Source: Micromonospora sp. HM5-17 (GTDB lineage Bacteria > Actinomycetota > Actinomycetes > Mycobacteriales > Micromonosporaceae). Taken from it: a stretch of DNA of 64,000 nt. Below are positions 1 to 64,000 of the stretch, one piece after another. Location of the stretch: NCBI RefSeq assembly GCF_003762835.1, contig NZ_RJWA01000010.1, forward strand, positions 62,001 through 126,000. Direction: 5' to 3'. The position numbers were made by a program, and so were the translations under genes. How positions within the stretch are numbered: the stretch's first letter is position 1; each line of letters starts with the position of its first letter. The notes under the pieces are model-generated. The model ran no database searches. It saw nothing but the letters and a program-made list of their open reading frames with translations, and had not been told where the DNA came from.

Positions 1-27
1 GCTCCTCGAGCGCGCCCGCCGGGGTGC

Positions 28-297
28 TCAGTGGTTCCAGCCGCCGCGCGGCGCGCGGTACGCCTTGATCTCGACGGTGAACTCGCTGCCGTCGCTCAGC
101 CGCAGCACGACGCCGCTGTTCGAGGTCATGAAGCCGGCGCTGGAGAGCGTCAGGACCTCGTCGATCTCGACCGGGGCGCCCTCCGCGTCGTGCAGGACCG
201 CAAGGTGCCCGCCGATCTCGCCGGCGGCCAGCTCCAGGTCGGCCTCCTGCATGGCGCCCAGCAGGGCCTGCTCGATGACGTCCTGGTGGGTGGGCAT
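28..297 (-). CDS. Small phage protein of unknown function (89 aa)
   Basis: I do not recognise a family. The protein is acidic, with an N-terminal helix and a C-terminal beta-rich stretch (LRLSDGSEFTVEIKAYR) resembling a small beta-sheet fold. An AAGGAGGAAG ribosome binding site sits just before the ATG at 297. It is the first gene downstream of the strong operator-flanked promoter at 334-385, so it is probably expressed independently of the late genes. Confidence 0.7.
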   Translation of the reverse strand: MPTHQDVIEQALLGAMQEADLELAAGEIGGHLAVLHDAEGAPVEIDEVLTLSSAGFMTSNSGVVLRLSDGSEFTVEIKAYRAPRGGWNH

Positions 298-333
298 GAC
301 TTCCTCCTTGTTAGGGGGAGAAGGGGAGCGGTG

Positions 334-412
334 CGTACATAAACATTGTAGGCAAAAAGCGATCTTGGCGTACAGGTTTTATGTATATCTTGGGCCGTGT
401 AGCAGGTCACAC
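334..412 (-). promoter_or_regulatory. Operator-flanked promoter, copy 1
   Basis: On the minus strand a -35 box TGTACG (369-374) and a -10 box TACAAT (345-350) are separated by 18 bp. Each box is embedded in a 17-bp operator on the plus strand: CGTACATAAACATTGTA (334-350) and CGTACAGGTTTTATGTA (369-385). A further conserved block, GTGTGACC on the minus strand, lies at about 403-410. The same arrangement recurs at 24.3 and 26.5 kb. It drives the gene at 28-297. Confidence 0.75.
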
Positions 413-497
413 AGGCGCCGACACCGCAGGCCCCTCCACGGAGACCGCCGAACGGCCTCGATCGGGTCGGGAAGTGAGGAGGTGCCGGGACGAAGGC

Positions 498-914
498 TTA
501 GACAGGCTGTGGGCGGGCGAAGCCCTCAGGCGCGTCCCGCTCCGGGAACCGGCGCGCCTCCAGCTCGGCCGCTGCCTCCAGCAACCACGCCGGCTGCGCC
601 CGGCGCGCGGCCTCCGGCCGGGCCAGCACCCGGCCGCCCGGCGACGTTGTCTCCGCACCGCACGCCTGGCACCAGGTCGTCAGCCACAGCAGACCGCGCC
701 CCTGCTCCGTCGACCCGGCCAGCAGGCCACCGCAGCCGCACACGCCGACCGGACGGCCGGCGTCGACCGCCGAGACGTACGCCTCGACGTCCACCGTGCC
801 GTCGCGCAGCAGTGCCGTGCTGATGGCCACCACACACACCTCTCCGCTGGTCGAGGCTTCCTCAGTGTGGGACGGGGCCGGGTCGAAGATCAACATTGTT
901 CGACCCGGCCCCAC
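498..914 (-). CDS. Phage zinc-ribbon-like protein (138 aa)
   Basis: Unknown function. Four cysteines in two pairs (VCGCGG about residues 58-63 and WCQACG about residues 81-86) suggest a small zinc ribbon; the C-terminus is Ala/Arg-rich and helical. The GTG start at 914 is supported by a GAGGAGGAG ribosome binding site that overlaps the end of the upstream gene, so the two are translationally coupled. An ATG at 896 is an alternative start. It belongs to the replication/recombination operon. Confidence 0.65.
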   Translation of the reverse strand: MGPGRTMLIFDPAPSHTEEASTSGEVCVVAISTALLRDGTVDVEAYVSAVDAGRPVGVCGCGGLLAGSTEQGRGLLWLTTWCQACGAETTSPGGRVLARPEAARRAQPAWLLEAAAELEARRFPERDAPEGFARPQPV

Positions 915-917
915 CGG

Positions 918-1460
918 TCACTCCTCCTCGACGGACGGCAGTGCCAGGAGCTCACCGAGCGCCAGCCGGCCGTCCCGGTACGCCGCCGCCACCTCCTTCC
1001 GTCCGCCGGTCTTCCACGTCAGCCGCGTGGCCGGCGGGGCCGGCTCGGCGACCCGAACGAAGTCGAGTACCCGGCCGGTCTCGCCGTCGACGACCGTGCC
1101 ATCCGGCTCGACCCGCATCCGGGCCAGCAGCGCCTTACGCCACGCCGGCCGGACCGTCTCCACCGGTGCCGGCGTCGTGACCTCCACCTCGGTCGGGTGC
1201 TCCTGCTTGCACCAGGCGAGGAAGCCGGCTTCCTCGACGATGAACCCGGGCTCAGGAGTGCTCAGGCTGAGCTGGGCGACCGCCCGTCCGCAGCCGGGCA
1301 CCCGCACCTCGACCGTCGTCACCCCGAGCTGGTTGTGCAGGTCGATCAGTCCGCTGTCGGCCTCGTGCCGGGCGGCGTCGTACGCCTTCTTCACCTCGTC
1401 GGCGAGGGCCTTGAGCACGGCGGCCCGCATCGCCACCTCGGGGAGCTGCTGCCTGGTCAC
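918..1460 (-). CDS. Phage protein downstream of the Sak4-like ATPase (180 aa)
   Basis: No family recognised. The N-terminus is an amphipathic helix (KALADEVKKAYDAARHEADSG), followed by a beta-rich core with a lone CKQEH motif and an acidic C-terminus ending in EEE. It overlaps the upstream ATPase gene by 4 bp (ATGA), which implies coordinated production. The position suggests a partner in DNA recombination or replication, but that is inference from context only. Confidence 0.65.
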   Translation of the reverse strand: MTRQQLPEVAMRAAVLKALADEVKKAYDAARHEADSGLIDLHNQLGVTTVEVRVPGCGRAVAQLSLSTPEPGFIVEEAGFLAWCKQEHPTEVEVTTPAPVETVRPAWRKALLARMRVEPDGTVVDGETGRVLDFVRVAEPAPPATRLTWKTGGRKEVAAAYRDGRLALGELLALPSVEEE

Positions 1461-2581
1461 CGGGTCACCTCCGCCAGGTCGGCCCGGCCGCTGGCCTCAG
1501 CTGGCGGCTGCTCGGTCACCTGGGCGGCTGGTTCCGTCTTCACATCGCCGCGCGGCTGGCCCGGCGGCTCGTTGGGCGTCGCGCCGGCCATGCGGGCGGC
1601 CCGGCGAGCCATCTCCGCCCCGGCCTCCTCTGAGGCGTCGATGTCGGCGGCCTGGGCGAGCGACGTCTTTCGCGCGGCGGCGATCTCCTGGCCCCGCGCG
1701 TTGAACGCGGGTCGCAGCTTCTGCGTCATGCCGAGCCGCTGTGCTCGCTGCCACAGCACCTCCAGGTCCTCCCGGGAGCTGCACGCGGCGAGCGCCTTCG
1801 GCCAGTCGACGTCGGCCGGCGGCTCGCCGTTCTCCAGCCAGTCAAGCAGCTGGTGCGCCAGGTCGGCGCCCGGCTTGTAGATCACCTGGTCAGCCAGGGC
1901 GTCGCACCGGCTCTTCGTGATCCGCAGGAAGTGCTCCGCGTCGATGTCGCCAACGATGTCGAACTCGTACTCGATCCCATCGCGCTGGTCGGGCTGCATG
2001 CCCAGCTTGGAGACCTTCGCCTTGCCGTCCGAACCTTCGGTCAGCTCGTACCGTTGCTTAGAGCGCAGGCAGACCGCGACGTGGCCCGGGTACGACATCA
2101 GGGCCTCGATGTACGCCCGCTCGATCGGGCGGACCTGCTTCCAGCCGTCCATCGATCGGCCGCTGTGGTTGCGGGCGAACAGGTCGACCAGCTCCAGGAT
2201 GCCGCCAGGCCCGAACCAGTAGTGCGACAGGCTGTCGACCATGAACCCGGCGAAGCCCTCGTTGGCAGCCTCGTCGATCAGCTCGACCAGCTGCCGCGGG
2301 TCGTACTTCACCGGGGAGATCTTCGAGAACCCGTACCCGCCGGCCTCCTCCGGCGTCATGTCCAGGACTCCGGGCAGCTCCGGGTTGGCGGCGTACTTGT
2401 CGGCCGAGTCCCGCTCGGTGTCGACGACGGCGATCCGCTCGATGCCGTCAGCGACCGTCCGGCAGCCAGTCAGCGTGTAGAGCAGCTTGAGGCTGGTGAG
2501 CGTCTTGCCGGAGCCGGACGGCCCGGCGAGCGCGATCCGTGCCTTCGCCTGCTTCCTCGTCGCAGGCTTGAACCTTGACAC
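1457..2581 (-). CDS. Sak4-like phage AAA/RecA-fold ATPase
   Basis: Probable phage recombinase or recombination mediator. Walker A GPSGSGKT lies at about residues 20-27, and a Walker B-like run GFAGFMVDSLSHYW follows about 100 residues later, as in Sak4/phage AAA ATPases that help single-strand annealing. The Ala/Glu/Pro-rich C-terminus is probably flexible. The GTG at 2581 is chosen because GAAAGGGA lies at good distance; another GTG at 2599 is possible. A 35-bp dyad (2619-2653) lies just upstream. The gene heads a three-gene coupled run to 498. Confidence 0.8.
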   Translation of the reverse strand: MSRFKPATRKQAKARIALAGPSGSGKTLTSLKLLYTLTGCRTVADGIERIAVVDTERDSADKYAANPELPGVLDMTPEEAGGYGFSKISPVKYDPRQLVELIDEAANEGFAGFMVDSLSHYWFGPGGILELVDLFARNHSGRSMDGWKQVRPIERAYIEALMSYPGHVAVCLRSKQRYELTEGSDGKAKVSKLGMQPDQRDGIEYEFDIVGDIDAEHFLRITKSRCDALADQVIYKPGADLAHQLLDWLENGEPPADVDWPKALAACSSREDLEVLWQRAQRLGMTQKLRPAFNARGQEIAAARKTSLAQAADIDASEEAGAEMARRAARMAGATPNEPPGQPRGDVKTEPAAQVTEQPPAEASGRADLAEVTR

Positions 2582-2618
2582 GTCTTCGTCCCTTTCCACG
2601 TGAACGAACTTACAAAGG

Positions 2619-2653
2619 CTATACGGCTACTGAACGTGATTGCGGCCGTATAG
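2619..2653. promoter_or_regulatory. 35-bp dyad element, copy 1
   Basis: CTATACGGC (2619-2627) and GCCGTATAG (2645-2653) are perfect inverted arms separated by 17 bp. The same 35-bp layout occurs at six other prophage gene starts. Here it overlaps the end of the small zinc-finger gene and lies 38 bp before the Sak4-like gene, which it probably controls. Confidence 0.75.
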
Positions 2654-2866
2654 ATCGAGGCCATGCGAAAGCCCGGTGTGGACCTGGCAGGCCAGTGCTC
2701 CGACAGCGGCAGGGAAGCCGCAGTCGGAGTGCCGACAGATGACCGGCGTACCGAACGCCGTGCAGGCCGTGTCGGCCTCGTGCCGCCAGTCGTCGCCTGC
2801 GGGAACGAGCAGCCCGCCACAGGTGGCGCACTGGGCGACGTCGACTGTCGGCAGGGGGACAGTCAC
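2627..2866 (-). CDS. Small Cys/His-rich phage protein (79 aa)
   Basis: Probable zinc-binding protein: CATCGG near residue 13, then a Cys pair around ICRHSDC and a final ACQVHTG, enough ligands for one or two zinc sites. Function unknown. The GTG start at 2866 overlaps the TGA of the upstream initiator-like gene (GTGA), indicating coupling. Its 3' end runs into the 35-bp dyad at 2619-2653, so the coding sequence and a control site share DNA. Confidence 0.65.
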   Translation of the reverse strand: MTVPLPTVDVAQCATCGGLLVPAGDDWRHEADTACTAFGTPVICRHSDCGFPAAVGALACQVHTGLSHGLDLYGRNHVQ

Positions 2867-3555
2867 TTCCCGATCACTCTCCTTCCGTGTTCCCGTACGA
2901 CCGCCAGGTGGCGGCCGTGCAGCGGGGCCGATCTCCTGCATCCAGGGAAGGCGCAGTAGCCGTTCGGCCCCTCGACGTACCGGTGGTCGGCGAGCGTGCC
3001 GCCGCCAACCGGTAGGTCCTGTTTCCCGTTTGGATTGAGTCCGCGTGGCGGACTAGAACCGTCCGCCAGGCGGACTAGCTCTAGTCCGCGACCCGGACTA
3101 GAACCGGCCATCTCTGGTCCGTCTCCCGGACCAGCAAGCCGGGGCGAATCGGACGCTGCTGGTCCGACTCTCGGACCAGCCCTGCGGGTCTCTTCCCGCT
3201 CGTCTGGTCCGGGTGGCGGACGCGTCTCGTCCCCCACTAGTCCGGTGAGCGGACCAGACGGCACCGTTAGCCGGTACACCGTCCGAGCCTTCTTCGACCG
3301 CGCGTCCGCCACGGAGGGCCGGGTCCGAACCACCCAGCCCTCCTTCTCCAGCTTGTTGAGCCACGCGGCCACGGTGGACCGGGCGAGCCCGGTTCCGTTG
3401 ACCAGATCCGTGAGGCTCGGCGTGAACCGCTCGGGGATCGTGGCCGTGGCGTGGTCCGTCCACGTCAGCAGCGTCAAGACGAGCTGGCGGCCAGGAGGAT
3501 CCAACGTGCACTCCTTGCTCCTGACCGCGCGTTCGACCGTCCACCGGTCGACCAT
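2863..3555 (-). CDS. Winged-helix replication initiator-like protein (lambda O-like organisation)
   Basis: Residues 20-95 read as a winged helix (QLVLTLLTW, LVNGTGLARSTVAAWLNKLEKEGWVVR), as in phage replication initiators and DnaD-like proteins. Residues about 100-174 are a low-complexity Gly/Pro/Arg linker encoded by DNA that holds seven palindromic iterons. The C-terminus has a small Cys/His motif (YCAFPGCRR...HGRHL). An initiator gene carrying its own iterons is the arrangement of lambda O and oriLambda. The ATG at 3555 is the start. Initiator function is inferred from fold plus iterons. Confidence 0.7.
   Translation of the reverse strand: MVDRWTVERAVRSKECTLDPPGRQLVLTLLTWTDHATATIPERFTPSLTDLVNGTGLARSTVAAWLNKLEKEGWVVRTRPSVADARSKKARTVYRLTVPSGPLTGLVGDETRPPPGPDEREETRRAGPRVGPAASDSPRLAGPGDGPEMAGSSPGRGLELVRLADGSSPPRGLNPNGKQDLPVGGGTLADHRYVEGPNGYCAFPGCRRSAPLHGRHLAVVREHGRRVIGK
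3036..3257. repeat. Seven phased 21-bp palindromic iterons (candidate phage origin)
   Basis: Copies of CT(A/G)GTCCG-N5-CGGAC(T/C)AG are centred at 3046, 3068, 3091, 3124, 3169, 3214 and 3247. Three are perfect in both arms (3081-3101, 3114-3134, 3159-3179). The centre spacings of 22, 23, 33, 45, 45 and 33 bp are close to whole numbers of 11-bp turns, so all sites face the same side of the helix. A relatively AT-rich stretch (about 3017-3037) flanks the array. All copies lie inside the initiator-like gene. Confidence 0.8.
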
Positions 3556-3652
3556 GCAGGCGGCCTCTCTGTGCAGCGCCGCCAGCGCACCGCACCCCGA
3601 ACTGGCGTACGATGCGCGTGCGACCCGTTATCCGATCCGGGTACGTCTCCAC

Positions 3653-3684
3653 CGGCCCCGCCAGATGACCGCCTGGCGGGGCCG
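3653..3684. terminator. Strong hairpin, probable terminator
   Basis: A 12-bp perfect stem (CGGCCCCGCCAG with CTGGCGGGGCCG) and 8-nt loop lie between the HTH gene ending at 3750 and the initiator-like gene starting at 3555. There is no T-tract, as is common in high-GC actinobacteria. Confidence 0.65.
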
Positions 3685-3749
3685 AGACGTTCTCCGGCAC
3701 CTTACACCCGACGTGTACGGCCGCAGTGCCTCCGGGCATCCTCATACCC

Positions 3750-4064
3750 TCACGCCGTCCCGGCCTCGGGCTCGCCCGGGTCCCGCTTGATGCCCCACGG
3801 ATCCCACACGATCGTCCGGTTCGTCCGCTCGGCGAACGCGTAGATGGTCGGCACCTTCCAGACCGGGTTGTTGCTCACCTCGCCGTCCTCCTTGGGCAGC
3901 ACACCCTTCGACCGCCACTGGTACGGCGTGTTGTCCTTCACGTCGAACATCCGGCCGATCTCCTTGAGGCCCACGACGGGCGGCGGGGAGATCGGCCCCT
4001 CTTCGATCAGGTTGTCGGCGACCGAACGGACCGCCGCCCTCAACTGGGTCTTGCTCACCTTCAC
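3750..4064 (-). CDS. Putative small HTH DNA-binding phage protein (104 aa)
   Basis: The middle of the protein (VVGLKEIGRMFDVKDNTPYQWRSKG, about residues 30-54) reads as a helix-turn-helix of the excisionase/MerR-like type, followed by a short wing (NNPVWKVPTIYAFAERTNR). The GTG at 4064 is chosen because GAGGAGAGG precedes it; the open frame runs further upstream, but those residues look non-coding. It is downstream of the promoter at 4249-4300, with an extra operator at 4090-4106 just before the start. It is a candidate regulator of the operator family, by position only. Confidence 0.65.
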   Translation of the reverse strand: MKVSKTQLRAAVRSVADNLIEEGPISPPPVVGLKEIGRMFDVKDNTPYQWRSKGVLPKEDGEVSNNPVWKVPTIYAFAERTNRTIVWDPWGIKRDPGEPEAGTA

Positions 4065-4089
4065 GTTCCTCTCCTCCCACGACGGGCGC

Positions 4090-4106
4090 CGTACAGAGAG
4101 AATGTA
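4090..4106. promoter_or_regulatory. Isolated 17-bp operator
   Basis: CGTACAGAGAGAATGTA matches the operator consensus seen at the paired promoters; with the next base it forms GTACA-N7-TGTAC. It lies 26 bp before the GTG of the HTH gene, between that gene and the 30-aa leader ORF. No -10 box accompanies it, so it may serve feedback or roadblock control. Confidence 0.6.
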
Positions 4107-4128
4107 CGGCACCACCCCGCGGGATCGA

Positions 4129-4221
4129 TCACAGCGCCGCAGCGGCTCCGAGGTCAGAACCGCAGGGCAGCGGTCCGGCCGCGAGGCCCGACGTCGCCGC
4201 ACTGGGCAAGATCTTGGCCAT
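4129..4221 (-). CDS. Possible 30-aa leader peptide or small protein
   Basis: ATG at 4221 with an AGGAGGG ribosome binding site, encoding MAKILPSAATSG and an Ala/Gly/Leu-rich tail. It is the first open frame after the strongest promoter of the prophage (TTGACG-N18-TACAAT). It could be a leader peptide or simply a chance ORF; no homology is recognised. Confidence 0.4.
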   Translation of the reverse strand: MAKILPSAATSGLAAGPLPCGSDLGAAAAL

Positions 4222-4248
4222 CTTCCCTCCTGTTCATGGCAGACGAGA

Positions 4249-4300
4249 CGTACAAAGACATTGTATAGGATAGGCCATCTCGACGTCAATATTGTATGTA
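4249..4300 (-). promoter_or_regulatory. Operator-flanked promoter, copy 2 (near-consensus)
   Basis: Minus-strand TTGACG (4284-4289), 18 bp, TACAAT (4260-4265). The proximal operator CGTACAAAGACATTGTA is at 4249-4265; the distal one, CGTCAATATTGTATGTA (4284-4300), is degenerate in its left arm, which turns the -35 into near-consensus TTGACG. It transcribes the 30-aa ORF and the HTH gene. Confidence 0.75.
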
Positions 4301-4362
4301 TGTCCGGGACATCCTTTGCTCGGCCTGCGCGCAGCCGGCTATGCTGGTGTCTCCACGTGAAC

Positions 4363-4398
4363 GCAAGGAGCCCCGGACCACGGTCCGGGGCTCCTTGC
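4363..4398. terminator. Terminator at the end of the tail operon
   Basis: A perfect 17-bp stem (GCAAGGAGCCCCGGACC paired with GGTCCGGGGCTCCTTGC) with an almost loopless turn begins 13 bp after the stop codon of the last minor tail gene. It separates the late operon from the 4.2-kb promoter region and could work in both directions. Confidence 0.8.
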
Positions 4399-4410
4399 TA
4401 TCCGGGGCGG

Positions 4411-5112
4411 CTACGTCACCGCGACGGCGTGCGGGAACTTCACCGCCTCGCCACATGCCGTGATCTGCAAGTAGCGGGGCCGTCCCGGCGCGCCGATGTG
4501 CGTGACCGTTCCCGTGTTCGCCTCCAGCGTGAGCTGGATCGTTGTCGACAGGTCCGTGTCCGCGTCCCGCTTGATGTACCGCAGCGCGTCGCAGTTCATC
4601 ACCGGGCCGCCCTCCGTCCGGAACCGGTAGAACTCGGTGATCTGAACCGCGGGGGAGCCAGCCCGCATCAGCCGGAACAACGGCTGCACCCCGGCGGCCG
4701 ACGAGCTGACGCCGCCGCCCAGCTCCACCCGGTACGCCGTCCGCGCCCGCAGCACCATCGGCACGGACAACACCACGGTCTGGGCCGTCACGGCCGGCGA
4801 GTTGTTCTCCGCCCACGCCAGCCCGTCCGGGCCGACACCGGGGGCGGGTGGTCCCGCCCAGCCGACAATGTGGTTCCCGGACGGCGGCGACTTCACCACC
4901 ATGACCCGGGCGCCGACCGCGACGGGCCCCACCATGGACACGACGCGAATCGGCACCGTGTCGCCGTCGTAGACAGCCCGGATCGTCCCGTCGGCCGCCA
5001 CGCTCACCACTGTCGCGGGCCGCAGCCGCCACATCAGCCCGAGCCGGCTCGCCCGCTCCAGCACCGCCTCGGCGATCGCTTTCACCGGCAGATGGCCATA
5101 CGGATCCCTCAC
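4411..5112 (-). CDS. Minor tail protein (233 aa)
   Basis: Last gene of the late operon. The N-terminal third resembles the OB-like baseplate/hub accessory proteins of actinophages (TVVSVAADGTIRAVYDGDTVPIRVVSMVGPVAVGARVMVV), and the rest is beta-rich and probably receptor-facing. It overlaps the preceding minor tail gene by 4 bp (ATGA at 5109-5112). The role is inferred from fold impression and from its place after the tape measure. Confidence 0.65.
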   Translation of the reverse strand: MRDPYGHLPVKAIAEAVLERASRLGLMWRLRPATVVSVAADGTIRAVYDGDTVPIRVVSMVGPVAVGARVMVVKSPPSGNHIVGWAGPPAPGVGPDGLAWAENNSPAVTAQTVVLSVPMVLRARTAYRVELGGGVSSSAAGVQPLFRLMRAGSPAVQITEFYRFRTEGGPVMNCDALRYIKRDADTDLSTTIQLTLEANTGTVTHIGAPGRPRYLQITACGEAVKFPHAVAVT

Positions 5113-6206
5113 GCCGGATCATCCCCGTCCGTCGTCGGATACGCCCGGCGAAGCGTGTGCCGCATCTCCCCGCCCGGGGCGAGCGCCATCGTCCAGCCGG
5201 TCTCCAGCCACAGCTGCCCGTCCCACCGCACCACGTCGTAGCCGTCGTGCCGCGGGTCAGGCGGCGTACTCAGCTCCACCGACTCGTAGATCGTCTGCTG
5301 TATGCCCAGCGTCCGCGCGTATACCGTCACCAGCGCCTGCGATGGCAGCTGCGCCTCCACCACCCTCGGCAGCACGAACCCGCGTCGGGCGATCGAGTGC
5401 GGCGCCGACGCCGGCACGTCGTACGTGCCGACCAGCGGGGCCGCGTCCGAACCTGGGTCGTTGCTGACGACGACGAACCGGTTCGGCGCCGTCAGCAGGT
5501 CCGACACGCGCGAGATTGAGTTGCGGACCACCCGCCGGGACGCGTCCAGGTCGATCGTCGGCGCCTGGCCAGCCGGCTCGAACGCGCGCCGCAGCCGCAG
5601 CCGGCCCTGGTGGTCGAACCACGGCTTGAAGTACCCGCCCATCGTCGCCAGGTCCCGCAGGGCGCTAGCCCGGGAGGTGCCCGGCGACCAGGAGCTCACC
5701 GACCGCTGCTCGGTCGAGTCCATCGCCACCTCGCCGATCGGCAACCCATCCAGCAGCCGGGCCACCGCCTGGTCGACGAGCTGCCCGCCCGCGTCGAACC
5801 CGCTCTCCAGCTCCTGGTCGACGATGAACATCTCGTCGAACAGGGTCAGCGGAGCCGTCGACCCGCCGCTGCGCACCACCTCCACACTGTCGGCGATCAT
5901 GTACCGGCCCAGCGGGTACACGCTGGGCGGCCGGTCGCCGACCACCATCGAGATCGCCACCCGGTCCGTCAGCGGGTTCACCCGCTCGGCGTCCACCGCC
6001 CCGAGGGTCAGCCCGGACACCCGCCGCACGATCGTCGCCGTGACATCGTGGCTCAGGCTCGGTGTCGTCCCGCGTAGCGGAGTCAGCGGCCCGCGCCGCA
6101 CCCCAGTGCGGCCGTCGATCAAGTCGAAGCGGAACGACACCGCCCGCTGCCCAACGTGGTCGGGCAGATCGAGCAGGTCACGCGGTGCCGCAGATGCCAA
6201 GCCCAT
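5109..6206 (-). CDS. Minor tail / baseplate hub-like protein (365 aa)
   Basis: Typical actinophage tail-tip protein. A beta-rich N-terminus has a characteristic stretch on converting hub coordinates (FRFDLIDGRTGVRRGPLTPLRGT), and the central domain has SPGTSRASALRDLATMGGYFKPWFDHQGRLRLR, as in hub proteins of the gp27/gp44 type. The ATG at 6206 overlaps the end of the upstream giant tail gene by 29 bp. It should sit at the tail tip around the tape measure end. Confidence 0.7.
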   Translation of the reverse strand: MGLASAAPRDLLDLPDHVGQRAVSFRFDLIDGRTGVRRGPLTPLRGTTPSLSHDVTATIVRRVSGLTLGAVDAERVNPLTDRVAISMVVGDRPPSVYPLGRYMIADSVEVVRSGGSTAPLTLFDEMFIVDQELESGFDAGGQLVDQAVARLLDGLPIGEVAMDSTEQRSVSSWSPGTSRASALRDLATMGGYFKPWFDHQGRLRLRRAFEPAGQAPTIDLDASRRVVRNSISRVSDLLTAPNRFVVVSNDPGSDAAPLVGTYDVPASAPHSIARRGFVLPRVVEAQLPSQALVTVYARTLGIQQTIYESVELSTPPDPRHDGYDVVRWDGQLWLETGWTMALAPGGEMRHTLRRAYPTTDGDDPA

Positions 6207-9200
6207 TCACCTCCCACCTCAGGCCCTGCGCGTCGACGAACGACGTGGTGCCCTTCGGCAGCGCCTCGAAGTCCGGCGCGGTGATGATCGGGCCGTCGAT
6301 GCCGTTGCGTACCTCCACCCGCGACACCGTGACCCCGCCCCGCACCCACAGCGAGAAGAATCCGGGGTCCAGGTCCAGCGGCTCCGGGTAGTCGGTCGCG
6401 CTGTACACCAGCGTCCACGCCACCCCGTCCAGCGACGTGTACAGGTCCATCCGCGCCAGGCCGCCGCCCGCGTCCTGCTCGTACGTGGCGCGGACCCACC
6501 GGCGCTGGCGGGTCACCACCTGAAGCACGTCGGTACTGACGCACTGGTAGAAGACGTCCTGGCCGAACACCTCGACGCACGTCTCGACCTCGGAAACCAT
6601 GAAGTCCCAGCCGTTGGAGACAAACCCGTCCGGGTCCGAGGTGTAATGCTCAACTGCCACGGCCCACTGGTCGGCCGAGGTGCGCAGCTCCACGCGGATG
6701 TCGAAGTCGGCCATCGGCTCGCGCACGCGGAAGTCGTCGACATCCATCGTCGCGGTCACGTTCGTGTTGCCGGCCGTCAACGCGCCCCGCACACCCGTCC
6801 GGCCGGCCACCGCCAGGCTGGAGTCCACGACCTGCGCCGGGTAGTTGTAGAAGTCGCCGCCGTCCTTCCATGCCCCGGCGCGCACGACCGAGCCGCGTAC
6901 CTGCATCCGCAGCCAGATCCAGTCCCCCGGCGCCCAGGTCACCGGGTCCCAGTTCCTGTCTTCCTGGATCTCCAGCGGCGCGATCGTGGTCAGCGTCCCA
7001 CCCACCAGCTTCTCCAAGCCCACGCCGAGGGTCCCGTCCGGGTTGAACGCGAGCCGGGCCAGGTAGTGGTTGTTGGCGTCGACGTACCTGCCGAGCAGGT
7101 AGCCGTTGACCGGCTGGGTGAGGGCCGCCGTGTCGAGACGGAACCGCGCCCGAATGTCGACGTCGAGCCGGTCGGGGCCGGTGACGATCCCCTTGCCGGC
7201 CGGGGACGGCCCGAGCGCCACCTCGTCGACGTAGAGCAGGTGGCTCGCCGGCGGCGTGCCGTCCATGACCACGTTGACACTGGCCTTCGCCGTCGCCGGG
7301 TTCGTCGGGGCCGTGCTGAACGTCAGTCGGGTCCACGTGTTCGCGGCCACCGCGATGGGACTGCTCGACGAGGTGTTCAGGTAGGTGCTGGCCGCGTCGA
7401 ACCAGTTGATCGACAGGACGACGTTGCGGGCCACCGCGCACCGCACCCACGCCACCGCCCGCCAGGTCACGCCCACCGCCGCACCGGTCACCTGGTTCGA
7501 CTCGATCCGCACCTGCGCGGTCACGCCGTCCGGCGTCACCAACCCCGACGCGACGCCCTCGTGCGCCTGCGCCGTCGAGCGGACGAGCGTGCACCCGAAC
7601 GTCGTCCACCCGGCCACGGTCGTCTCGAAGAACGGGTTGCTGTTGCGGTACTCCACCAGCTTGATCCGGCCGGCGCCGCCCGTCACGGACACGTCCTCCG
7701 GCGGGCCCATGTCAATCGTCCACGGCAGGCCCGGCGTCTCGGTGCTACCCAATCCACCCGCCGGCACATCCCGCGTGAAGCTGTCGTCGACCACGATCGG
7801 GTCCAGGCCGGGCGGCGTGTCCGCGTCGGCGGTCACCGCGTCGACGGTGCCCTCCGGGCGAAGGCCCTCACACGGCGCCGGCCCGCCGTCCAGCGGCGCC
7901 GGCGTGTCGGTGACCTCGACGACGGTCAGCTGCGCCAGGTGCAGGTGCCCCCGCTTGCGGGACCGCCGCACCGATGCGGACGGCACGAGCAGCGCCGCCA
8001 GCCAGCGGTTGCCCAGCTCGTCACGCACGCACACGTACGGCAACGTGTCCCACGCCAGGTCCCGCAGATCCGTGAACCCCTTGTCCATCGTCCCCGGCGG
8101 CACCGCCGCCGCGTTGACCAGCACCGTGCGGGTGAACTCCACCCCGCCCCGCTCCAGCGGCCGGAAAGCCGTGCGGTAGTCCCGGTCGAACATCGCCTGC
8201 AGCTCGACCTGGCCCGCCTCCGGGAACGTGAACTCCTCGGCGCTCTGGCGCTCCCAGCTCATGACGTAGGCCAGGTTCGCGGCCGGGCTGCGGTTGCTGG
8301 TCAGGATCAGCACCCCCACGTCGACGCCGGTGCCGGTCACACCTGGCGCGGGGATGGTGGCGGCGACGGGCGCGGACCACGGGCCGGCGATGCCGGTGCG
8401 GTGCACCATCCGGATCCGGTACCGCGACTCGACGCCCACCCGGGCCTCGTAGTCGTCGACCGCGGTGACGTTCGGCTCGACGACCTTCGCGATCGTCTCC
8501 CACTCGCCGGACGGCATCGTGTCGTCCTGGCGCTGCACCTCGTAGTGGCCCCACCCCGCGACTACCGCCGTGTTGATCGCCGTCCACGACAGCTGGTGGT
8601 AGTGGATGCCGGTCGGGATGCCGCCCACCGGCCGCTGGCAGTTCTCGTCGACCACGGTCAGCGGCTGCACCGCCGACTGCACCGCCAGGCCGGTCACCGC
8701 GTCCATCTCCTGCGCCAGCATGAGCGTCAGGTCAACGGACACGTCGCTGTTGCCGTCGATCGTTGCGTACCCGCCGAGGTCCCCATACCCGGGCTGGGAC
8801 GGTGAGGAGCCCAGGAGGGTGTGGGGTTCCGCGTCGGCGCCGAGGACCTGCCACGGCACCTCGCCGTCGGCACTGCTGTAAAACGCCCAACACGTCGTCC
8901 CGCCGGCGCCGCTCGCCACGTACGGCGGCTCCAGCCGCAGCGTGACCTCCTTCCAACCTCCGGCCACCTCCGGCAGCGCGTCGAACTCGTCGACCGTGAT
9001 CGAGGCGCTCGGGCCGAGCCGCACCCACGTATCGGCCGGGTCGACCTGGAAGAGCTCCAGCGGGTCCTTCGTGCCCGGCAGGTGGCGGGCGTAGAACCTC
9101 GCCCACACGTACGTACCGGCGACGTCGTTGAGCAGCCGCTGCATCGTCGCGCCCGGCCCGTAATGGTCGTACAGCGTGCCGACCGCCTGCGCGAGGTACC

Positions 9201-10413
9201 CGTGCGAGCTGATGTCGGCGGTGCCGGGTGCGCTCGCACCCGCGTACATGACGATCGCCGGCATCTCGCTGACCGTCTCCACGGTCGGCACCGACCCCTC
9301 GCGCAGCGTCTTGCGCAGCAGCACCCCCCGGTGGCCAGGGAACGGCCCCACCGACCCCAGCCGGTCGACCGGCACAGGCACCGGCGACGCCACCGACATC
9401 TGCCCCGAGTACGCCTGCCCCACGGTGACCGCGTACTCGTACCCGGCGCGGAGGGGCACGTCGTACCCGAAGTTGTACATCTCGACGAGCGGGATCTCGT
9501 AGTAGTAGCCGCCGATGAGGGCCGCGCCGTCGGAGATGTCCAGGCCGCCGCCCGCGACACGGTTCTCCTCCCCGTACGTGATCTCCAGGGCCAGGTAGTG
9601 CACCTGGAAAACGGCGCTCGCCGCGGCGGCCGCGCTGGTCTGGAGCCGCACGTTGACGTTCGTGCCACCCGATCCGGACAGCGCTATCAGCCCCGACGTC
9701 GGCGCCAGGCCGCCCGCCCACTTCCACGGCAGCCGGGTCTTCGTCGTCAGGGGCGTGTCGGCCGTGCTCCACCACGGGTTCAGCTCGCCTAGGCGGGCCC
9801 GGCGCGGGGTGGTGACCTCGGTATGCAGGGCAGGCCCCGTCAACGTCTCGTCCATCACCCAGTTCAGTCCGGCCGACGGTCGTTCCAGGCCCAGCGTCAC
9901 CGCCGGGGACAGGTCCGCGAACGGGCCCGACATCACGTAGAGCACCGACACGTCGAGGATCCGCCGGTACCGCAACGCGCCCTGCACCTGCGACGAGCCG
10001 GTGTCGAACCAGAACCGGCAGGCCGCGTTCGGGCCCGTCAGCGTGATGTGCCGGGGGTCGGATGGGTTGTGCACGGCGTCGTTGGGCTGCGCGGCGCCGC
10101 CCGCCAGGGCCGCACCGCCGAGCAGTTCGCCCCCCGTGCAGGCGATCACCAGCTTGCGGATCGGGCCGGTGCCTGCCACCACATCGGACCGGTAGAGGTT
10201 GACCAGCAGCTCCTTGCGGGTCGGCCGACCCGGCGGCGGCGCGGTCGCGAACAGCCGCACCCGCCCCAGGCCCTCCTCCGACGAGCTGTAGTCGTGGCGG
10301 GCCTTGAACGTGTAGCCGACTTCGCTGGCGGTGTCGAGCAGCACCGCGTCAGCCACGAGCGGCGCCCACTGCATTCCGATGACGTACGGCCAGTCCGGGT
10401 TGTAGTTCCCCAC
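6178..10413 (-). CDS. Large minor tail protein with fibronectin-like and lectin-like modules (1411 aa)
   Basis: Probable distal tail/adhesin protein. It opens with a distal-tail-like section (WPYVIGMQWAPL), has a fibronectin type III-like unit around residues 605-700 (SWTAINTAVVAGWGHYEVQRQDD, VGVESRYRIRMVHR), and ends with two concanavalin-like carbohydrate-binding stretches (RFRLDTAALTQPVNGYLLGRYVDANN). The GTG at 10,413 directly abuts the tape measure stop codon. The modular build fits host surface recognition; exact domain limits need a profile search. Confidence 0.75.
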   Translation of the reverse strand: MGNYNPDWPYVIGMQWAPLVADAVLLDTASEVGYTFKARHDYSSSEEGLGRVRLFATAPPPGRPTRKELLVNLYRSDVVAGTGPIRKLVIACTGGELLGGAALAGGAAQPNDAVHNPSDPRHITLTGPNAACRFWFDTGSSQVQGALRYRRILDVSVLYVMSGPFADLSPAVTLGLERPSAGLNWVMDETLTGPALHTEVTTPRRARLGELNPWWSTADTPLTTKTRLPWKWAGGLAPTSGLIALSGSGGTNVNVRLQTSAAAAASAVFQVHYLALEITYGEENRVAGGGLDISDGAALIGGYYYEIPLVEMYNFGYDVPLRAGYEYAVTVGQAYSGQMSVASPVPVPVDRLGSVGPFPGHRGVLLRKTLREGSVPTVETVSEMPAIVMYAGASAPGTADISSHGYLAQAVGTLYDHYGPGATMQRLLNDVAGTYVWARFYARHLPGTKDPLELFQVDPADTWVRLGPSASITVDEFDALPEVAGGWKEVTLRLEPPYVASGAGGTTCWAFYSSADGEVPWQVLGADAEPHTLLGSSPSQPGYGDLGGYATIDGNSDVSVDLTLMLAQEMDAVTGLAVQSAVQPLTVVDENCQRPVGGIPTGIHYHQLSWTAINTAVVAGWGHYEVQRQDDTMPSGEWETIAKVVEPNVTAVDDYEARVGVESRYRIRMVHRTGIAGPWSAPVAATIPAPGVTGTGVDVGVLILTSNRSPAANLAYVMSWERQSAEEFTFPEAGQVELQAMFDRDYRTAFRPLERGGVEFTRTVLVNAAAVPPGTMDKGFTDLRDLAWDTLPYVCVRDELGNRWLAALLVPSASVRRSRKRGHLHLAQLTVVEVTDTPAPLDGGPAPCEGLRPEGTVDAVTADADTPPGLDPIVVDDSFTRDVPAGGLGSTETPGLPWTIDMGPPEDVSVTGGAGRIKLVEYRNSNPFFETTVAGWTTFGCTLVRSTAQAHEGVASGLVTPDGVTAQVRIESNQVTGAAVGVTWRAVAWVRCAVARNVVLSINWFDAASTYLNTSSSSPIAVAANTWTRLTFSTAPTNPATAKASVNVVMDGTPPASHLLYVDEVALGPSPAGKGIVTGPDRLDVDIRARFRLDTAALTQPVNGYLLGRYVDANNHYLARLAFNPDGTLGVGLEKLVGGTLTTIAPLEIQEDRNWDPVTWAPGDWIWLRMQVRGSVVRAGAWKDGGDFYNYPAQVVDSSLAVAGRTGVRGALTAGNTNVTATMDVDDFRVREPMADFDIRVELRTSADQWAVAVEHYTSDPDGFVSNGWDFMVSEVETCVEVFGQDVFYQCVSTDVLQVVTRQRRWVRATYEQDAGGGLARMDLYTSLDGVAWTLVYSATDYPEPLDLDPGFFSLWVRGGVTVSRVEVRNGIDGPIITAPDFEALPKGTTSFVDAQGLRWEVNGLGICGTA

Positions 10414-13239
10414 TCAGATCGTCCTCACCGTCGTGGCCACGTCCCGCCGGGCCAACGTCTGCCACACGCCTTCGCCGACCGCCCGGCCGGCCTCCAGCGC
10501 CTCCTGCCGGGTCGGCATGACACCCTCGAACACCACAGAGATCGCGCCCCGGCCGAACACGATCGGCGTCCCGCCGCCCTGCCCGAGCTGGCCGGCGAGG
10601 ATCCGCAGCAGCCCCGACTCCTCGGCCAGCTCCCGCGCCCGGCGGGGCCGGGTCAGCGGGATGACCACCTCGTCGCCGGCCTCGCCGCCGACGAACAACG
10701 TCGGCCGGCGCAGGATCGCGCCGTCGGCCAGGTACGGGATGCGGGGCAGCGACCCGGGCAGCAGCGCGTCGACCCGGCTGATGCCGGAGTTGATCGCGCC
10801 GATGATCCGGTTGAGCTGGGTCCGGATGGTGCCGGTGATCGCCGAGGCGATGCTGCCCAGCGACGGCACCCGCCGCAACCCGTCGACCAGCCGGCCGATC
10901 AGCGCGCTGCCGGCAGACAAGAACCGGCTGGCGTACCCGGAGATGCGGCCCGGGATCCCCGCGATGTACGACACGATCGCGTTGAAGCCGTTCACCGCCG
11001 CGGTCCGGCCGGCGTTGACCGCGCCGGTGAACGTCGACGAGATGATGCTCCCGAGCCGGGACAGCGCCGACAGGATCCGGCCCGGCAACGCCGTCGCGAA
11101 TCCGACCACGGCGTTGACGCCGGCCAGGAACAGCGATCGGGCCAGGTTCCACGCCTGGGTGAACAGGTTGCCCAGCAGGGCCGGGAGCTGCTGCACCGCG
11201 GCGATGATCTGCCCCGGCAGCTGCGTGACCGCGTAGAGGATCAGTCCGATGCCGACGCCCAGCGCCTCCAACGCCATCCTCGCCGCCGACGTGAACAGGT
11301 TCCACAGCATCTGCGGCAGGCTGGCCAGGAATGCGCCGATCCGGCCCGGCAGCTCGGCGAACCACGTCCCGACCGCGGTGAAGAACCCGACGACGGCGTT
11401 CCACGCCGACGAGAACGCGCCGCCGATCGCCGACCCGACACCAGCCCAGTCGATCGTGTTCAGCCACCCGGCGACCTTGCCGAGCCAGTCGGCGACCCCG
11501 GACAGCGGCGACAACAGCCACGCCAGCGCGCCGGCGATCGCCTGGACCAACGGGACGACCGCCCGCGACGCCAGGAACGACACCAGCAGCGCCGCGACCT
11601 TGATCAGCGGCGCGGCCAGCGCCACCAGCACCCCGGCGAGCTGCGCCGCCAGCTCGATCAGGGGAGTCAACGCCACCACGATGGCGACGACCGGCGGCAG
11701 CAGCGACACGATCGCCGGGATCAGCGGCATCAGCGCGGTGACGACCTGCACGATCAGCGGGCCGAGGGCGTTGAGCACAGGCGCGAGGGCGCTGCCCAGC
11801 GCGGCGACGACCTGGCCGAGCGGCTGCCCCAGCTGGGTGAACAGCTTGGCGAGTAGCCCGGCGGCGGGGGCGAGGACCGCGGTGAGCGTCTGCCCGATCT
11901 GGAGCAGGACCGGGGCTAGCGCGGATACCAGCGGACCGATCAGCGGCCTGAGGGCGGCGAGGGCCTGCGCCAGCGGCCCGACAAGGAGGGTTACCAGCTG
12001 GCCGACGACAGGCAGCAGCGGAGCGAGGGCCAGCGCGATCGACGCAATCACCTGGCCGACCGGCCCGAGCGCGGGCGCGAGGGCCTGCACGCCGGTCGAC
12101 AGGGCCGCGAACACGGGGCCGAGCGCCGCGCCGAGCGCGGAGATCGCTGGCGCGAGACCGTTGGCGAGGGCCTGCAAGGCGGGGACGATCGCCTGCGCGA
12201 TCGGCAGCAGCGCCGGCACCAGCGAGCTGCTGATAATCCCGACCAGCGTCCCGAACACCGGGGACAACCCGGCCGCGACGGTGGCCAGCGCGGTGAAGAT
12301 CCCGGTCAGGGCGGTGCCGCCCTCTGCCGAGGCCAGGAACTCCCGCGCCGCCGTGGTGGCGTTGACCAGGTTGGTCAGGAGCGCGTTGCCTGTCGCACCG
12401 GCGGCGGCGCCGAGGACGGAGCCGATGATCCCGGCGACGTTGCGGGCGATCTGGCCGAGCTGTGACAGCACACCCAGGGCGCGCTCGAGGACGGCGCTCG
12501 CCTCACCGGATGCGGCGACCGACGACAGCCAGAGCCCGAACCCGGTGGCAGCATCGCCGGCGGCTGCCGAGAGCTGCTCGACAGCGGGCAGCGCGATCAC
12601 CGCGATGTCCCGGAACCCGGCCAGCAGCGGCCCGGTCGCCACCGTCAGGTTGGCGACCGACACCCGGGTGGTGTCGAGCACCGAGCGCAGTGCGTCAACG
12701 GTCGCCGCTTCCCGCGCGAACTCCAGCGCCCGGCGGGCGGCGAGACCGTAGTACACCGCGATGTCCGCGAGGCCGGTGCGGAGCGGCCCGGACAGCACGG
12801 CCGCGGTGGCGCTGATCTGGCCGACGATCGGGGCGGCGAAGGCGTCCTGCGCGGCGGCGCGGATCTCCCGCAGCGGAGGCGACACGGCCTGGAACTCCCG
12901 GGCGAGGCGCTGTGCCTGCGGGGACAGGTTCTTGATCGCGTCGGCGAACTTCGCCGCATCGCCCTCTGCGGCTGCCGTGAGGGTGTCGCCGAGGCCGGAG
13001 GTAGCCAGGCGCAGGGTGCCGATGGCGGCGGCGCCAACGGCGATGGCGGCCGGGATTGCCACAGCGGCGCCGCCGACCTGGGCGATCGCGCCGGCCAGCC
13101 CGACGAGCTGGGTGGTGGCCGAGGCGGCGATCGTCCCGATCGACCCGATCTTGAAGGCGGCTTGCAGGCCCTTCCGCAGGTCGGGCCCGAAGCGCCTCAC
13201 GTCGCCGACGATCTCGATGTACGCGCGCCCGAGTGCCAC
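10414..13239 (-). CDS. Tail tape measure protein (941 aa)
   Basis: Sets tail length. Residues about 300-620 are a long run of hydrophobic, Pro-punctuated helical repeats (LAPALGPVGQ, PLIGPLVSALAPVL, ALGSALAPVLNALGPLI) typical of phage tape measures, followed by WNAVVGFF/NLFTSAARMALEA repeats and a C-terminal tail-tip interaction region. The GTG at 13,239 (VALGRAYIEIVGDVRRFGPDLRKGL) is preferred over the longer frame, which would run through a 35-bp dyad. The tail chaperone genes are separated from it by an unusual 5-kb plus-strand block. Confidence 0.9.
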   Translation of the reverse strand: MALGRAYIEIVGDVRRFGPDLRKGLQAAFKIGSIGTIAASATTQLVGLAGAIAQVGGAAVAIPAAIAVGAAAIGTLRLATSGLGDTLTAAAEGDAAKFADAIKNLSPQAQRLAREFQAVSPPLREIRAAAQDAFAAPIVGQISATAAVLSGPLRTGLADIAVYYGLAARRALEFAREAATVDALRSVLDTTRVSVANLTVATGPLLAGFRDIAVIALPAVEQLSAAAGDAATGFGLWLSSVAASGEASAVLERALGVLSQLGQIARNVAGIIGSVLGAAAGATGNALLTNLVNATTAAREFLASAEGGTALTGIFTALATVAAGLSPVFGTLVGIISSSLVPALLPIAQAIVPALQALANGLAPAISALGAALGPVFAALSTGVQALAPALGPVGQVIASIALALAPLLPVVGQLVTLLVGPLAQALAALRPLIGPLVSALAPVLLQIGQTLTAVLAPAAGLLAKLFTQLGQPLGQVVAALGSALAPVLNALGPLIVQVVTALMPLIPAIVSLLPPVVAIVVALTPLIELAAQLAGVLVALAAPLIKVAALLVSFLASRAVVPLVQAIAGALAWLLSPLSGVADWLGKVAGWLNTIDWAGVGSAIGGAFSSAWNAVVGFFTAVGTWFAELPGRIGAFLASLPQMLWNLFTSAARMALEALGVGIGLILYAVTQLPGQIIAAVQQLPALLGNLFTQAWNLARSLFLAGVNAVVGFATALPGRILSALSRLGSIISSTFTGAVNAGRTAAVNGFNAIVSYIAGIPGRISGYASRFLSAGSALIGRLVDGLRRVPSLGSIASAITGTIRTQLNRIIGAINSGISRVDALLPGSLPRIPYLADGAILRRPTLFVGGEAGDEVVIPLTRPRRARELAEESGLLRILAGQLGQGGGTPIVFGRGAISVVFEGVMPTRQEALEAGRAVGEGVWQTLARRDVATTVRTI

Positions 13240-13258
13240 ATGATCAGCGTAGGCGGTC

Positions 13259-13293
13259 CTATACGCCCGCTGTCGTTCATTGCGGCCGTATGC
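13259..13293. promoter_or_regulatory. 35-bp dyad element, copy 2
   Basis: CTATACGCC...GCCGTATGC with the conserved inner TTCATTGCG block, 20 bp before the tape measure start and 101 bp before the divergent plus-strand gene at 13,394. It sits at the switch point between the two transcription directions. Confidence 0.7.
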
Positions 13294-13316
13294 CTTTTCG
13301 TGCCTCACACCCCGCC

Positions 13317-13372
13317 TTGACGTTGCACACGGTCGAGCCCGACGATCGTCGGGGTAGGCAACCCCGTGCAAC
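13317..13372. promoter_or_regulatory. Putative promoter/operator with GTTGCAC inverted repeat
   Basis: GTTGCAC (13,322-13,328) and GTGCAAC (13,366-13,372) face each other upstream of the plus-strand regulator operon; TTGACG at 13,317-13,322 could be a -35 box. The half-site recurs as TGCAAC-N4-TGCAAC right after the XRE regulator gene (15,131-15,146), which suggests an autoregulatory operator. Confidence 0.5.
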
Positions 13373-13393
13373 TTGTTCCAGAGAGGCTGGGAG

Positions 13394-13786
13394 ATGCGGC
13401 TAACGTTCCTGGGCAAGGAGACAACAGGCGGGCAGAGCCCGACCCTGTACGCGACCGACCGTGACAGCTACGTCGTGCAGGGGTGGCGCGTCAGCGACGC
13501 CGACATCCTCGCCCGCTCAGAAACAGATCAGGAGACCGTTGTTGAGGTACCCGCCAGGCTCATGACCCACCTGGCCAAGAACGGCCTGAACGGGCAGGTG
13601 AAGCGGATAGCGCCGCCGATCGTCCACGTAACCCAGCGGGGGACCTACATCATCCGAGGATCGCGGATGACCGACGCCGCCGCGCTCGCCCAGATGGACA
13701 TCCCGCCGCACGAATCCTGCGTCGAGGTGCCCGCCGAGCAAATGCAGAACCTGGTACAGAACATTGATGAATCCGATCACCAGTAG
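13394..13786 (+). CDS. Small protein in the regulator operon (130 aa)
   Basis: Unrecognised family. It contains two similar halves of about 60 residues: residues 20-45 (SYVVQGWRVSDADILARSETDQETVVEVPARLM) resemble residues 78-110 (TYIIRGSRMTDAAALAQMDIPPHESCVEVPAEQM), so it looks like an internal duplication. Such small proteins often sit beside DUF6879/XRE-DUF5753 genes in actinomycetes. The ATG at 13,394 follows GGGAG; the 3' end overlaps the next gene by 20 bp. Confidence 0.7.
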   Translation: MRLTFLGKETTGGQSPTLYATDRDSYVVQGWRVSDADILARSETDQETVVEVPARLMTHLAKNGLNGQVKRIAPPIVHVTQRGTYIIRGSRMTDAAALAQMDIPPHESCVEVPAEQMQNLVQNIDESDHQ

Positions 13787-14285
13787 AGAGTTTGAATCCC
13801 TGTTTCGCCCCGGCGTCCGCGCCTTTCACTTGGAGATGCGGGATGTCTACCGGGTCGAACAGGAAGACGTCCCTTTCCAGAGATGGATCCAAGGGCTGCC
13901 GGACGACTATTCCTGGCGCGAGGAGTGGCTGTCCTTCGTCCGCGCCGTCACCTCAGCCGGTACGGTGATTCAACGAGTGCGGATCGTCACAGAGCCCCAT
14001 TCGGATTACGTACGCTGGGAGCGAGAGCTGGACCCCCAGAACGCCAAGGCCGGTGAAGACATCCGCTACTTGCCCCGCGCGCAGGCAAGCGACATCACCC
14101 TTCCCGCCGAGGACTGCTGGCTGTTTGACGACGACCAGCTCGTCTTGAGCCTGTTCAAGCCAGACGGACGCTCCGGCGGCTACGCCACTGAGGACGACCC
14201 ACAGCTCGTGGCCCAGTACCGGGCGGTGCGTGACGAGGTGTGGGCGCGTGCGATCCCGTACGCCGAGTACCACCCAGCAGGCTAG
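13767..14285 (+). CDS. DUF6879 family protein (172 aa)
   Basis: It matches the pattern of actinobacterial DUF6879 proteins: FESLFRPGVRAFHLEMRDVY at the N-terminus, then a central WLSFVRAVTSAGTVIQRVRIVTEPHSDYVRWE and the DCWLFDDDQLVLSLF signature. These proteins are usually encoded next to XRE/DUF5753 regulators, as here; their biochemical role is not established. ATG at 13,767; its TAG stop overlaps the GTG of the regulator gene. Confidence 0.85.
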   Translation: MNPITSREFESLFRPGVRAFHLEMRDVYRVEQEDVPFQRWIQGLPDDYSWREEWLSFVRAVTSAGTVIQRVRIVTEPHSDYVRWERELDPQNAKAGEDIRYLPRAQASDITLPAEDCWLFDDDQLVLSLFKPDGRSGGYATEDDPQLVAQYRAVRDEVWARAIPYAEYHPAG

Positions 14286-15130
14286 TGTCCACCCCGGCCC
14301 GTCAGGCCCGCGAGGCGTTGGGCGTCAGGCTCAGGGACATCCGGCATGACGCCGGACTGACGGGCCGGGCGCTGGCCGCCAACGCCGGCTGGCACTACAC
14401 CAAGGTCTCCAAGCTGGAACACGGCGTCATCAACGCGTCCGAGAACGACGTACGCACGTGGTGCCGCATCTGCAACGCCGAAGACCAGATACCAGACCTG
14501 GTCGCGGCCGTCCGCTCCATCGACACAATGTTCGTCGAGTGGCGCCGGCAGCTCAGATCCGGCACCAAGCGGCGACAGAAGGAAAGCGTCCGCTTCGAGG
14601 CCGAGACGACGTTCTTTCGCGCCTTCGAGCCGATGTTCATACCCGGGCTGCTTCAGACTGCCGAGTACGCCGCGGCCCTGCTAACCAGCTTCATCGACTT
14701 CCACGGCCTGCCGGATGACGTAGACGACGGCGTGGAGGCTCGCATGGAGCGGCAGAAGATTCTCTACCGGGGAGAGCACCGGTTTCACATGGTCTTCTGC
14801 GAAACGGCCCTGACACTGGGCATCGCCCCAGCAGATGTTTTGGTTGGCCAACTCGATCGCCTGCTGGCCGCTTCGACTCTTCCACGTGTTCACATGGGAA
14901 TCATCCCAACTCGGGCCACTCACAAATTCCTGCCGCTACACGGCTTCTGGATACTCGACAACACGACGGTCCTCATCGAGACGATCTCGGCCGAAATCAA
15001 ACTGACGCAGCCGCGGGACATCGCGGTCTACGCCAAAGCATTCGAGCGGTTGGCGTCGTCCGCCGTCTACGGCCGTGACGCCCGGAGCCTGATCACCAGC
15101 GCCCTCAGGAGCCTCGACGACGCGAGTTGA
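14285..15130 (+). CDS. XRE-type transcriptional regulator with DUF5753 domain (281 aa)
   Basis: Residues about 5-65 form a helix-turn-helix (LGVRLRDIRHDAGLTGRALAANAGWHYTKVSKLEHG), and residues about 95-270 are the DUF5753 domain (FEPMFIPGLLQTAEYAAALL, VHMGIIPTRATHKFLPLHGFWILD). This is the common actinomycete regulator class that works with a small partner protein. The GTG at 14,285 shares bases with the upstream stop codon. In a prophage it is a candidate for lysogeny or accessory-gene control, although it resembles chromosomal developmental regulators more than classic phage repressors. Confidence 0.9.
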   Translation: MSTPARQAREALGVRLRDIRHDAGLTGRALAANAGWHYTKVSKLEHGVINASENDVRTWCRICNAEDQIPDLVAAVRSIDTMFVEWRRQLRSGTKRRQKESVRFEAETTFFRAFEPMFIPGLLQTAEYAAALLTSFIDFHGLPDDVDDGVEARMERQKILYRGEHRFHMVFCETALTLGIAPADVLVGQLDRLLAASTLPRVHMGIIPTRATHKFLPLHGFWILDNTTVLIETISAEIKLTQPRDIAVYAKAFERLASSAVYGRDARSLITSALRSLDDAS

Positions 15131-15146
15131 TGCAACTTCGTGCAAC
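15131..15146. repeat. TGCAAC direct repeat after the XRE regulator
   Basis: TGCAACTTCGTGCAAC starts directly after the regulator stop codon and shares its half-site with the inverted repeat before the operon (13,322-13,372). It may be a second operator controlling the downstream small genes. Confidence 0.45.
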
Positions 15147-15267
15147 ATCCTCCCCTTCGACGCGGCCCGTTCCCTACCGTCACCACGTGCCACGGCAATG
15201 TGATCGGGCGATCACGGCCGGTGGCGCGACGTGAGGTACGAGGGCACACATCACCTGGGGGCTAGTC

Positions 15268-15600
15268 GTGGTCGTCAGTGGTTTGCGTCAGACCCATCCG
15301 AAAGCCAACACCCACAGCCAGGCCACTAGCGGACACGGGATCGAAGTACCCGACCCGTGCCCTACGGAACCCATCCCCGGGTTCGGTTGTCTGGCCCTGA
15401 CCGCCGGGCAGCGCGAAACCATCACAGCGTACGTGCTGACCATCCACCGGGCCGACAGCGGCCTGTTCACGCTCAGGCTGGCCTGGCCGCCGCTGACCAT
15501 CCGTCGTCGCTGCGTGTGGTGCCGCAACCCGTGGCCCTGCGCCGCGGCCGAGTGGGCGCGCCGCGCCGACGTCAAGACGGCAATCGGGCGGGCGCTGTGA
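15268..15600 (+). CDS. Hypothetical protein with CxxC pair (110 aa)
   Basis: Unknown. A C-terminal RRRCVWCRNPWPC motif (about residues 80-92) suggests metal binding. Small proteins ending in this kind of RRCVWCR..WPCAA motif are common beside actinomycete XRE regulators. Start uncertain: GTG at 15,268 is the first in frame. The stop overlaps the next GTG (GTGA). Confidence 0.6.
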   Translation: MVVSGLRQTHPKANTHSQATSGHGIEVPDPCPTEPIPGFGCLALTAGQRETITAYVLTIHRADSGLFTLRLAWPPLTIRRRCVWCRNPWPCAAAEWARRADVKTAIGRAL

Positions 15601-15899
15601 TCACGACCCCCGCGCTACAGGCGCCCATCGGACTCGACCACGAGCAGGACTGGTCACGCGGCGGCGACTGGTGCACCTGCGGATCCCGCTGGCATGCCTG
15701 CCCCCTCCGCCAGCGCAGCTCGTCGACCTCGACACACCAGGTACCCCCGCCGGACTTCACCCCGTCGAGCGGTCCGCTCGACGGCCCGCGCCTCACGCCC
15801 GCCTGGGTCGGACCAAACATCATCCACCGGCACATCGCCGCAGCGCTGACCGGTCGAGGCGGCCAGCAGCGGCGGCGAGGAAACGGCGGCCGCTGGTGA
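15597..15899 (+). CDS. Hypothetical Cys-containing protein (100 aa)
   Basis: Starts at a GTG overlapping the previous stop (GTGA). Contains GDWCTCGSRWHACPLRQ (about residues 23-39), a short Cys cluster similar to motifs in neighbouring small ORFs; the rest is Pro/Ser/Arg-rich. No family recognised; function unknown. Confidence 0.6.
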   Translation: MITTPALQAPIGLDHEQDWSRGGDWCTCGSRWHACPLRQRSSSTSTHQVPPPDFTPSSGPLDGPRLTPAWVGPNIIHRHIAAALTGRGGQQRRRGNGGRW

Positions 15900-16309
15900 C
15901 ACGACTCCGCTCCAACGTGATCCCGAATCTCAAAGGGTCCGTGATGTACCAGCACTGTGTCGAGGTCTACCTACGACACCAGCCCGGTCCGGGCGGCAGC
16001 TGCACCTGCGGATACCTGGGATGTCGAGCCCGTTACAACGCGAGCATCGTTATCCACGCCGCGGGTGTCGATCCCACCTCATTGACCGCCGCCGACGCTA
16101 AACCGCGCCCGTGGCACGAACGGTCGGTACGTCCGCGGCAGGACGAGGCCAACGCCGCGCCTCCATCCCAGGGTGCGCAGGTCCCCCCGGCAGCCTCCGG
16201 GATCGCAGCAACTTCCGAGGCGGGACCTGCGGCGCCCGAGCGAGGGTGGGGCGCCGACCCGACGGCGCCCCACCCTCCGGCAACCCCAAACGGCGGGCCA
16301 CGCTGGTGA
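15896..16309 (+). CDS. Hypothetical protein with CxC-x4-C motif (137 aa)
   Basis: Unknown. The N-terminal half holds SCTCGYLGCRARY and the C-terminal half is low-complexity Pro/Ala/Gly. The GTG at 15,896 overlaps the preceding stop (GTGA); an ATG at 15,944 (MYQHCVEVYLRHQ) with AAAGGG before it is an equally good start and would give about 121 aa. Confidence 0.6.
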   Translation: MTRLRSNVIPNLKGSVMYQHCVEVYLRHQPGPGGSCTCGYLGCRARYNASIVIHAAGVDPTSLTAADAKPRPWHERSVRPRQDEANAAPPSQGAQVPPAASGIAATSEAGPAAPERGWGADPTAPHPPATPNGGPRW

Positions 16310-16635
16310 CCGGCGCCGGCCGGCCGGCCATGGCCGCCAGCACCGACCCCTACCTGCTGCGCAACCTCGTCTGGTGCGGGCCGTGCGACATCCCCATGGC
16401 TCCGGCCCATGAGCCACGCGGCGACAAGCGGCGTGCCTACAAATGCCCGCTCGGCTGCCGCACAGCCGTGGTGCTCGCCGAGCCCGTCGAGTCGATGACG
16501 TGGCTCGCCGCCGAGCGCCACGCCACCGTCGCCGCGATCGCCTCCATCTACCGGCAGTCCGTGCTGGAGATGCTGCTGGTCAAGGTCCTCGTCGGGGCCA
16601 CCGCCGACGACGTGTCCTTCGTCTGGCGCACCTAA
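16306..16635 (+). CDS. Small zinc beta-ribbon protein, recombinase-like ribbon (109 aa)
   Basis: Residues 15-50 (PYLLRNLVWCGPCDIPM ... RRAYKCPLGCRTA) match the zinc beta-ribbon that follows the catalytic domain of large serine recombinases, with two CxxC-type pairs. The catalytic resolvase domain is absent, so it is not an active recombinase; similar stand-alone ribbons occur as small actinomycete proteins. It starts at a GTGA overlap and ends the regulator operon. Confidence 0.65.
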   Translation: MTGAGRPAMAASTDPYLLRNLVWCGPCDIPMAPAHEPRGDKRRAYKCPLGCRTAVVLAEPVESMTWLAAERHATVAAIASIYRQSVLEMLLVKVLVGATADDVSFVWRT

Positions 16636-16731
16636 CCTGAGACCCCGCCGGCCGTCGGCACCGGAGCCGCCGCGGCCGGCGGGCCGGGCCCGCGCGTCCC
16701 GACTTCCCCCGTAGCCGGACGCCGGGCAACC

Positions 16732-16775
16732 GGCGGGCGCGTCGCGTCCCTGAGCACCCGCGCGACGCGCCCGCC
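16732..16775. terminator. Hairpin terminator between regulator operon and lysis genes
   Basis: A 15-bp perfect stem (GGCGGGCGCGTCGCG with CGCGACGCGCCCGCC) and 14-nt loop lie in the 240-bp gap after the zinc-ribbon gene. The rest of the gap (16,636-16,875) holds another GC-rich inverted repeat near 16,645-16,682 and no convincing gene. Confidence 0.65.
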
Positions 16776-16875
16776 AACCGGCCCTGACCGATGCCTGTCA
16801 CCCTCGGCCGCTACCGTTAATGGCGTCCGCCCCCCGGCAGCCACCAGCACGCATGGCTGTCGGGAGGAGCTTTCC

Positions 16876-17722
16876 TTGCACATCATCAGCCGCGCCGAAT
16901 GGGGCGCCAGACCACCACGCAGCCGTGAGGCCGTGCCCTGGTCCAAGCGCACAGGCTTCATGGGGCACTACAGCGCCGCGAGCGCGACGCAAAGCCCCAG
17001 GCAGATCCAGGCCTTCCACATGGACGTCAGACTGGGCGGATGTCGGGTACAACTTCCTGATCAACTCGCTGAACGGCGACATCTACGAGGGCCGGGGCTG
17101 GACCGTTCTCGGCGCCCACTGCGCCGGCCACAACACGCCCAACATCGGCGTCTGCATCATCGGCCTGGACCGCCCGAACCGCCAGGACGTCTCCGACGCC
17201 GCCCGGCGCAGCTTCCGCTGGCTGTACGAGGAAGCCAACCGCCGAAAGGGCTCCAAGCTGGCCCTCCTCGGCCACCGCGACCGCGGTGCCACCGCCTGCC
17301 CCGGGGACGAGATCTACAGCTGGCTACGCGCTGGCCTGCCCATCGTCGGATCGACCCCCACACCCGCCCCGCCGAAGCCGGGACGGCCCGCGCCCGGCCC
17401 CGCCGTCGCGTTCCCGCTGCCGGCCGGCTGGTACTTCGGCCCGGCGTCTGGACCGGACTACAGCGTCTCCGGCAAGTACCTGCGCACCTTCAAAGGCCGC
17501 ACCGACAGGCAGTGGATCCAGGAATGGACCAACCAGCTCAGCCGGCGGGGCTGGAGCATCGGCAAGGGCGAGCGGTGGCTCACCAAGTACGGCAACGACG
17601 GCATCTACGGGCCGGAGTACAAGGCGCTCATCACCGCCTTCCAGAAGGACCAGAACCTGCTCGTCGACGGGCTCCTCGGCCGGCAGACCTGGGACGCCGC
17701 CTACCACAACCCGGTCACGTAG
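16876..17722 (+). pseudogene. Endolysin: N-acetylmuramoyl-L-alanine amidase, frameshifted
   Basis: The N-terminus (HIISRAEWGARPP, then MGHYSAAS) is in one frame from a TTG at 16,876 with GGGAGGAG before it. The rest of the amidase_2/PGRP domain (ADVGYNFLI, YEGRGW, GAHCAGHNTPNIGVCIIGLD, LLGHRDRGATACPG) and a C-terminal peptidoglycan-binding repeat are in another frame. Removing one base at about 17,023-17,028 gives a continuous HMD-SDWADVGYN. All other catalytic residues are present, so this is a recent single-base insertion or a sequence error. Confidence 0.8.
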
Positions 17723-17732
17723 GAGCCGCACA

Positions 17733-18083
17733 GTGAATGCCGCGGTGATCGTCGCGCTCATCGGTGGCGGGTCCATCGCCGGCGTCGTCGTCGACCGGTT
17801 TCTCACCTGGCTGCTCGGGCGGCGGACGCGGGACCTCACGCTCGCCGACCTGAGCAACCAGATCGCGGAACGCACCCTCACCCGGCTGGAGGCCCAGCTC
17901 GCCAGCGCCGAGCGGCAGGTGGCCACCGCGAACGCCACCATCGCCGAGCTGCGCAGCGAGGTCAACCAGTTGCGGGCCGAACTCGCGGCCCGCGCCAACG
18001 TTGCCGCCGAGCGGGACCGGCTCCTCGCCGAGAACGCGCACCTCAAGGCCCAGATCCGCCAACTCACCGGAGGTACCCCATGA
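17733..18083 (+). CDS. Membrane-anchored coiled-coil protein in the lysis cassette (116 aa)
   Basis: One N-terminal membrane segment (AAVIVALIGGGSIAGVVVD) is followed from about residue 40 by a continuous heptad coiled coil (LEAQLASAERQVATANATIAELRSEVNQLRAEL). The layout suits a spanin-like or holin-associated lysis factor. GTG at 17,733 with AGGAG before it; overlaps the holin gene by 4 bp (ATGA). Confidence 0.75.
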   Translation: MNAAVIVALIGGGSIAGVVVDRFLTWLLGRRTRDLTLADLSNQIAERTLTRLEAQLASAERQVATANATIAELRSEVNQLRAELAARANVAAERDRLLAENAHLKAQIRQLTGGTP

Positions 18084-18396
18084 GCACCAACCCGGGCACG
18101 CCCGCCACCAACCTGTCGGCGCAGGCGCCGTCCTCTCCGTCACCATCAAGGCGATCCTCATCGCCCTTGCCGCGCTCGGCTGGGTGCCGATCACGGAGGA
18201 GGCCATCACCGAAGTCACCCTCGCCGTGGCGGCCATCGCCGACGCACTCGTCTACTTCGGCCTCATCAAGCCCCGGGTCAACCAGCTCAAGCAGCAGGCC
18301 GCCGCCAGCCAGGCCGCGCAGATCGACCTGGGACAGATTCCGCCGTACCAGCCGCCGCGCGGCACCACCTTCCGCGGCGACCGGGACCTGCGGTAG
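18080..18396 (+). pseudogene. Holin-like membrane protein, frameshifted
   Basis: The ATG at 18,080 encodes MSTNPGTPATNL, then the frame is lost. The following frame carries VGAGAVLSVTIKAILIALAALGW and VTLAVAAIADALVYFGLI, two membrane segments with a polar tail, as in actinophage holins (about 105 aa). No start codon precedes the membrane part in its own frame. Adding one base at about 18,118 (CTG-GTC) would join the two. As with the neighbouring amidase, this is decay or a sequence error. Confidence 0.7.
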
Positions 18397-18410
18397 CCCC
18401 AACGAGCCGC

Positions 18411-18442
18411 GAAGGGCGACCCCCCGCCCGGGGTCGCCCTTC
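18411..18442. terminator. Bidirectional terminator between convergent lysis and tail genes
   Basis: A 13-bp perfect stem (GAAGGGCGACCCC with GGGGTCGCCCTTC), loop of 6 nt, lies between the plus-strand holin stop and the minus-strand chaperone stop, ending in TTCTTC on the plus strand. Confidence 0.8.
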
Positions 18443-18462
18443 TTCATGCCACCGCGCCGGGA

Positions 18463-18775
18463 CTACGCCGTACGGGCCGCACCGCGCAGGCTGCCCAACG
18501 CCCGCTCGAACGAGTCGTCCGTCTCCTCGTCCGACCATTCCTCGCGGCCCTCCAGCTCGGCGCCGGCCGGCGGCGTCGTCAGCTGCCGATGGAACTTCGC
18601 GATGTCCTTCTCCGTCGCCCCCTCCACCCACCAGGCGTAGATCACGTCCAGCAGCGACGGTAGCGGCAGCCTCAGCGGCTCCCGCCCGGTGCGGAGAAGC
18701 ATCGTGCCGTGGAACTCGGGCCAGCGGTTGACCGCCAGGTCTAGGAGCCGCTGCCCGACCCAGTAGGGCGGCCGG
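18463..18775 (-). CDS. Tail assembly chaperone, T extension (made by frameshift)
   Basis: This frame (VGQRLLDLAVNRWPEFHGTMLL ... WWVEGATEKDIAKFH) has no good start of its own and continues the chaperone reading frame after a -1 shift. The G frame ends at 18,741 with WSGRPTG; the T frame reads VRPPYWVG over the same bases (about 18,758-18,780). Tail chaperone pairs are made this way in most long-tailed phages. The exact slippery site is not obvious in this GC-rich stretch. Confidence 0.7.
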
Positions 18776-19103
18776 ACCACACCTCGCACACGTACTCGAA
18801 GATCCGCATCGCGTCCGAGAAGTCGAACTCGTCGTCGGTGCTGAGCAGCCGCTTCTTGAACACCCGCAGACCCGCCGGGTCGAGCGTCTGCTCGAAGAAG
18901 TCGAGGACCGCCGCCACCTGGTCCTCCTGCGCCCGGCTCGACGACGCCGCCGCCAGCAGGTACGCCAGCTGCGCGTCCTTCGGCGCCCGGCACACCATCT
19001 CCACGCCGTCGAGCTTGAACGGCACGTCGGGCAACCTTCCGCCGTCGCTGCTCTGCGCCGCCTTGGCGCTGGTCGTGAACTCCCGCATCTCTTCCCCAAT
19101 CAC
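18741..19103 (-). CDS. Tail assembly chaperone, G product
   Basis: About 120 aa. LPDVPFKLDGVEMVCRAPKDAQLAYLLAAASSS and LDFFEQTLDPAGLRVFKKRLLSTDDEFDFSDAMRIFEYV match actinophage tail chaperones, which coat the tape measure during assembly. The GTG at 19,103 overlaps the upstream stop (GTGA); an ATG at 19,088 is possible. The T extension is produced by -1 frameshifting near its end. Confidence 0.85.
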   Translation of the reverse strand: MIGEEMREFTTSAKAAQSSDGGRLPDVPFKLDGVEMVCRAPKDAQLAYLLAAASSSRAQEDQVAAVLDFFEQTLDPAGLRVFKKRLLSTDDEFDFSDAMRIFEYVCEVWSGRPTGSGSGS

Positions 19104-19528
19104 CGGACGATCCGGAACCCCGCCGGAACCGCCACCTCTTCCATCGCCTCCCGCAGCCACGGCTGCGGCCTCGTGCCCGGGTGGTCCACATAGGTCGTGA
19201 ACACCACCTCGCCGCCCGTCTCGAACCGCAGCACGCCACCCGGTCGCCGGGGCCGGATGATGTGCGGGCCGATGCCGTCGTGCACGTACTCGGCGTACTC
19301 GACGTCGTTGACCACGAACCCGTACACCTGGCCGAGGCGCACGCCGACCTCCTCGCGGTGTGCTGACCGGAGCCGGCCCGTGTCGACCGGGCACTTCAGC
19401 ACCGCCCGGGTCCGCACCCGGCGGGCCACCGACCGGACGAACGACACCACCGGCCCAACCGGGCCGGTGAGGAGCTGCCGCATCTCTCCCTGGAACAGGT
19501 CGACGCGGGCCTTGATGACCAGCGCCAT
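19100..19528 (-). CDS. Tail completion / HK97 gp10-like protein (142 aa)
   Basis: RTRAVLKCPVDTGRLRSAHRE, VYGFVVNDVEYAEYVHDGIGPHIIRP and the closing PQPWLREAMEEV are the signature of HK97 gp10-like minor structural proteins that cap the tail or join it to the head. The ATG at 19,528 overlaps the upstream stop by one base. Confidence 0.85.
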   Translation of the reverse strand: MALVIKARVDLFQGEMRQLLTGPVGPVVSFVRSVARRVRTRAVLKCPVDTGRLRSAHREEVGVRLGQVYGFVVNDVEYAEYVHDGIGPHIIRPRRPGGVLRFETGGEVVFTTYVDHPGTRPQPWLREAMEEVAVPAGFRIVR

Positions 19529-19788
19529 CAACGGCGACGCGACCGCTTCGCCCCGGCCGGCTCGGCCTCATCCACGCCGGCGGCTACGGCGTCCGCCGCC
19601 GTCGCTTCACCCTCCGGCGGCGCCGGCGGCTGGGTCGGCGGATCCTCCCGCTCGACGAGCTCGTAGCGGCCCAACCGCACCAGCTTCGCCAACCGGGCCG
19701 TCCACTCCAGCACCTGCACCTCGCCGGCCTGGACGCCCGGCATGTTCACCAGCGCCCGCACCGTCACGAACTCACCGAGTTTCGGCAT
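19528..19788 (-). CDS. Small neck-region protein (86 aa)
   Basis: Short protein with a compact N-terminal half (FVTVRALVNMPGVQAGEVQVLEWTARLAKLVRLGRYELV), as in small head-tail joining proteins, and a Pro/Glu/Ala-rich tail ending in KRSRRR. It sits between two connector genes with minimal spacing. Function is inferred from position. Confidence 0.65.
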   Translation of the reverse strand: MPKLGEFVTVRALVNMPGVQAGEVQVLEWTARLAKLVRLGRYELVEREDPPTQPPAPPEGEATAADAVAAGVDEAEPAGAKRSRRR

Positions 19789-19791
19789 CGC

Positions 19792-20337
19792 TCACTCCTC
19801 ATCCCCTCCGACGCACAGGGTGGTCATCACCGTCACCAGCAGCTCCTGCCCGACGCAGCCGCCGGACGGGCCGACGCTGGTTTGCTCGCCGACGAACACC
19901 TCTTCGACCGTTTCGACCTCGGGCAGCCGGCTCAGGACGGCCCGCCGAATCCGGCCGGCGTCGTCGGCGAGCACCGTCGCGGACCGCTCCAGGTCCTCCG
20001 CAGGGGGCGGGTTCCCGAAGTCGTCCTGACTCGGCGCGCACCGCGCGGTGCCGACGCCCAGCTCCACCGCCCAATACACCCCCGGGTCACACCCGTCGCC
20101 GATCGGCGTCGTCCGGCCCTGCGGGAACTCGCCCGGCCGTGTCGGGAACACGCGCACGATCCGCACCCACGCCTGCCCGTTGCAGCAGTCGTCGATGGCC
20201 ACGTCCCGGCCGGGCACGACCGCCGTGGTGGCCGGCGTCCCACCCAGCGCGGCGACCAGCTCGTCAGCCACCGCGGCACGCAGCGCCACCGCGACCGGCC
20301 AAGCCACCGGGTCGGCCGGCACCACGGGCGCGGTCAT
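19792..20337 (-). CDS. Head-tail connector / neck protein (181 aa)
   Basis: ATG at 20,337 in ATGA overlap with the adaptor gene. The sequence (AVALRAAVADELVAAL, CNGQAWVRIVRVFPT, YWAVELGVGTARCAP, GQELLVTVMTTLCVGG) has the layout of actinophage head-closure or tail-terminator proteins: an N-terminal helix followed by a beta sandwich. The assignment between these two is not certain. Confidence 0.7.
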   Translation of the reverse strand: MTAPVVPADPVAWPVAVALRAAVADELVAALGGTPATTAVVPGRDVAIDDCCNGQAWVRIVRVFPTRPGEFPQGRTTPIGDGCDPGVYWAVELGVGTARCAPSQDDFGNPPPAEDLERSATVLADDAGRIRRAVLSRLPEVETVEEVFVGEQTSVGPSGGCVGQELLVTVMTTLCVGGDEE

Positions 20338-21122
20338 GACGTCCTCCGGCGACCGCCGGCCAGGTCCGGCGACCACACCACCGAATCGCGGGGCAGCCGG
20401 TTCGGGTTGACCACCCGCAACCACTGGTCGACCTCGGGCAGCCCGGTCATGCCGTCCTTGGCGAGCTGCGCCGGGTCGAGGAACGTCTGCTGCACGCCCT
20501 GCCGCACCACTGACTGCACCCGCCGAGGCAGCCGGCACGTGCTGTCGGCCAGAATCGCCTTCGCCAGCTCGCACGCGTACTGCCCGGCCGCGAGCTGCCC
20601 GCCCACCGGCACCGGGATGCCACGCTGATAGGTCACAACGAAGCTGCCGGGCTCGGTGTCCGCCGCGGTGAAGTCCTGGCACTCCGGCCAGCAGTCCCCG
20701 TCAACCCGCACCAGCCACCGCCGGTCGTGCACCAGGTACGCGGCCGGCGGCACCACCTCGCCGTCGACGCGGACCTCCGTCACCCCGTGCACCGGACCGG
20801 CCAGGCCCACCTCGCACAGCCGCGACGAGCACGAGCAGCCAGGCCCGGAGCAGCCGCACCACGACACCCCAAGCCAGCCGTACGGCAGCGTCGGCAGGTA
20901 TGGCAGCAACCGCCAGAAGTCGTATCCGTCCGGGCAGCTGCGCCGGCACGGCCGCACCGTCAACGAGCACAGGCCGAAGCGGCGACCGGACAGCGCCCAC
21001 AGCACCTCCGTCGCCACACTGGTGGCCGTCGCCTTGATCTCGGCGTCCACGTCGGCCCAGCCCGCGCAGCCGGCCGTGATCAGCGGCCAGTCGCACGGGC
21101 CGGTCCGGACCGGCTGCGTCAC
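20334..21122 (-). CDS. Head-tail adaptor protein (262 aa)
   Basis: The N-terminal helices (DVDAEIKATATSVATEVLWALSGRRFGLCSLTVRPC) and a Cys-rich insertion (residues about 90-105) match actinophage head-tail adaptors that bind under the portal; the C-terminal half has ELAKAILADSTCRLPRRVQSVVRQGVQQTFLDP and a surface loop. Ten or more cysteines are unusual for a virion protein, but this insertion is common in the family. Confidence 0.75.
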   Translation of the reverse strand: MTQPVRTGPCDWPLITAGCAGWADVDAEIKATATSVATEVLWALSGRRFGLCSLTVRPCRRSCPDGYDFWRLLPYLPTLPYGWLGVSWCGCSGPGCSCSSRLCEVGLAGPVHGVTEVRVDGEVVPPAAYLVHDRRWLVRVDGDCWPECQDFTAADTEPGSFVVTYQRGIPVPVGGQLAAGQYACELAKAILADSTCRLPRRVQSVVRQGVQQTFLDPAQLAKDGMTGLPEVDQWLRVVNPNRLPRDSVVWSPDLAGGRRRTS

Positions 21123-21131
21123 GGCGGTCGC

Positions 21132-22079
21132 CTACGGCGCGAACGGCACGGCGACCGACTTGAAGCGCTGCGCCCCGGTCGTCGTGTCGGTGACCGTCAC
21201 CAGGTACACGCCGGCCGATGCGTACTGGTGACTGACCTTCGCCGCCTCGGCCGGGCCGGGCGACACCGCACCGTCACCCCAATCCACCGTGTAGGTGTGG
21301 ACCGGAGGACCCGGCGGAACGTACGTCGCCGTGAACTCGGCCGTCATGCCGGTCGCGTCCGTGGCGTCCTCGGCCAAGGTACCGTCCGGCGGACGCTCGG
21401 TGATACCGCACGTCGGCGCCGGCGGCGGCAGCGTCGTCCAGTCGATGTGCAGCAGGTCCTTCTCACCCATCGGGTCGAGGAGCTTCCCGACACCGGTCGA
21501 GCGCAGGTAGACGTCGTACGGGCCGACGTCCCACGCCTCGTTCTCGATCGCCTTCCCGGTCAGGGTGAACGTCACCGCCGCGTTCTCGATCGTGAAGTCC
21601 GTGACGTGCCCGTCGATGATCTGCGGCAGCAGGAAGTACCCGAACCGCGGCCGTGGCGTCGCCCCGCCGGCGCACTTCTTCAGCGACGTGCCCGACCACA
21701 GCTCCAGCGCCACCGACGACGCCAGGTTGATCCCGCTGGTGACCCGCATCCCGGTCGCCACCCCGTCCTCGTCAAGGACGACAGGGTGGCCGGTGAACAT
21801 CGTGTACAACTCGGGGTCGACCTTGCAGCAGCTGACGGTGACGTTGTAGAACTTGATCCGCCGCCGGCCCGGCTCGTAGACGGCGGAGTCGCCGTTGGCG
21901 TCCTTCTGGTCGATCTCCTCGCCCTCGTCGAACTCGGGCGCGTACTCGACCGAGATGAAGCCCTTCGTGACCACGTGCACCGGCCAACCCCCGGCCCCCA
22001 TGACCGGGTTGCCGCACGCGTCGAGCTTCGTGGCACGCAGCATCTTCCCCTTGACCGGGGCATCGCACACCGCAGGCAT
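21132..22079 (-). CDS. Major tail tube protein with C-terminal Ig/PKD-like domain (315 aa)
   Basis: The tube domain is recognised by YNVTVSCCKVDPELYTMFTG, TDFTIENAAVTFTLTGKAIENEAW and GPYDVYLR, as in siphophage tail tube proteins. Residues about 235-315 (MTAEFTATYVPPGPPVHTYTVDWGDG ... VSHQYASAGVYLVTVTD) are a PKD/Ig-like surface domain. The ATG at 22,079 follows GAGGA; a GTG at 22,085 is an alternative. Its leader resembles that of the capsid gene. It precedes the connectors, a less common order. Confidence 0.85.
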   Translation of the reverse strand: MPAVCDAPVKGKMLRATKLDACGNPVMGAGGWPVHVVTKGFISVEYAPEFDEGEEIDQKDANGDSAVYEPGRRRIKFYNVTVSCCKVDPELYTMFTGHPVVLDEDGVATGMRVTSGINLASSVALELWSGTSLKKCAGGATPRPRFGYFLLPQIIDGHVTDFTIENAAVTFTLTGKAIENEAWDVGPYDVYLRSTGVGKLLDPMGEKDLLHIDWTTLPPPAPTCGITERPPDGTLAEDATDATGMTAEFTATYVPPGPPVHTYTVDWGDGAVSPGPAEAAKVSHQYASAGVYLVTVTDTTTGAQRFKSVAVPFAP

Positions 22080-22109
22080 CGGCACGTCCTCAACGGGAGA
22101 TCCTTGTGC

Positions 22110-22158
22110 CCGGCCCGCAGCCAGCGGCGCTACCCGCCTAGGGTAGCCCAGGCGGCGC
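22110..22158 (-). promoter_or_regulatory. Late-gene leader element, tail tube copy
   Basis: On the minus strand, GCGCCGCC(T)GGGCTACCCT and, after a short gap, CTGGCTGCGGGCCGG closely match the segment upstream of the capsid gene (29,637-29,688). TACCCT could be a -10 box. It is probably the late promoter or a leader for the two most abundant virion proteins. Confidence 0.55.
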
Positions 22159-22207
22159 CGGATCGACCCTGGACACGAGCGCGGCCTGGGCGGTGACTCA
22201 CCGATGG

Positions 22208-22239
22208 TCGAGGGTCGTGCCCCTAGGCACGACCCTCGA
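22208..22239. terminator. Hairpin terminator after the small accessory operon
   Basis: A 14-bp perfect stem (TCGAGGGTCGTGCC with GGCACGACCCTCGA), 4-nt loop, lies 26 bp beyond the stop of the gene at 22,266-22,652. It isolates that operon from the tail tube gene. Confidence 0.75.
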
Positions 22240-22265
22240 TCCTCTCACCGGTGGAACATCTCCAA

Positions 22266-22652
22266 CTAGGTCAGCCTCCTCGGCTGAACGGGCGGCATCG
22301 GCACCGTCCCTTCGGGCGGCGGGCTCGCGCACCGCCGGCACGTCACCTTCCTCGGGGTGCCCAACGCCAGGTCCGCCTCGACCGTCACCGCCCGGATGCA
22401 GAAGGCGCAGTGCATGGGCACCAGCCTCGGCAAGTACAGCCCGATCACCATGTGGCCCTTCGGCAGCAGCGCCGACGCCGGCTTGCCCTCCGGCATCCGC
22501 CGTACCATCACCTGCAACGCCGTCGCGAAGTCCGGGTGCCCGTGCACGTCAAGGACCTCGACGACATTGCCGAGGAACACCACATGGTCCCGGCGCCGCA
22601 GTTCGTCGACCCGGATCGGCAGACCCATCCGGCTCGTACTCTCCACGGTCAC
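22266..22652 (-). CDS. Accessory phage protein with zinc-ribbon-like Cys motifs (128 aa)
   Basis: Unrecognised. MHCAFCIRA (about residues 80-88) and VTCRRCASPP (about residues 105-114) form a likely zinc ribbon; the N-terminal half is beta-rich (RDHVVFLGNVVEVLDVHGHPDFA). The GTG at 22,652 overlaps the preceding stop (GTGA). It is the last gene of a three-gene operon governed by the 35-bp dyad at 23,720. Confidence 0.65.
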   Translation of the reverse strand: MTVESTSRMGLPIRVDELRRRDHVVFLGNVVEVLDVHGHPDFATALQVMVRRMPEGKPASALLPKGHMVIGLYLPRLVPMHCAFCIRAVTVEADLALGTPRKVTCRRCASPPPEGTVPMPPVQPRRLT

Positions 22653-23149
22653 GCCGCACGCTCCATCCAGCCGCGCCGGGCCTGGACGTCCAGCACCAGC
22701 TGGTCGGTCAGCCCGGCCCACACGTCGAGCGGCAGCGTCGCGATGTGCTCCCACCGCCCGGCCACCGCCACGTACACGTGCAGCGCGCCGTACGCGTACT
22801 CCCACAGGTACGCCCACTCCTCACCCTCGCCGGGCGGATCGGCGGGCATCCGCCCGACGAGCGCCCTCCCGCTGACACCGAGAGGGTGCGCCCGGCCGAC
22901 GCCGGTGACGTGCACCCACCGGCCCTCCTCGTCGGCGACCACAGCCGGCGGCCACTCGGTGTTGGCCAGGAAGCACCAGTCCCGGTCGAGCAACGCGGCG
23001 ACCATCTCCTCCGTGTCCCGCGAAAACTTCCGTCGCCACATCGCGTGCATCTGCCCGAGCAGCCAGCTCGGCTGGCCCTCCAGGTCGACCGGCCGCGCCC
23101 GGTACCACCTGTCGCCGCCGGGGGCGAAGCGCCCCACCAGTGCCGTCAT
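22649..23149 (-). CDS. Accessory phage protein, paralogue of the next gene (166 aa)
   Basis: Unknown function. It shares GEEWAYLWEYAYGALHVYVAVAGRW with EWAYLFGGHRLHVYLAVWPERG of the adjacent gene, plus similar spacing of DRDW/RSDW and a final LVLDVQARRGW/LLDVQKRGFATQW, so the two arose by tandem duplication. The ATG at 23,149 overlaps the upstream stop (ATGA). Confidence 0.7.
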   Translation of the reverse strand: MTALVGRFAPGGDRWYRARPVDLEGQPSWLLGQMHAMWRRKFSRDTEEMVAALLDRDWCFLANTEWPPAVVADEEGRWVHVTGVGRAHPLGVSGRALVGRMPADPPGEGEEWAYLWEYAYGALHVYVAVAGRWEHIATLPLDVWAGLTDQLVLDVQARRGWMERAA

Positions 23150-23673
23150 CGCCAAACCTCCCCGTAGCGCTCGGCGACCGCCGCCATGTACTTCCGGAAA
23201 TCAGCGGCCCGCCATTGCGTCGCGAAGCCGCGCTTCTGCACGTCCAGCAGCTCGGTCATCGACAAGCTGGGAAGCTCGTTGACCGACCAGCACGCCCACG
23301 GCTGCCACTGCTTGTCGCCGCGCTCCGGCCAGACGGCCAGGTAGACGTGCAACCGGTGGCCGCCGAACAGGTAAGCCCACTCGCGGTCGCCCGGGGTGGT
23401 CGTGCCGATGTGACCCGTCTCCGGCTCCGGGGCGCAGAGGATCGGCGCGCCGACCACCTCGCCGGCCATGCCGGTGCCGGGCAGGGCGTAGAGCGACCGC
23501 CAGTCGGAGCGCAGCAGATGGTCGACCGCCGCCGCCTGGTCGTGGTCGAGCACGTTGTGCACCAGCGCGGTCAGCGCGGGCACGATCACGGTGGGGCAGC
23601 CGTCGTAGTGGACATACCGCGCCCGGTACGTGCCGCCGGCGTCCTCGACACCGAGCAGCGCGCGAAGACCCAT
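23146..23673 (-). CDS. Accessory phage protein, paralogue of the previous gene (175 aa)
   Basis: First gene of the operon. RARYVHYDGCPTVIVPALTALV and HVYLAVWPER recur in small actinobacterial and actinophage proteins of unknown role. The ATG at 23,673 is chosen because GGAGG lies 5 bp before it; an in-frame GTG at 23,685 is less likely. The 35-bp dyad at 23,720-23,754 is 47 bp upstream. Confidence 0.7.
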   Translation of the reverse strand: MGLRALLGVEDAGGTYRARYVHYDGCPTVIVPALTALVHNVLDHDQAAAVDHLLRSDWRSLYALPGTGMAGEVVGAPILCAPEPETGHIGTTTPGDREWAYLFGGHRLHVYLAVWPERGDKQWQPWACWSVNELPSLSMTELLDVQKRGFATQWRAADFRKYMAAVAERYGEVWR

Positions 23674-23719
23674 GTTTACCTCCACGTGAACGGGGTCTTG
23701 CTTAAACAGTTACCTTTTT

Positions 23720-23754
23720 CTGTACGGCCGCAATCATCAACAGTAGCCGTATAG
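23720..23754. promoter_or_regulatory. 35-bp dyad element, copy 3
   Basis: CTGTACGGC (23,720-23,728) and GCCGTATAG (23,746-23,754) flank a 17-bp centre that includes CGCAATCA. It is the reverse-orientation twin of the copy at 2,619 over most positions, and it precedes the operon 23,673-22,266. Confidence 0.75.
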
Positions 23755-23826
23755 ATCGGAGGCCCAGGCTGGGAACTCCGTACCGGGGCCGGCCACCCGG
23801 CCGGTCCCGTCTACGCAGTCACCAGC

Positions 23827-24090
23827 TCAGGACCGGGCCTCGTCGAGTGACCCGACCCACCACGACTCGGTCTCGCCGTGCCAGGCCGGCAGGGTGTACG
23901 GCGACGGCGTCGCGCCGCCCGCAAACCAGGCCACGATCTTGTCCGCGTACCACTGCGGCGTCCGCGAGCGGACCAGGTATGCCTTCAGGTCCTCGACCGT
24001 CTCACCGACCCGCTCCCGGTGCCGCCCCAGCTGGCCGTCCAGATCGTCCGGTCGGCCTGTTCTTCCGGGTCGGCCGGACGGGCGTCGCAC
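23827..24090 (-). CDS. Small accessory phage protein, start uncertain (about 87 aa)
   Basis: The C-terminal 60 residues (TVEDLKAYLVRSRTPQWYADKIVAWFAGG ... SWWVGSLDEARS) look like a genuine folded protein. The only plausible start is a GTG at 24,090, deep inside the upstream Cys-rich gene, whose frame stays open to 23,985. The two could be overlapping genes or one protein interrupted by a frameshift. Confidence 0.5.
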   Translation of the reverse strand: MRRPSGRPGRTGRPDDLDGQLGRHRERVGETVEDLKAYLVRSRTPQWYADKIVAWFAGGATPSPYTLPAWHGETESWWVGSLDEARS

Positions 24091-24248
24091 TCGTCGAACG
24101 GCTCGTCCGCGTGCTTGCAATCCGGCGCGTGCGGCTCCGAGAAGTGCGCACCGCAGTGCCAGCAGCAGTCCATCTCGTCGTTGCAGTTGAACCGCCCACA
24201 CTCGTCAGTCGCAGCCGACAGGTCGGGCTCAATCACCTTCTCCGGCAT
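23985..24248 (-). CDS. Cys/His-rich accessory protein (87 aa)
   Basis: CGRFNCNDEMDCCWHCGAHF and PDCKH supply seven cysteines and two histidines, so zinc binding is likely. The ATG at 24,248 with GGAGGAAGAG follows the operator-flanked promoter at 24,277-24,328. The last 20 residues look less protein-like, and the downstream frame takes over there. Confidence 0.6.
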   Translation of the reverse strand: MPEKVIEPDLSAATDECGRFNCNDEMDCCWHCGAHFSEPHAPDCKHADEPFDECDARPADPEEQADRTIWTASWGGTGSGSVRRSRT

Positions 24249-24276
24249 CTCTTCCTCCAGGTAGATGGGCGCGTGG

Positions 24277-24355
24277 CGTACATAGACATTGTATACGGCA
24301 AGCCTCCTGCGCGTACAGAATTTATGTACGGGCTGGGCTATGGAGCGGGTCACAC
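24277..24355 (-). promoter_or_regulatory. Operator-flanked promoter, copy 3
   Basis: Minus-strand TGTACG (24,312-24,317), 18 bp, TACAAT (24,288-24,293). Operators CGTACATAGACATTGTA (24,277-24,293) and CGTACAGAATTTATGTA (24,312-24,328). The GTGTGACC block follows at about 24,346-24,354. It drives the Cys-rich accessory genes. Confidence 0.75.
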
Positions 24356-24363
24356 AAGACGGC

Positions 24364-25386
24364 TTAGAACAGCCGCCCCTGCCGGTAGGTCGCGTCCGCG
24401 TCGAACGTCGCCGAGTGCGGTGGCGCCGCCTTCGGCTCCGGCGGCAACGACTCGCGCAGGTGCCGCACCAGCGGCTCCTCCGGCGCGTCCAGACCGAACA
24501 GCTGCCGGACCGCCGCCAGCATCCGGGCCTGCTCCCACAGCCTGGCCACCTCGTCGATCGCCCGCTGCCGCTCGTCAAGCGCCGCCTGCATCCAGTCGTT
24601 CATCAGCCCGTCGCCGCACCCGACGACCACCCGCATTCCCAAGCCCCAGCAGTGCACGTTGACCGCGCAGCAGGCCGCGGCGAGCCAGTCGATGTCGTTG
24701 GCCCACCACTCGACCGCCTCGGGGTCGCCGCCCCGCCGGCGTATAGCCCGCGCCGCCCCGAGCAGCATCGTGCCCGTGCCAGCGCACGGCTCCAACACCG
24801 ACAGCGGCAGCCTGTCGTTGGCCACCTCGTACGCCGCAATTCCCAGGTCAGCCACCACTATCTCGCCCATCATGTCCGTCACGTCAACGGGCGTTAGGAA
24901 CTGGCCGAGGCCGTCCCGCGCCGACCGGGACCGGATCGCCTGAAGCACGCTGCCGAGCAGGTCCACCTCCTCGCGGCGCCACCTCACGCCGGTGAGCTCC
25001 AGCTGGCCCTTCTTCAGCGCCGCCTGCCCGGTGGCGTGCACCGACCGGAGCAACTGGTCGTCCAGGTCGTCGTCGTCCAGCCACCCCCACAGCGGCTTTG
25101 TGCGGGGCAGCAGGTCCGGCCGCCCGATCGCGAACCGGTTCCAGATGCTGCGCAGCAGCTCGACGAACCCGTGCCGGTCCAGCGACAGCATCTGCTCCGC
25201 CAGGTCCGGCCCGTCCGGGTCGCGTTGCTCGACGAGCGCCAATGCGGCGACCACGCTGACCGGGATCTCGATCCGCGAGCCGCCGAAGTTCCCGTGCCAT
25301 GCCTCGTCGACCGCCTCCGCGATCTTCCAGGCGTGCTGCCGGGGACTCTCTGGCACGGCCTTCCGCCGCGCTGTCTTCGTTGTCAT
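24364..25386 (-). CDS. N-6 DNA methylase-like protein lacking the catalytic NPPY motif (340 aa)
   Basis: It has the fold landmarks of the HsdM-type N6 methylase family: GQFLTPVDVTDMMGEIV (residues about 162-178), the SAM motif LEPCAGTGTMLLGAA (about 197-211) and WWANDIDWLAAACCAVN. After GDGLMNDW no NPP(Y/F) motif follows, so it probably binds SAM or DNA without methylating. Similar genes occur on actinomycete phages and plasmids. It forms an independent cassette with two Cys-rich or helical genes between promoter 26,501 and the hairpins. Confidence 0.75.
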   Translation of the reverse strand: MTTKTARRKAVPESPRQHAWKIAEAVDEAWHGNFGGSRIEIPVSVVAALALVEQRDPDGPDLAEQMLSLDRHGFVELLRSIWNRFAIGRPDLLPRTKPLWGWLDDDDLDDQLLRSVHATGQAALKKGQLELTGVRWRREEVDLLGSVLQAIRSRSARDGLGQFLTPVDVTDMMGEIVVADLGIAAYEVANDRLPLSVLEPCAGTGTMLLGAARAIRRRGGDPEAVEWWANDIDWLAAACCAVNVHCWGLGMRVVVGCGDGLMNDWMQAALDERQRAIDEVARLWEQARMLAAVRQLFGLDAPEEPLVRHLRESLPPEPKAAPPHSATFDADATYRQGRLF

Positions 25387-25409
25387 CGGTACCTCCAGCT
25401 CGAATGGCG

Positions 25410-25441
25410 GCGCCCCCGCAGCCGTCGGGCTGCGGGGGCGC
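25410..25441. terminator. Intergenic hairpin before the methylase-like gene
   Basis: A 14-bp perfect stem (GCGCCCCCGCAGCC with GGCTGCGGGGGCGC) and 4-nt loop lie in the 69-bp gap. It may attenuate transcription into the methylase-like gene. Confidence 0.6.
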
Positions 25442-25455
25442 TCCGGGTTTGTGGG

Positions 25456-26064
25456 TCAGCTGCGGAAGGCGCAGCCCGCGTGACCGCAGCCGCCGCAGTA
25501 GCCGCCGGTCGCGCACTCGCACCCGCACGAGCCAGGCCGCAGGGCACGCCGGGGCAGCAGCACGCCGGTCTGCGCATCGCTCGGAGCCGCGGCCACCGCC
25601 GGCGTCGGCGTCGGCTCCGGCAGCGGCCCGAGGCTCGCCTTTACGCGGCTGACCGCCCACTCCACCGCGCACCGGCACCGGCACCGGCAGGTCCCATCGC
25701 CCGCCTGCCGCTCGCAGCTGGTGTGCCAGCCGGCACGGCACTGCTGGCACCACCCGTGCTCGTGGAACCGGGCCACGATCCGCTCGGCGATCCTCGGCGG
25801 CACCACGTACAACCCGGCCGTCTCCTCGACGACGATCGTCGACGGCGGCCACTTCGCGTCCGGCCCTCGCACTGACAGGAGCATCACCATCGGCTCGGTG
25901 ACGCCGAGCGCGTTGCCGTCCTCCACGACGAACCGGTACGCGACGCCCGCCAGCTCAAAGGTGATGTGCTCCTGGGCGTCGTCGACCTCGGTCACCGTGC
26001 CGTACGCGCCGATGACGTCGACCAGCGCCGCGAGCCCGTTCGCGTCGTCCTTCGTGACCTTCAT
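25456..26064 (-). CDS. Cys-rich accessory protein (202 aa)
   Basis: Unrecognised. Residues 1-90 form a beta-rich domain (GTVTEVDDAQEHITFELAGVAYRFVVE); residues about 100-135 carry CQQCRAGWHTSCERQ and CRCRCRC; the end has CGCECATGGYCGGCGHAGC. In total about 15 cysteines, so two or three zinc sites are plausible. Second gene of the cassette that starts at 26,465. Confidence 0.65.
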   Translation of the reverse strand: MKVTKDDANGLAALVDVIGAYGTVTEVDDAQEHITFELAGVAYRFVVEDGNALGVTEPMVMLLSVRGPDAKWPPSTIVVEETAGLYVVPPRIAERIVARFHEHGWCQQCRAGWHTSCERQAGDGTCRCRCRCAVEWAVSRVKASLGPLPEPTPTPAVAAAPSDAQTGVLLPRRALRPGSCGCECATGGYCGGCGHAGCAFRS

Positions 26065-26088
26065 GCCTTCCTCCCTCTGGAAATGGCG

Positions 26089-26118
26089 GCGCGCCGGCCG
26101 GAAACCCGGCCGGCGCGC
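26089..26118. terminator. Intergenic hairpin inside the accessory cassette
   Basis: A 13-bp perfect stem (GCGCGCCGGCCGG with CCGGCCGGCGCGC) around AAAC, between the genes at 26,130 and 26,064. Like the hairpin at 25,410, it punctuates the cassette gene by gene. Confidence 0.6.
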
Positions 26119-26129
26119 ACTCGTCGACG

Positions 26130-26465
26130 TCAGTTGCTCGCGGTTCCCCGCTTCTGCCGCACGTCGTGGGCGACCAGCGCCAGCGCCTCCCGGCGCTCCG
26201 CGACGCGCATCAGTGCCGCGTCGAACGCCGCCGCCTTGTCCGTCACGGCGGCCATCAGGGAGCCCCGGGTCATCGCCCGCAGGTCGCCCTGCTTCGCCGA
26301 CGCGACGGCCAGCTCCGTCGCCCGCTGCACCTCGCGGGCCGCGGCCTCCACGGCCCGCTCGACCTCGGCGAGCCGGATCGCCAGCTGGGTGGCGAGGTCG
26401 CTCGGGTCGACGACCTCGACCGGCACCTGGTACTCGCCAAGGAGTTCCCGCACTCGCTGTTCCAT
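26130..26465 (-). CDS. Helical accessory protein (111 aa)
   Basis: Mostly alpha-helical (QLAIRLAEVERAVEAAAREVQRATELAVASAKQ); no family recognised. The ATG at 26,465 (MEQRVRELLGEYQ) is chosen because the longer frame would begin inside the promoter. First gene of the cassette driven by the operator-flanked promoter at 26,501-26,552. Confidence 0.65.
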   Translation of the reverse strand: MEQRVRELLGEYQVPVEVVDPSDLATQLAIRLAEVERAVEAAAREVQRATELAVASAKQGDLRAMTRGSLMAAVTDKAAAFDAALMRVAERREALALVAHDVRQKRGTASN

Positions 26466-26500
26466 TTCTGCCCTCTCTTTCTCAGTAGATGGAGACATCG

Positions 26501-26580
26501 CGTACATATTCATTGTATGCAGAGGGCAGGCCATCCGTACACAAAATATGTACACCACGGGGCCGTGTAACAGGTCACAC
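26501..26580 (-). promoter_or_regulatory. Operator-flanked promoter, copy 4
   Basis: Minus-strand TGTACG (26,536-26,541), 18 bp, TACAAT (26,512-26,517). Operators CGTACATATTCATTGTA (26,501-26,517) and CGTACACAAAATATGTA (26,536-26,552). The upstream GTGTGACC block (about 26,573-26,580) is nearly identical to the copy at 0.4 kb over 22 bp. Confidence 0.75.
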
Positions 26581-26586
26581 AGACAA

Positions 26587-26628
26587 CGCCGCCCCTACTG
26601 GCCCGGGAAGCAGCCAGCAGGGGCGGCG
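26587..26628. terminator. Terminator closing the capsid operon
   Basis: A 16-position stem with one mismatch (CGCCGCCCCTACTGGC with GCCAGCAGGGGCGGCG) and 10-nt loop lies 26 bp after the last head gene and just before the promoter at 26,501-26,580. Confidence 0.7.
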
Positions 26629-26653
26629 CGGTCCGACGCGCGGGGTCTCCGAG

Positions 26654-27004
26654 TCACGTGCTCCGGCCAGCACGCGCCCGGGACGCCTTCGACGGCGCGG
26701 AGGAGCCACCGCCGGCAGCGCTCGCCTCGGACTCGCCGGCCCCGACCCTGGCCGACGTCTTCTCCCCGGCGGCCTCCGCCGCCTGCCGCTCACCGGCCGC
26801 ACCCGGCTCGTCCTCGCCGACGTCGAACCCCTCGACGCCGAGCACCTTCACCGCCAGGTCCTCCGGCACGTCGAACCCGAGCCCGAGGGGGCCGTCGCTC
26901 ACCGTCCGCACCTCGTCGTGCCGCTCCGCGCCGGCGGCGTCCAGAAGCCGCCGCGCCAACGCCTTCGCGTCCGCCCGGTCCGTGGGGTAAATCGTGGGCG
27001 CCAT
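26654..27004 (-). CDS. Small head-region protein (116 aa)
   Basis: The N-terminal 60 residues (IYPTDRADAKALARRLLDAAG, VRTVSDGPLGLGFDVPEDLAVKVL) look folded; the remainder is Ala/Gly/Ser-rich and charged. It follows the second capsid-region gene with 9-bp spacing. Likely a head accessory protein; no family recognised. Confidence 0.6.
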   Translation of the reverse strand: MAPTIYPTDRADAKALARRLLDAAGAERHDEVRTVSDGPLGLGFDVPEDLAVKVLGVEGFDVGEDEPGAAGERQAAEAAGEKTSARVGAGESEASAAGGGSSAPSKASRARAGRST

Positions 27005-27013
27005 CTCTACCTC

Positions 27014-27844
27014 CTACGCCGGCTCCGCCGGCAGCTTCACCTTCACCGCCGCGGCCGGCCCGCTCCACCCGACCGTGTAGAACCGCTCGGCGAGCGCGAA
27101 CACGTCGTTCGTCGCCCGGTCGTGCGCCTCGACCAGCCGCGGCATCGTCACCTGCGACCGGCGCACCATCACCGGACCCGTCCCGTACAGCCACGCCTCA
27201 CCGGCCGCCGGGGCGGCGCCGGTGGGACCGACACCGCTGGTGTGCGCGAACACGTACGGGGTGCCCAGGGGCGCCACCATCCGCGGGTTCTCCACCCGCG
27301 TCAGGTCCGCCGACGCGAGCTGTCCCGCCAGCCTGCGGGGCACCCACACCACACCCAGCACCCCGGTCCGGTCGCTGATGTGCTCTTCCAGCAACCCGAC
27401 CGCGGTGGCCAGCGACACCGGCGTCACGTCCGAACCCGCGAGGACCTGCGTGCCCGGGTCGGCCAGGCGCGGCCGGTTCCCGGCAGCGCCGGTCCACACG
27501 TAGTGCTCCAGCGACTGCTGCTCGACCAGGCCCAGCGCCGCGCGGGCCCGCTCCAGGTGGTCGTCGCGGCCGGCCAGGTCCGCCTCCACGCCGGCGTACA
27601 GCCGCAGCACCGGCGAGGCGGTCACCCGCTGCACCCCGACGGTCAGCGTCTTCGCCGGCCGGTTCGGATCCGACGCCGCCGAGCTGGTCGCCGCCGCCGG
27701 GGCGTCGACCGTCACCGGCTCCCACTCCACGCCGGCCTGAAACTCGCGCTGGTCGACCGGATCCACCACCGCCGCCGCCGAGAACAGGCCGTACTTGTAC
27801 GGCGTCGTGGCCGGCGCGCTGACGTACACGAGGGGCTGCGTCAC
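27014..27844 (-). CDS. Capsid-region structural protein (276 aa)
   Basis: Unassigned head protein. Segments such as EQQSLEHYVWTGAAGNRPRL, VWVPRRLAGQLASADL and PLGTPYVFAHTSGVG resemble HK97-fold capsid or encapsulin-like subunits, so it could be a second capsid-type or minor capsid protein. It lies directly downstream of the major capsid gene, behind a hairpin, so it should be made at lower level. Confidence 0.6.
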   Translation of the reverse strand: MTQPLVYVSAPATTPYKYGLFSAAAVVDPVDQREFQAGVEWEPVTVDAPAAATSSAASDPNRPAKTLTVGVQRVTASPVLRLYAGVEADLAGRDDHLERARAALGLVEQQSLEHYVWTGAAGNRPRLADPGTQVLAGSDVTPVSLATAVGLLEEHISDRTGVLGVVWVPRRLAGQLASADLTRVENPRMVAPLGTPYVFAHTSGVGPTGAAPAAGEAWLYGTGPVMVRRSQVTMPRLVEAHDRATNDVFALAERFYTVGWSGPAAAVKVKLPAEPA

Positions 27845-27867
27845 CCGTCACCTCCGGATGGGCTGGA

Positions 27868-27901
27868 GGGCCGCGCCACGAGCGGGGACGTGGCGCGGCC
27901 C
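27868..27901. terminator. Hairpin after the major capsid gene
   Basis: A 13-bp perfect stem (CCGCGCCACG core with CGTGGCGCGG) and 8-nt loop lie 15 bp beyond the capsid stop. It probably attenuates transcription so that capsid protein is made in excess. Confidence 0.65.
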
Positions 27902-27915
27902 CGTCAACGGGTAGC

Positions 27916-29601
27916 TCAGGCGGCCGCGCAGTCGAACGCCACGGTCTGCCCGGTCACACCGGTCGGGCACAGCGGCACCGTCACCTTGTACGACACGTAG
28001 CAGCGCTTCACCAGCAGCGTCGCCTGCTCGGTGAACAGGGCGATGTACTCGTTGTCCCGCAGCCGGGTCGAGTCGTACACCGCCGACAGGTCGATGATCG
28101 GCTTGGAGCCCTTGACCCACGTGCCGGGCGCGTAGATCAGGAAGTCGACCGACGCCGGCCACTGGCCGGGCGGGGCCGTACCGCCGAACCCGGCACCGCC
28201 AGCGTTGACGTAGCCGTCCTGCCAGTCCACCACCCACTGCGGGCGCAGGCCCCGCCTGGTGAACCAGCCGTTGATCTGCTCGTCGGTGACGTCGAAGTAG
28301 TTCACCCCGGCGCGGCGGGCCATGTCGGCGCGGATCCACTCCATCAGCCACGCCGGCGCGACCAGCTCCAGCAGCCGCCGCCGGCTCATCCGGTACCGGT
28401 ACCGGTAGTCGGTCGCCGCGAGACTCACCGAGCCGAGAACCGCGGTGGTCGTCTCGTCGCCGTCGACGTCGCCACCCAACGTCAGGGTGAACTCCGTCGA
28501 CTGCGCTGGAGCTGTCGCCATCCGGGCGATCATCCGCGCGTTGATCTTGTGCTCGTGCGCCGTCATCGCCCGGCGCACCACGTCCCGGGTCAGCTCCGGC
28601 CACACCGCGTTCTGCACGATGTCGTGCTCGATCTGCACCCCGTCGACCTCGAGGCGCGTCTCGGCGAACGTCGGGATCGGCACCCGGTACGCCGGCTTGT
28701 CCGTGCCGGCGATGCTGTCGGCCTCGGTCTGCACGAACCCGACCGCGCTGTAGAAGTCGCGGAAGTCGAGGTTGTTCGGGTACCGCAGACCGCCGCGCTG
28801 GACCGTGATGCTGGGCAAGTCCAGGATCCCCTCGGTGGTCTCCAGGCCCTCGCACAGGTCCCACAGCGTCTCGCTGGGCGCGCCCCAGCCGCCGGCCGCG
28901 ACAAGGTTGCCGCCGGACAGCCGCGACTCCGACGCCGCGTACTCCACCACGTCGTAGTCGCTCATCGCCCCGCCGGCGACGAGCGCCTGGTCGACGGGCA
29001 ACTCCACCCGCGCCACGCCCTGCTTGATCCGGGTCCGCACCTGGGCGCCCGGGCCTGGGAACCCGGCCCACTTGTCGTCGAACGCCGCCGCCAGCTCGGC
29101 CACCGAGCTGAACACGTGCCCGTGCGGCACGTTCGGCACGTCCGCCGCCGCCTTGATCACTGCCGACCGTGCGCTGCGGCCGACGCGCGGCTTCGGCTGC
29201 CGCCGGGCCGCCCGGCGGGCCAGGGACGCCACCACCGGCGTCGGCTGAACCGTGGGGGTCGCCTCGGCCGGCTCGCCGTCGCCGGCCGGCTCACCCTCAC
29301 CAGCGGCGGCCGGCTCACCGCCGTCACGGGCGTCGTCGCCCTCGTCGTCACCGCCGCCGTGCACGGCCGCGTCCAAGTCGTCGAGCTCGGCGACCACCTG
29401 CGCTGCGGCCTGCTCGATGGCCGCCTGCTGGTCGCGTACCTGCCGCACGAAAGCCGCCAGCTCGCGCAGCCGCGCCAGACCGGCGGCGTCCAGGTTCGGG
29501 TCGTCCCGGAGCGCGTCGAACGCCGCCACAGCGTCCGTCTCCAGCTGGGACAGGGCATCCAGGTCGAGGCCGTCCAGGCTCTCGGGGATCTCGAAGTCCA
29601 C
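27916..29601 (-). CDS. Major capsid protein with N-terminal scaffold-like region (561 aa)
   Basis: Residues 1-85 are helical (LETDAVAAFDALRDDPNLDAAGLARLRELAAFVRQV) and 85-135 are Glu/Gly/Pro-rich, like a fused scaffold or delta domain. From about residue 150 the HK97-like capsid follows (SGGNLVAAGGWGAPSETLWDLCE, PSITVQRGGLRYP, RVPIPTFAETRLEVDGVQIEHDIVQN, the C-terminal CYVSYKVTVPLC). GTG at 29,601 with GAGGAG before it. The fused scaffold would be removed or kept inside during maturation, probably by the protease-like part of the MuF fusion. Confidence 0.9.
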   Translation of the reverse strand: MDFEIPESLDGLDLDALSQLETDAVAAFDALRDDPNLDAAGLARLRELAAFVRQVRDQQAAIEQAAAQVVAELDDLDAAVHGGGDDEGDDARDGGEPAAAGEGEPAGDGEPAEATPTVQPTPVVASLARRAARRQPKPRVGRSARSAVIKAAADVPNVPHGHVFSSVAELAAAFDDKWAGFPGPGAQVRTRIKQGVARVELPVDQALVAGGAMSDYDVVEYAASESRLSGGNLVAAGGWGAPSETLWDLCEGLETTEGILDLPSITVQRGGLRYPNNLDFRDFYSAVGFVQTEADSIAGTDKPAYRVPIPTFAETRLEVDGVQIEHDIVQNAVWPELTRDVVRRAMTAHEHKINARMIARMATAPAQSTEFTLTLGGDVDGDETTTAVLGSVSLAATDYRYRYRMSRRRLLELVAPAWLMEWIRADMARRAGVNYFDVTDEQINGWFTRRGLRPQWVVDWQDGYVNAGGAGFGGTAPPGQWPASVDFLIYAPGTWVKGSKPIIDLSAVYDSTRLRDNEYIALFTEQATLLVKRCYVSYKVTVPLCPTGVTGQTVAFDCAAA

Positions 29602-29636
29602 CGGTGGCTCCTCAGCACGGAAGGGATCTCATCCCG

Positions 29637-29688
29637 ACCGGCCCGCAGCCAGCATCGGCGGTACCGGCACAGCGTAGCCCGGCGGCGC
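29637..29688 (-). promoter_or_regulatory. Late-gene leader element, capsid copy
   Basis: On the minus strand, GCGCCGCCGGGCTACGCT then GCTGGCTGCGGGCCGG, aligning with 22,110-22,158 before the tail tube gene. TACGCT may serve as -10. Shared only by the two most abundant virion proteins as far as I can see. Confidence 0.55.
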
Positions 29689-29717
29689 GGCAAGATCCGC
29701 ACCGCCGGGCCGCGTGC

Positions 29718-29879
29718 CTACTTTTGGACCGGCCGGATCACCCCGCCGCCGCCCTGCCGGGCGTCTGCGACTTCCGCCGCCGCCCTCGTTGGGTGCTCGC
29801 TCGACTTCCGGCCGCTGCCGTCCTCGTAGGACAGCACGTACACCGTCTTCCGGCTCCTCGCGCCGCAGTTGCAGCCCAT
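29718..29879 (-). CDS. Small conserved-type phage protein, MGCNCG start (53 aa)
   Basis: ATG at 29,879, TAG at 29,718. The sequence MGCNCGARSRKTVYVLSYED followed by a Gly-rich, valine-ending tail is the form of a short protein often found between MuF and capsid genes of actinophages. The N-terminal CxC and a single beta hairpin are all that can be described. Function unknown. Confidence 0.65.
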   Translation of the reverse strand: MGCNCGARSRKTVYVLSYEDGSGRKSSEHPTRAAAEVADARQGGGGVIRPVQK

Positions 29880-29888
29880 CAACCCTCC

Positions 29889-32099
29889 CTACTCGCCGTG
29901 CACCTGCGCGGACAGCGCCGCGACGAGCGTGGACCGGTCCCGGCCGATGCTGGCGGCGATCCGCTCAGCCGCCGCCGCGGTGCTAGCCCGCTGCCGCTCA
30001 GCCGCGAACGACGCCGCGACGGCCCGGCGGATCGCCGCGTCCAGCGCCGCCGTCGACACGAATCCGGCCTCGCCGCGCCGGACCGCCGGCACCGACGGCC
30101 GCCAGCCCCGCCAGCCAGACGCGACCATCGCGTACGCCCGCCCACCCGAGGCCCGCCCCCTGACCACGGGGAACCCGCCGACGTTGACGCACAGCGCCGC
30201 GACGAGCTGCCGGGCGCCGCCGATCCACCGCCAGTCCCCGGACAGCGGCGACCGGCGCAGCAGCTGCACCTGCTCCTCCGTTGCCTCCGGCACCAGCGAC
30301 CCGGCCACCCAGGTGCCGTGCTCGTCCCGGCCAGCCCGCACCACCGCCACCTGCGTGCCCGTGTTGTCGTAGTGGGCGATGGCGCTCGCCGCGCTGGCCG
30401 ATAGATCGGCGTGCCCGGTGCCGGCGGTGATGTGCCCGACCGCGATCAGCGAGCCGTCCTCGCACATGATCTCCGGCCGGTGGAACCAGTCGAACCCGCC
30501 TTCCTCTGGAGGCAGCACGCACTGCCCCTGCGTCAAGAAGCTCAGGTGGCAGTCCCGGTCGGCGAGGTGGCCAAACACCCGCCCGTCCGCGGTGACCGTG
30601 ATCGGGGTCAGCTCGGACAGGCCCGGGTCGTCGAACCAGGCCCGGGGCGGGTACAGCGGCGCGAGCTGCTTCTTCCCGGCTGCCGTGCCGGCCGCCGTCA
30701 CCGCCGCTTCCTCTTTCTCCACCCCATCCGAGGGCTCGCCCGAGCCCGGTTCGTCGTCGACGAGCTCCAGCCGGGCCTCCGTGAACGCCTGCGTCCCGAC
30801 GAGGGTCACCGCCATCACCCGACCCTTGGTCACCGTGATGTACGGCTCCTCGCCCGACTCGACGAACGCCTCCCACTCCTCATCGGACATGTCCGCGATC
30901 GGGCGGCCCTTCTCGTCCGTGTACACGAACTCGAAGTCGTCGAGGTCGACGCTGGGGAACAGCACCCCGTTGCGCAGCAGCTCCAGCGCCTCCGCCAACT
31001 CCGGCACCGCGTCGATGAAGTCACCCGAGCCGACCAGCTTCGTCTTCTGCACCTCGCCGGCCGTGATCCGCCCGATCGTCACCGCGCCCTCATGCCCGGG
31101 TGCATCCTGCCGCGCCCACCGCAGCGGCAGCGGCATGTCCCGGAAGCTCCACTCGCCATCCGCCGCGAAGATGCGCCGGTCACCCGACTTCGCACCCAGC
31201 GGCGCCAGCACGCCCTTCCACGTCGCCATGGCTCCACCCTTCGCGGCTCCCGCCGCCGTCACCGTGATCTCCAACCCGCTGGACCGGTCACGCCGGGGCC
31301 AGGGGTGCTCAGGGACCGCAGGTAGCGGCTCGTCAGCCTCCACCTCGATCATCGTGCAGCGGCAGTTCACGACCTGGCCGGGCGGCGCCGCCGGGTCGCC
31401 GGGGAACCGCATCGGCACCCCACCGACCATGAACACGCCGTCCAGCGCGACCCGCTGCCCGTCCGCATCGCGGTGGTCGTCGCGGGTCCGCTCGTCGTGG
31501 GTCGCCACCCACACCTTGTCCAGTCGCTCGCCCAGCGCCTGCTCGGCGGTTAGCCACGCCGTCAACGTGCCCGCGTTGTACGCGCCGACCGTCTCCGTCC
31601 GGGCGATCGTCACCGCCCGGTCCGCCCAGGACCGCTCGCCCAGGATCTCCTCGATCGCGTCCCGGATCCGCGGGATGCTGGCACCCTCGGCGGTCAGCTC
31701 CGCCACCACGGCCGTGACCTGCTGCCAGGCGCTGTCGGGCACCCCGGTCAGCCGGTTCGGCAACGCCTGCAGGTACTCGTCCTTGAGCTGGGCGACGCGC
31801 AGCAGCTCCACGTCCCCGCCCGCATCGACCACCCCGGCGTCGAACGTGCGCGCGGCCTCGGGCACCAGGTGCACCGTCATGGCTTCCATCCACGCCTGCC
31901 CGGTACCGGCGAGGGCGGACGGGTCCGGCGGCGGCGCGGCCGCGGTGACCGGCGCCGGCAGCGTCACGGCCCGCGCGGCACGCAGCCACGCCCGCAGCGC
32001 CGCCCTGGCGGCCACCTCCATCCGCTTCTCGGCGGCCACCACCCGCGCCTCGTGGTCCAGGCGGAGCGGCAGCCACGGGTCGACGTCGGCCACCGTCAC
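29889..32099 (-). CDS. MuF-like minor capsid protein fused to a capsid-protease-like domain (736 aa)
   Basis: Residues about 150-245 are MuF-type (RAVTIARTETVGAYNAGT, KVWVATHDERTRDDHRDADGQ, PPGQVVNCRCTM), the part that enters the head with the DNA. After a Thr/Ala linker the second half (MATWKGVLAPLGAKSGDRRIFAADG, GAVTIGRITAGEVQ, FDWFHRPEIMCEDGSLIAVGHI) resembles the capsid maturation protease fused to MuF in other actinophages. The GTG at 32,099 overlaps the upstream stop (GTGA); the longer frame is unlikely. Confidence 0.8.
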   Translation of the reverse strand: MTVADVDPWLPLRLDHEARVVAAEKRMEVAARAALRAWLRAARAVTLPAPVTAAAPPPDPSALAGTGQAWMEAMTVHLVPEAARTFDAGVVDAGGDVELLRVAQLKDEYLQALPNRLTGVPDSAWQQVTAVVAELTAEGASIPRIRDAIEEILGERSWADRAVTIARTETVGAYNAGTLTAWLTAEQALGERLDKVWVATHDERTRDDHRDADGQRVALDGVFMVGGVPMRFPGDPAAPPGQVVNCRCTMIEVEADEPLPAVPEHPWPRRDRSSGLEITVTAAGAAKGGAMATWKGVLAPLGAKSGDRRIFAADGEWSFRDMPLPLRWARQDAPGHEGAVTIGRITAGEVQKTKLVGSGDFIDAVPELAEALELLRNGVLFPSVDLDDFEFVYTDEKGRPIADMSDEEWEAFVESGEEPYITVTKGRVMAVTLVGTQAFTEARLELVDDEPGSGEPSDGVEKEEAAVTAAGTAAGKKQLAPLYPPRAWFDDPGLSELTPITVTADGRVFGHLADRDCHLSFLTQGQCVLPPEEGGFDWFHRPEIMCEDGSLIAVGHITAGTGHADLSASAASAIAHYDNTGTQVAVVRAGRDEHGTWVAGSLVPEATEEQVQLLRRSPLSGDWRWIGGARQLVAALCVNVGGFPVVRGRASGGRAYAMVASGWRGWRPSVPAVRRGEAGFVSTAALDAAIRRAVAASFAAERQRASTAAAAERIAASIGRDRSTLVAALSAQVHGE

Positions 32100-32323
32100 C
32101 CCCCGTCGACAATCCGCCGGCGCCGCTCGACGTCGGCCGGGTCGCACACGTGCGCGAAGTCGGTCACGGGCGGCTGGTCGCCGTCCCACAGATCACCCGA
32201 CCAGCCGCAGGTGCGGCACTCGTGCCACCGCAGCCGGGTGCAGCCCTTGCCGCGCCCGGACCGCTGGCACGCCATCCCGGAAAGCGCCACCAGCTCCGGG
32301 GCGGGCGCGGTTGGGGCGGTCAT
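32096..32323 (-). CDS. Small zinc-finger-like protein between portal and MuF (75 aa)
   Basis: CQRSGRGKGCTRLRWHECRTCGWSGD and a final HVCDPADVERRRR supply a Cys4/His zinc motif. ATG at 32,323 in ATGA overlap with the portal gene; its stop overlaps the MuF start. Role unknown, perhaps assembly. Confidence 0.65.
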   Translation of the reverse strand: MTAPTAPAPELVALSGMACQRSGRGKGCTRLRWHECRTCGWSGDLWDGDQPPVTDFAHVCDPADVERRRRIVDGG

Positions 32324-34170
32324 GTCGGCACCCGCTCTCCGTACACCGTGGCCATCAGGTGTTCGCGCAGCTCGGCCGGGTCGTGCTTCGCCCCGGTCAC
32401 CAGCAGCCGGCCGACGTACCCGGTCAGGGCGGCGGTCAGCTTCTCCGCGTCGACCCCGAGCCGCGACGCGACGTGCGGCACCGTCGCGAACGCGCCCTGG
32501 AGCAGCCGGGGCACGGACACCGGCGTCGCCTGCTGCACGGTGTGCAGCTCCCACGGCGCCAGGTGGTCGTGCCGGTACCGCTGGCGGCCGACCGCCCGTT
32601 TCCCGGCCGTCTCCAACGCCCGCAGCACCAGCGCCTCGCACGCGGCGATGAACGCCTCACCCGGCTCGGCCGCCGAGGCGGCGATCGCGTTCCGCTCGGG
32701 CGGGCCGCGGTCCTCGGTGTCGCCGGCCGGCGGCTCGCTGACGGGCGGCTCCTCCTCGGCGGGTGGGGTGGCCGGCGGCGCCGGGGCGAGAGCAGCCGGG
32801 TCGACCGTGACAGCCACGCCGGCAACCTGTAGGAGCCGCTGCACGAGCAGCGGGCCGGCGGCCGGCACGGTACGCACGATCTCCAGCAACCGGCGCAGCT
32901 CCCGCTCCTCGTCGGTCGGCTTGTCCTCGTCACCGAATCCGGTCTCGCGGCGCAGCGCATCGCCGGACAGCTCCCCGGCCGCGTACAGGTCCTTCGCGTC
33001 GGCGCCCTTGTCCGGGGTCTGCGTCAGCTCGCTAGTGTCGTACCAGACCACCCACCGCTTCGGGTCGTCGACGACGCCCTCCAGCGCCGGCCACAGCATC
33101 TGCTGGGTCAGCGCCGAGCAGAACAGTTCCAGCTTCGACTCGACGTGGTACTTGATCGTCGCCTCGTCGGTCATCCAGGCGCCCCAGTGGTTCGCCTGGG
33201 TCATGCCGAGCAGCATCTCCGGCGGGGCGTCGAGGCCGAGCGCGAGCCGCCGGATCGCCCCGTCGAGCATCGACGGAACCGCCGCCGACAGCTCGGTGGC
33301 GAACGACAGCAGCCGGGCCTTCTCCAGGTGCTCGGCGGGGCCCTGCACGACGATCGGCACGAGGGCGGCCACCGAGTCGCGGTCCTTCACCGCGGTGGTC
33401 ATCGCCTCGGTCAGCGTGGCCAGGAACGACGACACCCCATCCTCGGAGTTCTCTTCCTGCTCGGCGGCCGTGAATGACAGTTCGTTGGGCAGCAGCAGAA
33501 TCCCGGCCCCGGCGAGCCGGGAGTCGATCTGCGACTGCACGTACTGGGTCAGCCGTTCGATCAGCCGCAGCACCCGCCGGTTCGCCTGCACCTGCGACCT
33601 CGGCAACGCATGCCGCCGCGGGCTCGGCACCCAGATCCGTACGATGACCGTCTCCTCCGGGACGAGCTCGCGCGGCCCGGCGCCCTGGTCGAGCACGTAC
33701 GTTCCGGACTTCTCCGTCAGCTCGTCGATCGACGCGATGAACCAGGTCTCCCGGTCGGTGGCGTTCCCGTTCTCGTCGCGCTCGAGTTCACCGATCAGGT
33801 AGCACTCGCCGGGCACGCCGAGCTGGATCCCGGCGTCGTGCAGCAGCTCGGCCTGCTTCGCCGGCCCGCCGAGCAGCGTGTCGTTGACGCCGGCCGGTGC
33901 CTCGTTCGGGGACTCGACGGGGCGGCCCTCGTCGTCGATCTGCGTGATGTACAGCCGGGTGCGGCCCATCGCCTTGGCCACTAGGTCGACGACGTAGGCC
34001 AGCTCGCCGCACTCCTCGTAGTGCCGCCAGGCTTCCTCCTGCCACTCCTGCTTAGTGACCTTCCGGATGGTGCCGCTGGACTCGTAGCGCATCTTCGCCG
34101 CGGAGGCGACCACGGCGGTCGCCTTACCCACCGCGCTGCTCGCGTTCGGCTTCGTGCCCCACCACGCCAT
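32320..34170 (-). CDS. Portal protein (616 aa)
   Basis: Ring protein at the DNA entry vertex. KWEEAWRHYEECGELAYVVDLVAKAMGRTRLYI-type N-terminus, RIWVPSPRRHALPRSQVQANRRVLRLIERLTQYVQSQIDSRL (helical stem), SMLDGAIRRLALGLDAPPEMLLGMTQANHWGAW (the classic portal motif) and a C-terminal crown rich in Pro/Glu. It lies in the expected place between terminase and MuF, although two plus-strand genes now separate it from the terminase. Confidence 0.92.
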   Translation of the reverse strand: MAWWGTKPNASSAVGKATAVVASAAKMRYESSGTIRKVTKQEWQEEAWRHYEECGELAYVVDLVAKAMGRTRLYITQIDDEGRPVESPNEAPAGVNDTLLGGPAKQAELLHDAGIQLGVPGECYLIGELERDENGNATDRETWFIASIDELTEKSGTYVLDQGAGPRELVPEETVIVRIWVPSPRRHALPRSQVQANRRVLRLIERLTQYVQSQIDSRLAGAGILLLPNELSFTAAEQEENSEDGVSSFLATLTEAMTTAVKDRDSVAALVPIVVQGPAEHLEKARLLSFATELSAAVPSMLDGAIRRLALGLDAPPEMLLGMTQANHWGAWMTDEATIKYHVESKLELFCSALTQQMLWPALEGVVDDPKRWVVWYDTSELTQTPDKGADAKDLYAAGELSGDALRRETGFGDEDKPTDEERELRRLLEIVRTVPAAGPLLVQRLLQVAGVAVTVDPAALAPAPPATPPAEEEPPVSEPPAGDTEDRGPPERNAIAASAAEPGEAFIAACEALVLRALETAGKRAVGRQRYRHDHLAPWELHTVQQATPVSVPRLLQGAFATVPHVASRLGVDAEKLTAALTGYVGRLLVTGAKHDPAELREHLMATVYGERVPT

Positions 34171-34173
34171 CGG

Positions 34174-34500
34174 CTACTCCTCCGGCTCGGCGCGCACGAG
34201 CAGGCCGGTCGCATGCGACAAGGCCAGGGCGACGGCGGGGACGTCGACCCACCAGTGCCCGGACCAGCGAGGCACGGCCGACAGCGCCCACCAGGCGGCG
34301 GCGGCCGGGAAGGCGACCCACACCGACAGGCACCAGCGGCAGAACAGCAGGTACGCGAACGAGCTGCCGTCGGGCAGCCGCCGCACCGCCGCCTCGCGGA
34401 CTCTGCGAGTGATCTCGTCGGCGGCGACCAGCCGGGTCAGCCGGGCGACCACGAATAGCACCACCACGATCTCGATCATCGCCGCCACAGGTATGAGCAT
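34174..34500 (-). CDS. Membrane protein of the DUF1360-like type (108 aa)
   Basis: Three membrane segments, with RLTRLVAADEITRRVREAAVRRL and FCRWCLSVWVAF, the Cys motif of DUF1360-like proteins seen in actinophages near the portal. ATG at 34,500 preferred; another at 34,479. The upstream region is the left edge of the restriction-modification insert, so the original start region may have been altered. Ends 3 bp before the portal start. Confidence 0.65.
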   Translation of the reverse strand: MLIPVAAMIEIVVVLFVVARLTRLVAADEITRRVREAAVRRLPDGSSFAYLLFCRWCLSVWVAFPAAAAWWALSAVPRWSGHWWVDVPAVALALSHATGLLVRAEPEE

Positions 34501-34619
34501 AAGCCGAGGCACTGCGGCCGGACATGCAACGGGCATCGGCCATGTGCTGAGGATCAACAGAGCACGAATGCGCAAGCCGGCTAGGGGATGGCGACTCAAA
34601 GCGGAACAGGCTGCCCAGT

Positions 34620-37163
34620 ATGCTCACCGGCGTGGTGACGGACCCTCAGCGAGATCTAGTGATCGATGGCCTTCTAGCAAGGACCGAAGCCCGACGTGGT
34701 GCGGCGATGGCACTGCTTAACCCCGTCGAGCAGCGGGACCTGGGCCAATTCTTCACCCCTCGCGTGGTGGCCGAGCGCATCGCCGCAGAGCCGAGCCTGC
34801 CAAAAAGTGGCGTGCTCAGGGTGCTGGATCCGGGTGCCGGGTCCGGATCGTTGTCGGCCGCGTTGGTTGCCCGGGTGCTGCGAGAGCGGCCCGCTCTAAC
34901 GGTAGGGGTCACTGCGGTTGAACTGGCATCGGGGCTGCATGACACGCTGCGTCAGACCTTGGAAGACTGCCAGGAGACTGCGCGCGCCCTTGGCGGCCAG
35001 TTCAATTACGAGCTCGTCGCGGCGGATTTCATTCCATGGGCCGCCGCCCGGGTCTCCGGCGTGCTCGACCTGGTAGGTGAGCAGCCACGGTTCGACCTGG
35101 TGATCCAGAACCCCCCGTACCGGAAGGTAGCTCGCAGTTCGGCGGTGCGCCGTCACCTTCAATCTGTCGGATTAGACGTTCCGAACCTCTACGCGGCATT
35201 CCTCGCGCTCGGCGTGCACCTTCTCACCGAGGGTGGCCAACTCGTAGCCATCACCCCTCGTAGTTTCGCTAATGGCACATACTTCCGGCAATTTCGCAAG
35301 CAGTTCTTTTCCTTACTGGGCGTCGACCGTATCAACGTTTTCCAGGAACGAGGCGCACTGTTCGCCGATCTATCGGTGCTGCAAGAAAACATCATCTTGA
35401 CAGGCACGCGGGCTCGCCGCTCAGAGAAAGTCACCATTGTCACCTCACGCGGCTACGCTGACCCAACCCACGAGCGGCTAGTCACCTACGAGGACATCAT
35501 CCGGCCAGATGATCCCGAATCGTTCCTCCATATCCCTACAGACGTCGAGGACGATCGAGCGGCCGATATCGTCGCCGAACTCCCTGCCACGCTGGCCGAT
35601 CTCGGTCTCAACGTGTCAACCGGACGGGTCGTCGACTTCCGCGTCAAGGATGCGCTGCGAGCCATGCCGACTGCTGACACAGTGCCGTTGATCTATCCTG
35701 GTCATTTACAGAACGGTCGGGTGAATTGGCCACTGCCTGCGTACCGCAAGCCAAACGCCATCGTCGCCGACGCATCGACCGCCAGCCTGTTGCTACCCGC
35801 TGGTTATTACGTCCTAGTGAAGCGGTTCTCGGCCAAGGAGGAAACCAGGCGCGTGGTCGCCTCCGTATATCGGCCCGCCGACGTCCCGGCAGATCGGGTC
35901 GCGTTCGAAAACCACCTCAACGTCTTCCATCGTGATGGCAACGGCTTGGACGAGCCACTTGCGGTCGGTCTGGCGATCTGGCTCAACTCCAACGTGCTGG
36001 ACACCCACTTCCGCCAGTTCAGCGGCCACACGCAGGTCAATGCAACCGATCTGAGAAACCTTCGCTACCCTGATGCCGCGCAGCTGCGCCGCCTCAGCGA
36101 GAACGTCCGACCAGGCGAGTGGCCAAGCCAAGATGAGATCGACGCGCTTGTGCTGCAGCACGTTCTTGGCGGGGCCGACACGACGGAACAGGGAGGCACG
36201 GTGCCGCAGGACCAGGTAGCAGAGTCAGTGCAGCAGGCCCGCCAGTTGCTCGGTCGGCTCAACTTCGACGCAGAGCGCAGCAACGAGCGGTCAGCGCTGG
36301 TGCTGCGCGCCCTGCTCAACCTACTGCCCGACCAGCCGTGGGAAGCCGCTCAGAACCCCATGTTGCGCACCGTCGAGATCATGGACTTCCTACGGCAGCA
36401 CTACGGCCGCGATTACAAGCCCAACACGCGGGAGACGATCCGCAGGCAGACGTTGCACCAGTTCGCCGCTGCCGGCCTGGTTCTACAAAACCCCGACCGG
36501 CCCGACCGACCTGTCAACTCTCCTCGCTGGTGCTATCAGATCACCGACCGAGCTGTCGCTCTAATTCGGACCTTTGGCACACCCCGGTTCGCCGACGAGC
36601 TTCGTGCGTACCTGGCCGATCTCCCAGGCCAGCTGGAAGCCTACGCGGCGGAGAGGACCATGCGACGCATCCCGGTAACCCTCCCCGGAGGGCAAGAGAT
36701 TACCCTCAGCCCGGGCGGCCAAAACGAACTCCTCGACGCCATAGTCAAAGACTTCTGTAGCTACTTCACTCCGGGCGGGATTGCCCTATACGTCGGTGAC
36801 GCCGATGAGAAGTGGGCATTCTTCGACAACGATGCGCTCAAAGCGCTCGGCGTCACAGTTGACAAGCACGGCAAGATGCCCGACCTCGTCGTGTACATGG
36901 AAGACAAGAACTGGCTCGTTCTTCTAGAGGCAGCGTCCAGCCACGGACCCGTCGACGCCAAACGCCATGCCGAGTTGCAGACTCTCTTCGCGGGCTCCAC
37001 GGCCGGACTGGTCTTCGTCTCCTGTTTTCCCAGTCGCAAGGAGATGCGGAGGTACCTGCAGGAAATCTCGTGGGAGACCGAAGTATGGTGCGCCGACAAC
37101 CCAACGCACATGATCCACTTCAACGGCGAGCGGTTCCTCGGCCCATACCTGGCCCAGCCGTAG
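34620..37163 (+). CDS. Single-chain restriction-modification enzyme: Eco57I-like methyltransferase fused to BsuBI/PstI-like endonuclease (847 aa)
   Basis: N-terminal half: GQFFTPRVVAERIA (about 42-55), SAM motif DPGAGSGSL (70-78), NPPY (164-167), then an Eco57I-type target-recognition region. C-terminal 150 residues are a BsuBI/PstI endonuclease (from about 699: GGQNELLDAIVKDF, LYVGDADEKW, KMPDLVVYMEDKNWLVLLEA, SHGPV, TEVWCADNPTHMIHFNG), with PD 754-755 and E near 770 as the PD-(D/E)xK site. These activities are normally two proteins. Codon use is less GC-rich than its neighbours and it is opposite to the late operon, so it is a cargo gene. ATG at 34,620; a GTG at 34,635 is possible. Confidence 0.88.
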   Translation: MLTGVVTDPQRDLVIDGLLARTEARRGAAMALLNPVEQRDLGQFFTPRVVAERIAAEPSLPKSGVLRVLDPGAGSGSLSAALVARVLRERPALTVGVTAVELASGLHDTLRQTLEDCQETARALGGQFNYELVAADFIPWAAARVSGVLDLVGEQPRFDLVIQNPPYRKVARSSAVRRHLQSVGLDVPNLYAAFLALGVHLLTEGGQLVAITPRSFANGTYFRQFRKQFFSLLGVDRINVFQERGALFADLSVLQENIILTGTRARRSEKVTIVTSRGYADPTHERLVTYEDIIRPDDPESFLHIPTDVEDDRAADIVAELPATLADLGLNVSTGRVVDFRVKDALRAMPTADTVPLIYPGHLQNGRVNWPLPAYRKPNAIVADASTASLLLPAGYYVLVKRFSAKEETRRVVASVYRPADVPADRVAFENHLNVFHRDGNGLDEPLAVGLAIWLNSNVLDTHFRQFSGHTQVNATDLRNLRYPDAAQLRRLSENVRPGEWPSQDEIDALVLQHVLGGADTTEQGGTVPQDQVAESVQQARQLLGRLNFDAERSNERSALVLRALLNLLPDQPWEAAQNPMLRTVEIMDFLRQHYGRDYKPNTRETIRRQTLHQFAAAGLVLQNPDRPDRPVNSPRWCYQITDRAVALIRTFGTPRFADELRAYLADLPGQLEAYAAERTMRRIPVTLPGGQEITLSPGGQNELLDAIVKDFCSYFTPGGIALYVGDADEKWAFFDNDALKALGVTVDKHGKMPDLVVYMEDKNWLVLLEAASSHGPVDAKRHAELQTLFAGSTAGLVFVSCFPSRKEMRRYLQEISWETEVWCADNPTHMIHFNGERFLGPYLAQP

Positions 37164-37227
37164 GCATTCGCCGAATCTCGGCCCGGGACGATGCTCGAAC
37201 ACATAACTACCAGCGTGTCTGGCGGCA

Positions 37228-37262
37228 AGGGGCGGGTCACGGCATCGCCGTGACCCGCCCCT
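37228..37262. terminator. Terminator of the restriction-modification gene
   Basis: A 16-bp perfect stem (AGGGGCGGGTCACGGC with GCCGTGACCCGCCCCT) around ATC, 65 bp after the stop. Its symmetry would also stop transcription arriving on the minus strand. Confidence 0.8.
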
Positions 37263-37266
37263 CTCG

Positions 37267-37287
37267 CTAGTCCGCCAGGCGGACTAG
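37267..37287. repeat. Stray copy of the 21-bp origin iteron
   Basis: CTAGTCCG-CCAGG-CGGACTAG is a perfect member of the iteron family in the initiator-like gene at 3.0-3.3 kb, 34 kb away. It overlaps the stop of the gene at 37,284 and sits at the edge of the restriction-modification insert. Confidence 0.7.
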
Positions 37288-37550
37288 CCGCCGCACTCAG
37301 TGCCGTCGCAGCCGGGCCGCCGGCAGCGCACCCGGTCCCACAACTCGTCCGCCAACCACGCCAACACCAGGCACGGCTGGGAGCCGTCTGGCAGCGGGCC
37401 GCACACGATGTACTCCAGGTCTGGCCGCCCGTACAGCGTCAACCCGGTGTCCGGCGGCACCGGGTGCCGCATCGCCGCGGTTACCTTCTCGACCGGTGCC
37501 CCGCAGCCGTCGCAGGTCACCGGCCGGCCGGACGGCGTCACCTCAACCAC
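37284..37550 (-). CDS. Small zinc-ribbon-like protein (88 aa)
   Basis: Two Cys pairs: VTCDGCGAPVEKV near residue 12 and VRCRRPGCDGTECGG at the end. Function unknown. It overlaps the resolvase-like gene by 8 bp. The last codons lie in the palindrome 37,267-37,287. Confidence 0.6.
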   Translation of the reverse strand: MVEVTPSGRPVTCDGCGAPVEKVTAAMRHPVPPDTGLTLYGRPDLEYIVCGPLPDGSQPCLVLAWLADELWDRVRCRRPGCDGTECGG

Positions 37551-38436
37551 GGCGCCGCTCCGCCGTTCCGCCGGCCGGCGAATCGGCCAGGGTCGCCGAC
37601 AGGAGCAGGCTCGTACCGGCCAGCTGCACCCCGGGGCCGACGATCGTGCCGCCGGCCTTGCGGACCTCGGTGATCCGCGCGAACACCTGCCGGCCGTGGC
37701 CGAGCCGCTCCACGGACGGCACCGCGATCACGTCGGCGCGGCCCTCAACGAGGTCGGCGACCGCAGCAGACCAGCCACCGGGACCGGTGTGCTCAGCGAC
37801 CACCGCGTACCCGGCCGTGTCACACCAGCGCCGCAGCGTCCGCGCCGCCTCCTCCACGGCGGCCCGGCCGCGCCCCGCCCGGCTGAACAGGACGGCGCGG
37901 CGCTGCACCCACCGCTGCCGGTCGACATCCCACCGGGCCTGCTCGTACAGCCGCGACAGGTCCGGCCCTGCCCCGGGCTCGTCGGGACCGCACCGCACCC
38001 AGCCGGCCGCCTGGTCCCACCGCACATACCAGCCGAACTCGCGGCACTCCGGGTGGCCCGGCCAGTCACCGGTCCACACCGCCTCGCCACAGTCGTGCGG
38101 CTCTGCACGGGCGAACTCCCGGCAACCGCGCCGCGCCAGGCCGGTCAGCAGGCACGGCGCGATGGCGCAGTCCTCGCGGTGGGCCTGGCCGACCCACCGG
38201 TCGCATTCGGGGCAGGCGGCGTGCAGCAGCCGCTCACCGCTGGTCATCGTGCGCTCCTTCATCATCTCGTCGAACACCACGGCAGCCGCCTCCCGCGCAT
38301 CGGGGGACATCTGCCGCCACCGCGCGGCCGCGGAGCCCGCGGGCACCGGGCCGTCCGCCTCAGCGGAGGCCCGCACCTGCTCGAACCAGGCGCGGGCCTC
38401 CTCGGCTGAGCGACGAGTCAGCCGGCTCTCGCTCAC
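37543..38436 (-). CDS. Protein with a degenerate resolvase-like domain (297 aa)
   Basis: Residues about 185-275 (RAVLFSRAGRGRAAVEEAARTLRRWCDTAGYAVVAEH, GGWSAAVADLVEGRADVIAVPSVERLGHGRQVFARITEVRKAGGTIVGPG) resemble the N-terminal resolvase fold of serine recombinases. Where resolvases have YxRVS the protein has FSRAG, so the catalytic serine appears missing, and the DRLGR motif is ERLGH. The N-terminal part has Cys/His pairs (CPECDRWVGQAHREDC). The GTG at 38,436 overlaps the previous stop (GTGA). Probably a structural or regulatory descendant, not a recombinase. Confidence 0.6.
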   Translation of the reverse strand: MSESRLTRRSAEEARAWFEQVRASAEADGPVPAGSAAARWRQMSPDAREAAAVVFDEMMKERTMTSGERLLHAACPECDRWVGQAHREDCAIAPCLLTGLARRGCREFARAEPHDCGEAVWTGDWPGHPECREFGWYVRWDQAAGWVRCGPDEPGAGPDLSRLYEQARWDVDRQRWVQRRAVLFSRAGRGRAAVEEAARTLRRWCDTAGYAVVAEHTGPGGWSAAVADLVEGRADVIAVPSVERLGHGRQVFARITEVRKAGGTIVGPGVQLAGTSLLLSATLADSPAGGTAERRRG

Positions 38437-38552
38437 TCGTCTCCCTGCTCCTGCTTGCCGGCGTCCGGGGCGGCGGGCAGCTCGGCGCGTACCGCAGCCT
38501 CGGCATCCGACAGGGTGTAGCCGGCCTCAACCAGCCGGTCCAGCCACGCCAC
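38433..38552 (-). CDS. Very small phage protein at the edge of the AlbA_2 insert (39 aa)
   Basis: Reads VAWLDRLVEAGYTLSDAEAAVR followed by a short polar tail, like a UBA-type two-helix peptide. GTG at 38,552; an in-frame ATG about 30 bp further upstream would add ten residues. Its promoter seems cut by the insert. Confidence 0.45.
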   Translation of the reverse strand: MAWLDRLVEAGYTLSDAEAAVRAELPAAPDAGKQEQGDE

Positions 38553-38564
38553 TGCGGCTTGCGC

Positions 38565-38581
38565 CGTACATAGACATCGCA
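38565..38581 (-). promoter_or_regulatory. Half of an operator-flanked promoter, disrupted
   Basis: CGTACATAGACATCGCA matches the proximal operators in 15 of 17 positions, but the -10 is damaged (GCGATG instead of TACAAT on the minus strand) and the expected distal operator at about 38,600 is absent. The upstream half appears replaced by the AlbA_2 insert. Confidence 0.5.
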
Positions 38582-38664
38582 TCATCCAAGATCATTTGCG
38601 CCAGTTGATTATGGAAGGTCAAAGACGTTGCGTCCCTGCGGGAGCCCGGTCCACGATCGACCGC

Positions 38665-40002
38665 ATGCCTACGCTCCGAAACCGCCGGCTTGAACAGCTC
38701 CTCGGTGGAGCAATCGACGAGACGCTGACCTACGCGCAGGTGAAGGGCCTCATCCCGCACACCGCCGAAGGCCCAGACCTGGACTTCAAGCGCGACACCT
38801 ACACGAGCAGCGACCGAGACCGAAAGGCCCTGTGCACCGATGTCGCCGCACTCGCGAACGCCAACGGCGGCATCCTCGTCCTCGGCATGGACGAGGACGA
38901 GCAAGGCCGCGCGGCAACCGATACCGGCGTCGTCATCAGCGACGACGAGCGGCGCCGGCTCCGACAGACAGTCGTCGGCAACATCCAGCCGACACCGACG
39001 TTCGACATCCTCCCCATCGAGGATCCCGATCGTCCAGGTACTGGCTTCCTCGTCATCTGGGTCGCGCGGTCGGCGACGGCGCCACACGCCTACGTCGCTC
39101 AGAACAAGTCGATGCTGTACCCGAAACGGATTGGTACTGAGACTGCCTGGTTGTCGGAGAGCGAAGTGGCCGAGGCGTACCGGGCACGGTTCGCCGGCTT
39201 CGCAAGCCGGATCGAGGAAGCAGCCCGGATCGAAGCGGACTTCGTTCAACGCCTCGCACCAGACGAGCTGTTCGTCGTCGTCACCCTCGTCCCGGACCTG
39301 CCAGGGTCTGCCACCATCAACAGCGCCGCGCTGAAGGCGTTCCAGATGCGTAACGCGAGCTGTGAAGTGGGCGCCTTCGGTATCCCAGTGGGCAAGTTCC
39401 ACCGATCGACAGTGCGCCGACGCTGCTTGGTAGGCACCGCATCGCTCGAGAGAAGCAAGCCGTACTCGCGTCTTGCGTGCGAGCTGCATGAGACCGGCAG
39501 CGGCGTGTTCGGCTGCGCGAAGATCGAGTCGCGTCCAGATGTCAAGGATCTGAAGGTCAAGCTCGCTGACAACCTGTGGCTCACACTTACCATCGGCACC
39601 GGCCTCAACCTTCTCGCCCGCCATGCGCGTGATCAAGCCGCAGCTGGCGGTCTGGCCACCGTCAGGACCACCATCTGGCCGGTCACGTCTGAGGTTCCAG
39701 TCTCGCTGGTCTCCAACGTCGGTTGGCGAAATGAGCCGGTCGGCGGCGAACTGGTAAGCGAGCCGCCGGTCGCCGAGACCGTCGCCGACATCGACGACTT
39801 GAGCGCTGGAGGGGCAGGTTTGGCAGCGGCAACCCACCGACTCGCTAGCGAACTGTTCCAGGCGTTCGGGGCAGCGGAGGCCGAAGGCGTGACCCCAGAG
39901 GGAGCAATCCGCCTTCCCTACTGGCATCAGGGCTGGCATGCCGAGATAAGCCGCTGGGCCGGGAGCTCTGGGGTTGAGGTGCTTCGGGAGGCCAACGCCT
40001 GA
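38665..40002 (+). CDS. AlbA_2 (Schlafen-like) ATP-binding domain protein, cargo gene (445 aa)
   Basis: Residues 32-80 (HTAEGPDLDFKRDTYTSSDRDRKALCTDVAALANANGGILVLGMDED) are the AlbA_2 signature: acidic/basic DFK motif, then the conserved ANANGG loop. The rest is a mixed alpha/beta C-terminus without a recognised domain. Such proteins appear in phage-defence islands and as prophage cargo. It is on the opposite strand, just beyond the terminase gene, and appears to have cut the promoter at 38,565. ATG at 38,665 with no clear ribosome binding site; ATG at 38,596 would extend it by 23 residues. Confidence 0.75.
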   Translation: MPTLRNRRLEQLLGGAIDETLTYAQVKGLIPHTAEGPDLDFKRDTYTSSDRDRKALCTDVAALANANGGILVLGMDEDEQGRAATDTGVVISDDERRRLRQTVVGNIQPTPTFDILPIEDPDRPGTGFLVIWVARSATAPHAYVAQNKSMLYPKRIGTETAWLSESEVAEAYRARFAGFASRIEEAARIEADFVQRLAPDELFVVVTLVPDLPGSATINSAALKAFQMRNASCEVGAFGIPVGKFHRSTVRRRCLVGTASLERSKPYSRLACELHETGSGVFGCAKIESRPDVKDLKVKLADNLWLTLTIGTGLNLLARHARDQAAAGGLATVRTTIWPVTSEVPVSLVSNVGWRNEPVGGELVSEPPVAETVADIDDLSAGGAGLAAATHRLASELFQAFGAAEAEGVTPEGAIRLPYWHQGWHAEISRWAGSSGVEVLREANA

Positions 40003-40010
40003 TCTACCTG

Positions 40011-41408
40011 TCATCGCGCGTCCGCCTGCAGGCGAGCCCGGTGACCGAGTGGCGACGCAACGACGGCCCGCCGAGTTTCCTTGCTGCGCAGGTACGTCAC
40101 CCCGTGCACGAGCGCGTCCAGCCGGTCCGGCGAGTCCCCGGACTCCGGCGTCCAGGTCGTCAGCTGGTCCTCTAGCGCCGGGAACGCGCCGACGTGGTGC
40201 ACCCGGGGCGGGTCGACCTCGTACCGGGCCGCGACCGGCTCCGCCCGGACCCGCTTGCTCGCCCGGGGCTGCACCACGTCGATCGGCGGGTCGCCGCCGG
40301 GCAGCAGTCCCTCCCGCTGCATCGCGATCCAGGCGTCGACGAGGATGTCCCGCATCCACACCGACGAGCCCTCGACGATCACCACGTCGGCGTCGACATC
40401 GATGTAGCACTGCCAGATCCGGCGGCCGGCCGCCATGCCGGCGATCTTCATCGACCGGTCGGCCAGCACGTAGTGGTCGCCGTCCTCGCCCCGGCCCACC
40501 GCGACGATGCCCGTCTCGTCGCTCGTCTCCGACACCGTGTCGGCCGGGTCGACCGACACCACGGTCCGGACCAGGGGCGGCACGTCGTCCTTGTCGACCC
40601 GGCCGGCCTCGATCCATGCCGACTTCCACAGCGCGCCCTCGACGTCGGTCAGCAGCTCGGCGTCCAGCTCCTGCCGGCCGAGCCGGGTGCCGCCGTACTG
40701 CTCCAGCAGCTCCTCCAGCGCCTCCGGGCTCAGGTTCGCCGCGTTGTCCAGCGTCCGGCCGCGCGTGATGACCACCCGGGGGCGCCTGGACCGGGCCTTC
40801 TGTTTCGCCGCCCGCGTCAGCAGCTTCTTGATGTGCGGCAGCGGCTTCGGGGTCGTGCTGATGACCATGCGCGGGTTCTCGGCCTCGCGCATGCAGAACC
40901 AGAGCATGTCGAACACGCCCTGCGCCGTCTGCACCGGCCAGGCGGCGTACTCGTCGCACCACACGCCGTCGAAGTCGTAGCCGCGCAGCACGTCGGGGTC
41001 CTGCGCGCCGAAGCCGCGGATGATCGACCCGTTGCGGAGCATCACGTAGGGCTCCGACTTGTTGAACGTCGCCACCTCGCGAGGCGGAATGACCGCGAGG
41101 AGCCCGGCCCGCCGGGCGGTGAAGCAGACGTTGTAGACCTCGCGGTGCGTCTTCGCGACGACCGCATAGTGCCCGCCCGGCCGCGCGGCGGCCCACTTCC
41201 GGACCGTCTCCGCGCCGGTGCGGGTCTTGCCGAAGCCGCGACCGGCGAGCAGCATCCAGATCCGGTACCAGGCGGGCTCCAACTGCTCTGGCCGGGCGTG
41301 CCGGGGCCAGTCGTAGCGCAGGTTGCCCTGCACCTCCGAAACCACGCGCAGGTAGGCGGCCAGCTCGGCGTCGGACATCAACGCCGGATCCGGGTACGCC
41401 AGCAGCAT
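40011..41408 (-). CDS. Terminase large subunit (465 aa)
   Basis: ATP-driven DNA packaging motor and nuclease. Walker A GRGFGKT (56-62), Walker B DGVWCDEYAAW with catalytic Glu 153, and the RNase-H-like nuclease starting with VVSVDPAD (Asp 288) and ending with the DALVHGVTYL region. Full length for the family. Three bp separate it from the upstream membrane gene; nine bp separate its stop from the convergent AlbA_2 gene. Confidence 0.95.
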   Translation of the reverse strand: MLLAYPDPALMSDAELAAYLRVVSEVQGNLRYDWPRHARPEQLEPAWYRIWMLLAGRGFGKTRTGAETVRKWAAARPGGHYAVVAKTHREVYNVCFTARRAGLLAVIPPREVATFNKSEPYVMLRNGSIIRGFGAQDPDVLRGYDFDGVWCDEYAAWPVQTAQGVFDMLWFCMREAENPRMVISTTPKPLPHIKKLLTRAAKQKARSRRPRVVITRGRTLDNAANLSPEALEELLEQYGGTRLGRQELDAELLTDVEGALWKSAWIEAGRVDKDDVPPLVRTVVSVDPADTVSETSDETGIVAVGRGEDGDHYVLADRSMKIAGMAAGRRIWQCYIDVDADVVIVEGSSVWMRDILVDAWIAMQREGLLPGGDPPIDVVQPRASKRVRAEPVAARYEVDPPRVHHVGAFPALEDQLTTWTPESGDSPDRLDALVHGVTYLRSKETRRAVVASPLGHRARLQADAR

Positions 41409-41411
41409 CGG

Positions 41412-41825
41412 TCAGCGCCGCCCGTTCCGCAGATCGCGCTCCAGCTCGCGCACGTCGACGCTCGCGCACCACGCCAGCCCGAACAGGACAGCCACCGTCA
41501 CCAGGTGGCAGCAGGCCGAGGCGACGCCGAGCCACCGAACGCCGAGGTACAGCACCAGCACCGTCACCGCGAGCCAGCCGCCGAGGAGCAGCCGCCACGA
41601 CCACACCCGACGGCGGAGAGCTCGCCGCTGCGCCGTGGTGAGCGGGGCCCAGGGTGGCGGCGGGCCGACGAGCGGCGGCGGCAAGGGCAGCGTCGGCGCC
41701 TGGTCGGCCTCGGGCCACGCGTACCGGCCGACGGCCGGCGCCGCCGGCTCAGGCCGCCGGGTGCCATACACGCGGCCTCGCTCGTGGCCGACGACCAGCC
41801 GGGCCGACCTCGGACCGCGGCTCAC
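41412..41825 (-). CDS. Small membrane protein of the terminase operon (137 aa)
   Basis: Basic Pro-rich N-terminus followed by two membrane segments (WRLLLGGWLAVTVLVLYLGV and ACCHLVTVAVLFGLAWC) and a charged tail. The GTG at 41,825 overlaps the stop of the preceding 49-aa gene (GTGA), so the longer frame to 41,936 is rejected. Function unknown. Confidence 0.7.
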   Translation of the reverse strand: MSRGPRSARLVVGHERGRVYGTRRPEPAAPAVGRYAWPEADQAPTLPLPPPLVGPPPPWAPLTTAQRRALRRRVWSWRLLLGGWLAVTVLVLYLGVRWLGVASACCHLVTVAVLFGLAWCASVDVRELERDLRNGRR

Positions 41826-41971
41826 CAGGCCGCCACCAGCCACACGCACCCGACGGCGGCCAAGCCCAGCAGCACCGACCCCACCGCCACACACCACACC
41901 GCCCACCGGGGGGCGCGTACCTCGACCACGATCCACACCTGCCCGTCATTCCTGCGGCGCCGACTCGCCAT
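41822..41971 (-). CDS. 49-aa single-membrane-segment protein
   Basis: ATG at 41,971, TGA at 41,822-41,824. A basic N-terminus (SRRRRN) and one membrane helix (WAVWCVAVGSVLLGLAAVG). It overlaps the terminase small subunit by 26 bp and the next gene by 4 bp. The tight coupling supports a real gene. Confidence 0.6.
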   Translation of the reverse strand: MASRRRRNDGQVWIVVEVRAPRWAVWCVAVGSVLLGLAAVGCVWLVAAW

Positions 41972-42569
41972 CGGTCGCCTCCTCCGTGTCGTCGGCGTCG
42001 CCCGGCCCGTCGTCGCCGCTGTCCGGGCTGGACAGGCCGGCGCGGGACTGCGCCTCGGCGATCAGCGCCCGGAAGAACTCGGCCCGCTGCTCCTCACTCA
42101 TCTGGCTGACCTCGGCCTGGATCGGGCCGCCGTCGGGCCCGGTGTGCGCGGTCGTCGAGTCCGGCAGCCCGAGGGCCAGCCGCTCGACCCGGGTCGCCAC
42201 TTCCAGCCACCGCGCGATGTCGTTGGGCGTCAGCGCCGCCGGGTCGAGGGACTGCAACCGGGCGACGATCTTCGCCTGCAGCGCGGACGCGATGCGGGCG
42301 TGCCGCTCGGCCATGTCCCGGCGCCGCTCGGCCAGGCCCTCGCTGTAGAGGCGGTCCTGCTCGCGGTCCCACGCCTGCGCCCGCTGCACCCACCGCCAGG
42401 TGCTCGCCAGCTTGTGGAGGTAGTCCCGGGATTTGTGGACCTCGGCGGCGGCCTTCGCGACGGTGCGGGTGCGACCGAGGTCCCGGTACAGGGCGAAGTA
42501 CGAGTACGCCTTCTCGGGCTCGTCGTCCTGCCTGTCCCACGGGAGGACCGCCTGCTCGGTCACGGTCAC
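41946..42569 (-). CDS. Terminase small subunit-like protein (207 aa)
   Basis: Residues about 20-65 (YSYFALYRDLGRTRTVAKAAAEVHKSRDYLHKLASTWRWVQRA) form the DNA-binding helix-turn-helix, followed by an oligomerisation coiled coil (RRRDMAERHARIASALQAKIVARLQ) and an acidic tail. It sits directly upstream of the large subunit module, as expected. Confidence 0.8.
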   Translation of the reverse strand: MTVTEQAVLPWDRQDDEPEKAYSYFALYRDLGRTRTVAKAAAEVHKSRDYLHKLASTWRWVQRAQAWDREQDRLYSEGLAERRRDMAERHARIASALQAKIVARLQSLDPAALTPNDIARWLEVATRVERLALGLPDSTTAHTGPDGGPIQAEVSQMSEEQRAEFFRALIAEAQSRAGLSSPDSGDDGPGDADDTEEATDGESAPQE

Positions 42570-42644
42570 CTCCTCGTGCTGTGCTGGCGTGCGGTGGTGC
42601 GGTCGGCCCGGCCGGCGGGGAAGTCGGGTCGGGCCGATCCGTTC

Positions 42645-42932
42645 TCAGTGGCCTGCGGGTCGGGCGCTGGGCATCGGGGGTCGGGCGATCGCCGCGTTGC
42701 CGTACATCAGGGCGTCGTCGAGGGCGGTGAGCACCAGCGAGGATTCGCGGCCGGGCGGCAGGCTGCGCATCGCCTCGGCCATGAGCACCTTCACCGCGGC
42801 CCGCCACCGGGCGTGCCGCTCGGCGGTGGCCAGGTCGGCGGGTGGGTGGTAGTCGCAGCGTCGGTCGAGTTCGGCGCGCTGCCGCTCGTCCAGGCCGGCG
42901 TACAGGTCGTTGTCGGGGGCGGTGCTGGTCAT
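42645..42932 (-). CDS. Acb2/Tad1-like hairpin protein, candidate anti-CBASS sponge (95 aa)
   Basis: Residues 26-84 follow the Acb2/Tad1 hairpin pattern: CDYHPP, then a helix (TAERHARWRAAVKVLMAEAM), LPPGRESSLVLTALDDALMYGNAAIARP. The GRE-SL-LT-L-(D/E)-A-MYxNAAIAR segment is the best-conserved stretch of that family, whose known members trap cyclic nucleotides and block CBASS or Thoeris immunity. The ATG at 42,932 has AGGAGGA before it and a 35-bp dyad directly upstream, at the head of the terminase operon. Activity is inferred from the motif only. Confidence 0.75.
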   Translation of the reverse strand: MTSTAPDNDLYAGLDERQRAELDRRCDYHPPADLATAERHARWRAAVKVLMAEAMRSLPPGRESSLVLTALDDALMYGNAAIARPPMPSARPAGH

Positions 42933-42941
42933 GGTCTCCTC

Positions 42942-42976
42942 CTGTGCGGTCGCGGTGGTTTATTGCGGCCGTCTTG
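42942..42976. promoter_or_regulatory. 35-bp dyad element, copy 4
   Basis: CTGTGCGGT (42,942-42,950) and GCCGTCTTG (42,968-42,976) with the inner TTATTGCG block. Ten bp before the ATG of the Acb2-like gene; its left arm overlaps the AGGAGGA ribosome binding site. Confidence 0.65.
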
Positions 42977-43054
42977 ATCATGCGCCGGCTGGCGCGGGGT
43001 GTGCGGGACCGGCGGGCTGACTGGTGGGTCAGGTCCGCCGGGGCCCGGTGTGGG

Positions 43055-43966
43055 TCAGCTGGCCAGGTAGTCGGCGGCCAGCAGTTCCAGGGCGCGCCAC
43101 CGCTGGTCGGCGGGGACCTCGCCCTTGCGGACCATGCGGTCGACGGCCCGGGCGAGCACGGCGCCGGCGTCGGCCGGCATCGAGCGGGTGCCGAGGATCG
43201 TCTCGATGGGGACGAGGCGTCGAGCGTCGACGGGCTCGCTGGTGTCTGGGTCGAGCCAGGCGTCCCGCAGCTCGTCGAGGTGCCGCTCGAACACCGCCAG
43301 GATGAGGCCGAGGGCGGTGGCTACGTTGCCGACGTTGTGGGCGCCGTGGGCGGTTGCGAGGGCGTCGAGGGTGGTCTCGTAGTCGGCGTAGGCGGCGAGC
43401 CAGCGGGCGTCGGCTTGGACGAGCTTGCGGGCCTCGTCGAACGAGGCGCGGGCGGCGTCCAGCTCGTGGGGCAGGAACACGAGCTGGACGGTGGCGAAGT
43501 CGAGGTTGGCCTCGCTCAGGCCCTCCAGGTCGACCTGGGCGAGCAGGTCGAGCTGCTTGTCGTCGAGGCCGGAGTAGGCCCGCCAGTCGACGTCGTCCAG
43601 CTCCTCGTACAGCTGCCGCAGCGTGGCCGGGTCGTCCTCGCCTTCGATCGCGTTGTGGGACAGCTGCAGCGCGACCTGCCGGGCGCGGGACAGCGGCTGG
43701 TCGACCACGATGACGTCGACCTGCTCCAGGCCGACCTCGCGGGCGGCCATGATCCGGTGGTTGCCGGACAGCACCACCATCCGGCCGGTGGCCTGGTCGT
43801 TCCACACTAGCGGTGTGCTGGTGAGCGCCCCGTCGCGGCGTATGTTGGCCACGAGCCGGTCGAACACCTCTTTGCGCATGAACCGCGCGTTCACCTCGAC
43901 GAGCGTGAGCTCGCGCGGGTCGACCGTCTCGCGGCGCAGGTTCAGCGGTCCCTCGTCGTCGCTCAT
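43055..43966 (-). CDS. ParB-like (ParB/sulfiredoxin fold) phage protein (303 aa)
   Basis: N-terminal ParB nuclease-like domain: VEVNARFMRKEVFDRLVANIRRDG, PLVWNDQATGRMVVLSGNHRIMAAREVGLEQVDVIVV (GNHR box) and VALQLSHNAIEGEDD. The C-terminal half is helical and acidic. ATG at 43,966, ATGA overlap with the modification gene. Genes of this kind often sit beside phage DNA-modification enzymes, so the pair probably acts together on phage DNA. Confidence 0.85.
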   Translation of the reverse strand: MSDDEGPLNLRRETVDPRELTLVEVNARFMRKEVFDRLVANIRRDGALTSTPLVWNDQATGRMVVLSGNHRIMAAREVGLEQVDVIVVDQPLSRARQVALQLSHNAIEGEDDPATLRQLYEELDDVDWRAYSGLDDKQLDLLAQVDLEGLSEANLDFATVQLVFLPHELDAARASFDEARKLVQADARWLAAYADYETTLDALATAHGAHNVGNVATALGLILAVFERHLDELRDAWLDPDTSEPVDARRLVPIETILGTRSMPADAGAVLARAVDRMVRKGEVPADQRWRALELLAADYLAS

Positions 43967-46065
43967 CGCGTGTCCTTTCCGTGGCGGCGCTTCCACTCCG
44001 TCAGCGCCTCGTCGAGGGTCCAGCCGCCGAGCGGGCCGCCGTACTGGAGCTGGTATCGGTGGATGCCGTCGGCGGCCGGCTCGCTGCGCTTCTGCAGCTT
44101 GACGCCGGGGATGCCGCGCCCGTACTTCGCCGAGTTCGGGTTGTTGGTGAACGCGGTCGTCGACCAGGCGGTGAGCCGCTTGCTGAGCGAGCGCTGGAGC
44201 AGCAGTTGGGCCTCCCGGGAGGCGGCGGCCATGACGATCAGCTTCGCCAGCCTGCGGTATCGGGTCCACGACACCGGGAAGTCGCTCATCAGGTACGCCG
44301 TTGACGGGTCGTACTTGGGCGGCAGGTAGGCGAACGCGCCGATGATGCGCCCGTCGACGCTGACGCCGCAGGCGAGCAGGGGAGAGCCCGGCAGGATCGT
44401 CTTGGACATGAACTGGCTCCGGATGGCGGAGAACTGGCCGCCGGTGAGCACGTGGATGGCCATGCGGTCGCCGAGGTCCTCGTTGGGCCCGATCTTCGGC
44501 ATGAGGATCGGTGTGACCTGCTGGGCGGGCCGGACGACCCGGCGCGGGCCGGAGGAGGCGTAGACGTAGATCGGCAGGCCGCGGTTGCTGGTTTGCACGA
44601 CGCCGCGCAGCCACGGCCGCAGCTCGTCCCGGGCGATGTGCAGGCCGAGGATCCAGTGTGGCCGGTCGAGGACCGCGGCGATGATTTCCTCCTTGCCGTC
44701 CTCGTCCAGCTCGTTGTACGTCGGCGCCGGCCAGTCGAAGTAGTGGTCTATGGCCGCGAACTGGCTCTCGTAGTCGCCGGTGTTGTGCATGGCGAAGCCC
44801 TCGCCGATGTACGTCCCGGTCGTCGTCGTGATCGACTGGATGGGTCGCTCGCCGAGTGGTTCCACCGCCACGACCCGCACCCGGCAGTTGCCGCGCGACC
44901 GGACGCTCATCTGCTCGATGTCGAGCGCCGCGAGGCGCGAGATCAGCCGTTCGGGGCGCAGCGTGCCGAGCGCCCGCAGGATCGTCGGGAAGCCTCCGGC
45001 GACCTCGATGCCCAGGACTCCGCTCGGCCGCAGCTTCGCGCCGGCGTCGAAGCCGTGCCGCTTCAACAGGTCGATCACCTTGTCGGCCGTCGGTCCGGGC
45101 CGCTGCGACAGCTGAAGCTTCGACGCCTGCCCAATGTGGATGGAGCCCTCGCCGTCAAACATGCCGGCCAGCCACCCGGCCTCGTAGGTGCGGGCCTCCT
45201 CCCAGGTGTCGAGCAGCCGCAGCACGTACGGTGCCTTCTCCAGCAGCTGGTCGGCCCGCACCCAGCGGCGTTTGCCGCCGCTTGTCTTGCTGTCGTACTG
45301 GTCGGCCAGCCATGGGTGGTCGGCGGTGCAGACGATCGAGGTGCCGTCAGCGAGGTGCACCCGCAAGCACTCCTTCACTGCCGGCTCCGACCGGGTGACG
45401 ACGGACCGCCGCCAGCGCCGCAGCCGCATCCCGTCAGGTGGGTACTCGTCGAACGCGAGGAGCCGGTCGCCGGGCCGCAGCTCGCCGCACGGCACCCACC
45501 GCAGGTCCTCGGTCAGCAGCCGCTCGTCGGGTGCGAGGCAGTAGAACGGCGGGAACATCGCCACCGGGGCGTCGGCCGGCACCACGTCGCGTAGGTAGTC
45601 CCGCACGTCGCCGCAGTAGTACGAGCCGAGCCGCAGGGTCAGCGCCTCCAGCTTGGCGACCGTCTTGGCGTGCATGGTCGGGAACTGGCCGATGGTGGCC
45701 CGCACCATCCGCTCGTAGTAGACCCCGGACCGGCCGACGTACTGGAGGAACCGGGTGCCGAGCATCAGCGTGGCGAGCGTGTGCGTCGGCGTGGTCAGGT
45801 ACGGCTCCAGCCAGGCCAGCTGGTCGCGGTGCTCCTCCTTGAGCTGGTAGTCGAGGGGGCGGCCGGCGAGCCACCAGCCCAACGCCGATGAGTACGCCTG
45901 GACGTCGTTGCCGTGGATGGTGCGGTGTTCGCCGGGGCGGGCGTGCAGCGTCCGCTCGATCGTGAAGTTGCCGGAGCAGCCGACGTAGAGGTCGGTGTCG
46001 GGCCACGAGTCGGCGTGCTCGTAGATGATGCTGCGCAGGTCGGCTGGGATGGAGCCGTGGAACAC
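43963..46065 (-). CDS. DNA-modification-like protein with intein: methyltransferase-like N-terminus, GNAT/Mom-like C-terminus (700 aa precursor)
   Basis: Exteins total 447 aa. Residues 20-75 (DLYVGCSGNFTIERTL, HGNDVQAYSSALG) resemble the SAM region of D12-type adenine methylases, and FPPFY plus TGDYE, rejoined after splicing, would be the catalytic motif. The C-terminal extein (LLACGVSVDGRIIGAFAYLP, YRRLAKLIVMAAAS, TTAFTNNPNSAKYGRGIPG) resembles GNAT acyltransferases such as phage Mu Mom. Relatives are, to my knowledge, called putative antirestriction methyltransferases. GTG at 46,065. Coupled to the ParB-like gene, preceded by a tRNA-Gly gene and a 35-bp dyad. Confidence 0.7.
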   Translation of the reverse strand: MFHGSIPADLRSIIYEHADSWPDTDLYVGCSGNFTIERTLHARPGEHRTIHGNDVQAYSSALGWWLAGRPLDYQLKEEHRDQLAWLEPYLTTPTHTLATLMLGTRFLQYVGRSGVYYERMVRATIGQFPTMHAKTVAKLEALTLRLGSYYCGDVRDYLRDVVPADAPVAMFPPFYCLAPDERLLTEDLRWVPCGELRPGDRLLAFDEYPPDGMRLRRWRRSVVTRSEPAVKECLRVHLADGTSIVCTADHPWLADQYDSKTSGGKRRWVRADQLLEKAPYVLRLLDTWEEARTYEAGWLAGMFDGEGSIHIGQASKLQLSQRPGPTADKVIDLLKRHGFDAGAKLRPSGVLGIEVAGGFPTILRALGTLRPERLISRLAALDIEQMSVRSRGNCRVRVVAVEPLGERPIQSITTTTGTYIGEGFAMHNTGDYESQFAAIDHYFDWPAPTYNELDEDGKEEIIAAVLDRPHWILGLHIARDELRPWLRGVVQTSNRGLPIYVYASSGPRRVVRPAQQVTPILMPKIGPNEDLGDRMAIHVLTGGQFSAIRSQFMSKTILPGSPLLACGVSVDGRIIGAFAYLPPKYDPSTAYLMSDFPVSWTRYRRLAKLIVMAAASREAQLLLQRSLSKRLTAWSTTAFTNNPNSAKYGRGIPGVKLQKRSEPAADGIHRYQLQYGGPLGGWTLDEALTEWKRRHGKDTR
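44782..45540 (-). other. Intein with LAGLIDADG-type endonuclease (253 aa)
   Basis: Residues 176-428 of the precursor. Block A: C176 LAPDERLLTEDLRWVPCGELRPGDRLLA. Block B: GTSIVCTADHPWL with the TxxH histidine. One clear LAGLIDADG-like motif AGWLAGMFDGEGSIHIG (296-312). Block F/G: VEPLGERPIQSIT ... GEGFAMHN with His-Asn at 427-428 and Thr 429 as the +1 nucleophile. Insertion after MFPPFY, inside the host protein's catalytic motif, is typical for inteins. Confidence 0.93.
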
Positions 46066-46095
46066 GCGTCACCACCTTCCCCCGTGGCGGCGTCG

Positions 46096-46167
46096 AGCGC
46101 CGGCCAGGGCTCGAACCTGGGCCTCCGCCGTGGAACGGCGGCGTGCCACCAACAGCACTTCCAGCGC
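46096..46167 (-). tRNA. Prophage tRNA-Gly (anticodon UCC)
   Basis: Cloverleaf by eye: acceptor GCGCTGG with CCGGCGC (one G-T pair), D stem GTGC/GCAC with GG in the loop, anticodon stem CCGCC/GGCGG with loop GTTCCAC, T arm CCAGG-TTCGAGC-CCTGG, discriminator T as in bacterial Gly tRNAs. 72 nt, CCA not encoded. It reads GGA/GGG codons and lies 31 bp before the modification gene. Confidence 0.8.
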
Positions 46168-46174
46168 GGGTGCG

Positions 46175-46209
46175 CGGTATGCGCGCACGGCCAGATCGTA
46201 GCCGTATGC
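46175..46209. promoter_or_regulatory. 35-bp dyad element, copy 5
   Basis: CGGTATGCG on the left and GTAGCCGTATGC on the right; the left arm is degenerate. Eight bp upstream of the tRNA-Gly gene on the minus strand, so it is likely to control the tRNA and modification operon. Confidence 0.55.
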
Positions 46210-46277
46210 CTCGTGCCCGGGAGAGCAGGGAGGCCGCCTTTCGATCACTTTGTGGCTTGGCGTGCATCGCCGTAGCT

Positions 46278-46312
46278 CTGTAGGGCCGCAATGGTCTACT
46301 GTGACCGCACGG
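46278..46312. promoter_or_regulatory. 35-bp dyad element, copy 6
   Basis: CTGTAGGGCCGCAAT then CTACTGTGACCGCACGG: the left half with inner GCCGCAAT is well kept, the right arm is weaker. It lies 31 bp before the excisionase-like gene. Confidence 0.6.
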
Positions 46313-46342
46313 CCAGCGTGGATCATGAAAGGTGGGAGAGTC

Positions 46343-46534
46343 GTGGAGCGGGATTACACCTACGCCGAGGCCGCGGAGAAGCTGCGCATCACCGAGGGCA
46401 CGCTGAGGCGCTGGGTGTCCAAGGGCCGCATCTCCTGTCACCGGCTGGGCAGGCTGGTCAGGTTCACCGACGAGGACCTGGCGAGCGCGTACCGCCGGTC
46501 GCCGGCGTTGCCGACCACCACGCGGCGGCGCTGA
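46343..46534 (+). CDS. Excisionase-like helix-turn-helix protein (63 aa)
   Basis: YTYAEAAEKLRITEGTLRRWVSKGRISCHRLGRLVRFTDEDL is the MerR-type winged-helix pattern of phage excisionases (HTH_17). The GTG at 46,343 with GGTGGGAG is preferred; an ATG at 46,325 would add six residues. Divergent from the modification operon and convergent with the integrase, as expected for a recombination directionality factor. Confidence 0.8.
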   Translation: MERDYTYAEAAEKLRITEGTLRRWVSKGRISCHRLGRLVRFTDEDLASAYRRSPALPTTTRRR

Positions 46535-46556
46535 GCCAGAGGCATCTGCGAAGCAA

Positions 46557-46590
46557 GCGGGCGGCGAGCCTCTGCCTGCTCGCCGCCCGC
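46557..46590. terminator. Bidirectional terminator between excisionase and integrase
   Basis: A 13-bp perfect stem (GCGGGCGGCGAGC with GCTCGCCGCCCGC), 8-nt loop, between the convergent stop codons at 46,534 and 46,610. Confidence 0.8.
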
Positions 46591-46609
46591 CGCTGTCGGG
46601 TCACCCCCT

Positions 46610-47836
46610 CTACCCGACAGCACCCCCCACGGTGCTCAGCTTGTCGACGCCGAGGAAGCCGCCAACGATCCGGCGGACCGGCTCGTGGTGCTTCCGGGTG
46701 GCGTGCACGTACACGTTCAGCGTCGTCGTGACGCTCTTGTGCCCGGCCATCGTCTTGAGCGCTGCCAGGTCCACACCCTCGGTCGCGAGCAGCGTCAGCA
46801 TCGAGTGGCGCAGCCCGTGCATCGTCATCCGGCGGGGCAGTCCCTTCTCCCGCGCCAGGTCGCGGATCTTCACCCACCGGCCCTCGTAGAAGTCCTCGTA
46901 CCGCCAGTGGTTGCCGCGCGGGGCGACGAACACGAACTCGCGGCCTGGCTGCGCGGCGCGTTCGGCGACCAGCTGCATCACCTGGTGCGGCAGCGGCACC
47001 TCCCGGTAGCCCTGCTGCGTCTTCGGCTTGGGCTCCACCACCCACCTGCGGTTGACCTTCCGCAGTACCTGCACGATCTCGATCGTGCCGAGCCTGGGCC
47101 GGACTGCCCGGGGCGGCAGCGCGCTCACTTCGCCCCACCGCAGGCCGGAGGCGAGCTTGGTCAGCAGCAGGTCCGCTGCCTCCGGGTCGACCTCGTACGC
47201 CGCCTCGAGGAAGATCCTCGCCTCGTCGGGGCTTTCCAGGATGTCCCGCTCATGCCGAGCCGCCTCGGGCAGCGGTAGCCCGTCCATCGGGTTGTACGTG
47301 CGCAGCGCTGGCTCCTCGTCCTCGCCCGGCAGGCAGGCGGCCCGGAAGATCGGCACGATCGTCTCGCCTCGGATGTTCGCGATCGTCTTCGGGGACAGTC
47401 CGGCGTCCAGCAGGGCGATCTGCCACTCGCGCATCTCGCGTCGGGTGATCGCGGCGATCGGCCGGTCGCCGAGCCGCGGGAAGACGTGCTTCTCCAGCCG
47501 CTCGAGGTATTTCCGCTTCGTCTCCGGGTGCGGCTTGATGAGGGTGCTCAGCCAGTCGAGCGCGTACTCCCGGAACGTGACCTGGCGCTCCGGCTCGGGC
47601 GTGACTGGAGCGGGTCCGGTACCGGCGGGTGCGAGGTAGCCGAAGCCGTGCTCGTGCAGCTGCTCGGTGGGCGGCATGTGGTCGCCGTTCGCGTCGACGA
47701 GCGCCTTGAAGCGCTTGGCGTCAGTGTGGGTGTCGAACTGCCTGCCGTCCCAGTCGCCGGTGCCGCCGATGCGCCACTTCACCCGCCACCGATGCGTCTT
47801 GCCGTCCTTGTACGTGCGTTTCTCGATCGATGCCAC
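46610..47836 (-). CDS. Tyrosine integrase (408 aa)
   Basis: N-terminal arm-binding domain (ASIEKRTYKDGKTHRWRVKW), SAM-like core-binding domain (FREYALDWLSTLI ... LERLEKHVFPRLGDRPIAAIT), and catalytic domain with SGLRWGEV (Arg), MHGLRHSML (His-x-x-Arg), GHKS (His) and NVYVH (Tyr nucleophile). GTG at 47,836 follows an AGGAGC ribosome binding site; the longer frame would run into the 35-bp dyad. It integrates the phage at the tRNA-Leu gene 260 bp away. Confidence 0.93.
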   Translation of the reverse strand: MASIEKRTYKDGKTHRWRVKWRIGGTGDWDGRQFDTHTDAKRFKALVDANGDHMPPTEQLHEHGFGYLAPAGTGPAPVTPEPERQVTFREYALDWLSTLIKPHPETKRKYLERLEKHVFPRLGDRPIAAITRREMREWQIALLDAGLSPKTIANIRGETIVPIFRAACLPGEDEEPALRTYNPMDGLPLPEAARHERDILESPDEARIFLEAAYEVDPEAADLLLTKLASGLRWGEVSALPPRAVRPRLGTIEIVQVLRKVNRRWVVEPKPKTQQGYREVPLPHQVMQLVAERAAQPGREFVFVAPRGNHWRYEDFYEGRWVKIRDLAREKGLPRRMTMHGLRHSMLTLLATEGVDLAALKTMAGHKSVTTTLNVYVHATRKHHEPVRRIVGGFLGVDKLSTVGGAVG

Positions 47837-47901
47837 TGCTCCTGGTCCTCCACGTGAAGCAGGCGGCCGGATCGCCTCAAAGCCATGCCGCCCGCGCGCA
47901 C

Positions 47902-47936
47902 CTACATGCGCAGCAGTGGGACCGTAGCCGTACATC
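47902..47936. promoter_or_regulatory. 35-bp dyad element, copy 7
   Basis: CTACATGCG on the left, GTAGCCGTACATC on the right; the right arm is well conserved. Lies 66 bp before the integrase start, so the same factor could control lysogeny. Confidence 0.55.
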
Positions 47937-47983
47937 CTGCTGGAGCGCAAAACGCGCCCACGAGCCCGTCGGATGGACGGCTC

Positions 47984-48011
47984 CGGGAACGATGTTCCCG
48001 GGATGTTCCCG
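47984..48011. repeat. Short repeats near the attachment site
   Basis: CGGGAAC-GAT-GTTCCCG is a 17-bp inverted repeat (47,984-48,000), and GATGTTCCCG occurs twice in tandem (47,991-48,000 and 48,002-48,011). About 90 bp from the tRNA 3' end, these are candidates for integrase arm-binding sites. Confidence 0.5.
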
Positions 48012-48096
48012 TGGCGGCAGCGAACCCAGAAACGATCAAGGCCGCTGACCCGAGTTCTGCCAGGTCAACGGCCTAATTTCTTCGTACCCTGATTGG

Positions 48097-48180
48097 TGTC
48101 CGAGGGGGGACTTGAACCCCCACGCCCTATACGGGCACTAGCACCTCAAGCTAGCGCGTCTGCCATTCCGCCACCCGGAC
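48097..48180 (-). tRNA. tRNA-Leu (anticodon GAG), integration target
   Basis: Acceptor GTCCGGG with CTCGGAC, anticodon stem CTAGC/GCTAG with loop TTGAGGT, long variable arm and T arm GGGGG-TTCAAGT-CCCCC; CCA is encoded at 48,094-48,096. The gene is intact on the chromosome side of the integrase, so attR core probably lies in its 3' half (about 48,094-48,130). The partner attL is outside the window. Confidence 0.93.
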
Positions 48181-48976
48181 GTGCACTGCCACTCTAGCGC
48201 GAGCAACCAAACGAGGAACTCCCCGATCTGCTCCCGCAGAGCCGCACGGGGCACTACTGTACACGGCTCTCGTGGATCATGCACGGCGGCCACCCACCCG
48301 CCCCGGGCCGCTCCCGTCGGCCCCCGGTCCGGACGCCGGACCGGGTCACGCGGGTGCCCCCCGGGGACCCGGGGGAGTGCTGTGGCACCGGATGGGGCGG
48401 CCCGCACTCTCCGTCGCTGCCCTCCGGTCCGCGGCCGATCCCGGACCCGGCGGCGACCTCGACCGCCACGCGACGGGTACGGAGTGCGGCGGCGCCGGTC
48501 GACCGCCCGGACACAGACATTCCTGTGCGGATGTTAATAGTTGGTTGACTTGCTGTTCTCTTATATCTGCGGAATCGCTATCAGGATGTTTCGTGGTTCC
48601 ATTCCGGGGCCTGGTGCAAATACGCCTGTCATTCTCGGAATTTGGAACGCTGTTGACCGTGCCCGGCAGTGGTACGGATTATTCAATGTATGCAGCGGCA
48701 ATACATCCTCCACCTCGTCAGCCGCCTGCACATCGATCTGGCTCGTCACGCCAGCGCAGGCTGTCCCCGCTGACCGCGCCCGCCGCCGGGGTTGACCCGG
48801 CCGGCTGACGTCCGCTGACCCTGCCCTTCCCGCCGCACGTCGAGGTGCCGGTGGATTCGTTTTCGTGTCTCGTCTCCCACCGGTTCGGGGCTCCGTTCAT
48901 CCGTCGGGTTCCCGTTCCGGATCGCCACGACTTTGCCATTGGCGGCTACGGCCATGCGACGGACAGGAGAGATGCC
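48181..48976. other. Intergenic region between tRNA-Leu and the sulfur operon
   Basis: 796 bp with no convincing gene. The part 48,535-48,720 is clearly less GC-rich than the surroundings. TTGACC at 48,652-48,657 followed by 18 bp and GATTAT could be a promoter facing the operon at 48,977, but the untranslated leader would be long. Confidence 0.5.
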
Positions 48977-49492
48977 ATGACGATTTCCGAGTCGCCCCGG
49001 CTCGATTCGGCGCGGTTCCGTACGCTCTTGCGGCGGCAGGCGGCGACGGTGACGGTGGTGACCGCGGCGGGCGAACCGCCGGCCGGATTCACCGCCACCT
49101 CGTTCACCTCGGTCTCGCTGCGGCCGCCCCTGGTCTCGTTCTGCCTGGACCGCGGCTCGTCGAGCTGGCCGACGGTGGCGAGTGCCGGACACGTCGCCGT
49201 CCACCTGCTCGGGGCTGGCCAGCACGAGATCGCCCGGATCTTCGCCACCAGCGGCATCGACCGGTTCGCCGCGTACCCGCAGTGGCGGCTCGGCCCGTAC
49301 GGCGTGCCGCTGCTGGACGGGACGATCGCCTGGCTGGTCTGTCGGACCGTCGACCGGGTCGTCGCCGGCGACCACGCGATCGTGCTGGCCGAGCCGCTGG
49401 TCGGACACCACCACGCGGAGGACGTCACGCCGCTGCTCTACCACATGGGCCGGTACGCGTCGCTGACCTCCGCACTTCCCACCGCCAGCTGA
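48977..49492 (+). CDS. Flavin reductase (171 aa)
   Basis: Flavin-reductase-like family that supplies reduced FMN to two-component monooxygenases: FRTLLRRQAATVTVVTA, GFTATSFTSVSLRPPLVSFCLDRGSSSWP (flavin-binding TSFTSVSL..P) and the C-terminal LYHMGRYASL. ATG at 48,977 after AGGAGAG. First gene of a six-gene operon with an ABC transporter and an FMN-dependent monooxygenase, so it likely serves that enzyme. Confidence 0.88.
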   Translation: MTISESPRLDSARFRTLLRRQAATVTVVTAAGEPPAGFTATSFTSVSLRPPLVSFCLDRGSSSWPTVASAGHVAVHLLGAGQHEIARIFATSGIDRFAAYPQWRLGPYGVPLLDGTIAWLVCRTVDRVVAGDHAIVLAEPLVGHHHAEDVTPLLYHMGRYASLTSALPTAS

Positions 49493-49621
49493 GACCGTCC
49501 GGCCGCGGTCGTGCCGCCGGTCACGCCGTCGGTCCGGTCCGCCGTTCCGGTCCGCTGGTTCCCGTATCAGGCCGCCGGCCCCGTACGCCGGCCTGTCGAG
49601 TCTGTCTTCAGGAGCGCGCCC

Positions 49622-50704
49622 ATGCCCCCTCCGTCCACCCCGTTCTCCGCCGCCGGGCCGCTGGCCCTCCGCCGGCGTACCCTCCTCGCGGCCGCGTTCG
49701 GTGTCGCCGCCTCCGGAATCGCCGCCTGCGCCGGCCGGGACGCGCCGACGGTGCGGCTCGCGCTCGACGCGCCGCTGCCGGTCGAGGTGCCCGACGGCAC
49801 GGTGCTGCGGGTCGGTGACAAGGAGACCCAGAAGGCGATCGAGTTCTCGGGCGAGATCGACCGGTTCACCTTCGAGGTCTCCTGGGCGAACCTCAGCGGC
49901 GGCCCGCAGACCATCGAGGCGTTCCGGGCCGATGCCCTGGACCTCGGGGCGGTGGCCGACATCCCGCCGATCCACGCGACCTGGACCGGGCTTCCGGTCA
50001 AGATCGTCGCTTCCCGGTTCCGTCAGGATCCGGTCAATCACCCGATCTACCAGCTCGGCATCGCGCCGGGGGTCACCGTGCGGAGCCTGGCCGACCTGCG
50101 CGGAAAGACGATCGCCTACAGCCCGGGCCAGGCCCAGGGCGCCCTGGTGCTGCGGGTGTTGCGGCAGGCTGGGCTGACCAAACGCGACGTACGGCTGGTG
50201 GAACTGGCCAGCACCGGCGACGTCTACGTGACCGCCCTGGCCAGCCGGCAGGTGGAGGTCGCACCACTCGGCGGCATCCAGGTCAAGCGGTATCAGGCGA
50301 AGTACGCCCGGGACGGGGGAAGCACCATCCCGCACGGGCTGCGGGATGACCCCGGCCACCTGTACGCGCCGGTCGCCGTCCTACAGGACGCGGCCAAGGC
50401 CGCGGCGATCCGGGCCTACGTCCAGCACTGGGCCCGGGCGCTGATCTGGATCGAGAACAACCCGGACGAGTGGATCGAGCGGTACTACGTCCAGGACCAG
50501 GGGCTGACCCGGGAGGACGGACAGTGGCTGGTGGAGAACGCCGGCGTACCGGACATTCCGGCGAACTGGACCGAGGTCATCGCCCGGCACCAGCAGACCA
50601 TCGACCTGCTCGCCGCCGAGACCGGAAACCGACCGTTGCCGGCGGCGGACCTATACGACCTGCGGTACGAGTCGGTGGCCGCCGACGCGATCACGGGGGT
50701 GTAG
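49622..50704 (+). CDS. Sulfonate-type ABC transporter binding lipoprotein (360 aa)
   Basis: A twin-arginine-like RRRTLLAAAFGVAASGIAAC signal ends in a lipobox cysteine. The mature part follows the SsuA/TauA pattern (GAVADIPPIHATWTGLPVKIVASRF, LADLRGKTIAYSPGQAQGALVLRVLRQAGLTKRDVRLV). It should deliver an alkanesulfonate or similar organosulfur compound to the permease. ATG at 49,622 after CAGGAG. Confidence 0.85.
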   Translation: MPPPSTPFSAAGPLALRRRTLLAAAFGVAASGIAACAGRDAPTVRLALDAPLPVEVPDGTVLRVGDKETQKAIEFSGEIDRFTFEVSWANLSGGPQTIEAFRADALDLGAVADIPPIHATWTGLPVKIVASRFRQDPVNHPIYQLGIAPGVTVRSLADLRGKTIAYSPGQAQGALVLRVLRQAGLTKRDVRLVELASTGDVYVTALASRQVEVAPLGGIQVKRYQAKYARDGGSTIPHGLRDDPGHLYAPVAVLQDAAKAAAIRAYVQHWARALIWIENNPDEWIERYYVQDQGLTREDGQWLVENAGVPDIPANWTEVIARHQQTIDLLAAETGNRPLPAADLYDLRYESVAADAITGV

Positions 50705-50708
50705 TGCG

Positions 50709-51761
50709 GTGACCACCCAGCTCGATCCCGAGACGGCGGCCAGCCTGGCGACGGCGGCGCCGTACCTGACCCCGGTGAGCCCGACGACGGATCCGGCAGT
50801 CGCGGACGGAGAAGCCCCGGACCCGACGGTCGTGGACACGAACGCTCCGGATCCGGTCACCCCGAGCGCCGTACCGGGCACGGGAGTCCCGGACCCGGGG
50901 GCGCCGCGCCGCGCGGTCCCGACCGCCCTGGCCCCGGAGGCGGCGGGCGCGACCGACACCGCCCGCGGCGGGTCCGTCCGGCGCCGTCGCCGGCTCGGCC
51001 CGGGCCGGCCGATCCCGCTCGGCGGGGCCATCGGTCCGGTGCTGCTGCTCGCCGTCTGGTCCGCCGGTTCCGCGACCGGCGTGCTCGACGAACGGACCCT
51101 CTCCGCGCCCTGGACGGTGGTGGCCACCGCCGGCGAGCTGCTCGCCAACGGCCGCCTCCAGGAGAGCCTGCTGATCTCCACCCAGCGGGCCGGTCTCGGC
51201 CTGGTCTTCGGCGTGCTGGTCGGCGTCGTGCTCGCCCTGCTCTCCGGGCTCAGCCGGTGGGGCGAGGCGATCATCGACGGTCCGGTGCAGATCAAGCGGG
51301 CGATTCCGTCGCTGGCACTGCTGCCGCTGCTCATCCTCTGGTTCGGCATCGACGAGCAGATGAAGGTGGTGACCATCGCCCTCGGCGTCTTCGTGCCGGT
51401 CTACATCCACACCCACAACGGTCTGCGCACCATCGACCACCGGTACGTCGAGCTGGCCGAGGTGCTGCGGCTGAGCCCCGGCCGGTTCCTCCGCCGGGTG
51501 GTCCTGCCGGGTGCGCTGCCCGGGTTCCTGCTCGGCCTGCGGTTCGCGGTCGTCAACGCCTGGCTCGCGCTGGTGGTGGTGGAGCAGATCAACTCGACCA
51601 GCGGAATCGGCTACCTGATGGAGCTGGCCCGTCAGTACGGCCAAACCGACGTCATCATCGTCGGCCTCGTCCTCTACGGCCTGCTCGGGCTGCTCTCCGA
51701 CGGTGCCGTCCGGATCGCGCAGCGGAGGGCGCTGTCATGGCGACGCACCCTGGCGGACTGA
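50709..51761 (+). CDS. Sulfonate-type ABC transporter permease (350 aa)
   Basis: SsuC/TauC family: about 95 unusual Pro/Ala/Asp-rich N-terminal residues, then six membrane segments with the EAA loop (ELAEVLRLSPGRFLRRVVLPGALPGFLLGLRFAVVNAWLALVVVEQ). GTG at 50,709, five bp after the binding-protein stop; overlaps the ATPase gene by 25 bp. The long extramembrane N-terminus is not usual for the family and may be cytoplasmic and disordered. Confidence 0.85.
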   Translation: MTTQLDPETAASLATAAPYLTPVSPTTDPAVADGEAPDPTVVDTNAPDPVTPSAVPGTGVPDPGAPRRAVPTALAPEAAGATDTARGGSVRRRRRLGPGRPIPLGGAIGPVLLLAVWSAGSATGVLDERTLSAPWTVVATAGELLANGRLQESLLISTQRAGLGLVFGVLVGVVLALLSGLSRWGEAIIDGPVQIKRAIPSLALLPLLILWFGIDEQMKVVTIALGVFVPVYIHTHNGLRTIDHRYVELAEVLRLSPGRFLRRVVLPGALPGFLLGLRFAVVNAWLALVVVEQINSTSGIGYLMELARQYGQTDVIIVGLVLYGLLGLLSDGAVRIAQRRALSWRRTLAD

Positions 51762-52564
51762 CCGCCTCCTCGACCTCGCCGACCCCCGGCGACCGGCCGA
51801 CGCCGGACCCGGACGTCCCGTTCCCGCAGGCCGCGGCCGAACCCGTCCGCCCACCGGTGCGGGTACGCGGCCTGACCCGCCGACTCGGTGGACGGACCGT
51901 CCTGGCGGACCTCGACCTGGAGATCGCCGACAACGAGTTCGTCGCCCTGCTCGGCCGCAGCGGATCGGGAAAGAGCACCCTGCTGCGGGCTCTCGCCGGG
52001 CTGGACCGCGACGCGGACGGCGCCGGTCGGGTCGAGGTGCCGGAGCGGCTTTCGGTGATCTTCCAGGACGCTCGGCTGCTGCCCTGGCAGCGGGTGCTGC
52101 CCAACGTCATCCTGGGCCTCACCGGGCCGGGTGCGGCCGACCAGGGGCGGGCCCGGCTTGCCGAGGTCGGACTCGCGGGCCGGGAGCGGGCCTGGCCCGC
52201 CGAACTCTCCGGCGGCGAGCAGCAGCGGGTGGCCCTGGCCCGATCGCTGGTGAGCGAACCGCGGCTGCTGTTGGCCGACGAACCGTTCGGCGCGCTCGAC
52301 GCGCTGACCCGGATCAGGATGCACGGCCTGCTCCGTGAACTGTGCCAGCGGCACCGGCCGGCGGTGCTGCTCGTCACCCACGACGTCGACGAGGCGGTCA
52401 CCCTCGCCGACCGGGTGCTGGTGCTCGACGCCGGCCGTATCACCGTCGACACCACCATCGACCTTCCGACTCCCCGTTCACCCCGGCACCCCGGCTTCCA
52501 GGGGTACCGGGAGCGGCTGCTCGCCGCGCTCGGCGTCACACGCACCGAAGGAGCGACCTCATGA
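51737..52564 (+). CDS. Sulfonate-type ABC transporter ATPase (275 aa)
   Basis: SsuB family: Walker A GRSGSGKST, Q-loop VIFQDARLLPW, signature LSGGEQQRVALAR, Walker B LLLADEPFGALD, switch THDVDEA. ATG at 51,737 inside the permease gene; the open frame further upstream is only the shadow of the permease. Its stop overlaps the monooxygenase start (ATGA). Confidence 0.9.
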   Translation: MATHPGGLTASSTSPTPGDRPTPDPDVPFPQAAAEPVRPPVRVRGLTRRLGGRTVLADLDLEIADNEFVALLGRSGSGKSTLLRALAGLDRDADGAGRVEVPERLSVIFQDARLLPWQRVLPNVILGLTGPGAADQGRARLAEVGLAGRERAWPAELSGGEQQRVALARSLVSEPRLLLADEPFGALDALTRIRMHGLLRELCQRHRPAVLLVTHDVDEAVTLADRVLVLDAGRITVDTTIDLPTPRSPRHPGFQGYRERLLAALGVTRTEGATS

Positions 52565-53916
52565 GCCAACGACCCGGCACCCTGCACCTCAACGCCTTCC
52601 TGATGGGGGTGGGGCACCACGAGGCGGCCTGGCGGCTGCCGGAGAGCGACCCGTTCGCCCACGTCGACGTCCGGCACTACACGGAACTGGCCCGGATCGC
52701 GGAACGCGGCACGATGGACTCCCTCTTCCTGGCCGACAGCCCGGTGCTGTGGAACAACGTCGGCCGCCGCCCCTCCGGGGCGCTGGAGCCGACCGTGCTG
52801 CTCACCGCCCTCGCCGGGGTGACCGAGCGGATCGGACTGATCGCGACCGCCTCGACGACGTACAACGAGCCGTTCAACCTGGCCCGGCGGTTCGCCTCGC
52901 TGGACCACATCAGCGGCGGCCGCGCCGGCTGGAACGTCGTCACCACCGCTGGGCTGGACGCGGCGCGCAACTTCAACCTCGACGAGCTGCCCGCGCACCG
53001 GGACCGGTACGAACGCGCCGCCGAGTTCATCGAGGTCTCGCGCAAGCTCTGGGACAGCTGGGCCGACGACGCCGCGCTCGGGGACAAGGCCGCGGGCGTC
53101 TGGGGCGACCAGGACCGAATCTTCCCGGCCAACCACGTCGGACGGTTCTTCAAGGTGGCGGGCGCGCTCAACGTCCCGCGGTCGCCGCAGGGCCACCCGG
53201 TGCTGGTCCAGGCCGGCTCCTCGGAGGACGGCAAGGAACTGGCCGCCCGCTACGCCGAGGCCGTGTTCACGGCGCAGCAGACGCTGCCGGAGGCGCAGGC
53301 GTTCTACGCCGACCTGAAGGCCCGGGCCCGGGCCCTCGGCCGGGACCCGGACGGCATCAAGATCCTGCCGGGGATCGTGCCGGTGCTCGGCGGAACCGAG
53401 GCCGAGGCCCGTGCGCTGGAGGACGAACTCGAGCGGCTGATCCGACCGGAGTACGCCCTGCGCCAGCTCGCGACCACCCTCGGCGTGTCGCCGGACGTCC
53501 TCGACCTGGACCGCGAACTGCCGGACGACCTGCCGGACGAGGACCAGATCGAGGGGGCGAAGAGCCGCCGTACGTTGATCGTCAACCTGGCCCGGCGGGA
53601 ACGGCTGACCGTACGCCAGCTGATCGGCCGGCTCGGCGGTGGGCGTGGCCACCGCACCTTCGCCGGTACGCCGGAGCAGGTCGCCGACGCCATCGAGGAG
53701 TGGTGGAACAACGGCGCCGCCGACGGGTTCAACGTGATGCCCCCGGTGCTTCCCTCCGGGCTCGCCGCGTTCGTCGACCACGTGGTGCCGATCCTGCGTC
53801 GTCGGGGCCTGTTCCGGACCGAGTACACCGGCACGACGCTGCGGGACCACTACGGCCTGCCCCGACCGCCGGACCGGCTCCACCGGCGGGCCGCCGAACT
53901 CACGCCCGTCCCCTGA
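52561..53916 (+). CDS. FMN-dependent monooxygenase, NtaA/SnaA/DszA family (451 aa)
   Basis: Luciferase-like TIM barrel: HLNAFLMGVGHHEAAWRLPES, LADSPVLWNNV, LLTALAGVTERIGLIATASTTYNEPFNLARRFASLDHISGGRAGWNVVTT (flavin and substrate loop) and PQGHPVLVQAGSSEDGKELAARYAEAVFTAQ. Length is normal for the family. Members oxidise sulfones, chelators or other xenobiotics with reduced FMN; with the sulfonate-type transporter a sulfur-scavenging role is likely, substrate unknown. Confidence 0.9.
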   Translation: MSQRPGTLHLNAFLMGVGHHEAAWRLPESDPFAHVDVRHYTELARIAERGTMDSLFLADSPVLWNNVGRRPSGALEPTVLLTALAGVTERIGLIATASTTYNEPFNLARRFASLDHISGGRAGWNVVTTAGLDAARNFNLDELPAHRDRYERAAEFIEVSRKLWDSWADDAALGDKAAGVWGDQDRIFPANHVGRFFKVAGALNVPRSPQGHPVLVQAGSSEDGKELAARYAEAVFTAQQTLPEAQAFYADLKARARALGRDPDGIKILPGIVPVLGGTEAEARALEDELERLIRPEYALRQLATTLGVSPDVLDLDRELPDDLPDEDQIEGAKSRRTLIVNLARRERLTVRQLIGRLGGGRGHRTFAGTPEQVADAIEEWWNNGAADGFNVMPPVLPSGLAAFVDHVVPILRRRGLFRTEYTGTTLRDHYGLPRPPDRLHRRAAELTPVP

Positions 53917-54087
53917 GGAGTGACCTGTCGGCTGGGCGCCGCCGAGGCGACGCGCTCCCGGACCGTGCGGGACCGCGTCGACGAGGTCGTGCCACCCGGC
54001 ACCGCGTGGACCGGGCCGTCGCCGGCCACCAACCGCCCGCCCTGCCCGACACGGCGCGGCGTCGGGCAGGGCCGAGAGGAGGAAAAG

Positions 54088-54570
54088 ATGGGTGAGATCG
54101 TCGTCGTCTCCGGCAATCCGCGGCCCGGTTCGCGGACCCGGGCGCTCGCCGTCGCGCTCGGGGTCGAGGTCGCGCGTCGGGAGAACGCGGCGCCGCCGGT
54201 CGTGATCGACCTGGCGGAGTACGGGTCCCGGTTGCTCGTTCCCGACGATCCGGAGGTGGCCGGCGGGGTGGCCGCGGCGCGGGCGGCCCGGGTGCTGGTG
54301 GTCGGCACACCAACGTACAAGGGCAGCTACACCGGCATACTGAAGGTCTTCCTGGATCGGTTGCCGCACCAGGGCCTGGCCGGGGTGGCCGCCGTACCGG
54401 TCACGGTCGCGGCGACGGCGGCCCAGGCCGCCCAGTCGGAACGGCACCTGCGCGGCCTGCTCGCCGAACTCGGCGCCGCGGTACGGCCCGGCCTGGCGCT
54501 GGCCGAGTCCGATCTCACCGACGCGGGCCTGCCCGCCGGCCACCTGGCGGCCCTGGTCGGGTCGGCCTGA
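54088..54570 (+). CDS. NADPH-dependent FMN reductase (160 aa)
   Basis: Flavodoxin-like fold: VVVSGNPRPGSRTRALAVALG (FMN phosphate loop), then VGTPTYKGSYTGILKVFLDRLP and PVTVAATAAQAAQSERHLRGLLAELG. SsuE/MsuE-like. ATG at 54,088 follows GAGGAGG; 170 bp separate it from the monooxygenase and hold no gene. Probably a second source of reduced FMN for the pathway. Confidence 0.88.
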   Translation: MGEIVVVSGNPRPGSRTRALAVALGVEVARRENAAPPVVIDLAEYGSRLLVPDDPEVAGGVAAARAARVLVVGTPTYKGSYTGILKVFLDRLPHQGLAGVAAVPVTVAATAAQAAQSERHLRGLLAELGAAVRPGLALAESDLTDAGLPAGHLAALVGSA

Positions 54571-54642
54571 CCCCGTCCGGTGGCGACCCGTCCGCGACGG
54601 CCGGCACGGGCGTTTGTGGACGGGTCGCCACCACCGGCGGGG

Positions 54643-55431
54643 TCAGCTTCCCGGCGCCGTCGTGCCGCCCGGCTCCACGGGTACGCCGAGCCGGGCGAGC
54701 AGATGACGCCGGAGGGGACCGAACCCGGTCGCGTCCGGCGCCCGCGGCCGGTCCAGCGGCACGCGTGTCTCCTCGGCGATCCGCCCGCCCTCGAGGACGA
54801 GAACCCGGTCGGCCAGCAGCAACGCCTCGTCCACGTCGTGGGTGACCAGCAGCGCCGCGAAGCCGTGTTCGGCGTGTAGCCGGCCGAAGAGGGCCTGCAT
54901 CCGCAGCCGGGTGAGCGCGTCGAGCGCGCCGAACGGCTCGTCCAGCAGCAGCAGCGCCGGTTCGCGGACCAGCGCGCGGGCGAAGGCGACCCGCTGGGCC
55001 TGGCCGCCCGAGAGTTCGACCGGCCAGGCTCGGCTCCGGTCGGCGAGCCCGACCTCGGCGAGCGCGGCGGCCACCCGCCGCCGGACGTCCGGGCCCGACA
55101 CGCCGAGGGCGACGTTGTCGGCGACCCGTTTCCACGGCAGGAGCCGGTGTTCCTGGAAGACCACCGCCTGACTGCCGGCCTGGGAGATCTCGCCGGTGGC
55201 GTCGGGATCGAGTCCGGCAAGGATGCGCAGCAGCGTGCTCTTCCCGGAGCCGCTGGCGCCGAGCAGCGCGACCACCTCGCCCGGTGCGATCACGAGGTCG
55301 ACGCCGTCCAGTACCACGGTTCCCGCGAAGGCCCGCCGTACGCCGGAGGCGGTGACCACCGGTCGGGGGTCGGCGTCCGCCGGGTGGCCGGGCGACGTCC
55401 CGGTCAGACCGCCCGCAGGCCGCGCCGCCAT
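54643..55431 (-). CDS. Second sulfonate-type ABC transporter ATPase (262 aa)
   Basis: SsuB-like: Walker A GASGSGKST, Q-loop VVFQEHRLLPW, signature LSGGQAQRVAFAR, Walker B LLLDEPFGALD, THDVDEA. Complete and intact. The ATG at 55,431 overlaps the damaged permease gene. With that permease broken the ATPase may have no working partner. Confidence 0.88.
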   Translation of the reverse strand: MAARPAGGLTGTSPGHPADADPRPVVTASGVRRAFAGTVVLDGVDLVIAPGEVVALLGASGSGKSTLLRILAGLDPDATGEISQAGSQAVVFQEHRLLPWKRVADNVALGVSGPDVRRRVAAALAEVGLADRSRAWPVELSGGQAQRVAFARALVREPALLLLDEPFGALDALTRLRMQALFGRLHAEHGFAALLVTHDVDEALLLADRVLVLEGGRIAEETRVPLDRPRAPDATGFGPLRRHLLARLGVPVEPGGTTAPGS

Positions 55432-55893
55432 GCCACGGCCCTCCTCTCCGCGGTCCGGATCGCAAGGTCGGACAGGAGGCCGAGGAGCGCGTAGACGAGC
55501 AGGCCGAGGACGACGACGTCGGTCTGACTGAACTCGCGGGCCTCCATCATGAGGAAACCGATCCCGGTCTGGGCGTTGACCTGCTCGCTCACCACGAGAC
55601 TCAGCCAGGCGGCACCGAGGGCCAGCCGGAAACCGAGGAAGAGCGCGCAGGTGGTGGCCGAGGGTTCCGTCTGCCGCCAGCCGCCAGGCCGTACGGGCCA
55701 CCTCGCTGGGCGCGGAGAGCTTCTCCGGCGGAAGCAGCCCGGCCCGCGACGCGGCCTGCCAGCCCAGCAGGAGCGTGAGTGGGGTGACCGCCCGGCGCCA
55801 GCGGTGTCGGGCGCGGGTACTCCGGCTCCGCGGGGCCGCGGACGGAGGCGCTGCGGGGGTCGGGTCGGCGGTCCCGACGACGCCCGCCGTCAT
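55404..55893 (-). pseudogene. Second sulfonate permease, internally deleted
   Basis: The N-terminus (TPLTLLLGWQAASRAGLLPPEKLSAPSEVARTAWRLAADGTLGHHL) runs from an ATG at 55,893. The C-terminus (GFRLALGAAWLSLVVSEQVNAQTGIGFLMMEAREF ... WRRGL) is in another frame. Compared with the intact permease at 50,709, about 130 residues, including most membrane segments and the EAA loop start, are missing at the junction near 55,640-55,660. This is too large for a sequencing error of one base, so a real deletion is likely. Confidence 0.85.
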
Positions 55894-56894
55894 CCGAGAA
55901 CTCCGGCGTAGCGGTCGTCGAGCAGACCGGTGATGTCGACGCGCTCGGGTATCAGCTCCAGCGCGGCGAATCCGTCGGCGATGGCCTGGAGTTCGGCGTC
56001 GATCGCCGGGGTGACCGGGGCGAGGGGCTTGGCGCTCCGGGCCAGTGCCCGAGCCGTGGTCGCCTCGTCGATCTTCAGCTCGGGCGCGAGAATCCTGGTC
56101 CGTTCCTCCGGGTGGGCGATGCCCCAGTCGGTGGTGGCTCGAAACGTCTCCAGGAACGTCCGGATCTGCTCGGGCCGGCGTTCCAGCGCCTCGGGGGAGA
56201 CCAGGATGTACTCCCGGTTGCTGGCCAGCCCGGTCGCGTCGGCCAGGATCGCCACGCCGGGACGTTCGGCGAGCGCGAAGTAGGGGTCCCAGATGACCCA
56301 GGCGTCGACCTGGTCGTTGTCGAACGCGGCGCGCGCCTCGGCGGGCTTGAGGTACTTGACGGTGACGTCCGCCAGGGCCATCCCGTGCGCCTTTAGGAGA
56401 CGGACCAGCAACCAGTGCACGTTGTACCCCTTGTTGAGGGCGATCGTCCGTCCTCTGAGGTCGGCGAAGCTTCGGAAGCCGCGGTCCTCCTTGATCAGCA
56501 CCGCCTCGCCCTGCGGCACCGGCTCCGAGGTGCCGATGATCCGAAACCTGACCTTCCCGGCGGCGGCGAAGATCGGCGGTGCCTCGCCGACCTGGCCGAT
56601 GTCGATCGCGCCGGCCTTCAGTGCCTCGGTCAGCGCCGGGCCGCTCTCGAAGAGTGACCATTCGACGTCGGGGGCGGCGTCCCGGGCCTTGACCAGGCTG
56701 AGTCCGCCGAACCGCTGGTAGCCGACGCGCAACGGGCCGGTGTCGTCCGCCGCGTCGGATCCGGACCCGCAGCCGGCGACCGCCGCCGTGGCGGTCAGGA
56801 CGAGGGCGACCAGGCCGACCAGCACCCGGGGCGGCCGAGGCCGGCGGGTCGCCGGGCGGAGGCGTCCGGGGAGACGCCGGACGGGGTGGGGCAT
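55890..56894 (-). CDS. Second sulfonate-type binding lipoprotein (334 aa)
   Basis: Basic N-region, hydrophobic VLVGLVALVLTATAAVAGC lipobox, then SsuA-like core: GYQRFGGLSLVKARDAAPDVEWSLFESGPALTEALKAGAIDIGQVGEAPPIFA, FADLRGRTIALNKGYNVHWLLVRLLKAHG, VDAWVIWDPYFALAE. ATG at 56,894 with CAGGAG; its stop overlaps the permease remnant (ATGA). Divergent from the SsuD-like gene across a 152-bp control region. Confidence 0.9.
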   Translation of the reverse strand: MPHPVRRLPGRLRPATRRPRPPRVLVGLVALVLTATAAVAGCGSGSDAADDTGPLRVGYQRFGGLSLVKARDAAPDVEWSLFESGPALTEALKAGAIDIGQVGEAPPIFAAAGKVRFRIIGTSEPVPQGEAVLIKEDRGFRSFADLRGRTIALNKGYNVHWLLVRLLKAHGMALADVTVKYLKPAEARAAFDNDQVDAWVIWDPYFALAERPGVAILADATGLASNREYILVSPEALERRPEQIRTFLETFRATTDWGIAHPEERTRILAPELKIDEATTARALARSAKPLAPVTPAIDAELQAIADGFAALELIPERVDITGLLDDRYAGVLG

Positions 56895-56952
56895 GGGTTG
56901 CTCCTGTCGCGAACGGGGACCGGCCCGGGCGGGCCGGGAGCAATAGACTACT

Positions 56953-56966
56953 AAACCTATAGGTTT
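56953..56966. promoter_or_regulatory. Palindrome between divergent sulfur genes
   Basis: AAACCTATAGGTTT is a perfect 14-bp palindrome in an AT-rich island, 59 bp before the binding-protein start and 81 bp before the monooxygenase start. Its place suggests an operator shared by both directions, probably for sulfur-starvation control. Confidence 0.55.
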
Positions 56967-57046
56967 TATGGATAGGATGGTGGGGTCGCCGAAGTCGATC
57001 ACCGCGCCGCGGGGCCGGCGCGGACAGCCCGGGAACTGGAGACGCC

Positions 57047-58264
57047 ATGACCCTCACCTTCCACTGGTTCCTTCCCACCTCCGGCGACAGCCGGGACGTC
57101 GTCGGCGGGGGACACGGCGTGCCGCCGGGCGTCGCCGGTGGTGCCCGGCCGGCCACCATCGCGTACCTCGGGCAGATCGCCCGGAGCGCCGAGCAGCTCG
57201 GCTTCGTCGGCGCGCTCACCCCGACCGGGGCGTGGTGCGAGGACGCCTGGCTGACCACCGCGATGCTCACCGAGGTCACCGAGCGGCTGAAGTTCCTCGT
57301 CGCGTTCCGGCCGGGGCTCGTCTCACCGACCCTGGCCGCACAGATGGCCTCGACCTTCCAGCGGCTGTCCCGGGGACGGCTCCTGCTGAACGTGGTCACC
57401 GGCGGCGAGTCCCACGAGCAGCGCGGCTACGGCGACTTCCTGGACAAGGACGCCCGGTACGCCCGTACCGACGAGTTCCTCCAGATCGTCCGGGCCCTGT
57501 GGCGCGGTGAGACCGTCACGTTCCACGGCGCGCACCTGCGGGTGGAGCAGGCTCGGTTGAGTCGCGTTCCCGAGCCCGTCCCCACGGTCTACTTCGGTGG
57601 CTCGTCGGCCGCCGCCGGCCCGGTGGCGGCGCGTCACAGCGACGTGTACCTGACCTGGGGCGAGCCACCGGAGCAGGTGGCCGGGAAGCTCTCCTGGATC
57701 GGCGAGCTCGCCGCCACGGCGGGACGGAGTCTCCGGTTCGGCATCCGACTGCACGTCATCACCCGGGACACCGCGGAGGCGGCCTGGGCCCAGGCGCGGC
57801 GGCTGCTCGACGGGATCACCGACTCCGACATCCGGACCGTCCAGGCGGGACTGGCGCTCAGCGAGTCCGAGGGGCAGCGCCGGATGCTGGCGCTGCACGG
57901 CGGCTCCCGGGATCGGCTGGAGGTCTCGCCGAACCTCTGGGCCGGAATCGGGCTGGTCCGCGGCGGAGCGGGCACCGCGCTGGTCGGCAGCCACGCCGAG
58001 GTGGCGGACCGGATCGTCGAGTATCACGACCTCGGCATCACCGAGTTCGTCCTCTCCGGATACCCGCACCTCGAGGAGGCGTACTGGTTCGGCGAGGGCG
58101 TCCTGCCCATCCTGCGGCGCCGGGGACTGTGGCGGCACCCGGACGACAGCGCGCCGCTGGCGGCGAGCGGGGAGATCCCGTTCGCGGGACCCGTCGCCGG
58201 GACGGAGACCCCGCCGGCCGCCGGGACGTCCGTGCCGACGGTTCCCGCCGGCCGGGTCGGCTGA
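57047..58264 (+). CDS. Alkanesulfonate monooxygenase-like FMN enzyme (405 aa)
   Basis: SsuD family: FHWFLPTSGDSR, FVGALTPTGAWCEDAWLTTAMLTEVTERLKFLVAFRPGLVSPTLAAQMASTFQRLSRGRLLLNVVTGG, YFGGSSAAAGPVAARHSDVYLTWGEPPEQVA, and VGSHAEVADRIVEYHDLGITEFVLSGYPHLEEAYWFGEGVLP. It releases sulfite from alkanesulfonates using reduced FMN from the reductases nearby. About 25 residues longer than usual at the C-terminus (Pro/Ala/Gly-rich). Confidence 0.9.
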   Translation: MTLTFHWFLPTSGDSRDVVGGGHGVPPGVAGGARPATIAYLGQIARSAEQLGFVGALTPTGAWCEDAWLTTAMLTEVTERLKFLVAFRPGLVSPTLAAQMASTFQRLSRGRLLLNVVTGGESHEQRGYGDFLDKDARYARTDEFLQIVRALWRGETVTFHGAHLRVEQARLSRVPEPVPTVYFGGSSAAAGPVAARHSDVYLTWGEPPEQVAGKLSWIGELAATAGRSLRFGIRLHVITRDTAEAAWAQARRLLDGITDSDIRTVQAGLALSESEGQRRMLALHGGSRDRLEVSPNLWAGIGLVRGGAGTALVGSHAEVADRIVEYHDLGITEFVLSGYPHLEEAYWFGEGVLPILRRRGLWRHPDDSAPLAASGEIPFAGPVAGTETPPAAGTSVPTVPAGRVG

Positions 58265-58366
58265 CCCGGCGCCGGGGCGGCGTCGACTGACCTGGCCCCG
58301 AGGCGGCATCGCGGCCGGAAACCGGTCGTGACCAGGTCTGACGCCGTCCACACCGGCCGGAAATTG

Positions 58367-58382
58367 TTGACAATATTGGCAA
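58367..58382. promoter_or_regulatory. Probable operator of the GalB/GalC-like operon
   Basis: TTGACAATATTGGCAA reads TTG-N-CAATATTG-N-CAA, a perfect inverted repeat apart from the two N positions. It lies 105 bp before the first gene in an AT-rich patch. This form is typical of GntR- or IclR-type regulators; the regulator gene is not in the window. Confidence 0.5.
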
Positions 58383-58486
58383 TGATTGTGTCGCCGTCTA
58401 TGATCGTCCTGCCTGTCGACACGCGCCGGCCGACCCCCCGATGACCAGTCCGGCGCGTCTGCCGAGCCGTCGGGGAGGGAACGACG

Positions 58487-59221
58487 ATGACCACGTCAGC
58501 GACCGGGCGCGGTCCCGTGCTCGTGGTGAGTGCGCACGCCGCCGACTTCGTCTGGCGGGCCGGAGGTGCCATCGCGCTGAGCGCCTCCCGCGGCCAACCG
58601 GTCCACGTCCTCTGCCTCACCTTCGGCGAGAAGGGTGAGTCGCAGGGACTCTGGAAACAGCCGGGCATGACCCTCGACCGGGTCAAGGAGGCACGCCGGG
58701 ACGAGGCGAGCCGGGCGGCGGCGGTGCTCGGCGCCGAGATCGAGTTCCTGGACGCCGGGGACTACCCGCTCCGCGCCACCGACGAGCTCTACGACCGGGT
58801 CATCGCCACCATCCGGCGGACCAACCCGGCGGTGATCCTCACGCACGCGGCCCGGGACCCCTACAACCTCGACCACGCGCTCACCCACGAGATCGTGCTC
58901 CGGTCCCGGATGGTCGCCCAGGCCGCCGGGCACGATCCGTCCAGCCGGCCGATCGGCGCGCCCCAGGTGCTCCAGTTCGAGCCGCACCAGCCGGAGCAGT
59001 GCGGCTTCGTACCGAACCTGTTGCTCGACATCACCGAGGTCTTCGACCGCAAGGTCGAGGCGATGCGGATCATGGGGGCGCAGAGCCACCTCGTCGCGTA
59101 CTACACCGACCTCGGGGTTCGGCGCGGGGTGCAGGCGGTCCGCAACGGCGGGGCCCGGTCCATCACCCACGCCGAGGCGTACCAGCGGGTCTTCCCGGTC
59201 GTGGGTGACGAGCTGTGCTGA
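58487..59221 (+). CDS. galB: PIG-L family protein, 4-oxalomesaconate hydratase-like (244 aa)
   Basis: LVVSAHAADFVWRAGGAIALS replaces the usual AHPDDE zinc motif of PIG-L deacetylases in the way seen in GalB hydratases; also FGEKGESQGLW and ILTHAARDPYNLDHALTHEIVLRSR. It overlaps an aldolase of the LigK/GalC type, the next enzyme in gallate and protocatechuate 4,5-cleavage, which supports the call. No dioxygenase is in view. Confidence 0.8.
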   Translation: MTTSATGRGPVLVVSAHAADFVWRAGGAIALSASRGQPVHVLCLTFGEKGESQGLWKQPGMTLDRVKEARRDEASRAAAVLGAEIEFLDAGDYPLRATDELYDRVIATIRRTNPAVILTHAARDPYNLDHALTHEIVLRSRMVAQAAGHDPSSRPIGAPQVLQFEPHQPEQCGFVPNLLLDITEVFDRKVEAMRIMGAQSHLVAYYTDLGVRRGVQAVRNGGARSITHAEAYQRVFPVVGDELC

Positions 59222-59961
59222 GCCGGCACCGCATCGTCCGTACCAACGCCGCACCCCCGGCCGACGCCGTCGCCCGCCTCGCCGAGCTCGGTGTCGCCTG
59301 CGTACACGAGGCACAGGGGCGGACCGGGCTGCTCGGCCACCGGCTGCGGCCGATCTACCCCGGTGCCCGGATCGCCGGCCGGGCGGTCACCGTCTCCGCA
59401 CCGCCCGGAGACAACCTGATGATCCACGCGGCGGTGGAGCAGACCCGACCCGGCGACATCCTGGTCGTCGCCTTCAGCTCGCCCTGCACCGACGGCGCCT
59501 TCGGTGAACTGCTCGCCACCTCACTGCGGGCCCGGGGCGTACTCGGTGTCGTCATCGATGCCGGCTGTCGGGACGTGGCGGAGCTGACCGCGCTGCGTTT
59601 CCCGGTCTGGTCCCGGGTGGTCTCCGCCCAGGGCACGGTCAAGGCGAGCCCCGGCTCGGTGAACGTCCCCATTGTCATCGGTGGCGCCTACATCCGGGCC
59701 GGCGACGCCATCGTGGCCGACGACGACGGCGTCGTGGTGGTGCCGCGGGAGCGGGCCGCCGAGGTGGCCGCCGCCGGGATCGCCCGGCGGGCCGCGGAGG
59801 AGGAGAAGCGTCAGCGTCTGGCCGCCGGAGTGCTCGGCCTGGACATGTACCAGCTCCGCCCGCTGCTGGACCGGCTCGGCGTCGTGTACGTCGACGCGGC
59901 GGACCCGGCGGAGCCGACCGAGTCGGCTGACCCGGCGGGGCCGGCCGAACCGGCGGGCTGA
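59215..59961 (+). CDS. galC: 4-carboxy-4-hydroxy-2-oxoadipate aldolase-like protein (248 aa)
   Basis: RraA-like fold of the LigK/GalC/HMG aldolase class: GDNLMIHAAVEQTRPGDILVV, FGELLATSLRARGVLGVVIDAGCRDVAEL (catalytic GxRD), VFSR-like PVWSR and VNVPIVIGGAYIRAGDAIVADDDGVVVVP. It splits the meta-cleavage product into pyruvate and oxaloacetate. GTG at 59,215 overlaps the hydratase gene; the last 25 residues are a low-complexity Pro/Ala/Glu tail. Confidence 0.85.
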   Translation: MLSRHRIVRTNAAPPADAVARLAELGVACVHEAQGRTGLLGHRLRPIYPGARIAGRAVTVSAPPGDNLMIHAAVEQTRPGDILVVAFSSPCTDGAFGELLATSLRARGVLGVVIDAGCRDVAELTALRFPVWSRVVSAQGTVKASPGSVNVPIVIGGAYIRAGDAIVADDDGVVVVPRERAAEVAAAGIARRAAEEEKRQRLAAGVLGLDMYQLRPLLDRLGVVYVDAADPAEPTESADPAGPAEPAG

Positions 59962-60471
59962 GGCCGCGGCACCGCCCTCCCGGGCCTCCCTCCCGTCGCC
60001 GAGCGGGCACACCGGGACCGACCCACCGCCATTTCTGGACCCGACCTGGATCACGACGCGTGGTCGGCGGGCAGGGCACGGATCGGCGCCGCCCACGACC
60101 CGGAACGGAACTCGTCCCGAGGCGGGGGCCGGGGCGGTGGCCGACCACGCCGTCCCCGGCCCCGGCCGGTCGGCTCCGGCTCGTGACCTCCGGCGCCGTT
60201 CGACCGTTTGACACCCGGAAGTGATAGCGACGTCGTAGCCCGGCCCCGACCGACCGGCCCGGCGCGGGGGATGTCCCGGGTGCGTGCCCGAACCGGCCCG
60301 GGCCGCACCCCGGATCGGTCGGGGTGCGGGACGCACCGCCACGCCGCCGTCGGTCCGGGACCGAGGGCTCCGCCGCCGTGCCCCGGGCGTCACACGCCCT
60401 GACCCGACGCGCCGGCCGTGGCCGCCAGATCCGGCGTACCGCAGCGCGCTCAGCACCGGAAGGGGCCGTCC
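59962..60471. other. Non-coding gap
   Basis: 510 bp of very GC-rich DNA between the aldolase and the stress-protein gene. Only shadow ORFs are open here; I see no gene, clear terminator or promoter that I can support. Confidence 0.5.
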
Positions 60472-61386
60472 ATGACCAGCACGCCAGCCGCCGCGGTGAT
60501 CGTCGGAGTCGACGGGTCGGAGGGGAGTCTCCGCGCCGTCGACTGGGCGGCCGAGGAGGCGAGGCTCCGGGGCGCTCCGCTGCGGGTCGTCCACGCGTTC
60601 ATCTGGCCGTTGCTGGGGGTTCCGCTCGGGCCGGCGCCGATGGCGCCGCCGGAGGCGGGGCTGCGCAACGAGGCCCAGCGGATCCTCGAGAGCGCCGCCG
60701 ATCGGGCCCGCCGGGCCGCGCCCGGGGTGACGGTGTCGACCGACCTTCCGGCGCGTGTCCCCGCGGCGGCGCTGATCGAGGCGTCCCACGGTGCCGACCT
60801 CGTGGTGGTCGGCAGCCGTGGCCTCGGCGGCTTCTCCGGGTTGCTGCTCGGCTCGGTCGGCGCCCAGGTGACCGCGCACGCCGCCTGCCCGGTCGTGGTG
60901 GTCCGGGGCGGCGACCACCGGCGGTCCCCCGGACCCGTGCCCGGCGAGGTGCTGGTCGGGGTGGATGGTTCGGAGTCTTCGCGGCTCGCCGTCGGCTTCG
61001 CCTTCGCGTACGCCTCCCGGCGCGGGCTCGGGGTGGCGGCGGTACACGCCGGGCGGCCCGGTCGGCCGGGCGGTCCGGGGGTGACCCGACCGGGCGCCGG
61101 CGACGCCGACCTGGCCGAGGCCGAGGCGCGACTTCTCACCGAGGCGCTCGCCGGCTGGCGGGAACGGTATCCCGACGTGCCGGTCCGAAGCGCTGTCGTC
61201 GCCGGGCGGCCGGCCGAGGTGCTGGTACGGCAGGCGTCCGGCGCCGACCTGCTGGTGGTCGGCGCCCGGGGACGCGGCGGCTTCGCCGACCTGCTGCTCG
61301 GCTCGGTGAGTCAGGCGGCCCTGTACCACGCCCCGGTGCCGGTGGCCGTGGTCCGACCGGGCACAGCCCCGGCCGGGAGCCGGTGA
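60472..61386 (+). CDS. Tandem-domain universal stress protein (304 aa)
   Basis: Two UspA domains. The first has VIVGVDGSEGSLRAVDWAAEEA and VVVGSRGLGGFSGLLLGSVGAQVTAHAACPVVVV; the second LVGVDGSESSRLAVGFAF and LVVGARGRGGFADLLLGSVSQAALYHAPVPVAVV. Both hold the G-x2-G-x9-G(S/T) ATP-binding loop. Typical of actinobacterial stress or dormancy proteins. ATG at 60,472 with GGAAGGGG before it. Confidence 0.9.
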   Translation: MTSTPAAAVIVGVDGSEGSLRAVDWAAEEARLRGAPLRVVHAFIWPLLGVPLGPAPMAPPEAGLRNEAQRILESAADRARRAAPGVTVSTDLPARVPAAALIEASHGADLVVVGSRGLGGFSGLLLGSVGAQVTAHAACPVVVVRGGDHRRSPGPVPGEVLVGVDGSESSRLAVGFAFAYASRRGLGVAAVHAGRPGRPGGPGVTRPGAGDADLAEAEARLLTEALAGWRERYPDVPVRSAVVAGRPAEVLVRQASGADLLVVGARGRGGFADLLLGSVSQAALYHAPVPVAVVRPGTAPAGSR

Positions 61387-61567
61387 GCGGGTGCGTCGAT
61401 CGCGGCGGCCGGGGCGGCGGTGGTACGCGCCGAGCCCGGCCCCGCACTGGTGGCGCCAGGTGCCGATCCAGGCCCACCGGTTGATCCGGCCGGCCTCGAC
61501 GTACTCCTGGGCAGAGGCCGGGGCCGGTCACGGTGCTGCTTTCCGATGGTGGGCCCGTCCCCGTCGG

Positions 61568-63277
61568 CTAGTCGCGGCTGCCCTCGCGGTCCCGCCGTAC
61601 CGTCGCCCGGCGACCCTTGATGGTGGTCTGTCGCAGCTTCGTGATGACCTCGGCAGCGGCGGTTTTCGGAACCTCGACCAGGGAGAACCGGTCAGCGATC
61701 TCGATCGCGCCGATCTCCCGGCCGGTGACCCGGGTCTCACCGGTGATCGCCCCGACCAGGTCCTGCGGCCGGATGCCGGCGCGCCGCCCCACCCCGATGA
61801 ACAGACAGGTCATCCCGCCGGGCCGCGGGCGGGCGCCGCGCCGATCGTCCCGGCGGCCCCGTCCCTCCCGCTCGGTGCGGAACGCGACCTGCGGGATGTC
61901 CTCCTCGTCGACGGTCCCGCGGGTCGACTCGTGGGCCAGCTTCACCGCGGCGAGGGCCACCTCCATCACGTCGAAATCGTCGGTCAGGGTCTCCACGACC
62001 ACCCGGTACGGTTCGAGGTCGTCCTCCAGCAGACTCTCGTGCAGCGCGGCCCGGAGGATCTCCAACCGCCGGGTCCGCAGGTCGGCCACGGTCGGCACCT
62101 TGTCGATCGAGATCCGCTGGCCGGTGGTCCGCTCGATGGTCTTCAACATCCGGTGTTCCCGGGGCTCGGCCAGCGTGATCGCCACGCCCTGCCGCCCGGC
62201 GCGGCCGACCCGACCGATCCGGTGCACGTACGACTCCGGCGCCGACGGCACGTCGTAGTTGACCACGTGGGTGAGCTGCTCGATGTCCAGCCCCCGGGCG
62301 GCGACGTCGGTCGCGACCAGGAGGTCGGCCGTACCGGCCCGCAGCCGCCCCATCACCCGGTCCCGCTGCTCCTGCGTCATCCCGCCGTGCAGCGCCTCCG
62401 CCCGGTATCCCCGGCCGTTCATCGTCTCGGTGAGCCGGTCGACCTCCTCCCGGCTACGGCAGAAGACGATGGCCGCGGTCGGCGACTCGACGTCGAGGAC
62501 CCGGCCCAGCGCGGCCGGCTTGTGGGCGCGCGCGACGACGTACGCGATCTGGCGGACCAGCGGGGCCGTTCCCGCGGGGGCGGGCTGCCGGGCGATCTCG
62601 ATCCGAACCGGATCGCGCAGGTGCTGCCGGGCCAGCCCGTCGATCCGGCTCGGCATGGTGGCGGAGAAGAGCACGGTCTGCCGCTGCTCCGGCACGTGTT
62701 GAAGGATCGCCTCGATGTCCTCGGCGAAGCCCATGTCGAGCATCTCGTCCGCCTCGTCCAGCACCACCGTGTCGAGCGCGTCGAGTCGCAGCGTGCCGCG
62801 GGCGATGTGGTCCAGTGCGCGCCCCGGGGTCGCCACCACCACGTCGACCCCGGCGTCGAGCACCCGCAGTTGCCGGGCGATCGGCTGCCCGCCGTAGATC
62901 GGCAGGACCCGGACGCCGAGGTCGCGGCCGTACCGGTGGATCGCCTCGGAGACCTGCGCGGCCAGCTCCCGGGTCGGCACCAGGATCAGTGCCACCGGGT
63001 CGCCCGGCCGGTCGGCGGGCATCCGCTGCAACAGCGGGAGGGCGAACGCGGCCGTCTTGCCGGTTCCGGTGGCTGCCTGCCCGAGCAGGTCACGCCCGGC
63101 GAGCAGCGGCGGGATCGCCTCCCGCTGGATCGCGGTCGGCTCCTCGTAGCCGAGGGCGCCCAGGGCCGCCAGGAGTTCGGGTCGTAGCCCGAGCTCGGCG
63201 AAGGTGCCGGGATCCTCGTCGGTGGCGTTCGGGGTGATGCCCTCCGCCGGGGCGGGGCGTACGCTGTCGGACCTCAT
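61568..63277 (-). CDS. DEAD-box RNA helicase (569 aa)
   Basis: Complete motif set: TAIQREAI (Q), ATGTGKT (I), PTRELA (Ia), TPGR (Ib), DEAD (II), SAT (III), ATDVAARGLD (V), HRIGRVGRAG (VI). C-terminal DbpA-like RNA-binding domain (TCLFIGVGRRAGIRPQDLVGAITGETRV). DeaD/CsdA-like, probably for ribosome assembly and cold adaptation. The ATG at 63,277 is chosen; the longer frame to 63,985 lies opposite another gene. Confidence 0.92.
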   Translation of the reverse strand: MRSDSVRPAPAEGITPNATDEDPGTFAELGLRPELLAALGALGYEEPTAIQREAIPPLLAGRDLLGQAATGTGKTAAFALPLLQRMPADRPGDPVALILVPTRELAAQVSEAIHRYGRDLGVRVLPIYGGQPIARQLRVLDAGVDVVVATPGRALDHIARGTLRLDALDTVVLDEADEMLDMGFAEDIEAILQHVPEQRQTVLFSATMPSRIDGLARQHLRDPVRIEIARQPAPAGTAPLVRQIAYVVARAHKPAALGRVLDVESPTAAIVFCRSREEVDRLTETMNGRGYRAEALHGGMTQEQRDRVMGRLRAGTADLLVATDVAARGLDIEQLTHVVNYDVPSAPESYVHRIGRVGRAGRQGVAITLAEPREHRMLKTIERTTGQRISIDKVPTVADLRTRRLEILRAALHESLLEDDLEPYRVVVETLTDDFDVMEVALAAVKLAHESTRGTVDEEDIPQVAFRTEREGRGRRDDRRGARPRPGGMTCLFIGVGRRAGIRPQDLVGAITGETRVTGREIGAIEIADRFSLVEVPKTAAAEVITKLRQTTIKGRRATVRRDREGSRD

Positions 63278-63583
63278 ACCCGTCAGCCTTCCACCACGCC
63301 GATCGGGGTGCTGCGCCGACCGGCGCGATCCGGGCCGGCGCGGCTGTCGTACCCCTGGCACCGTCACGCCGAAGCTCCCCGGCGTCGGCACGGCCCGGGC
63401 CGAGGCCGCCACGGTGGCCGAGGAGCCGCGGACGAGAACGACCCCCGGCCGCGAACCACAGAGACGGCCCGGCGGGCTGACCGGCCCGGCGGTCGGCACC
63501 GCTGCTGACCGGCCGGTACCCTGAACCCCGCTCGGCTCGGGTTGTCCGGCCGGGTGCACCGCGCCGACCAACCGGGGGATGCC
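63278..63583. other. Divergent intergenic region
   Basis: 306 bp between the helicase and the YkgJ-like gene, transcribed in opposite directions. No gene or clear operator is visible; promoters for both should lie here. Confidence 0.5.
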
Positions 63584-64000
63584 GTGTCTGGGGAGACCGC
63601 ACGCGTCGAGGGCGGCGCGGCGCCGGCCCCGCTCGCGGCGGCCGCGCTGCGGGCCGACTGCGCCCGCTGCTTCGGGCTCTGCTGTGTGGTTCCCGCCTTC
63701 GCCGCCTCGGCGGACTTCGCGATCGACAAGCCCGCCGGCCGGGCCTGCCCGCACCTGCGCGACGACTTCCGCTGCGGCATCCACGCGACACTGCGGGACC
63801 GGGGGTTTCCGGGGTGTACCGTCTTCGACTGCTTCGGCGCCGGGCAGCAGGTGTCGCAGGTGACCTTCGGCGGGCGGAACTGGCGGGCCGAGCCGCGGCT
63901 CGCACCGCAGATGTTCGCGGTCTTCCCGGTCATGCGGGACCTGCACGAGCTGCTCTGGTACCTGACCGAGGCGATCGCGCTGCACCCGCCCGGGCCGCGG
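63584..64000 (+). CDS. Cys-rich YkgJ-like protein, 3' end cut by the window
   Basis: The visible 139 residues have LRADCARCFGLCCVV, then CPHLRDDFRCGIHATLRDRGFPGCTVFDCFGAGQQVSQ: the zinc/iron-cysteine box of YkgJ-like proteins, which in actinomycetes are often followed by pentapeptide repeats. GTG at 63,584 after GGGGGAT. The frame is open at 64,000. Confidence 0.7.
   Translation, partial: MSGETARVEGGAAPAPLAAAALRADCARCFGLCCVVPAFAASADFAIDKPAGRACPHLRDDFRCGIHATLRDRGFPGCTVFDCFGAGQQVSQVTFGGRNWRAEPRLAPQMFAVFPVMRDLHELLWYLTEAIALHPPGPR

Follow-up and report, generated by a model that had tools for sequence, protein, structure and literature searches.

A repeated palindromic operator at scattered promoters of a Micromonospora prophage, with a winged-helix protein as candidate repressor

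The prophage and its class I promoters

The window analysed here is the whole 64,000-nucleotide stretch at positions 62001-126000 of contig C2 of the soil actinobacterium Micromonospora sp. HM5-17. It contains part of a prophage of about 57 kb with attL and attR in tRNA-Leu, the left end of which lies 9 kb outside the window. The tRNA-Leu end at window position 48096, next to which lies a tyrosine integrase gene (46610-47836), is matched by a 25-bp repeat at L031:11046. The prophage genes lie mostly on the minus strand and include those for terminase, portal, major head, head-tail adaptor, major tail and tape-measure proteins. No close sequenced phage was found in the phage collections searched.

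Several further genes were recorded along the element. A tRNA-Gly (TCC) gene lies within the prophage (46095-46167, minus strand). A serine-recombinase-like protein (L031:16114-17076, minus strand) matches Recombinase and zinc-ribbon domains, with no resolvase domain match, and is about 300-320 aa long in several relatives too. Between the terminase and portal genes, at a spot that holds variable cargo in relatives, lie genes for a BsuBI/PstI-type restriction endonuclease (35853-37163, plus strand) and an SLFN/AlbA-domain protein (38665-40002, plus strand). The 700-aa DAM-like/GNAT phage protein (43963-46065, minus strand) contains, right behind a PPFY motif, an in-frame insert of about 248 aa. 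This insert has intein-like ends (C...HN|T) and matches LAGLIDADG weakly; the relative in G010 is without it.

Four minus-strand promoters, here termed A, C, D and F, carry the repeated site (Table 1). We define class I promoters as minus-strand promoters with the core operator TACA-N7-TGTA, which describes the site better than the CGTACA-N6-WTGTA of the first-pass annotation. Direct reading of the sequence confirmed the 18-bp spacer between the -35 and the TACAAT -10 in four of four. Each of the eight boxes had been placed in a copy of the longer consensus; for seven of them this copy is exact, and the exception is the -35 box of promoter D, a strong TTGACG within the degenerate operator CGTCAATATTGTATGTA (two mismatches), in the same register as the TGTACG of the other promoters. 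The lone operator E is an exact copy, and the block GGTCACAC (minus strand GTGTGACC) is, as reported, common to three of the promoters. The copy at 38565, described as broken, has two mismatches, but instead of a stray site it is a decayed promoter, promoter I, which in relatives is intact and drives a second ParB-like gene. The four promoters are real but do not complete the set: two more class I promoters lie left of the window, one before the phage ParB gene (C2:57672) and one near C2:56009. This ParB gene, itself left of the window, encodes ParB_N and HTH_ParB domains and has its own operator.

Table 1. Class I promoters, associated sites and genes (window coordinates unless stated otherwise)
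Feature	Position	Strand	Description
Gene F	28-297	-	89 aa, function unknown; 41-57% in relatives; no Pfam/PHROG match
Promoter F	334-385	-	operators 334-350 (over -10, 345-350) and 369-385 (over -35, 369-374)
Block GTGTGACC	405-412	-	upstream of promoter F; belongs to conserved element GTGTGACCYGCTMCACGG
Block GTGTGACC	24348-24355; 26573-26580	-	
TACA-N7-TGTA site	3701-3717	-	overlaps class II type promoter (TTGCGGCC ... TAnGGT) after winged-helix gene
AlpA/MerR-like winged-helix protein	3750-4064	-	104 aa; phrog_597; conserved; proposed repressor
Operator E	4090-4106	-	TACATT in -10 register; no good -35
30-aa leader ORF	4129-4221	-	remnant; relatives have ParA/CpaE-like ATPase of about 308 aa at this spot
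Promoter D	4249-4300	-	operator 4249-4265 over -10 (4260-4265); degenerate upstream operator 4284-4300, -35 TTGACG (4284-4289)
Gene C	23985-24248	-	87-aa Cys-rich protein
Promoter C	24277-24328	-	operators 24277-24293 (-10, 24288-24293) and 24312-24328 (-35, 24312-24317)
N6-MTase-like protein	24364-25386	-	downstream of promoter A; PF02384, E 1e-7; conserved in relatives
Gene A	26130-26465	-	111 aa, function unknown; 50-58% in relatives
Promoter A	26501-26552	-	operators 26501-26517 (-10, 26512-26517) and 26536-26552 (-35, 26536-26541)
39-aa ORF	38433-38552	-	remnant of ParB-like gene of about 530 aa; intact G011 relative is ParB-like
Decayed promoter I	38565-38581	-	two operator mismatches; orthologous promoters intact in eight relatives and in G010/G011
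Class II repeat sites	about 2649, 3726, 13289, 23733, 34521; L031 about 13710		
parS-like box GTTCACGTGGA(GG)	about 2600, 4360, 23690	-	also in other elements

Exclusivity and conservation of the operator

Genome-wide pattern searches found nine exact CGTACA-N6-WTGTA sites in the 6.17-Mb genome, all at C2:57672-88552, and six exact TACAATG-N4-TGTA sites, all six within the prophage and on one strand. The repeated site is thus present at several promoters of one phage, with exact copies absent from the rest of the host genome. A host regulator was rejected as the binder, as the genome holds no exact host sites. Allowing up to two mismatches, the window contains 20 operator matches, compared with 4.6 +/- 1.9 in shuffled sequences (shuffle maximum 10). 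That the palindromes are RNA hairpins or chance AT-rich promoter sequence is scarcely credible: an 8-bp stem could form at site E, ahead of the winged-helix gene, but site frequency is far above chance, and the upstream operators precede any plausible transcription start and yet are conserved. For the paired sites, position and conservation refute a general role as RNA hairpins.

A scan for the pair pattern identified relatives in five viral records and in eight further Micromonosporaceae genomes, with zero matches in the controls and operators in the wrong order in none of 355 genomes. A search with the winged-helix protein likewise led to named hosts that all belong to the Micromonosporaceae, mainly to Micromonospora. 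Twelve prophages and viral contigs, some of them taken from contig fragments, were compared gene by gene, and the same sites were also seen before orthologous genes in further relatives. The operator consensus recurred in these elements as 43 pairs before the same genes. The pitch is 34 bp in 33 pairs and 35 bp in 10, mostly one base shorter than here, and in 41 of the 43 a start codon follows 29-39 nt past the second site. Orthologous genes lie behind the same promoters for A, C, D, E, F, G (ParB), H and I (near terminase); the pair orthologous to promoter F, for instance, precedes the same 79-96-aa gene. An extra pair common to many relatives, before a gene of about 100-113 aa between A and C, is missing from the HM5-17 prophage. 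The same switch stands at the same genes in relatives from more than 12 other genomes, and about eight scattered gene groups appear to be controlled through it. Site exclusivity and conservation support the earlier proposal of a prophage-specific, scattered regulon with one shared operator.

The genes concerned had been taken for morons under one repressor. In the relatives, however, the class I genes are conserved and syntenic, with A, C, the methylase, F, ParB and the winged-helix gene at the same place, which makes them core genes of the phage group; gene 25456-26064 is the sole cassette gene without a match in close relatives, and distant G045 has one. It is accordingly very improbable that they are moron cassettes under an immunity repressor encoded by the XRE-DUF5753 gene, which was one of two binders suggested initially. 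This gene lies on the opposite strand (14285-15130, plus), like a lysogeny gene, and the cassettes have hairpins and what look like consensus promoter boxes of their own; but in most elements with identical operators the XRE protein is only 25-27% identical or has no match. Relatives have unlike XRE and/or DUF397-like genes at that spot. The hairpins of the cassettes (26582-26633, 26089-26118 and 25410-25441) are strong, but T-runs are missing from them.

A second inverted repeat found at promoters, TACGGYCGCART-N-AYTGCGRCCGTA (class II), is conserved in the relatives and precedes replication, recombination, portal, tape-measure and other virion genes. Since the replication and virion genes follow this motif, promoter sequence separates the class I genes from them; at that level, the claim that the cassette promoters are distinct from those of the structural genes stands. 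The TACA-N7-TGTA site after the winged-helix gene may be a coincidence of the class II motif. Finally, a parS-like box, GTTCACGTGGA(GG), is often found at ribosome-binding sites, at several genes per element, and four of its five exact copies in the genome lie inside the prophage.

A predicted winged-helix repressor and its rivals

The 104-aa winged-helix protein, the other binder suggested by the first-pass annotation, is the more likely one: its gene is conserved together with the operator, and its putative recognition helix seems to vary with the operator. The class I promoters are retained in two distant elements, G045 and G026, mostly with GTATA/TATAC half-sites instead of GTACA/TGTAC. 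The right half-site there is TATAC in seven of nine cases and TGTAC in one of nine, whereas TATAC never occurs in the other elements. In parallel, the winged-helix segment VKDNTPYQWRSKG, the putative recognition helix, is changed to AAGHTPYQWKNRG and YAANTAYQLRARG in G045/G026.

A somewhat unlikely alternative is that the phage ParB binds these sites and acts from scattered operators as a global repressor of the KorB type. It is a genuine ParB_N and HTH_ParB protein with an operator of its own, its gene, likewise conserved with the operator, coincides exactly in occurrence with the winged-helix gene (13 of 355 family genomes, G045 and G026 among them), and RK2 KorB is a ParB-family repressor that acts at long range from plasmid operators (PMC11790492). 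Nevertheless, the ParB HTH helix is nearly unchanged in G045 (GKSAPYVGWRIDLLGL versus GKSQPYIGWRIDLLGL), where the operator changed. ParB fits the parS-like GTTCACGTGGA instead: this box is kept in G045, and none was found in the phage region of G026, where the ParB helix is changed. The co-variation thus favours pairing the winged-helix protein with the class I operator and ParB with GTTCACGTGG, a preference, not proof, as it is carried by just two elements, all of whose proteins have diverged. An order-wide search for the ParB returned generic ParB matches only. A distant ParB-bearing phage contig, L129, has other repeats instead, and was of no help on the operator; it shows two recurrent palindromic leader motifs of its own.

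According to the reading we prefer, a dimer of the winged-helix protein would bind the 17-bp palindromes GTACA-N7-TGTAC, which overlap the -10 of host sigma-70-type promoters and, where they are paired, the -35 as well; RNA polymerase would thereby be excluded. A promoter with paired sites, 34-35 bp apart, would accommodate two dimers. Polymerase occlusion is the simplest reading of near-consensus promoters whose -10, and often also whose -35, is covered by such sites. The loop would be negative because the regulator gene sits downstream of operator D and directly behind E (at 28-31 bp from E in the elements compared), so that the protein would limit its own level. Gene D is reduced to an ORF of 15-46 codons in five elements, the present one and four others; since promoter D and the winged-helix gene remain where gene D shrank, promoter D may also serve the winged-helix gene behind it. 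Since every controlled gene has the operator, that of ParB among them, autoregulation does not set the winged-helix gene apart from the others. The controlled set would comprise ParB, a ParA/CpaE-like ATPase, a second ParB-like protein, a DNA methylase cassette and small proteins of unknown function, with the replication and structural genes following the second, different motif. We put the probability of a negatively autoregulated early/maintenance regulon, with the 104-aa protein as predicted repressor of the class I promoters, at roughly 0.58. Within it, the protein could possibly be a Cro-like early shut-off factor as opposed to an immunity repressor.

AlpA/MerR-type winged helices are often activators, and the sites might accordingly bind an activator, or the winged-helix protein might activate class II promoters while another protein represses class I. 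In favour of this, the winged-helix gene itself belongs to class I, and a class II promoter precedes the gene that follows it. We nonetheless consider it unlikely. The operators extend over the -10 and past its downstream edge, and the core boxes come close to consensus; even the single-operator promoters need no activator, because their -35 is near TTGAC and their -10 is TACAAT. The class II half-sites (GGYCGCA) lie about 22 bp apart, a different geometry.

The winged-helix repressor we favour shows weak profile and fold similarity to AlpA/Xis/MerR-type proteins (phrog_597), whereas an N-terminal helix and a WDPW tail are particular to its own family. Its AlphaFold model is weak (pLDDT 61), with fold matches that are not significant, and no close homologue was found outside these elements at the depth searched. 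Arthrobacter phages Colucci and ArV1 encode a 32-34% relative. Right behind this relative, Colucci has one TACA-N7-TGTA (N8 in ArV1), which is suggestive only, as the helix differs.

Known systems and significance

Multi-operator phage repressors are already known, and the HM5-17 system is apparently an undescribed version of that kind. The actinobacterial temperate phage phiC31 reportedly has scattered 17-bp conserved inverted-repeat operators near early promoters and a much larger repressor. Going by that description, the two systems share scattered 17-bp inverted repeats and differ in operator sequence and repressor size. In mycobacteriophage L5 (cluster A), too, one phage repressor serves many sites across the genome in one orientation relative to transcription. 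The L5 sites, however, are asymmetric, 13 bp long, predicted to be bound by a monomer and located in promoters and short intergenic spaces (PMC9283540), whereas those described here are 17-bp palindromes, often paired and nearly all on promoters shortly before start codons. L5 stoperators, asymmetric 13-bp sites of which many lie off promoters in intergenic spaces, are thus of another kind. The autoregulated, scattered maintenance operons of RK2 KorA/KorB, partition genes among them, offer a further parallel; RK2 differs in being a plasmid with a ParB-family repressor; the prophage has a small winged-helix protein as its best candidate. The start-associated sequences of cluster K mycobacteriophages (PMC3203893) are comparable to the parS-like box at ribosome-binding sites.

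More tentatively, three site systems may be layered in these elements: the winged-helix palindromes, the TACGGYCGCART...AYTGCGRCCGTA repeat and a parS-like GTTCACGTGG box, read by ParB and overlapping ribosome-binding sites. A partition-like module would then serve gene control in an integrated phage.

We found no described immunity system for this group of Micromonosporaceae temperate phages, and the present analysis supplies a ready regulon, an operator and a candidate regulator for it. The natural switch from GTACA to GTATA, together with the helix changes in the candidate, offers a direct way to test repressor specificity with synthetic promoters. Given the link to ParA/ParB-like genes, one may ask whether plasmid-type maintenance control operates in these prophages.

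Follow-up and report, generated by a model that had tools for sequence, protein, structure and literature searches.

Genomic context of the fused gene

In the window (the whole 64,000-nucleotide stretch of Micromonospora sp. HM5-17 DNA that was analysed), an open reading frame on the + strand runs from an ATG at position 34620 to a TAG at 37163 and encodes a predicted fused methylase-endonuclease of 847 amino acids. This gene sits inside the portal-terminase stretch of a prophage. The genes for the portal protein (32320-34170, antisense and beside the fused gene), the large terminase (40011-41408) and the integrase (46610-47950) all lie on the - strand, as do those for the major head protein, the head-tail adaptor and the major tail protein. 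A 25-bp attachment repeat at the 3' end of tRNA-Leu(gag) was found at 48096-48120 (+), and a second copy is found outside the window, some 8.95 kb ahead of its first position, so that the prophage measures approximately 57 kb. The integrase, the packaging genes and the repeat at tRNA-Leu indicate that the fused gene is cargo of a prophage integrated in a tRNA-Leu gene, and because both flanking head genes are on the - strand, it is indeed directed against the late operon. A role as prophage cargo and this orientation had both been proposed in a preliminary description of this DNA. The GC3 of the fused gene is 0.74, compared with 0.84-0.97 in the neighbouring late genes. The prophage is distant from deposited phages, with a portal identity of about 34% at most among the 8 matches listed.

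The gene had also been credited with a terminator of its own, and this was borne out in part. A strong, terminator-like 16-bp hairpin (37228-37262, +; -44 kcal/mol, z -8.4) follows the stop codon, but it has no T-run, and a scan for consensus terminators found none on the + strand. A promoter scan of positions 34300-37700 revealed no sigma-70-type site. After the terminator-like hairpin, a second, short one (37264-37290) lies towards a convergent 88-aa frame on the - strand.

Some other genes of the prophage were noted. The 468-aa gene at 38596-40002 (+), with an AlbA_2 (Schlafen-type) domain and a GC3 of 0.76, ends against the large terminase gene and is a second low-GC3 cargo gene on the + strand of the late region. 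A 297-aa frame at 37543-38436 (-) had no match in Pfam or PHROGs, and its C-terminal part resembles a resolvase domain, as judged by eye only. The 700-aa protein encoded at 43966-46065 (-) carries phage Dam-like (PF22555) and phage GNAT-like (PF22559) domains, making this possibly a second DNA-modifying gene of the prophage, and a tRNA-Gly(tcc) is located at 46095-46167 (-), within the prophage and near the integrase.

A methylase and an endonuclease in one frame

There was no internal stop between the ATG and the TAG, and profile searches of the two halves gave matches beyond chance. Pfam identified an Eco57I methylase domain at residues 141-241 (E 8.3e-12) in the first half and both BsuBI/PstI domains in the second. 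These are the HTH domain BsuBI_PstI_RE_N (PF17728; residues 536-667, 36225-36620 (+); E 4.9e-44, 150 bits) and the catalytic domain BsuBI_PstI_RE (PF06616; residues 684-837, 36669-37130 (+); E 2.8e-58, 196 bits, with the whole profile covered), the latter also placed by alignments of endonuclease (R) sequences and SdaI; both exceed the curated cut-offs of 27 bits. The motifs named in the preliminary description were all found where it had placed them, namely DPGAGSGSL at residues 70-78, NPPY at 164-167, KMPDLVVY at 752-759, LLEA at 768-771 and THMIHFNG at 829-836. In the methylase (M) half, which extends over about residues 17-518 (34668-36173, +) according to Pfam, sequence alignment and comparison of the model with CamA, M.BseCI and M.TaqI, motif I precedes NPPY and the recognition region is C-terminal, the order of the gamma class. 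In addition, G72, A73, G74, G76 and NPPY are invariant in 17 of 17 aligned methylases. The N-terminus of the fused protein is supported by the frames of fused relatives, which begin at like places. These results confirmed that 34620-37163 is a single-frame fusion of a gamma-class N6-adenine methylase, a short disordered linker and an SdaI/PstI-type endonuclease (about residues 531-843), and the earlier proposal of an Eco57I-type methylase and a BsuBI/PstI-type endonuclease in one polypeptide was upheld.

SdaI (PDB 2ixs) was the sole restriction endonuclease of known structure matched at a small E value (1.3e-74), while the first half showed weak sequence matches to M.BseCI and M.TaqI. An AlphaFold2 model of the fused protein, built from an alignment of 81 rows, had a mean pLDDT of 90.9 and a pTM of 0.68, a value that gives no firm placing of the M half relative to the R half. 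The only internal gap in confidence is at residues 519-525 (pLDDT <50), in the linker (about residues 515-529; 36162-36206, +). The modelled methylase half aligned with CamA over residues 17-518 (Z 26.4, 440 residues, 3.3 A) and with M.BseCI over residues 34-519 (Z 24.5), the C-terminal recognition part included. The R half aligned end to end with SdaI, a chain of 323 aa with the same HTH and catalytic domains, over residues 535-839 (Z 25.3, 304 residues, 41% identity); SdaI, however, is a separate protein. The rmsd of this superposition is 14.9 A, so the two R lobes are placed otherwise in the model than in the SdaI crystal. From the structure alignments of both halves, both enzymes therefore look complete, and in the model each appears to keep a DNA-recognition part of its own, unlike Type IIG enzymes.

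A possible internal start of translation

The sequence AGGGAGG (36190-36196, +) resembles a Shine-Dalgarno sequence and lies 4 nt before an in-frame GTG at 36201 (codon 528). Pairing with the anti-Shine-Dalgarno at this GTG was -11.6 kcal/mol, the best of 44 in-frame starts, compared with -4.1 for the opening ATG, and the R gene of two-gene relatives begins at a position matching the fusion linker. On these grounds we propose a second reading of the frame, from the GTG to the stop (36201-37163, +), as a candidate free endonuclease of 320 aa; this new feature may represent a nested endonuclease gene.

Sites of this kind were also present in other fused frames. In 14 of 21 distinct fused frames, the 38 codons preceding the conserved R region contain a site of -6 kcal/mol or below, where the rest of these frames would lead one to expect 2.98 (p 1e-8, a value that treats non-independent frames as independent); there were 21 frames here rather than 22, since L158 was omitted as a near copy of L161. 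The junction sites of fused frames were equal in strength to those at 91 unfused R starts (p 0.46). Furthermore, all four fused actinobacterial members have a start preceded by a good site, despite linker residues that are barely conserved among them. The candidate internal start speaks against the assumption of one protein product.

These three observations weigh against the explanation that the full-length fusion is the sole product and that the junction owes its Shine-Dalgarno-like sequence either to a former R gene, as a relic no longer used, or simply to the peptide encoded there, to which we nevertheless give slightly better than an even chance. When the frames were recoded synonymously, with amino acids fixed and their own codon usage kept, the site was no stronger than chance (combined p 0.062 over the 21 frames, 0.059 in another run, and 0.195 for the window gene alone), a result that is no proof of selection for the internal site and suggests that the peptide accounts for much of the Shine-Dalgarno signal. 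Seven of the 21 frames, including all three cyanobacterial ones, have no site of -6 kcal/mol or below. There was also no excess of ATG at the junction (12 seen against 9.4 expected, p 0.17), and TTG, a weak start codon, accounted for 6 of the 20 best starts listed. A comparable case is CR.NsoJS138I, which likewise is a natural fusion of adjacent R-M genes that apparently occurred more than once but has a C regulator as the partner; in the account given of it, other products were sought and not found, and a western blot showed only the full-length protein (PMC3850674).

Because of the recoding result, the TTG starts and the cyanobacterial frames without a site, the reading with two products is put forward as possible but somewhat short of probable. 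Under it, fused PstI/SdaI-type frames would be nested genes that yield the fusion, which would methylate as a monomer, and a free endonuclease, made from a retained in-frame start, which would pair either with another copy of itself or with the fusion. When cutting begins would then depend on the relative amounts of the two products, a translational timer replacing a C regulator. The pair McrB-L and McrB-S offers a parallel, in that translation from an in-frame start within a restriction gene yields a further, shorter product; that is an unrelated GTPase system, however, and such a product, reported there (PMC3874153), is only proposed for the window gene. If the internal start works, the avoidance of self-cutting on arrival of an R-M system would become directly testable by a single silent change.

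Target site and proposed mode of action

The R half shares 56% identity with the R protein of a pair from an E. coli phage, compared with 41% for SdaI, and PstI-like pairs of Stx prophages are reported to methylate CTGCAG (PMC6602927). CTGCAG is therefore the likeliest target, so that the guess made in the preliminary description was reasonable, and both halves most likely act on this sequence or a close relative. We infer that this phage pair and EcoGIII are one enzyme. CTGCAG was weakly depleted in the prophage (8 seen against 17.8 expected, rank 7 of 64 palindromes) and in the host sample (75 against 108, rank 11 of 64). The site of SdaI is CCTGCAGG, which was not depleted in either (3 against 1.9 expected in the prophage, 12 against 11.2 in the host sample). 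These site counts neither favour nor exclude CTGCAG as the target.

Judging from sequence and model, the gene probably encodes a natural fused Type II R-M system of the PstI/SdaI kind, with predicted activities, in which an m6A methylase with its recognition part is joined by a loose linker to a two-domain SdaI-type endonuclease, both halves most likely acting on CTGCAG or a close relative. The methylase half, as a monomer, would methylate both strands of the palindrome and protect the DNA, while cutting would be performed by paired R halves. As cutting would need two R halves, methylation would precede it, and such timing through a monomeric M and a dimeric R has been argued for Type IIC enzymes in a review (PMC12707154). 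The internal start at GTG 36201 may add some free endonuclease. The lysogen would be shielded from incoming phages that bear unmethylated sites, a cargo role like that of EcoGIII of Stx prophages, for which resistance to other lambda-like phages is reported (PMC6602927). EcoGIII is likewise a prophage-borne PstI-like pair with a cognate endonuclease and CTGCAG methylation, but it is encoded by two genes, which in the related E. coli phage locus L031 overlap in another frame.

Relationship to known restriction-modification systems

The fused architecture is already covered by the PADLOC model PDLC03359 (840 aa, 'MTase_II'), which spans both halves (residues 17-844, 758 bits; up to 1167 bits in fused relatives) and is named as a methyltransferase only; we know of no tested activity for it. 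Defence annotation can thus record no more than a methylase where a complete R-M system is present. This filing, and the fact that cutting by the window protein is predicted only, would agree with a gene whose R half has decayed, leaving only a methylase that protects the phage or marks its DNA. We regard such decay as improbable, since the R domain is complete and retains every column invariant across 15 R sequences, and when the fused actinobacterial members are compared, no other part of the protein is as well conserved as R.

Type IIC enzymes are described as combined R-M enzymes with both domains in one polypeptide (PMC4081073), and the domains of the window protein agree with this broad definition, its activity being predicted. 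Type IIG enzymes are described as having both activities on one shared specificity module and an endonuclease that AdoMet stimulates or that depends on it (PMC4081073). One-chain R-M enzymes found in nature are described as making their cut beyond the recognition site (PMC3039593, PMC4081073). One chain does hold a gamma-class methylase and a nuclease in the window protein, but a Type IIG-like enzyme with a single shared recognition domain that cuts away from its site is very improbable, because R is C-terminal, of SdaI type and equipped with a separate HTH domain, and the methylase retains a C-terminal recognition region that belongs to it alone; by domain make-up only, the shared module is absent. 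An engineered counterpart in design is RM.Eco29kI, in which a Type II methylase and a palindrome-cutting endonuclease are both active in one chain, but with an m5C methylase from a different system, and whose phage protection was about 100-fold lower (PMC3039593). Searches of open-licence papers listed none on a natural fused PstI/SdaI-type system, which does not prove absence. In the fusions described here, a pair of the site-cutting Type IIP kind appears to have been joined naturally, more than once and across several phyla.

Distribution and origin of fused systems

Of 396 whole genomes searched across the phylum, 4 had a strong match to the window protein (E <=1e-40). The corresponding figures were 4 of 394 for the class and 9 of 300 for the family, and all three counts include the window's own genome. 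In most relatives M and R are two genes, which often overlap and differ in frame. Scans of viral contigs and named genomes with an alignment of R sequences gathered 159 loci, of which 15 were set aside before counting (2 without R, 8 with R only and 5 whose M and R genes do not share a strand). Among the remaining 144 adjacent M-R loci, duplicates included, M and R were in another frame in 112, in the same frame with a junction stop in 6 and fused in frame in 26; L158, L168 and L169 were taken as fused because their in-frame stop is the true gene end. Since similarity to the query governed which loci entered the set, the figure of 26 in 144 should not be read as the frequency of fusion. The preliminary description stated that M and R of PstI-type systems are encoded separately, which is the usual case and not a rule; the two-gene Type IIP layout of PstI, BsuBI and EcoGIII is not that of the window gene, which is one frame with no stop.

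A tree was built from 115 distinct systems, 22 of them fused, with listed duplicates, identical rows and short fragments omitted. The window gene formed a fused clade with G1117, Saccharothrix yanglingensis and Actinokineospora bangkokensis (support 99; 97 for the window gene with G1117), nested in two-gene actinobacterial systems. This supported clade of four fused actinobacterial enzymes indicates that the window gene is neither an error nor unique. Although most relatives consist of two genes in different frames and some have one frame with a junction stop, an assembly or sequencing artefact concealing a stop or frameshift is extremely unlikely, as the nearest relatives are fused in three further genomes (L178, L048 and L049) and have linkers of similar length. 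Fusions are further present in acidobacterial, cyanobacterial, gemmatimonadal, planctomycete, deltaproteobacterial and gammaproteobacterial records and in viral contigs. The fused and unfused states required at fewest 9 changes on the tree, compared with a mean of 20.6 and a least value of 17 in 200 label shuffles; gain and loss of fusion are indistinguishable on this quick tree, in which 31 of 112 inner branches lack support and are drawn open. Fusion would appear to have arisen several times in PstI/SdaI-type systems, as a repeated minority arrangement.

Scans for close relatives with the window protein only found none in viral contigs or genome contigs, and a search of 35 genomes of the family to which G1117 belongs gave G1117 alone. 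Plasmids yielded no fused form: among 56 records matching at E 1e-60, 45 had a coverage of 80% or more, and in these 45 listed records the match falls into two pieces, with two annotated genes in 44 and no annotation in 1. An extra viral scan for the fused clade yielded no further clearly fused locus; in L201, from the viral scan, M and R are in frame with one stop. L158 and L161 are viral contigs whose fused systems are 97.6% identical to each other and far from the window gene. Judged by eye from the translations, the fused system of Saccharothrix yanglingensis (L048) is flanked by transposase-like frames.

Follow-up and report, generated by a model that had tools for sequence, protein, structure and literature searches.

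Does the short open reading frame in front of the terminase genes of a Micromonospora prophage encode a protein of the Acb2/Tad1 family, whose members serve phages as sponges for the small nucleotide signals that raise the alarm in bacterial immunity, and if so, which signal would it take up? The question arose from a sequence-only reading of a 64,000-nucleotide stretch of the genome of Micromonospora sp. HM5-17 (hereafter the window), which assigned the product of positions 42645-42932 to this family. The features of the window on which our analysis is based are the following, all on the minus strand.

40011-41408 (-), terminase large subunit (PF03237, E 6.6e-19; PHROG terminase)
41946-42569 (-), terminase small subunit (phrog_6299, E 4.6e-27)
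42645-42932 (-), acb2-like gene, putative Acb2/Tad1-hairpin family protein of 95 aa (PF24729, phrog_1454, PDB profile, AF2 model)
42936-42942 (-), Shine-Dalgarno sequence GGAGGAG of the acb2-like gene (sequence)
42948-42970 (-), conserved 23-nt dyad GGCCGCAATAAACCACCGCGACC, directly 5' of the Shine-Dalgarno sequence (alignment with nine relatives)
about 43004-43047 (-), strong GC-rich hairpin 3' of the ParB-like gene (fold; the sequence differs in relatives)
43055-43966 (-), ParB-N-like protein, gene directly upstream of the acb2-like gene (PF02195, E 2.4e-4, below the cut-off; synteny)
46610-47950 (-), tyrosine integrase, right prophage end (PF00589, E 3.3e-17)

The acb2-like open reading frame starts with an ATG at 42932, 3 bases downstream of the Shine-Dalgarno sequence, and its 95-aa product contains the segment LPPGRESSLVLTALDDALMYGNAAIARP that the sequence-only reading had quoted. 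The GC contents at codon positions 1, 2, and 3 are 0.75, 0.56, and 0.92, respectively, and the protein shares 68-76% identity with its Micromonosporaceae relatives. In comparisons with six relatives, dN was approximately 0.13-0.19 and dS approximately 0.41-0.79, giving a dN/dS of approximately 0.2-0.3. The fact that dN is well below dS in all six comparisons indicates that the protein is under purifying selection. The high third-position GC, the conserved relatives, and the excess of dS over dN together led us to conclude that the open reading frame is a real gene.

The search with the Acb2/Tad1 hairpin model, which the sequence-only reading had proposed as a check, gave a match to PF24729 (E 3e-12) covering the profile over its full length (1-58 of 58) with 47 bits, against a curated cut-off of 27 bits. 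The hairpin domain corresponds to residues 27-84 of the protein. The protein also matched phrog_1454 (E 3e-16), a family without assigned function. Two profiles built from the relatives, independently of Pfam, found 9ptq ("Acb2 homolog 43") as the best solved match (E 1.6e-7 and 2.7e-8), followed weakly by Tad1 chains (E 0.006-0.07). A single-sequence phmmer comparison with 9ptq was non-significant (E 0.56), and an NCBIfam search returned nothing relevant, with TIGR02574 at 0.03 lying below the cut-off. A tblastn search detected relatives in 277 phage records, chiefly of Mycobacterium, Paenibacillus, and Gordonia phages, and the features underlying the matches listed are annotated as "hypothetical protein". 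The full-length PF24729 match and the recovery of the Acb2 homologue 9ptq by the relatives-based profiles bear out the proposal that the segment fits the Acb2/Tad1 hairpin pattern, and thus support, at the level of sequence profiles, membership of the product in this family.

An AlphaFold2 model of the single chain, computed from 22 sequences (mean pLDDT of 88), consists of helices at residues 16-26, 34-57, and 62-83 and contains no strands. Acb2 is composed of a short N-terminal helix and two long antiparallel helices, whereas Tad1 has an N-terminal antiparallel β-sheet followed by two long C-terminal helices (PMC12043709). Compared with these descriptions, the architecture of the acb2-like protein is predicted to be of the Acb2 type and not of the Tad1 type, and Tad1 in the narrow sense was rejected, as the model lacks β-sheet strands. 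A Foldseek search with the model gave no significant structural match, with T4 Vs.4 (7uq2) appearing at E 5.6. The VIA comparison gave the same structure a Z of 5.8, a score that unrelated helical bundles also reached. Neither method was decisive for this small helical hairpin, and 9ptq was absent from both the Foldseek and the VIA-align results. The fold searches do not set the model apart from other helical bundles. Our identification rests on the sequence profiles.

The residues involved in ligand binding in T4 Acb2 were then sought in the window protein. The sequence of T4 Acb2 (Vs.4), taken from the T4 record, matches PF24729 with 71 bits, and the profile starts at residue 7 in T4 Acb2 and at residue 27 in the window protein. 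According to this shared start, Y8 of T4 Acb2 corresponds to Y28; in the alignment, T68 of T4 Acb2 falls on T69, the sole invariant column. In T4 Acb2, the Y8A mutant is binding-deficient and the T68M mutant shows lower binding (PMC12657230). Both binding-sensitive positions thus match residues of the same type in the window protein. The direct identity between the two proteins is only about 15%, and the position of Y28 is occupied by histidine in three near relatives, so that the tyrosine is not strictly kept; the correspondence should accordingly be taken as support, not as proof.

The small terminase gene follows the acb2-like gene on the same strand after a gap of 75 bp. The gene order ParB-like, Acb2-like, TerS, and TerL was found in all seven related loci (L002-L008), in which the Acb2-like proteins are likewise 68-76% identical; two of the seven, L003 and L007, carry the same Acb2-like protein and may represent one strain. 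Genes for portal, head morphogenesis, major head, tail, and tape measure proteins lie to the left of the terminases, at 6-34 kb of the window, and the integrase gene lies to the right beside a tRNA-Leu gene. Judged from this gene content, the element is a siphovirus-like prophage rather than a capsid-less remnant; the idea of a capsid-less satellite was dropped after the portal, head, and tail genes had been found.

Several other features of the prophage were observed. The tRNA-Leu (gag) gene (48094-48180, minus strand) adjoining the integrase gene probably serves as the attachment site. A search of the rest of the window for a direct repeat of its end gave none of at least 16 bases, and attL may therefore be situated beyond the window. 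A tRNA-Gly (tcc) gene (46095-46167, minus strand) is located inside the prophage, between a DAM-like gene and an excisionase-like ORF. The DAM-like/GNAT phage gene (43963-46065, minus strand) is interrupted by an in-frame insert of approximately 247 residues (about residues 177-423) with a weak LAGLIDADG match. In six related loci (L002-L007), the insert is absent and the two halves are contiguous; on these grounds the insert has the appearance of an intein that carries a homing endonuclease. The gene at 34620-37163 (plus strand) encodes one protein in which an Eco57I/N6 methylase part is combined with a BsuBI/PstI restriction endonuclease part. It lies on the strand opposite to the late genes, has a lower third-position GC, and is likely to be a recent restriction-modification cargo of the prophage. 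A Schlafen/AlbA_2-domain protein is encoded at 38596-40002 (plus strand), next to the large terminase gene and on the strand opposite to it; it is present in the related loci L003, L005, and L007 and unmatched in others.

Both the GC-rich hairpin and the 23-nt dyad are situated between the ParB-like gene and the acb2-like gene. The dyad (pattern GGCCGCARTnnnnnACTGYGGCC) occupies the corresponding position in nine relatives, where it shows some compensatory changes; it is imperfect in the window and better in the relatives. In the alignment, 82.5% of the cells were paired, against 25-45% when the pairing frame was slid; the covariation is weak, as 8 of 500 shuffles reached the observed score (ten related sequences). 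The dyad may possibly serve as an operator or as a hairpin in the 5' UTR. A search of the rest of the window with the relatives-based consensus, allowing up to 3 mismatches, gave no excess of copies over shuffled sequences; by that test, the dyad is not a repeated operator of the prophage. The sequence-only reading had placed the gene at the head of the terminase operon. This description is fair, but the upstream gene lies on the same strand, so that a promoter at this place is only putative.

In order to look for possible immune targets, the lysogen and its family were searched for domains of signal-based defence. The lysogen's own genome (96% complete) gave no match to SMODS, AGS-C, ThsB_TIR, or TIR_2, and none to SAVED in a search that had no positive control. 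Among 300 genomes of the host family, Micromonosporaceae, an SMODS nucleotidyltransferase was found above the cut-off in 33, although SMODS domains are not all CBASS, and the PF24729 family was found above the cut-off in 16. The 33 genomes suggest that targets of the acb2-like protein may exist in the host family.

Taken together, we consider it highly probable that the product of the gene is a sponge protein of the Acb2 type, belonging to a temperate siphovirus-like phage that has integrated into a Micromonosporaceae genome. The hairpin-family homology, the predicted Acb2-like fold, the purifying selection, and the fixed place upstream of the terminases are the observations that carry this reading. 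By analogy with the family, the protein would form a hexamer and would bind cyclic di- and/or trinucleotides, possibly also gcADPR, without cutting them. Sequestration of the ligand would keep CBASS or related effectors inactive while the phage replicates, either after infection or upon prophage induction.

The ligand could also be a different one. Tad1 binds CDNs and CTNs as well (PMC12043709), and specificity therefore does not follow the fold; the protein might belong to the family by descent and be aimed mainly at the Thoeris signal gcADPR, as Tad1 is, or at some other signal, instead of CBASS nucleotides. The coverage of both Acb2 and Tad1 by PF24729 and the weak profile matches to Tad1 chains agree with this idea, but the predicted model lacks the N-terminal β-sheet of Tad1 and the host genome contains no TIR_2 or ThsB_TIR match, and we regard it as unlikely. 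The Micromonosporaceae branch has N-terminal and C-terminal extensions of its own and a fixed place under the conserved dyad before the terminase genes. There is a rather slim chance that this branch has changed its ligand and sequesters a signal of actinobacterial defence that is bound by no characterised sponge.

That the acb2-like gene adjoins TerS in all near relatives raises another alternative, namely that the family fold has been kept while the protein now acts as an accessory factor of DNA packaging. The fixed order across the seven related loci would fit such a role. A fixed synteny, however, is usual among close phages, distant actinophage homologues are placed elsewhere (beside ThyX, endonuclease VII, or ClpP-like genes, or at the left end of the genome), and Y28 and T69, the positions linked to the ligand, are retained; a packaging role is thus very improbable. 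We give practically no credence to the view that the open reading frame is spurious or that its family match is a chance likeness of a two-helix hairpin. Overlapping ORFs are indeed numerous in high-GC sequence, and the fold searches showed that a two-helix fold is by itself undistinctive, but the significance and full length of the match to a curated family, the conserved relatives with their low dN/dS, and the retained Shine-Dalgarno sequence are at odds with it, and the family match and the selection together refute it.

The sponge reading adds a well-supported putative Acb2-type protein to the prophages of Micromonosporaceae, a group in which CBASS-type nucleotidyltransferase domains occur, and the protein would be useful for testing which ligands actinophage sponges bind. 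Compared with Acb2 (T4 Vs.4 and Pseudomonas phage gp24, an anti-CBASS sponge), the window protein shares the full-length Pfam hairpin domain and, in its model, the short N-terminal helix and two long antiparallel helices, and differs in its longer N-terminus (YAGLDERQ...) and conserved C-terminal tail (RPPM..R..GH). Acb2 homolog 43 (9ptq), the closest solved relative in the profile searches, has a shorter N-terminus (76 aa). Tad1 (Thoeris anti-defence 1) shares the Pfam hairpin family and a local match (REN..ALT..EALMW.N), and its N-terminal antiparallel β-sheet is absent from the window protein model. Genes of the actinophages Statler, Xandras, and BigBubba have published annotations as proteins that sequester cyclic oligonucleotides or antagonise CBASS, a role that both reports treat as putative (PMC13348362, PMC11953737). 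The window gene resembles them in its actinobacteriophage origin and its proposed sequestering function, and they belong to different phage clusters. What sets the window gene apart is mainly the Micromonosporaceae-type extensions at both termini of its product and its fixed place before the terminases.
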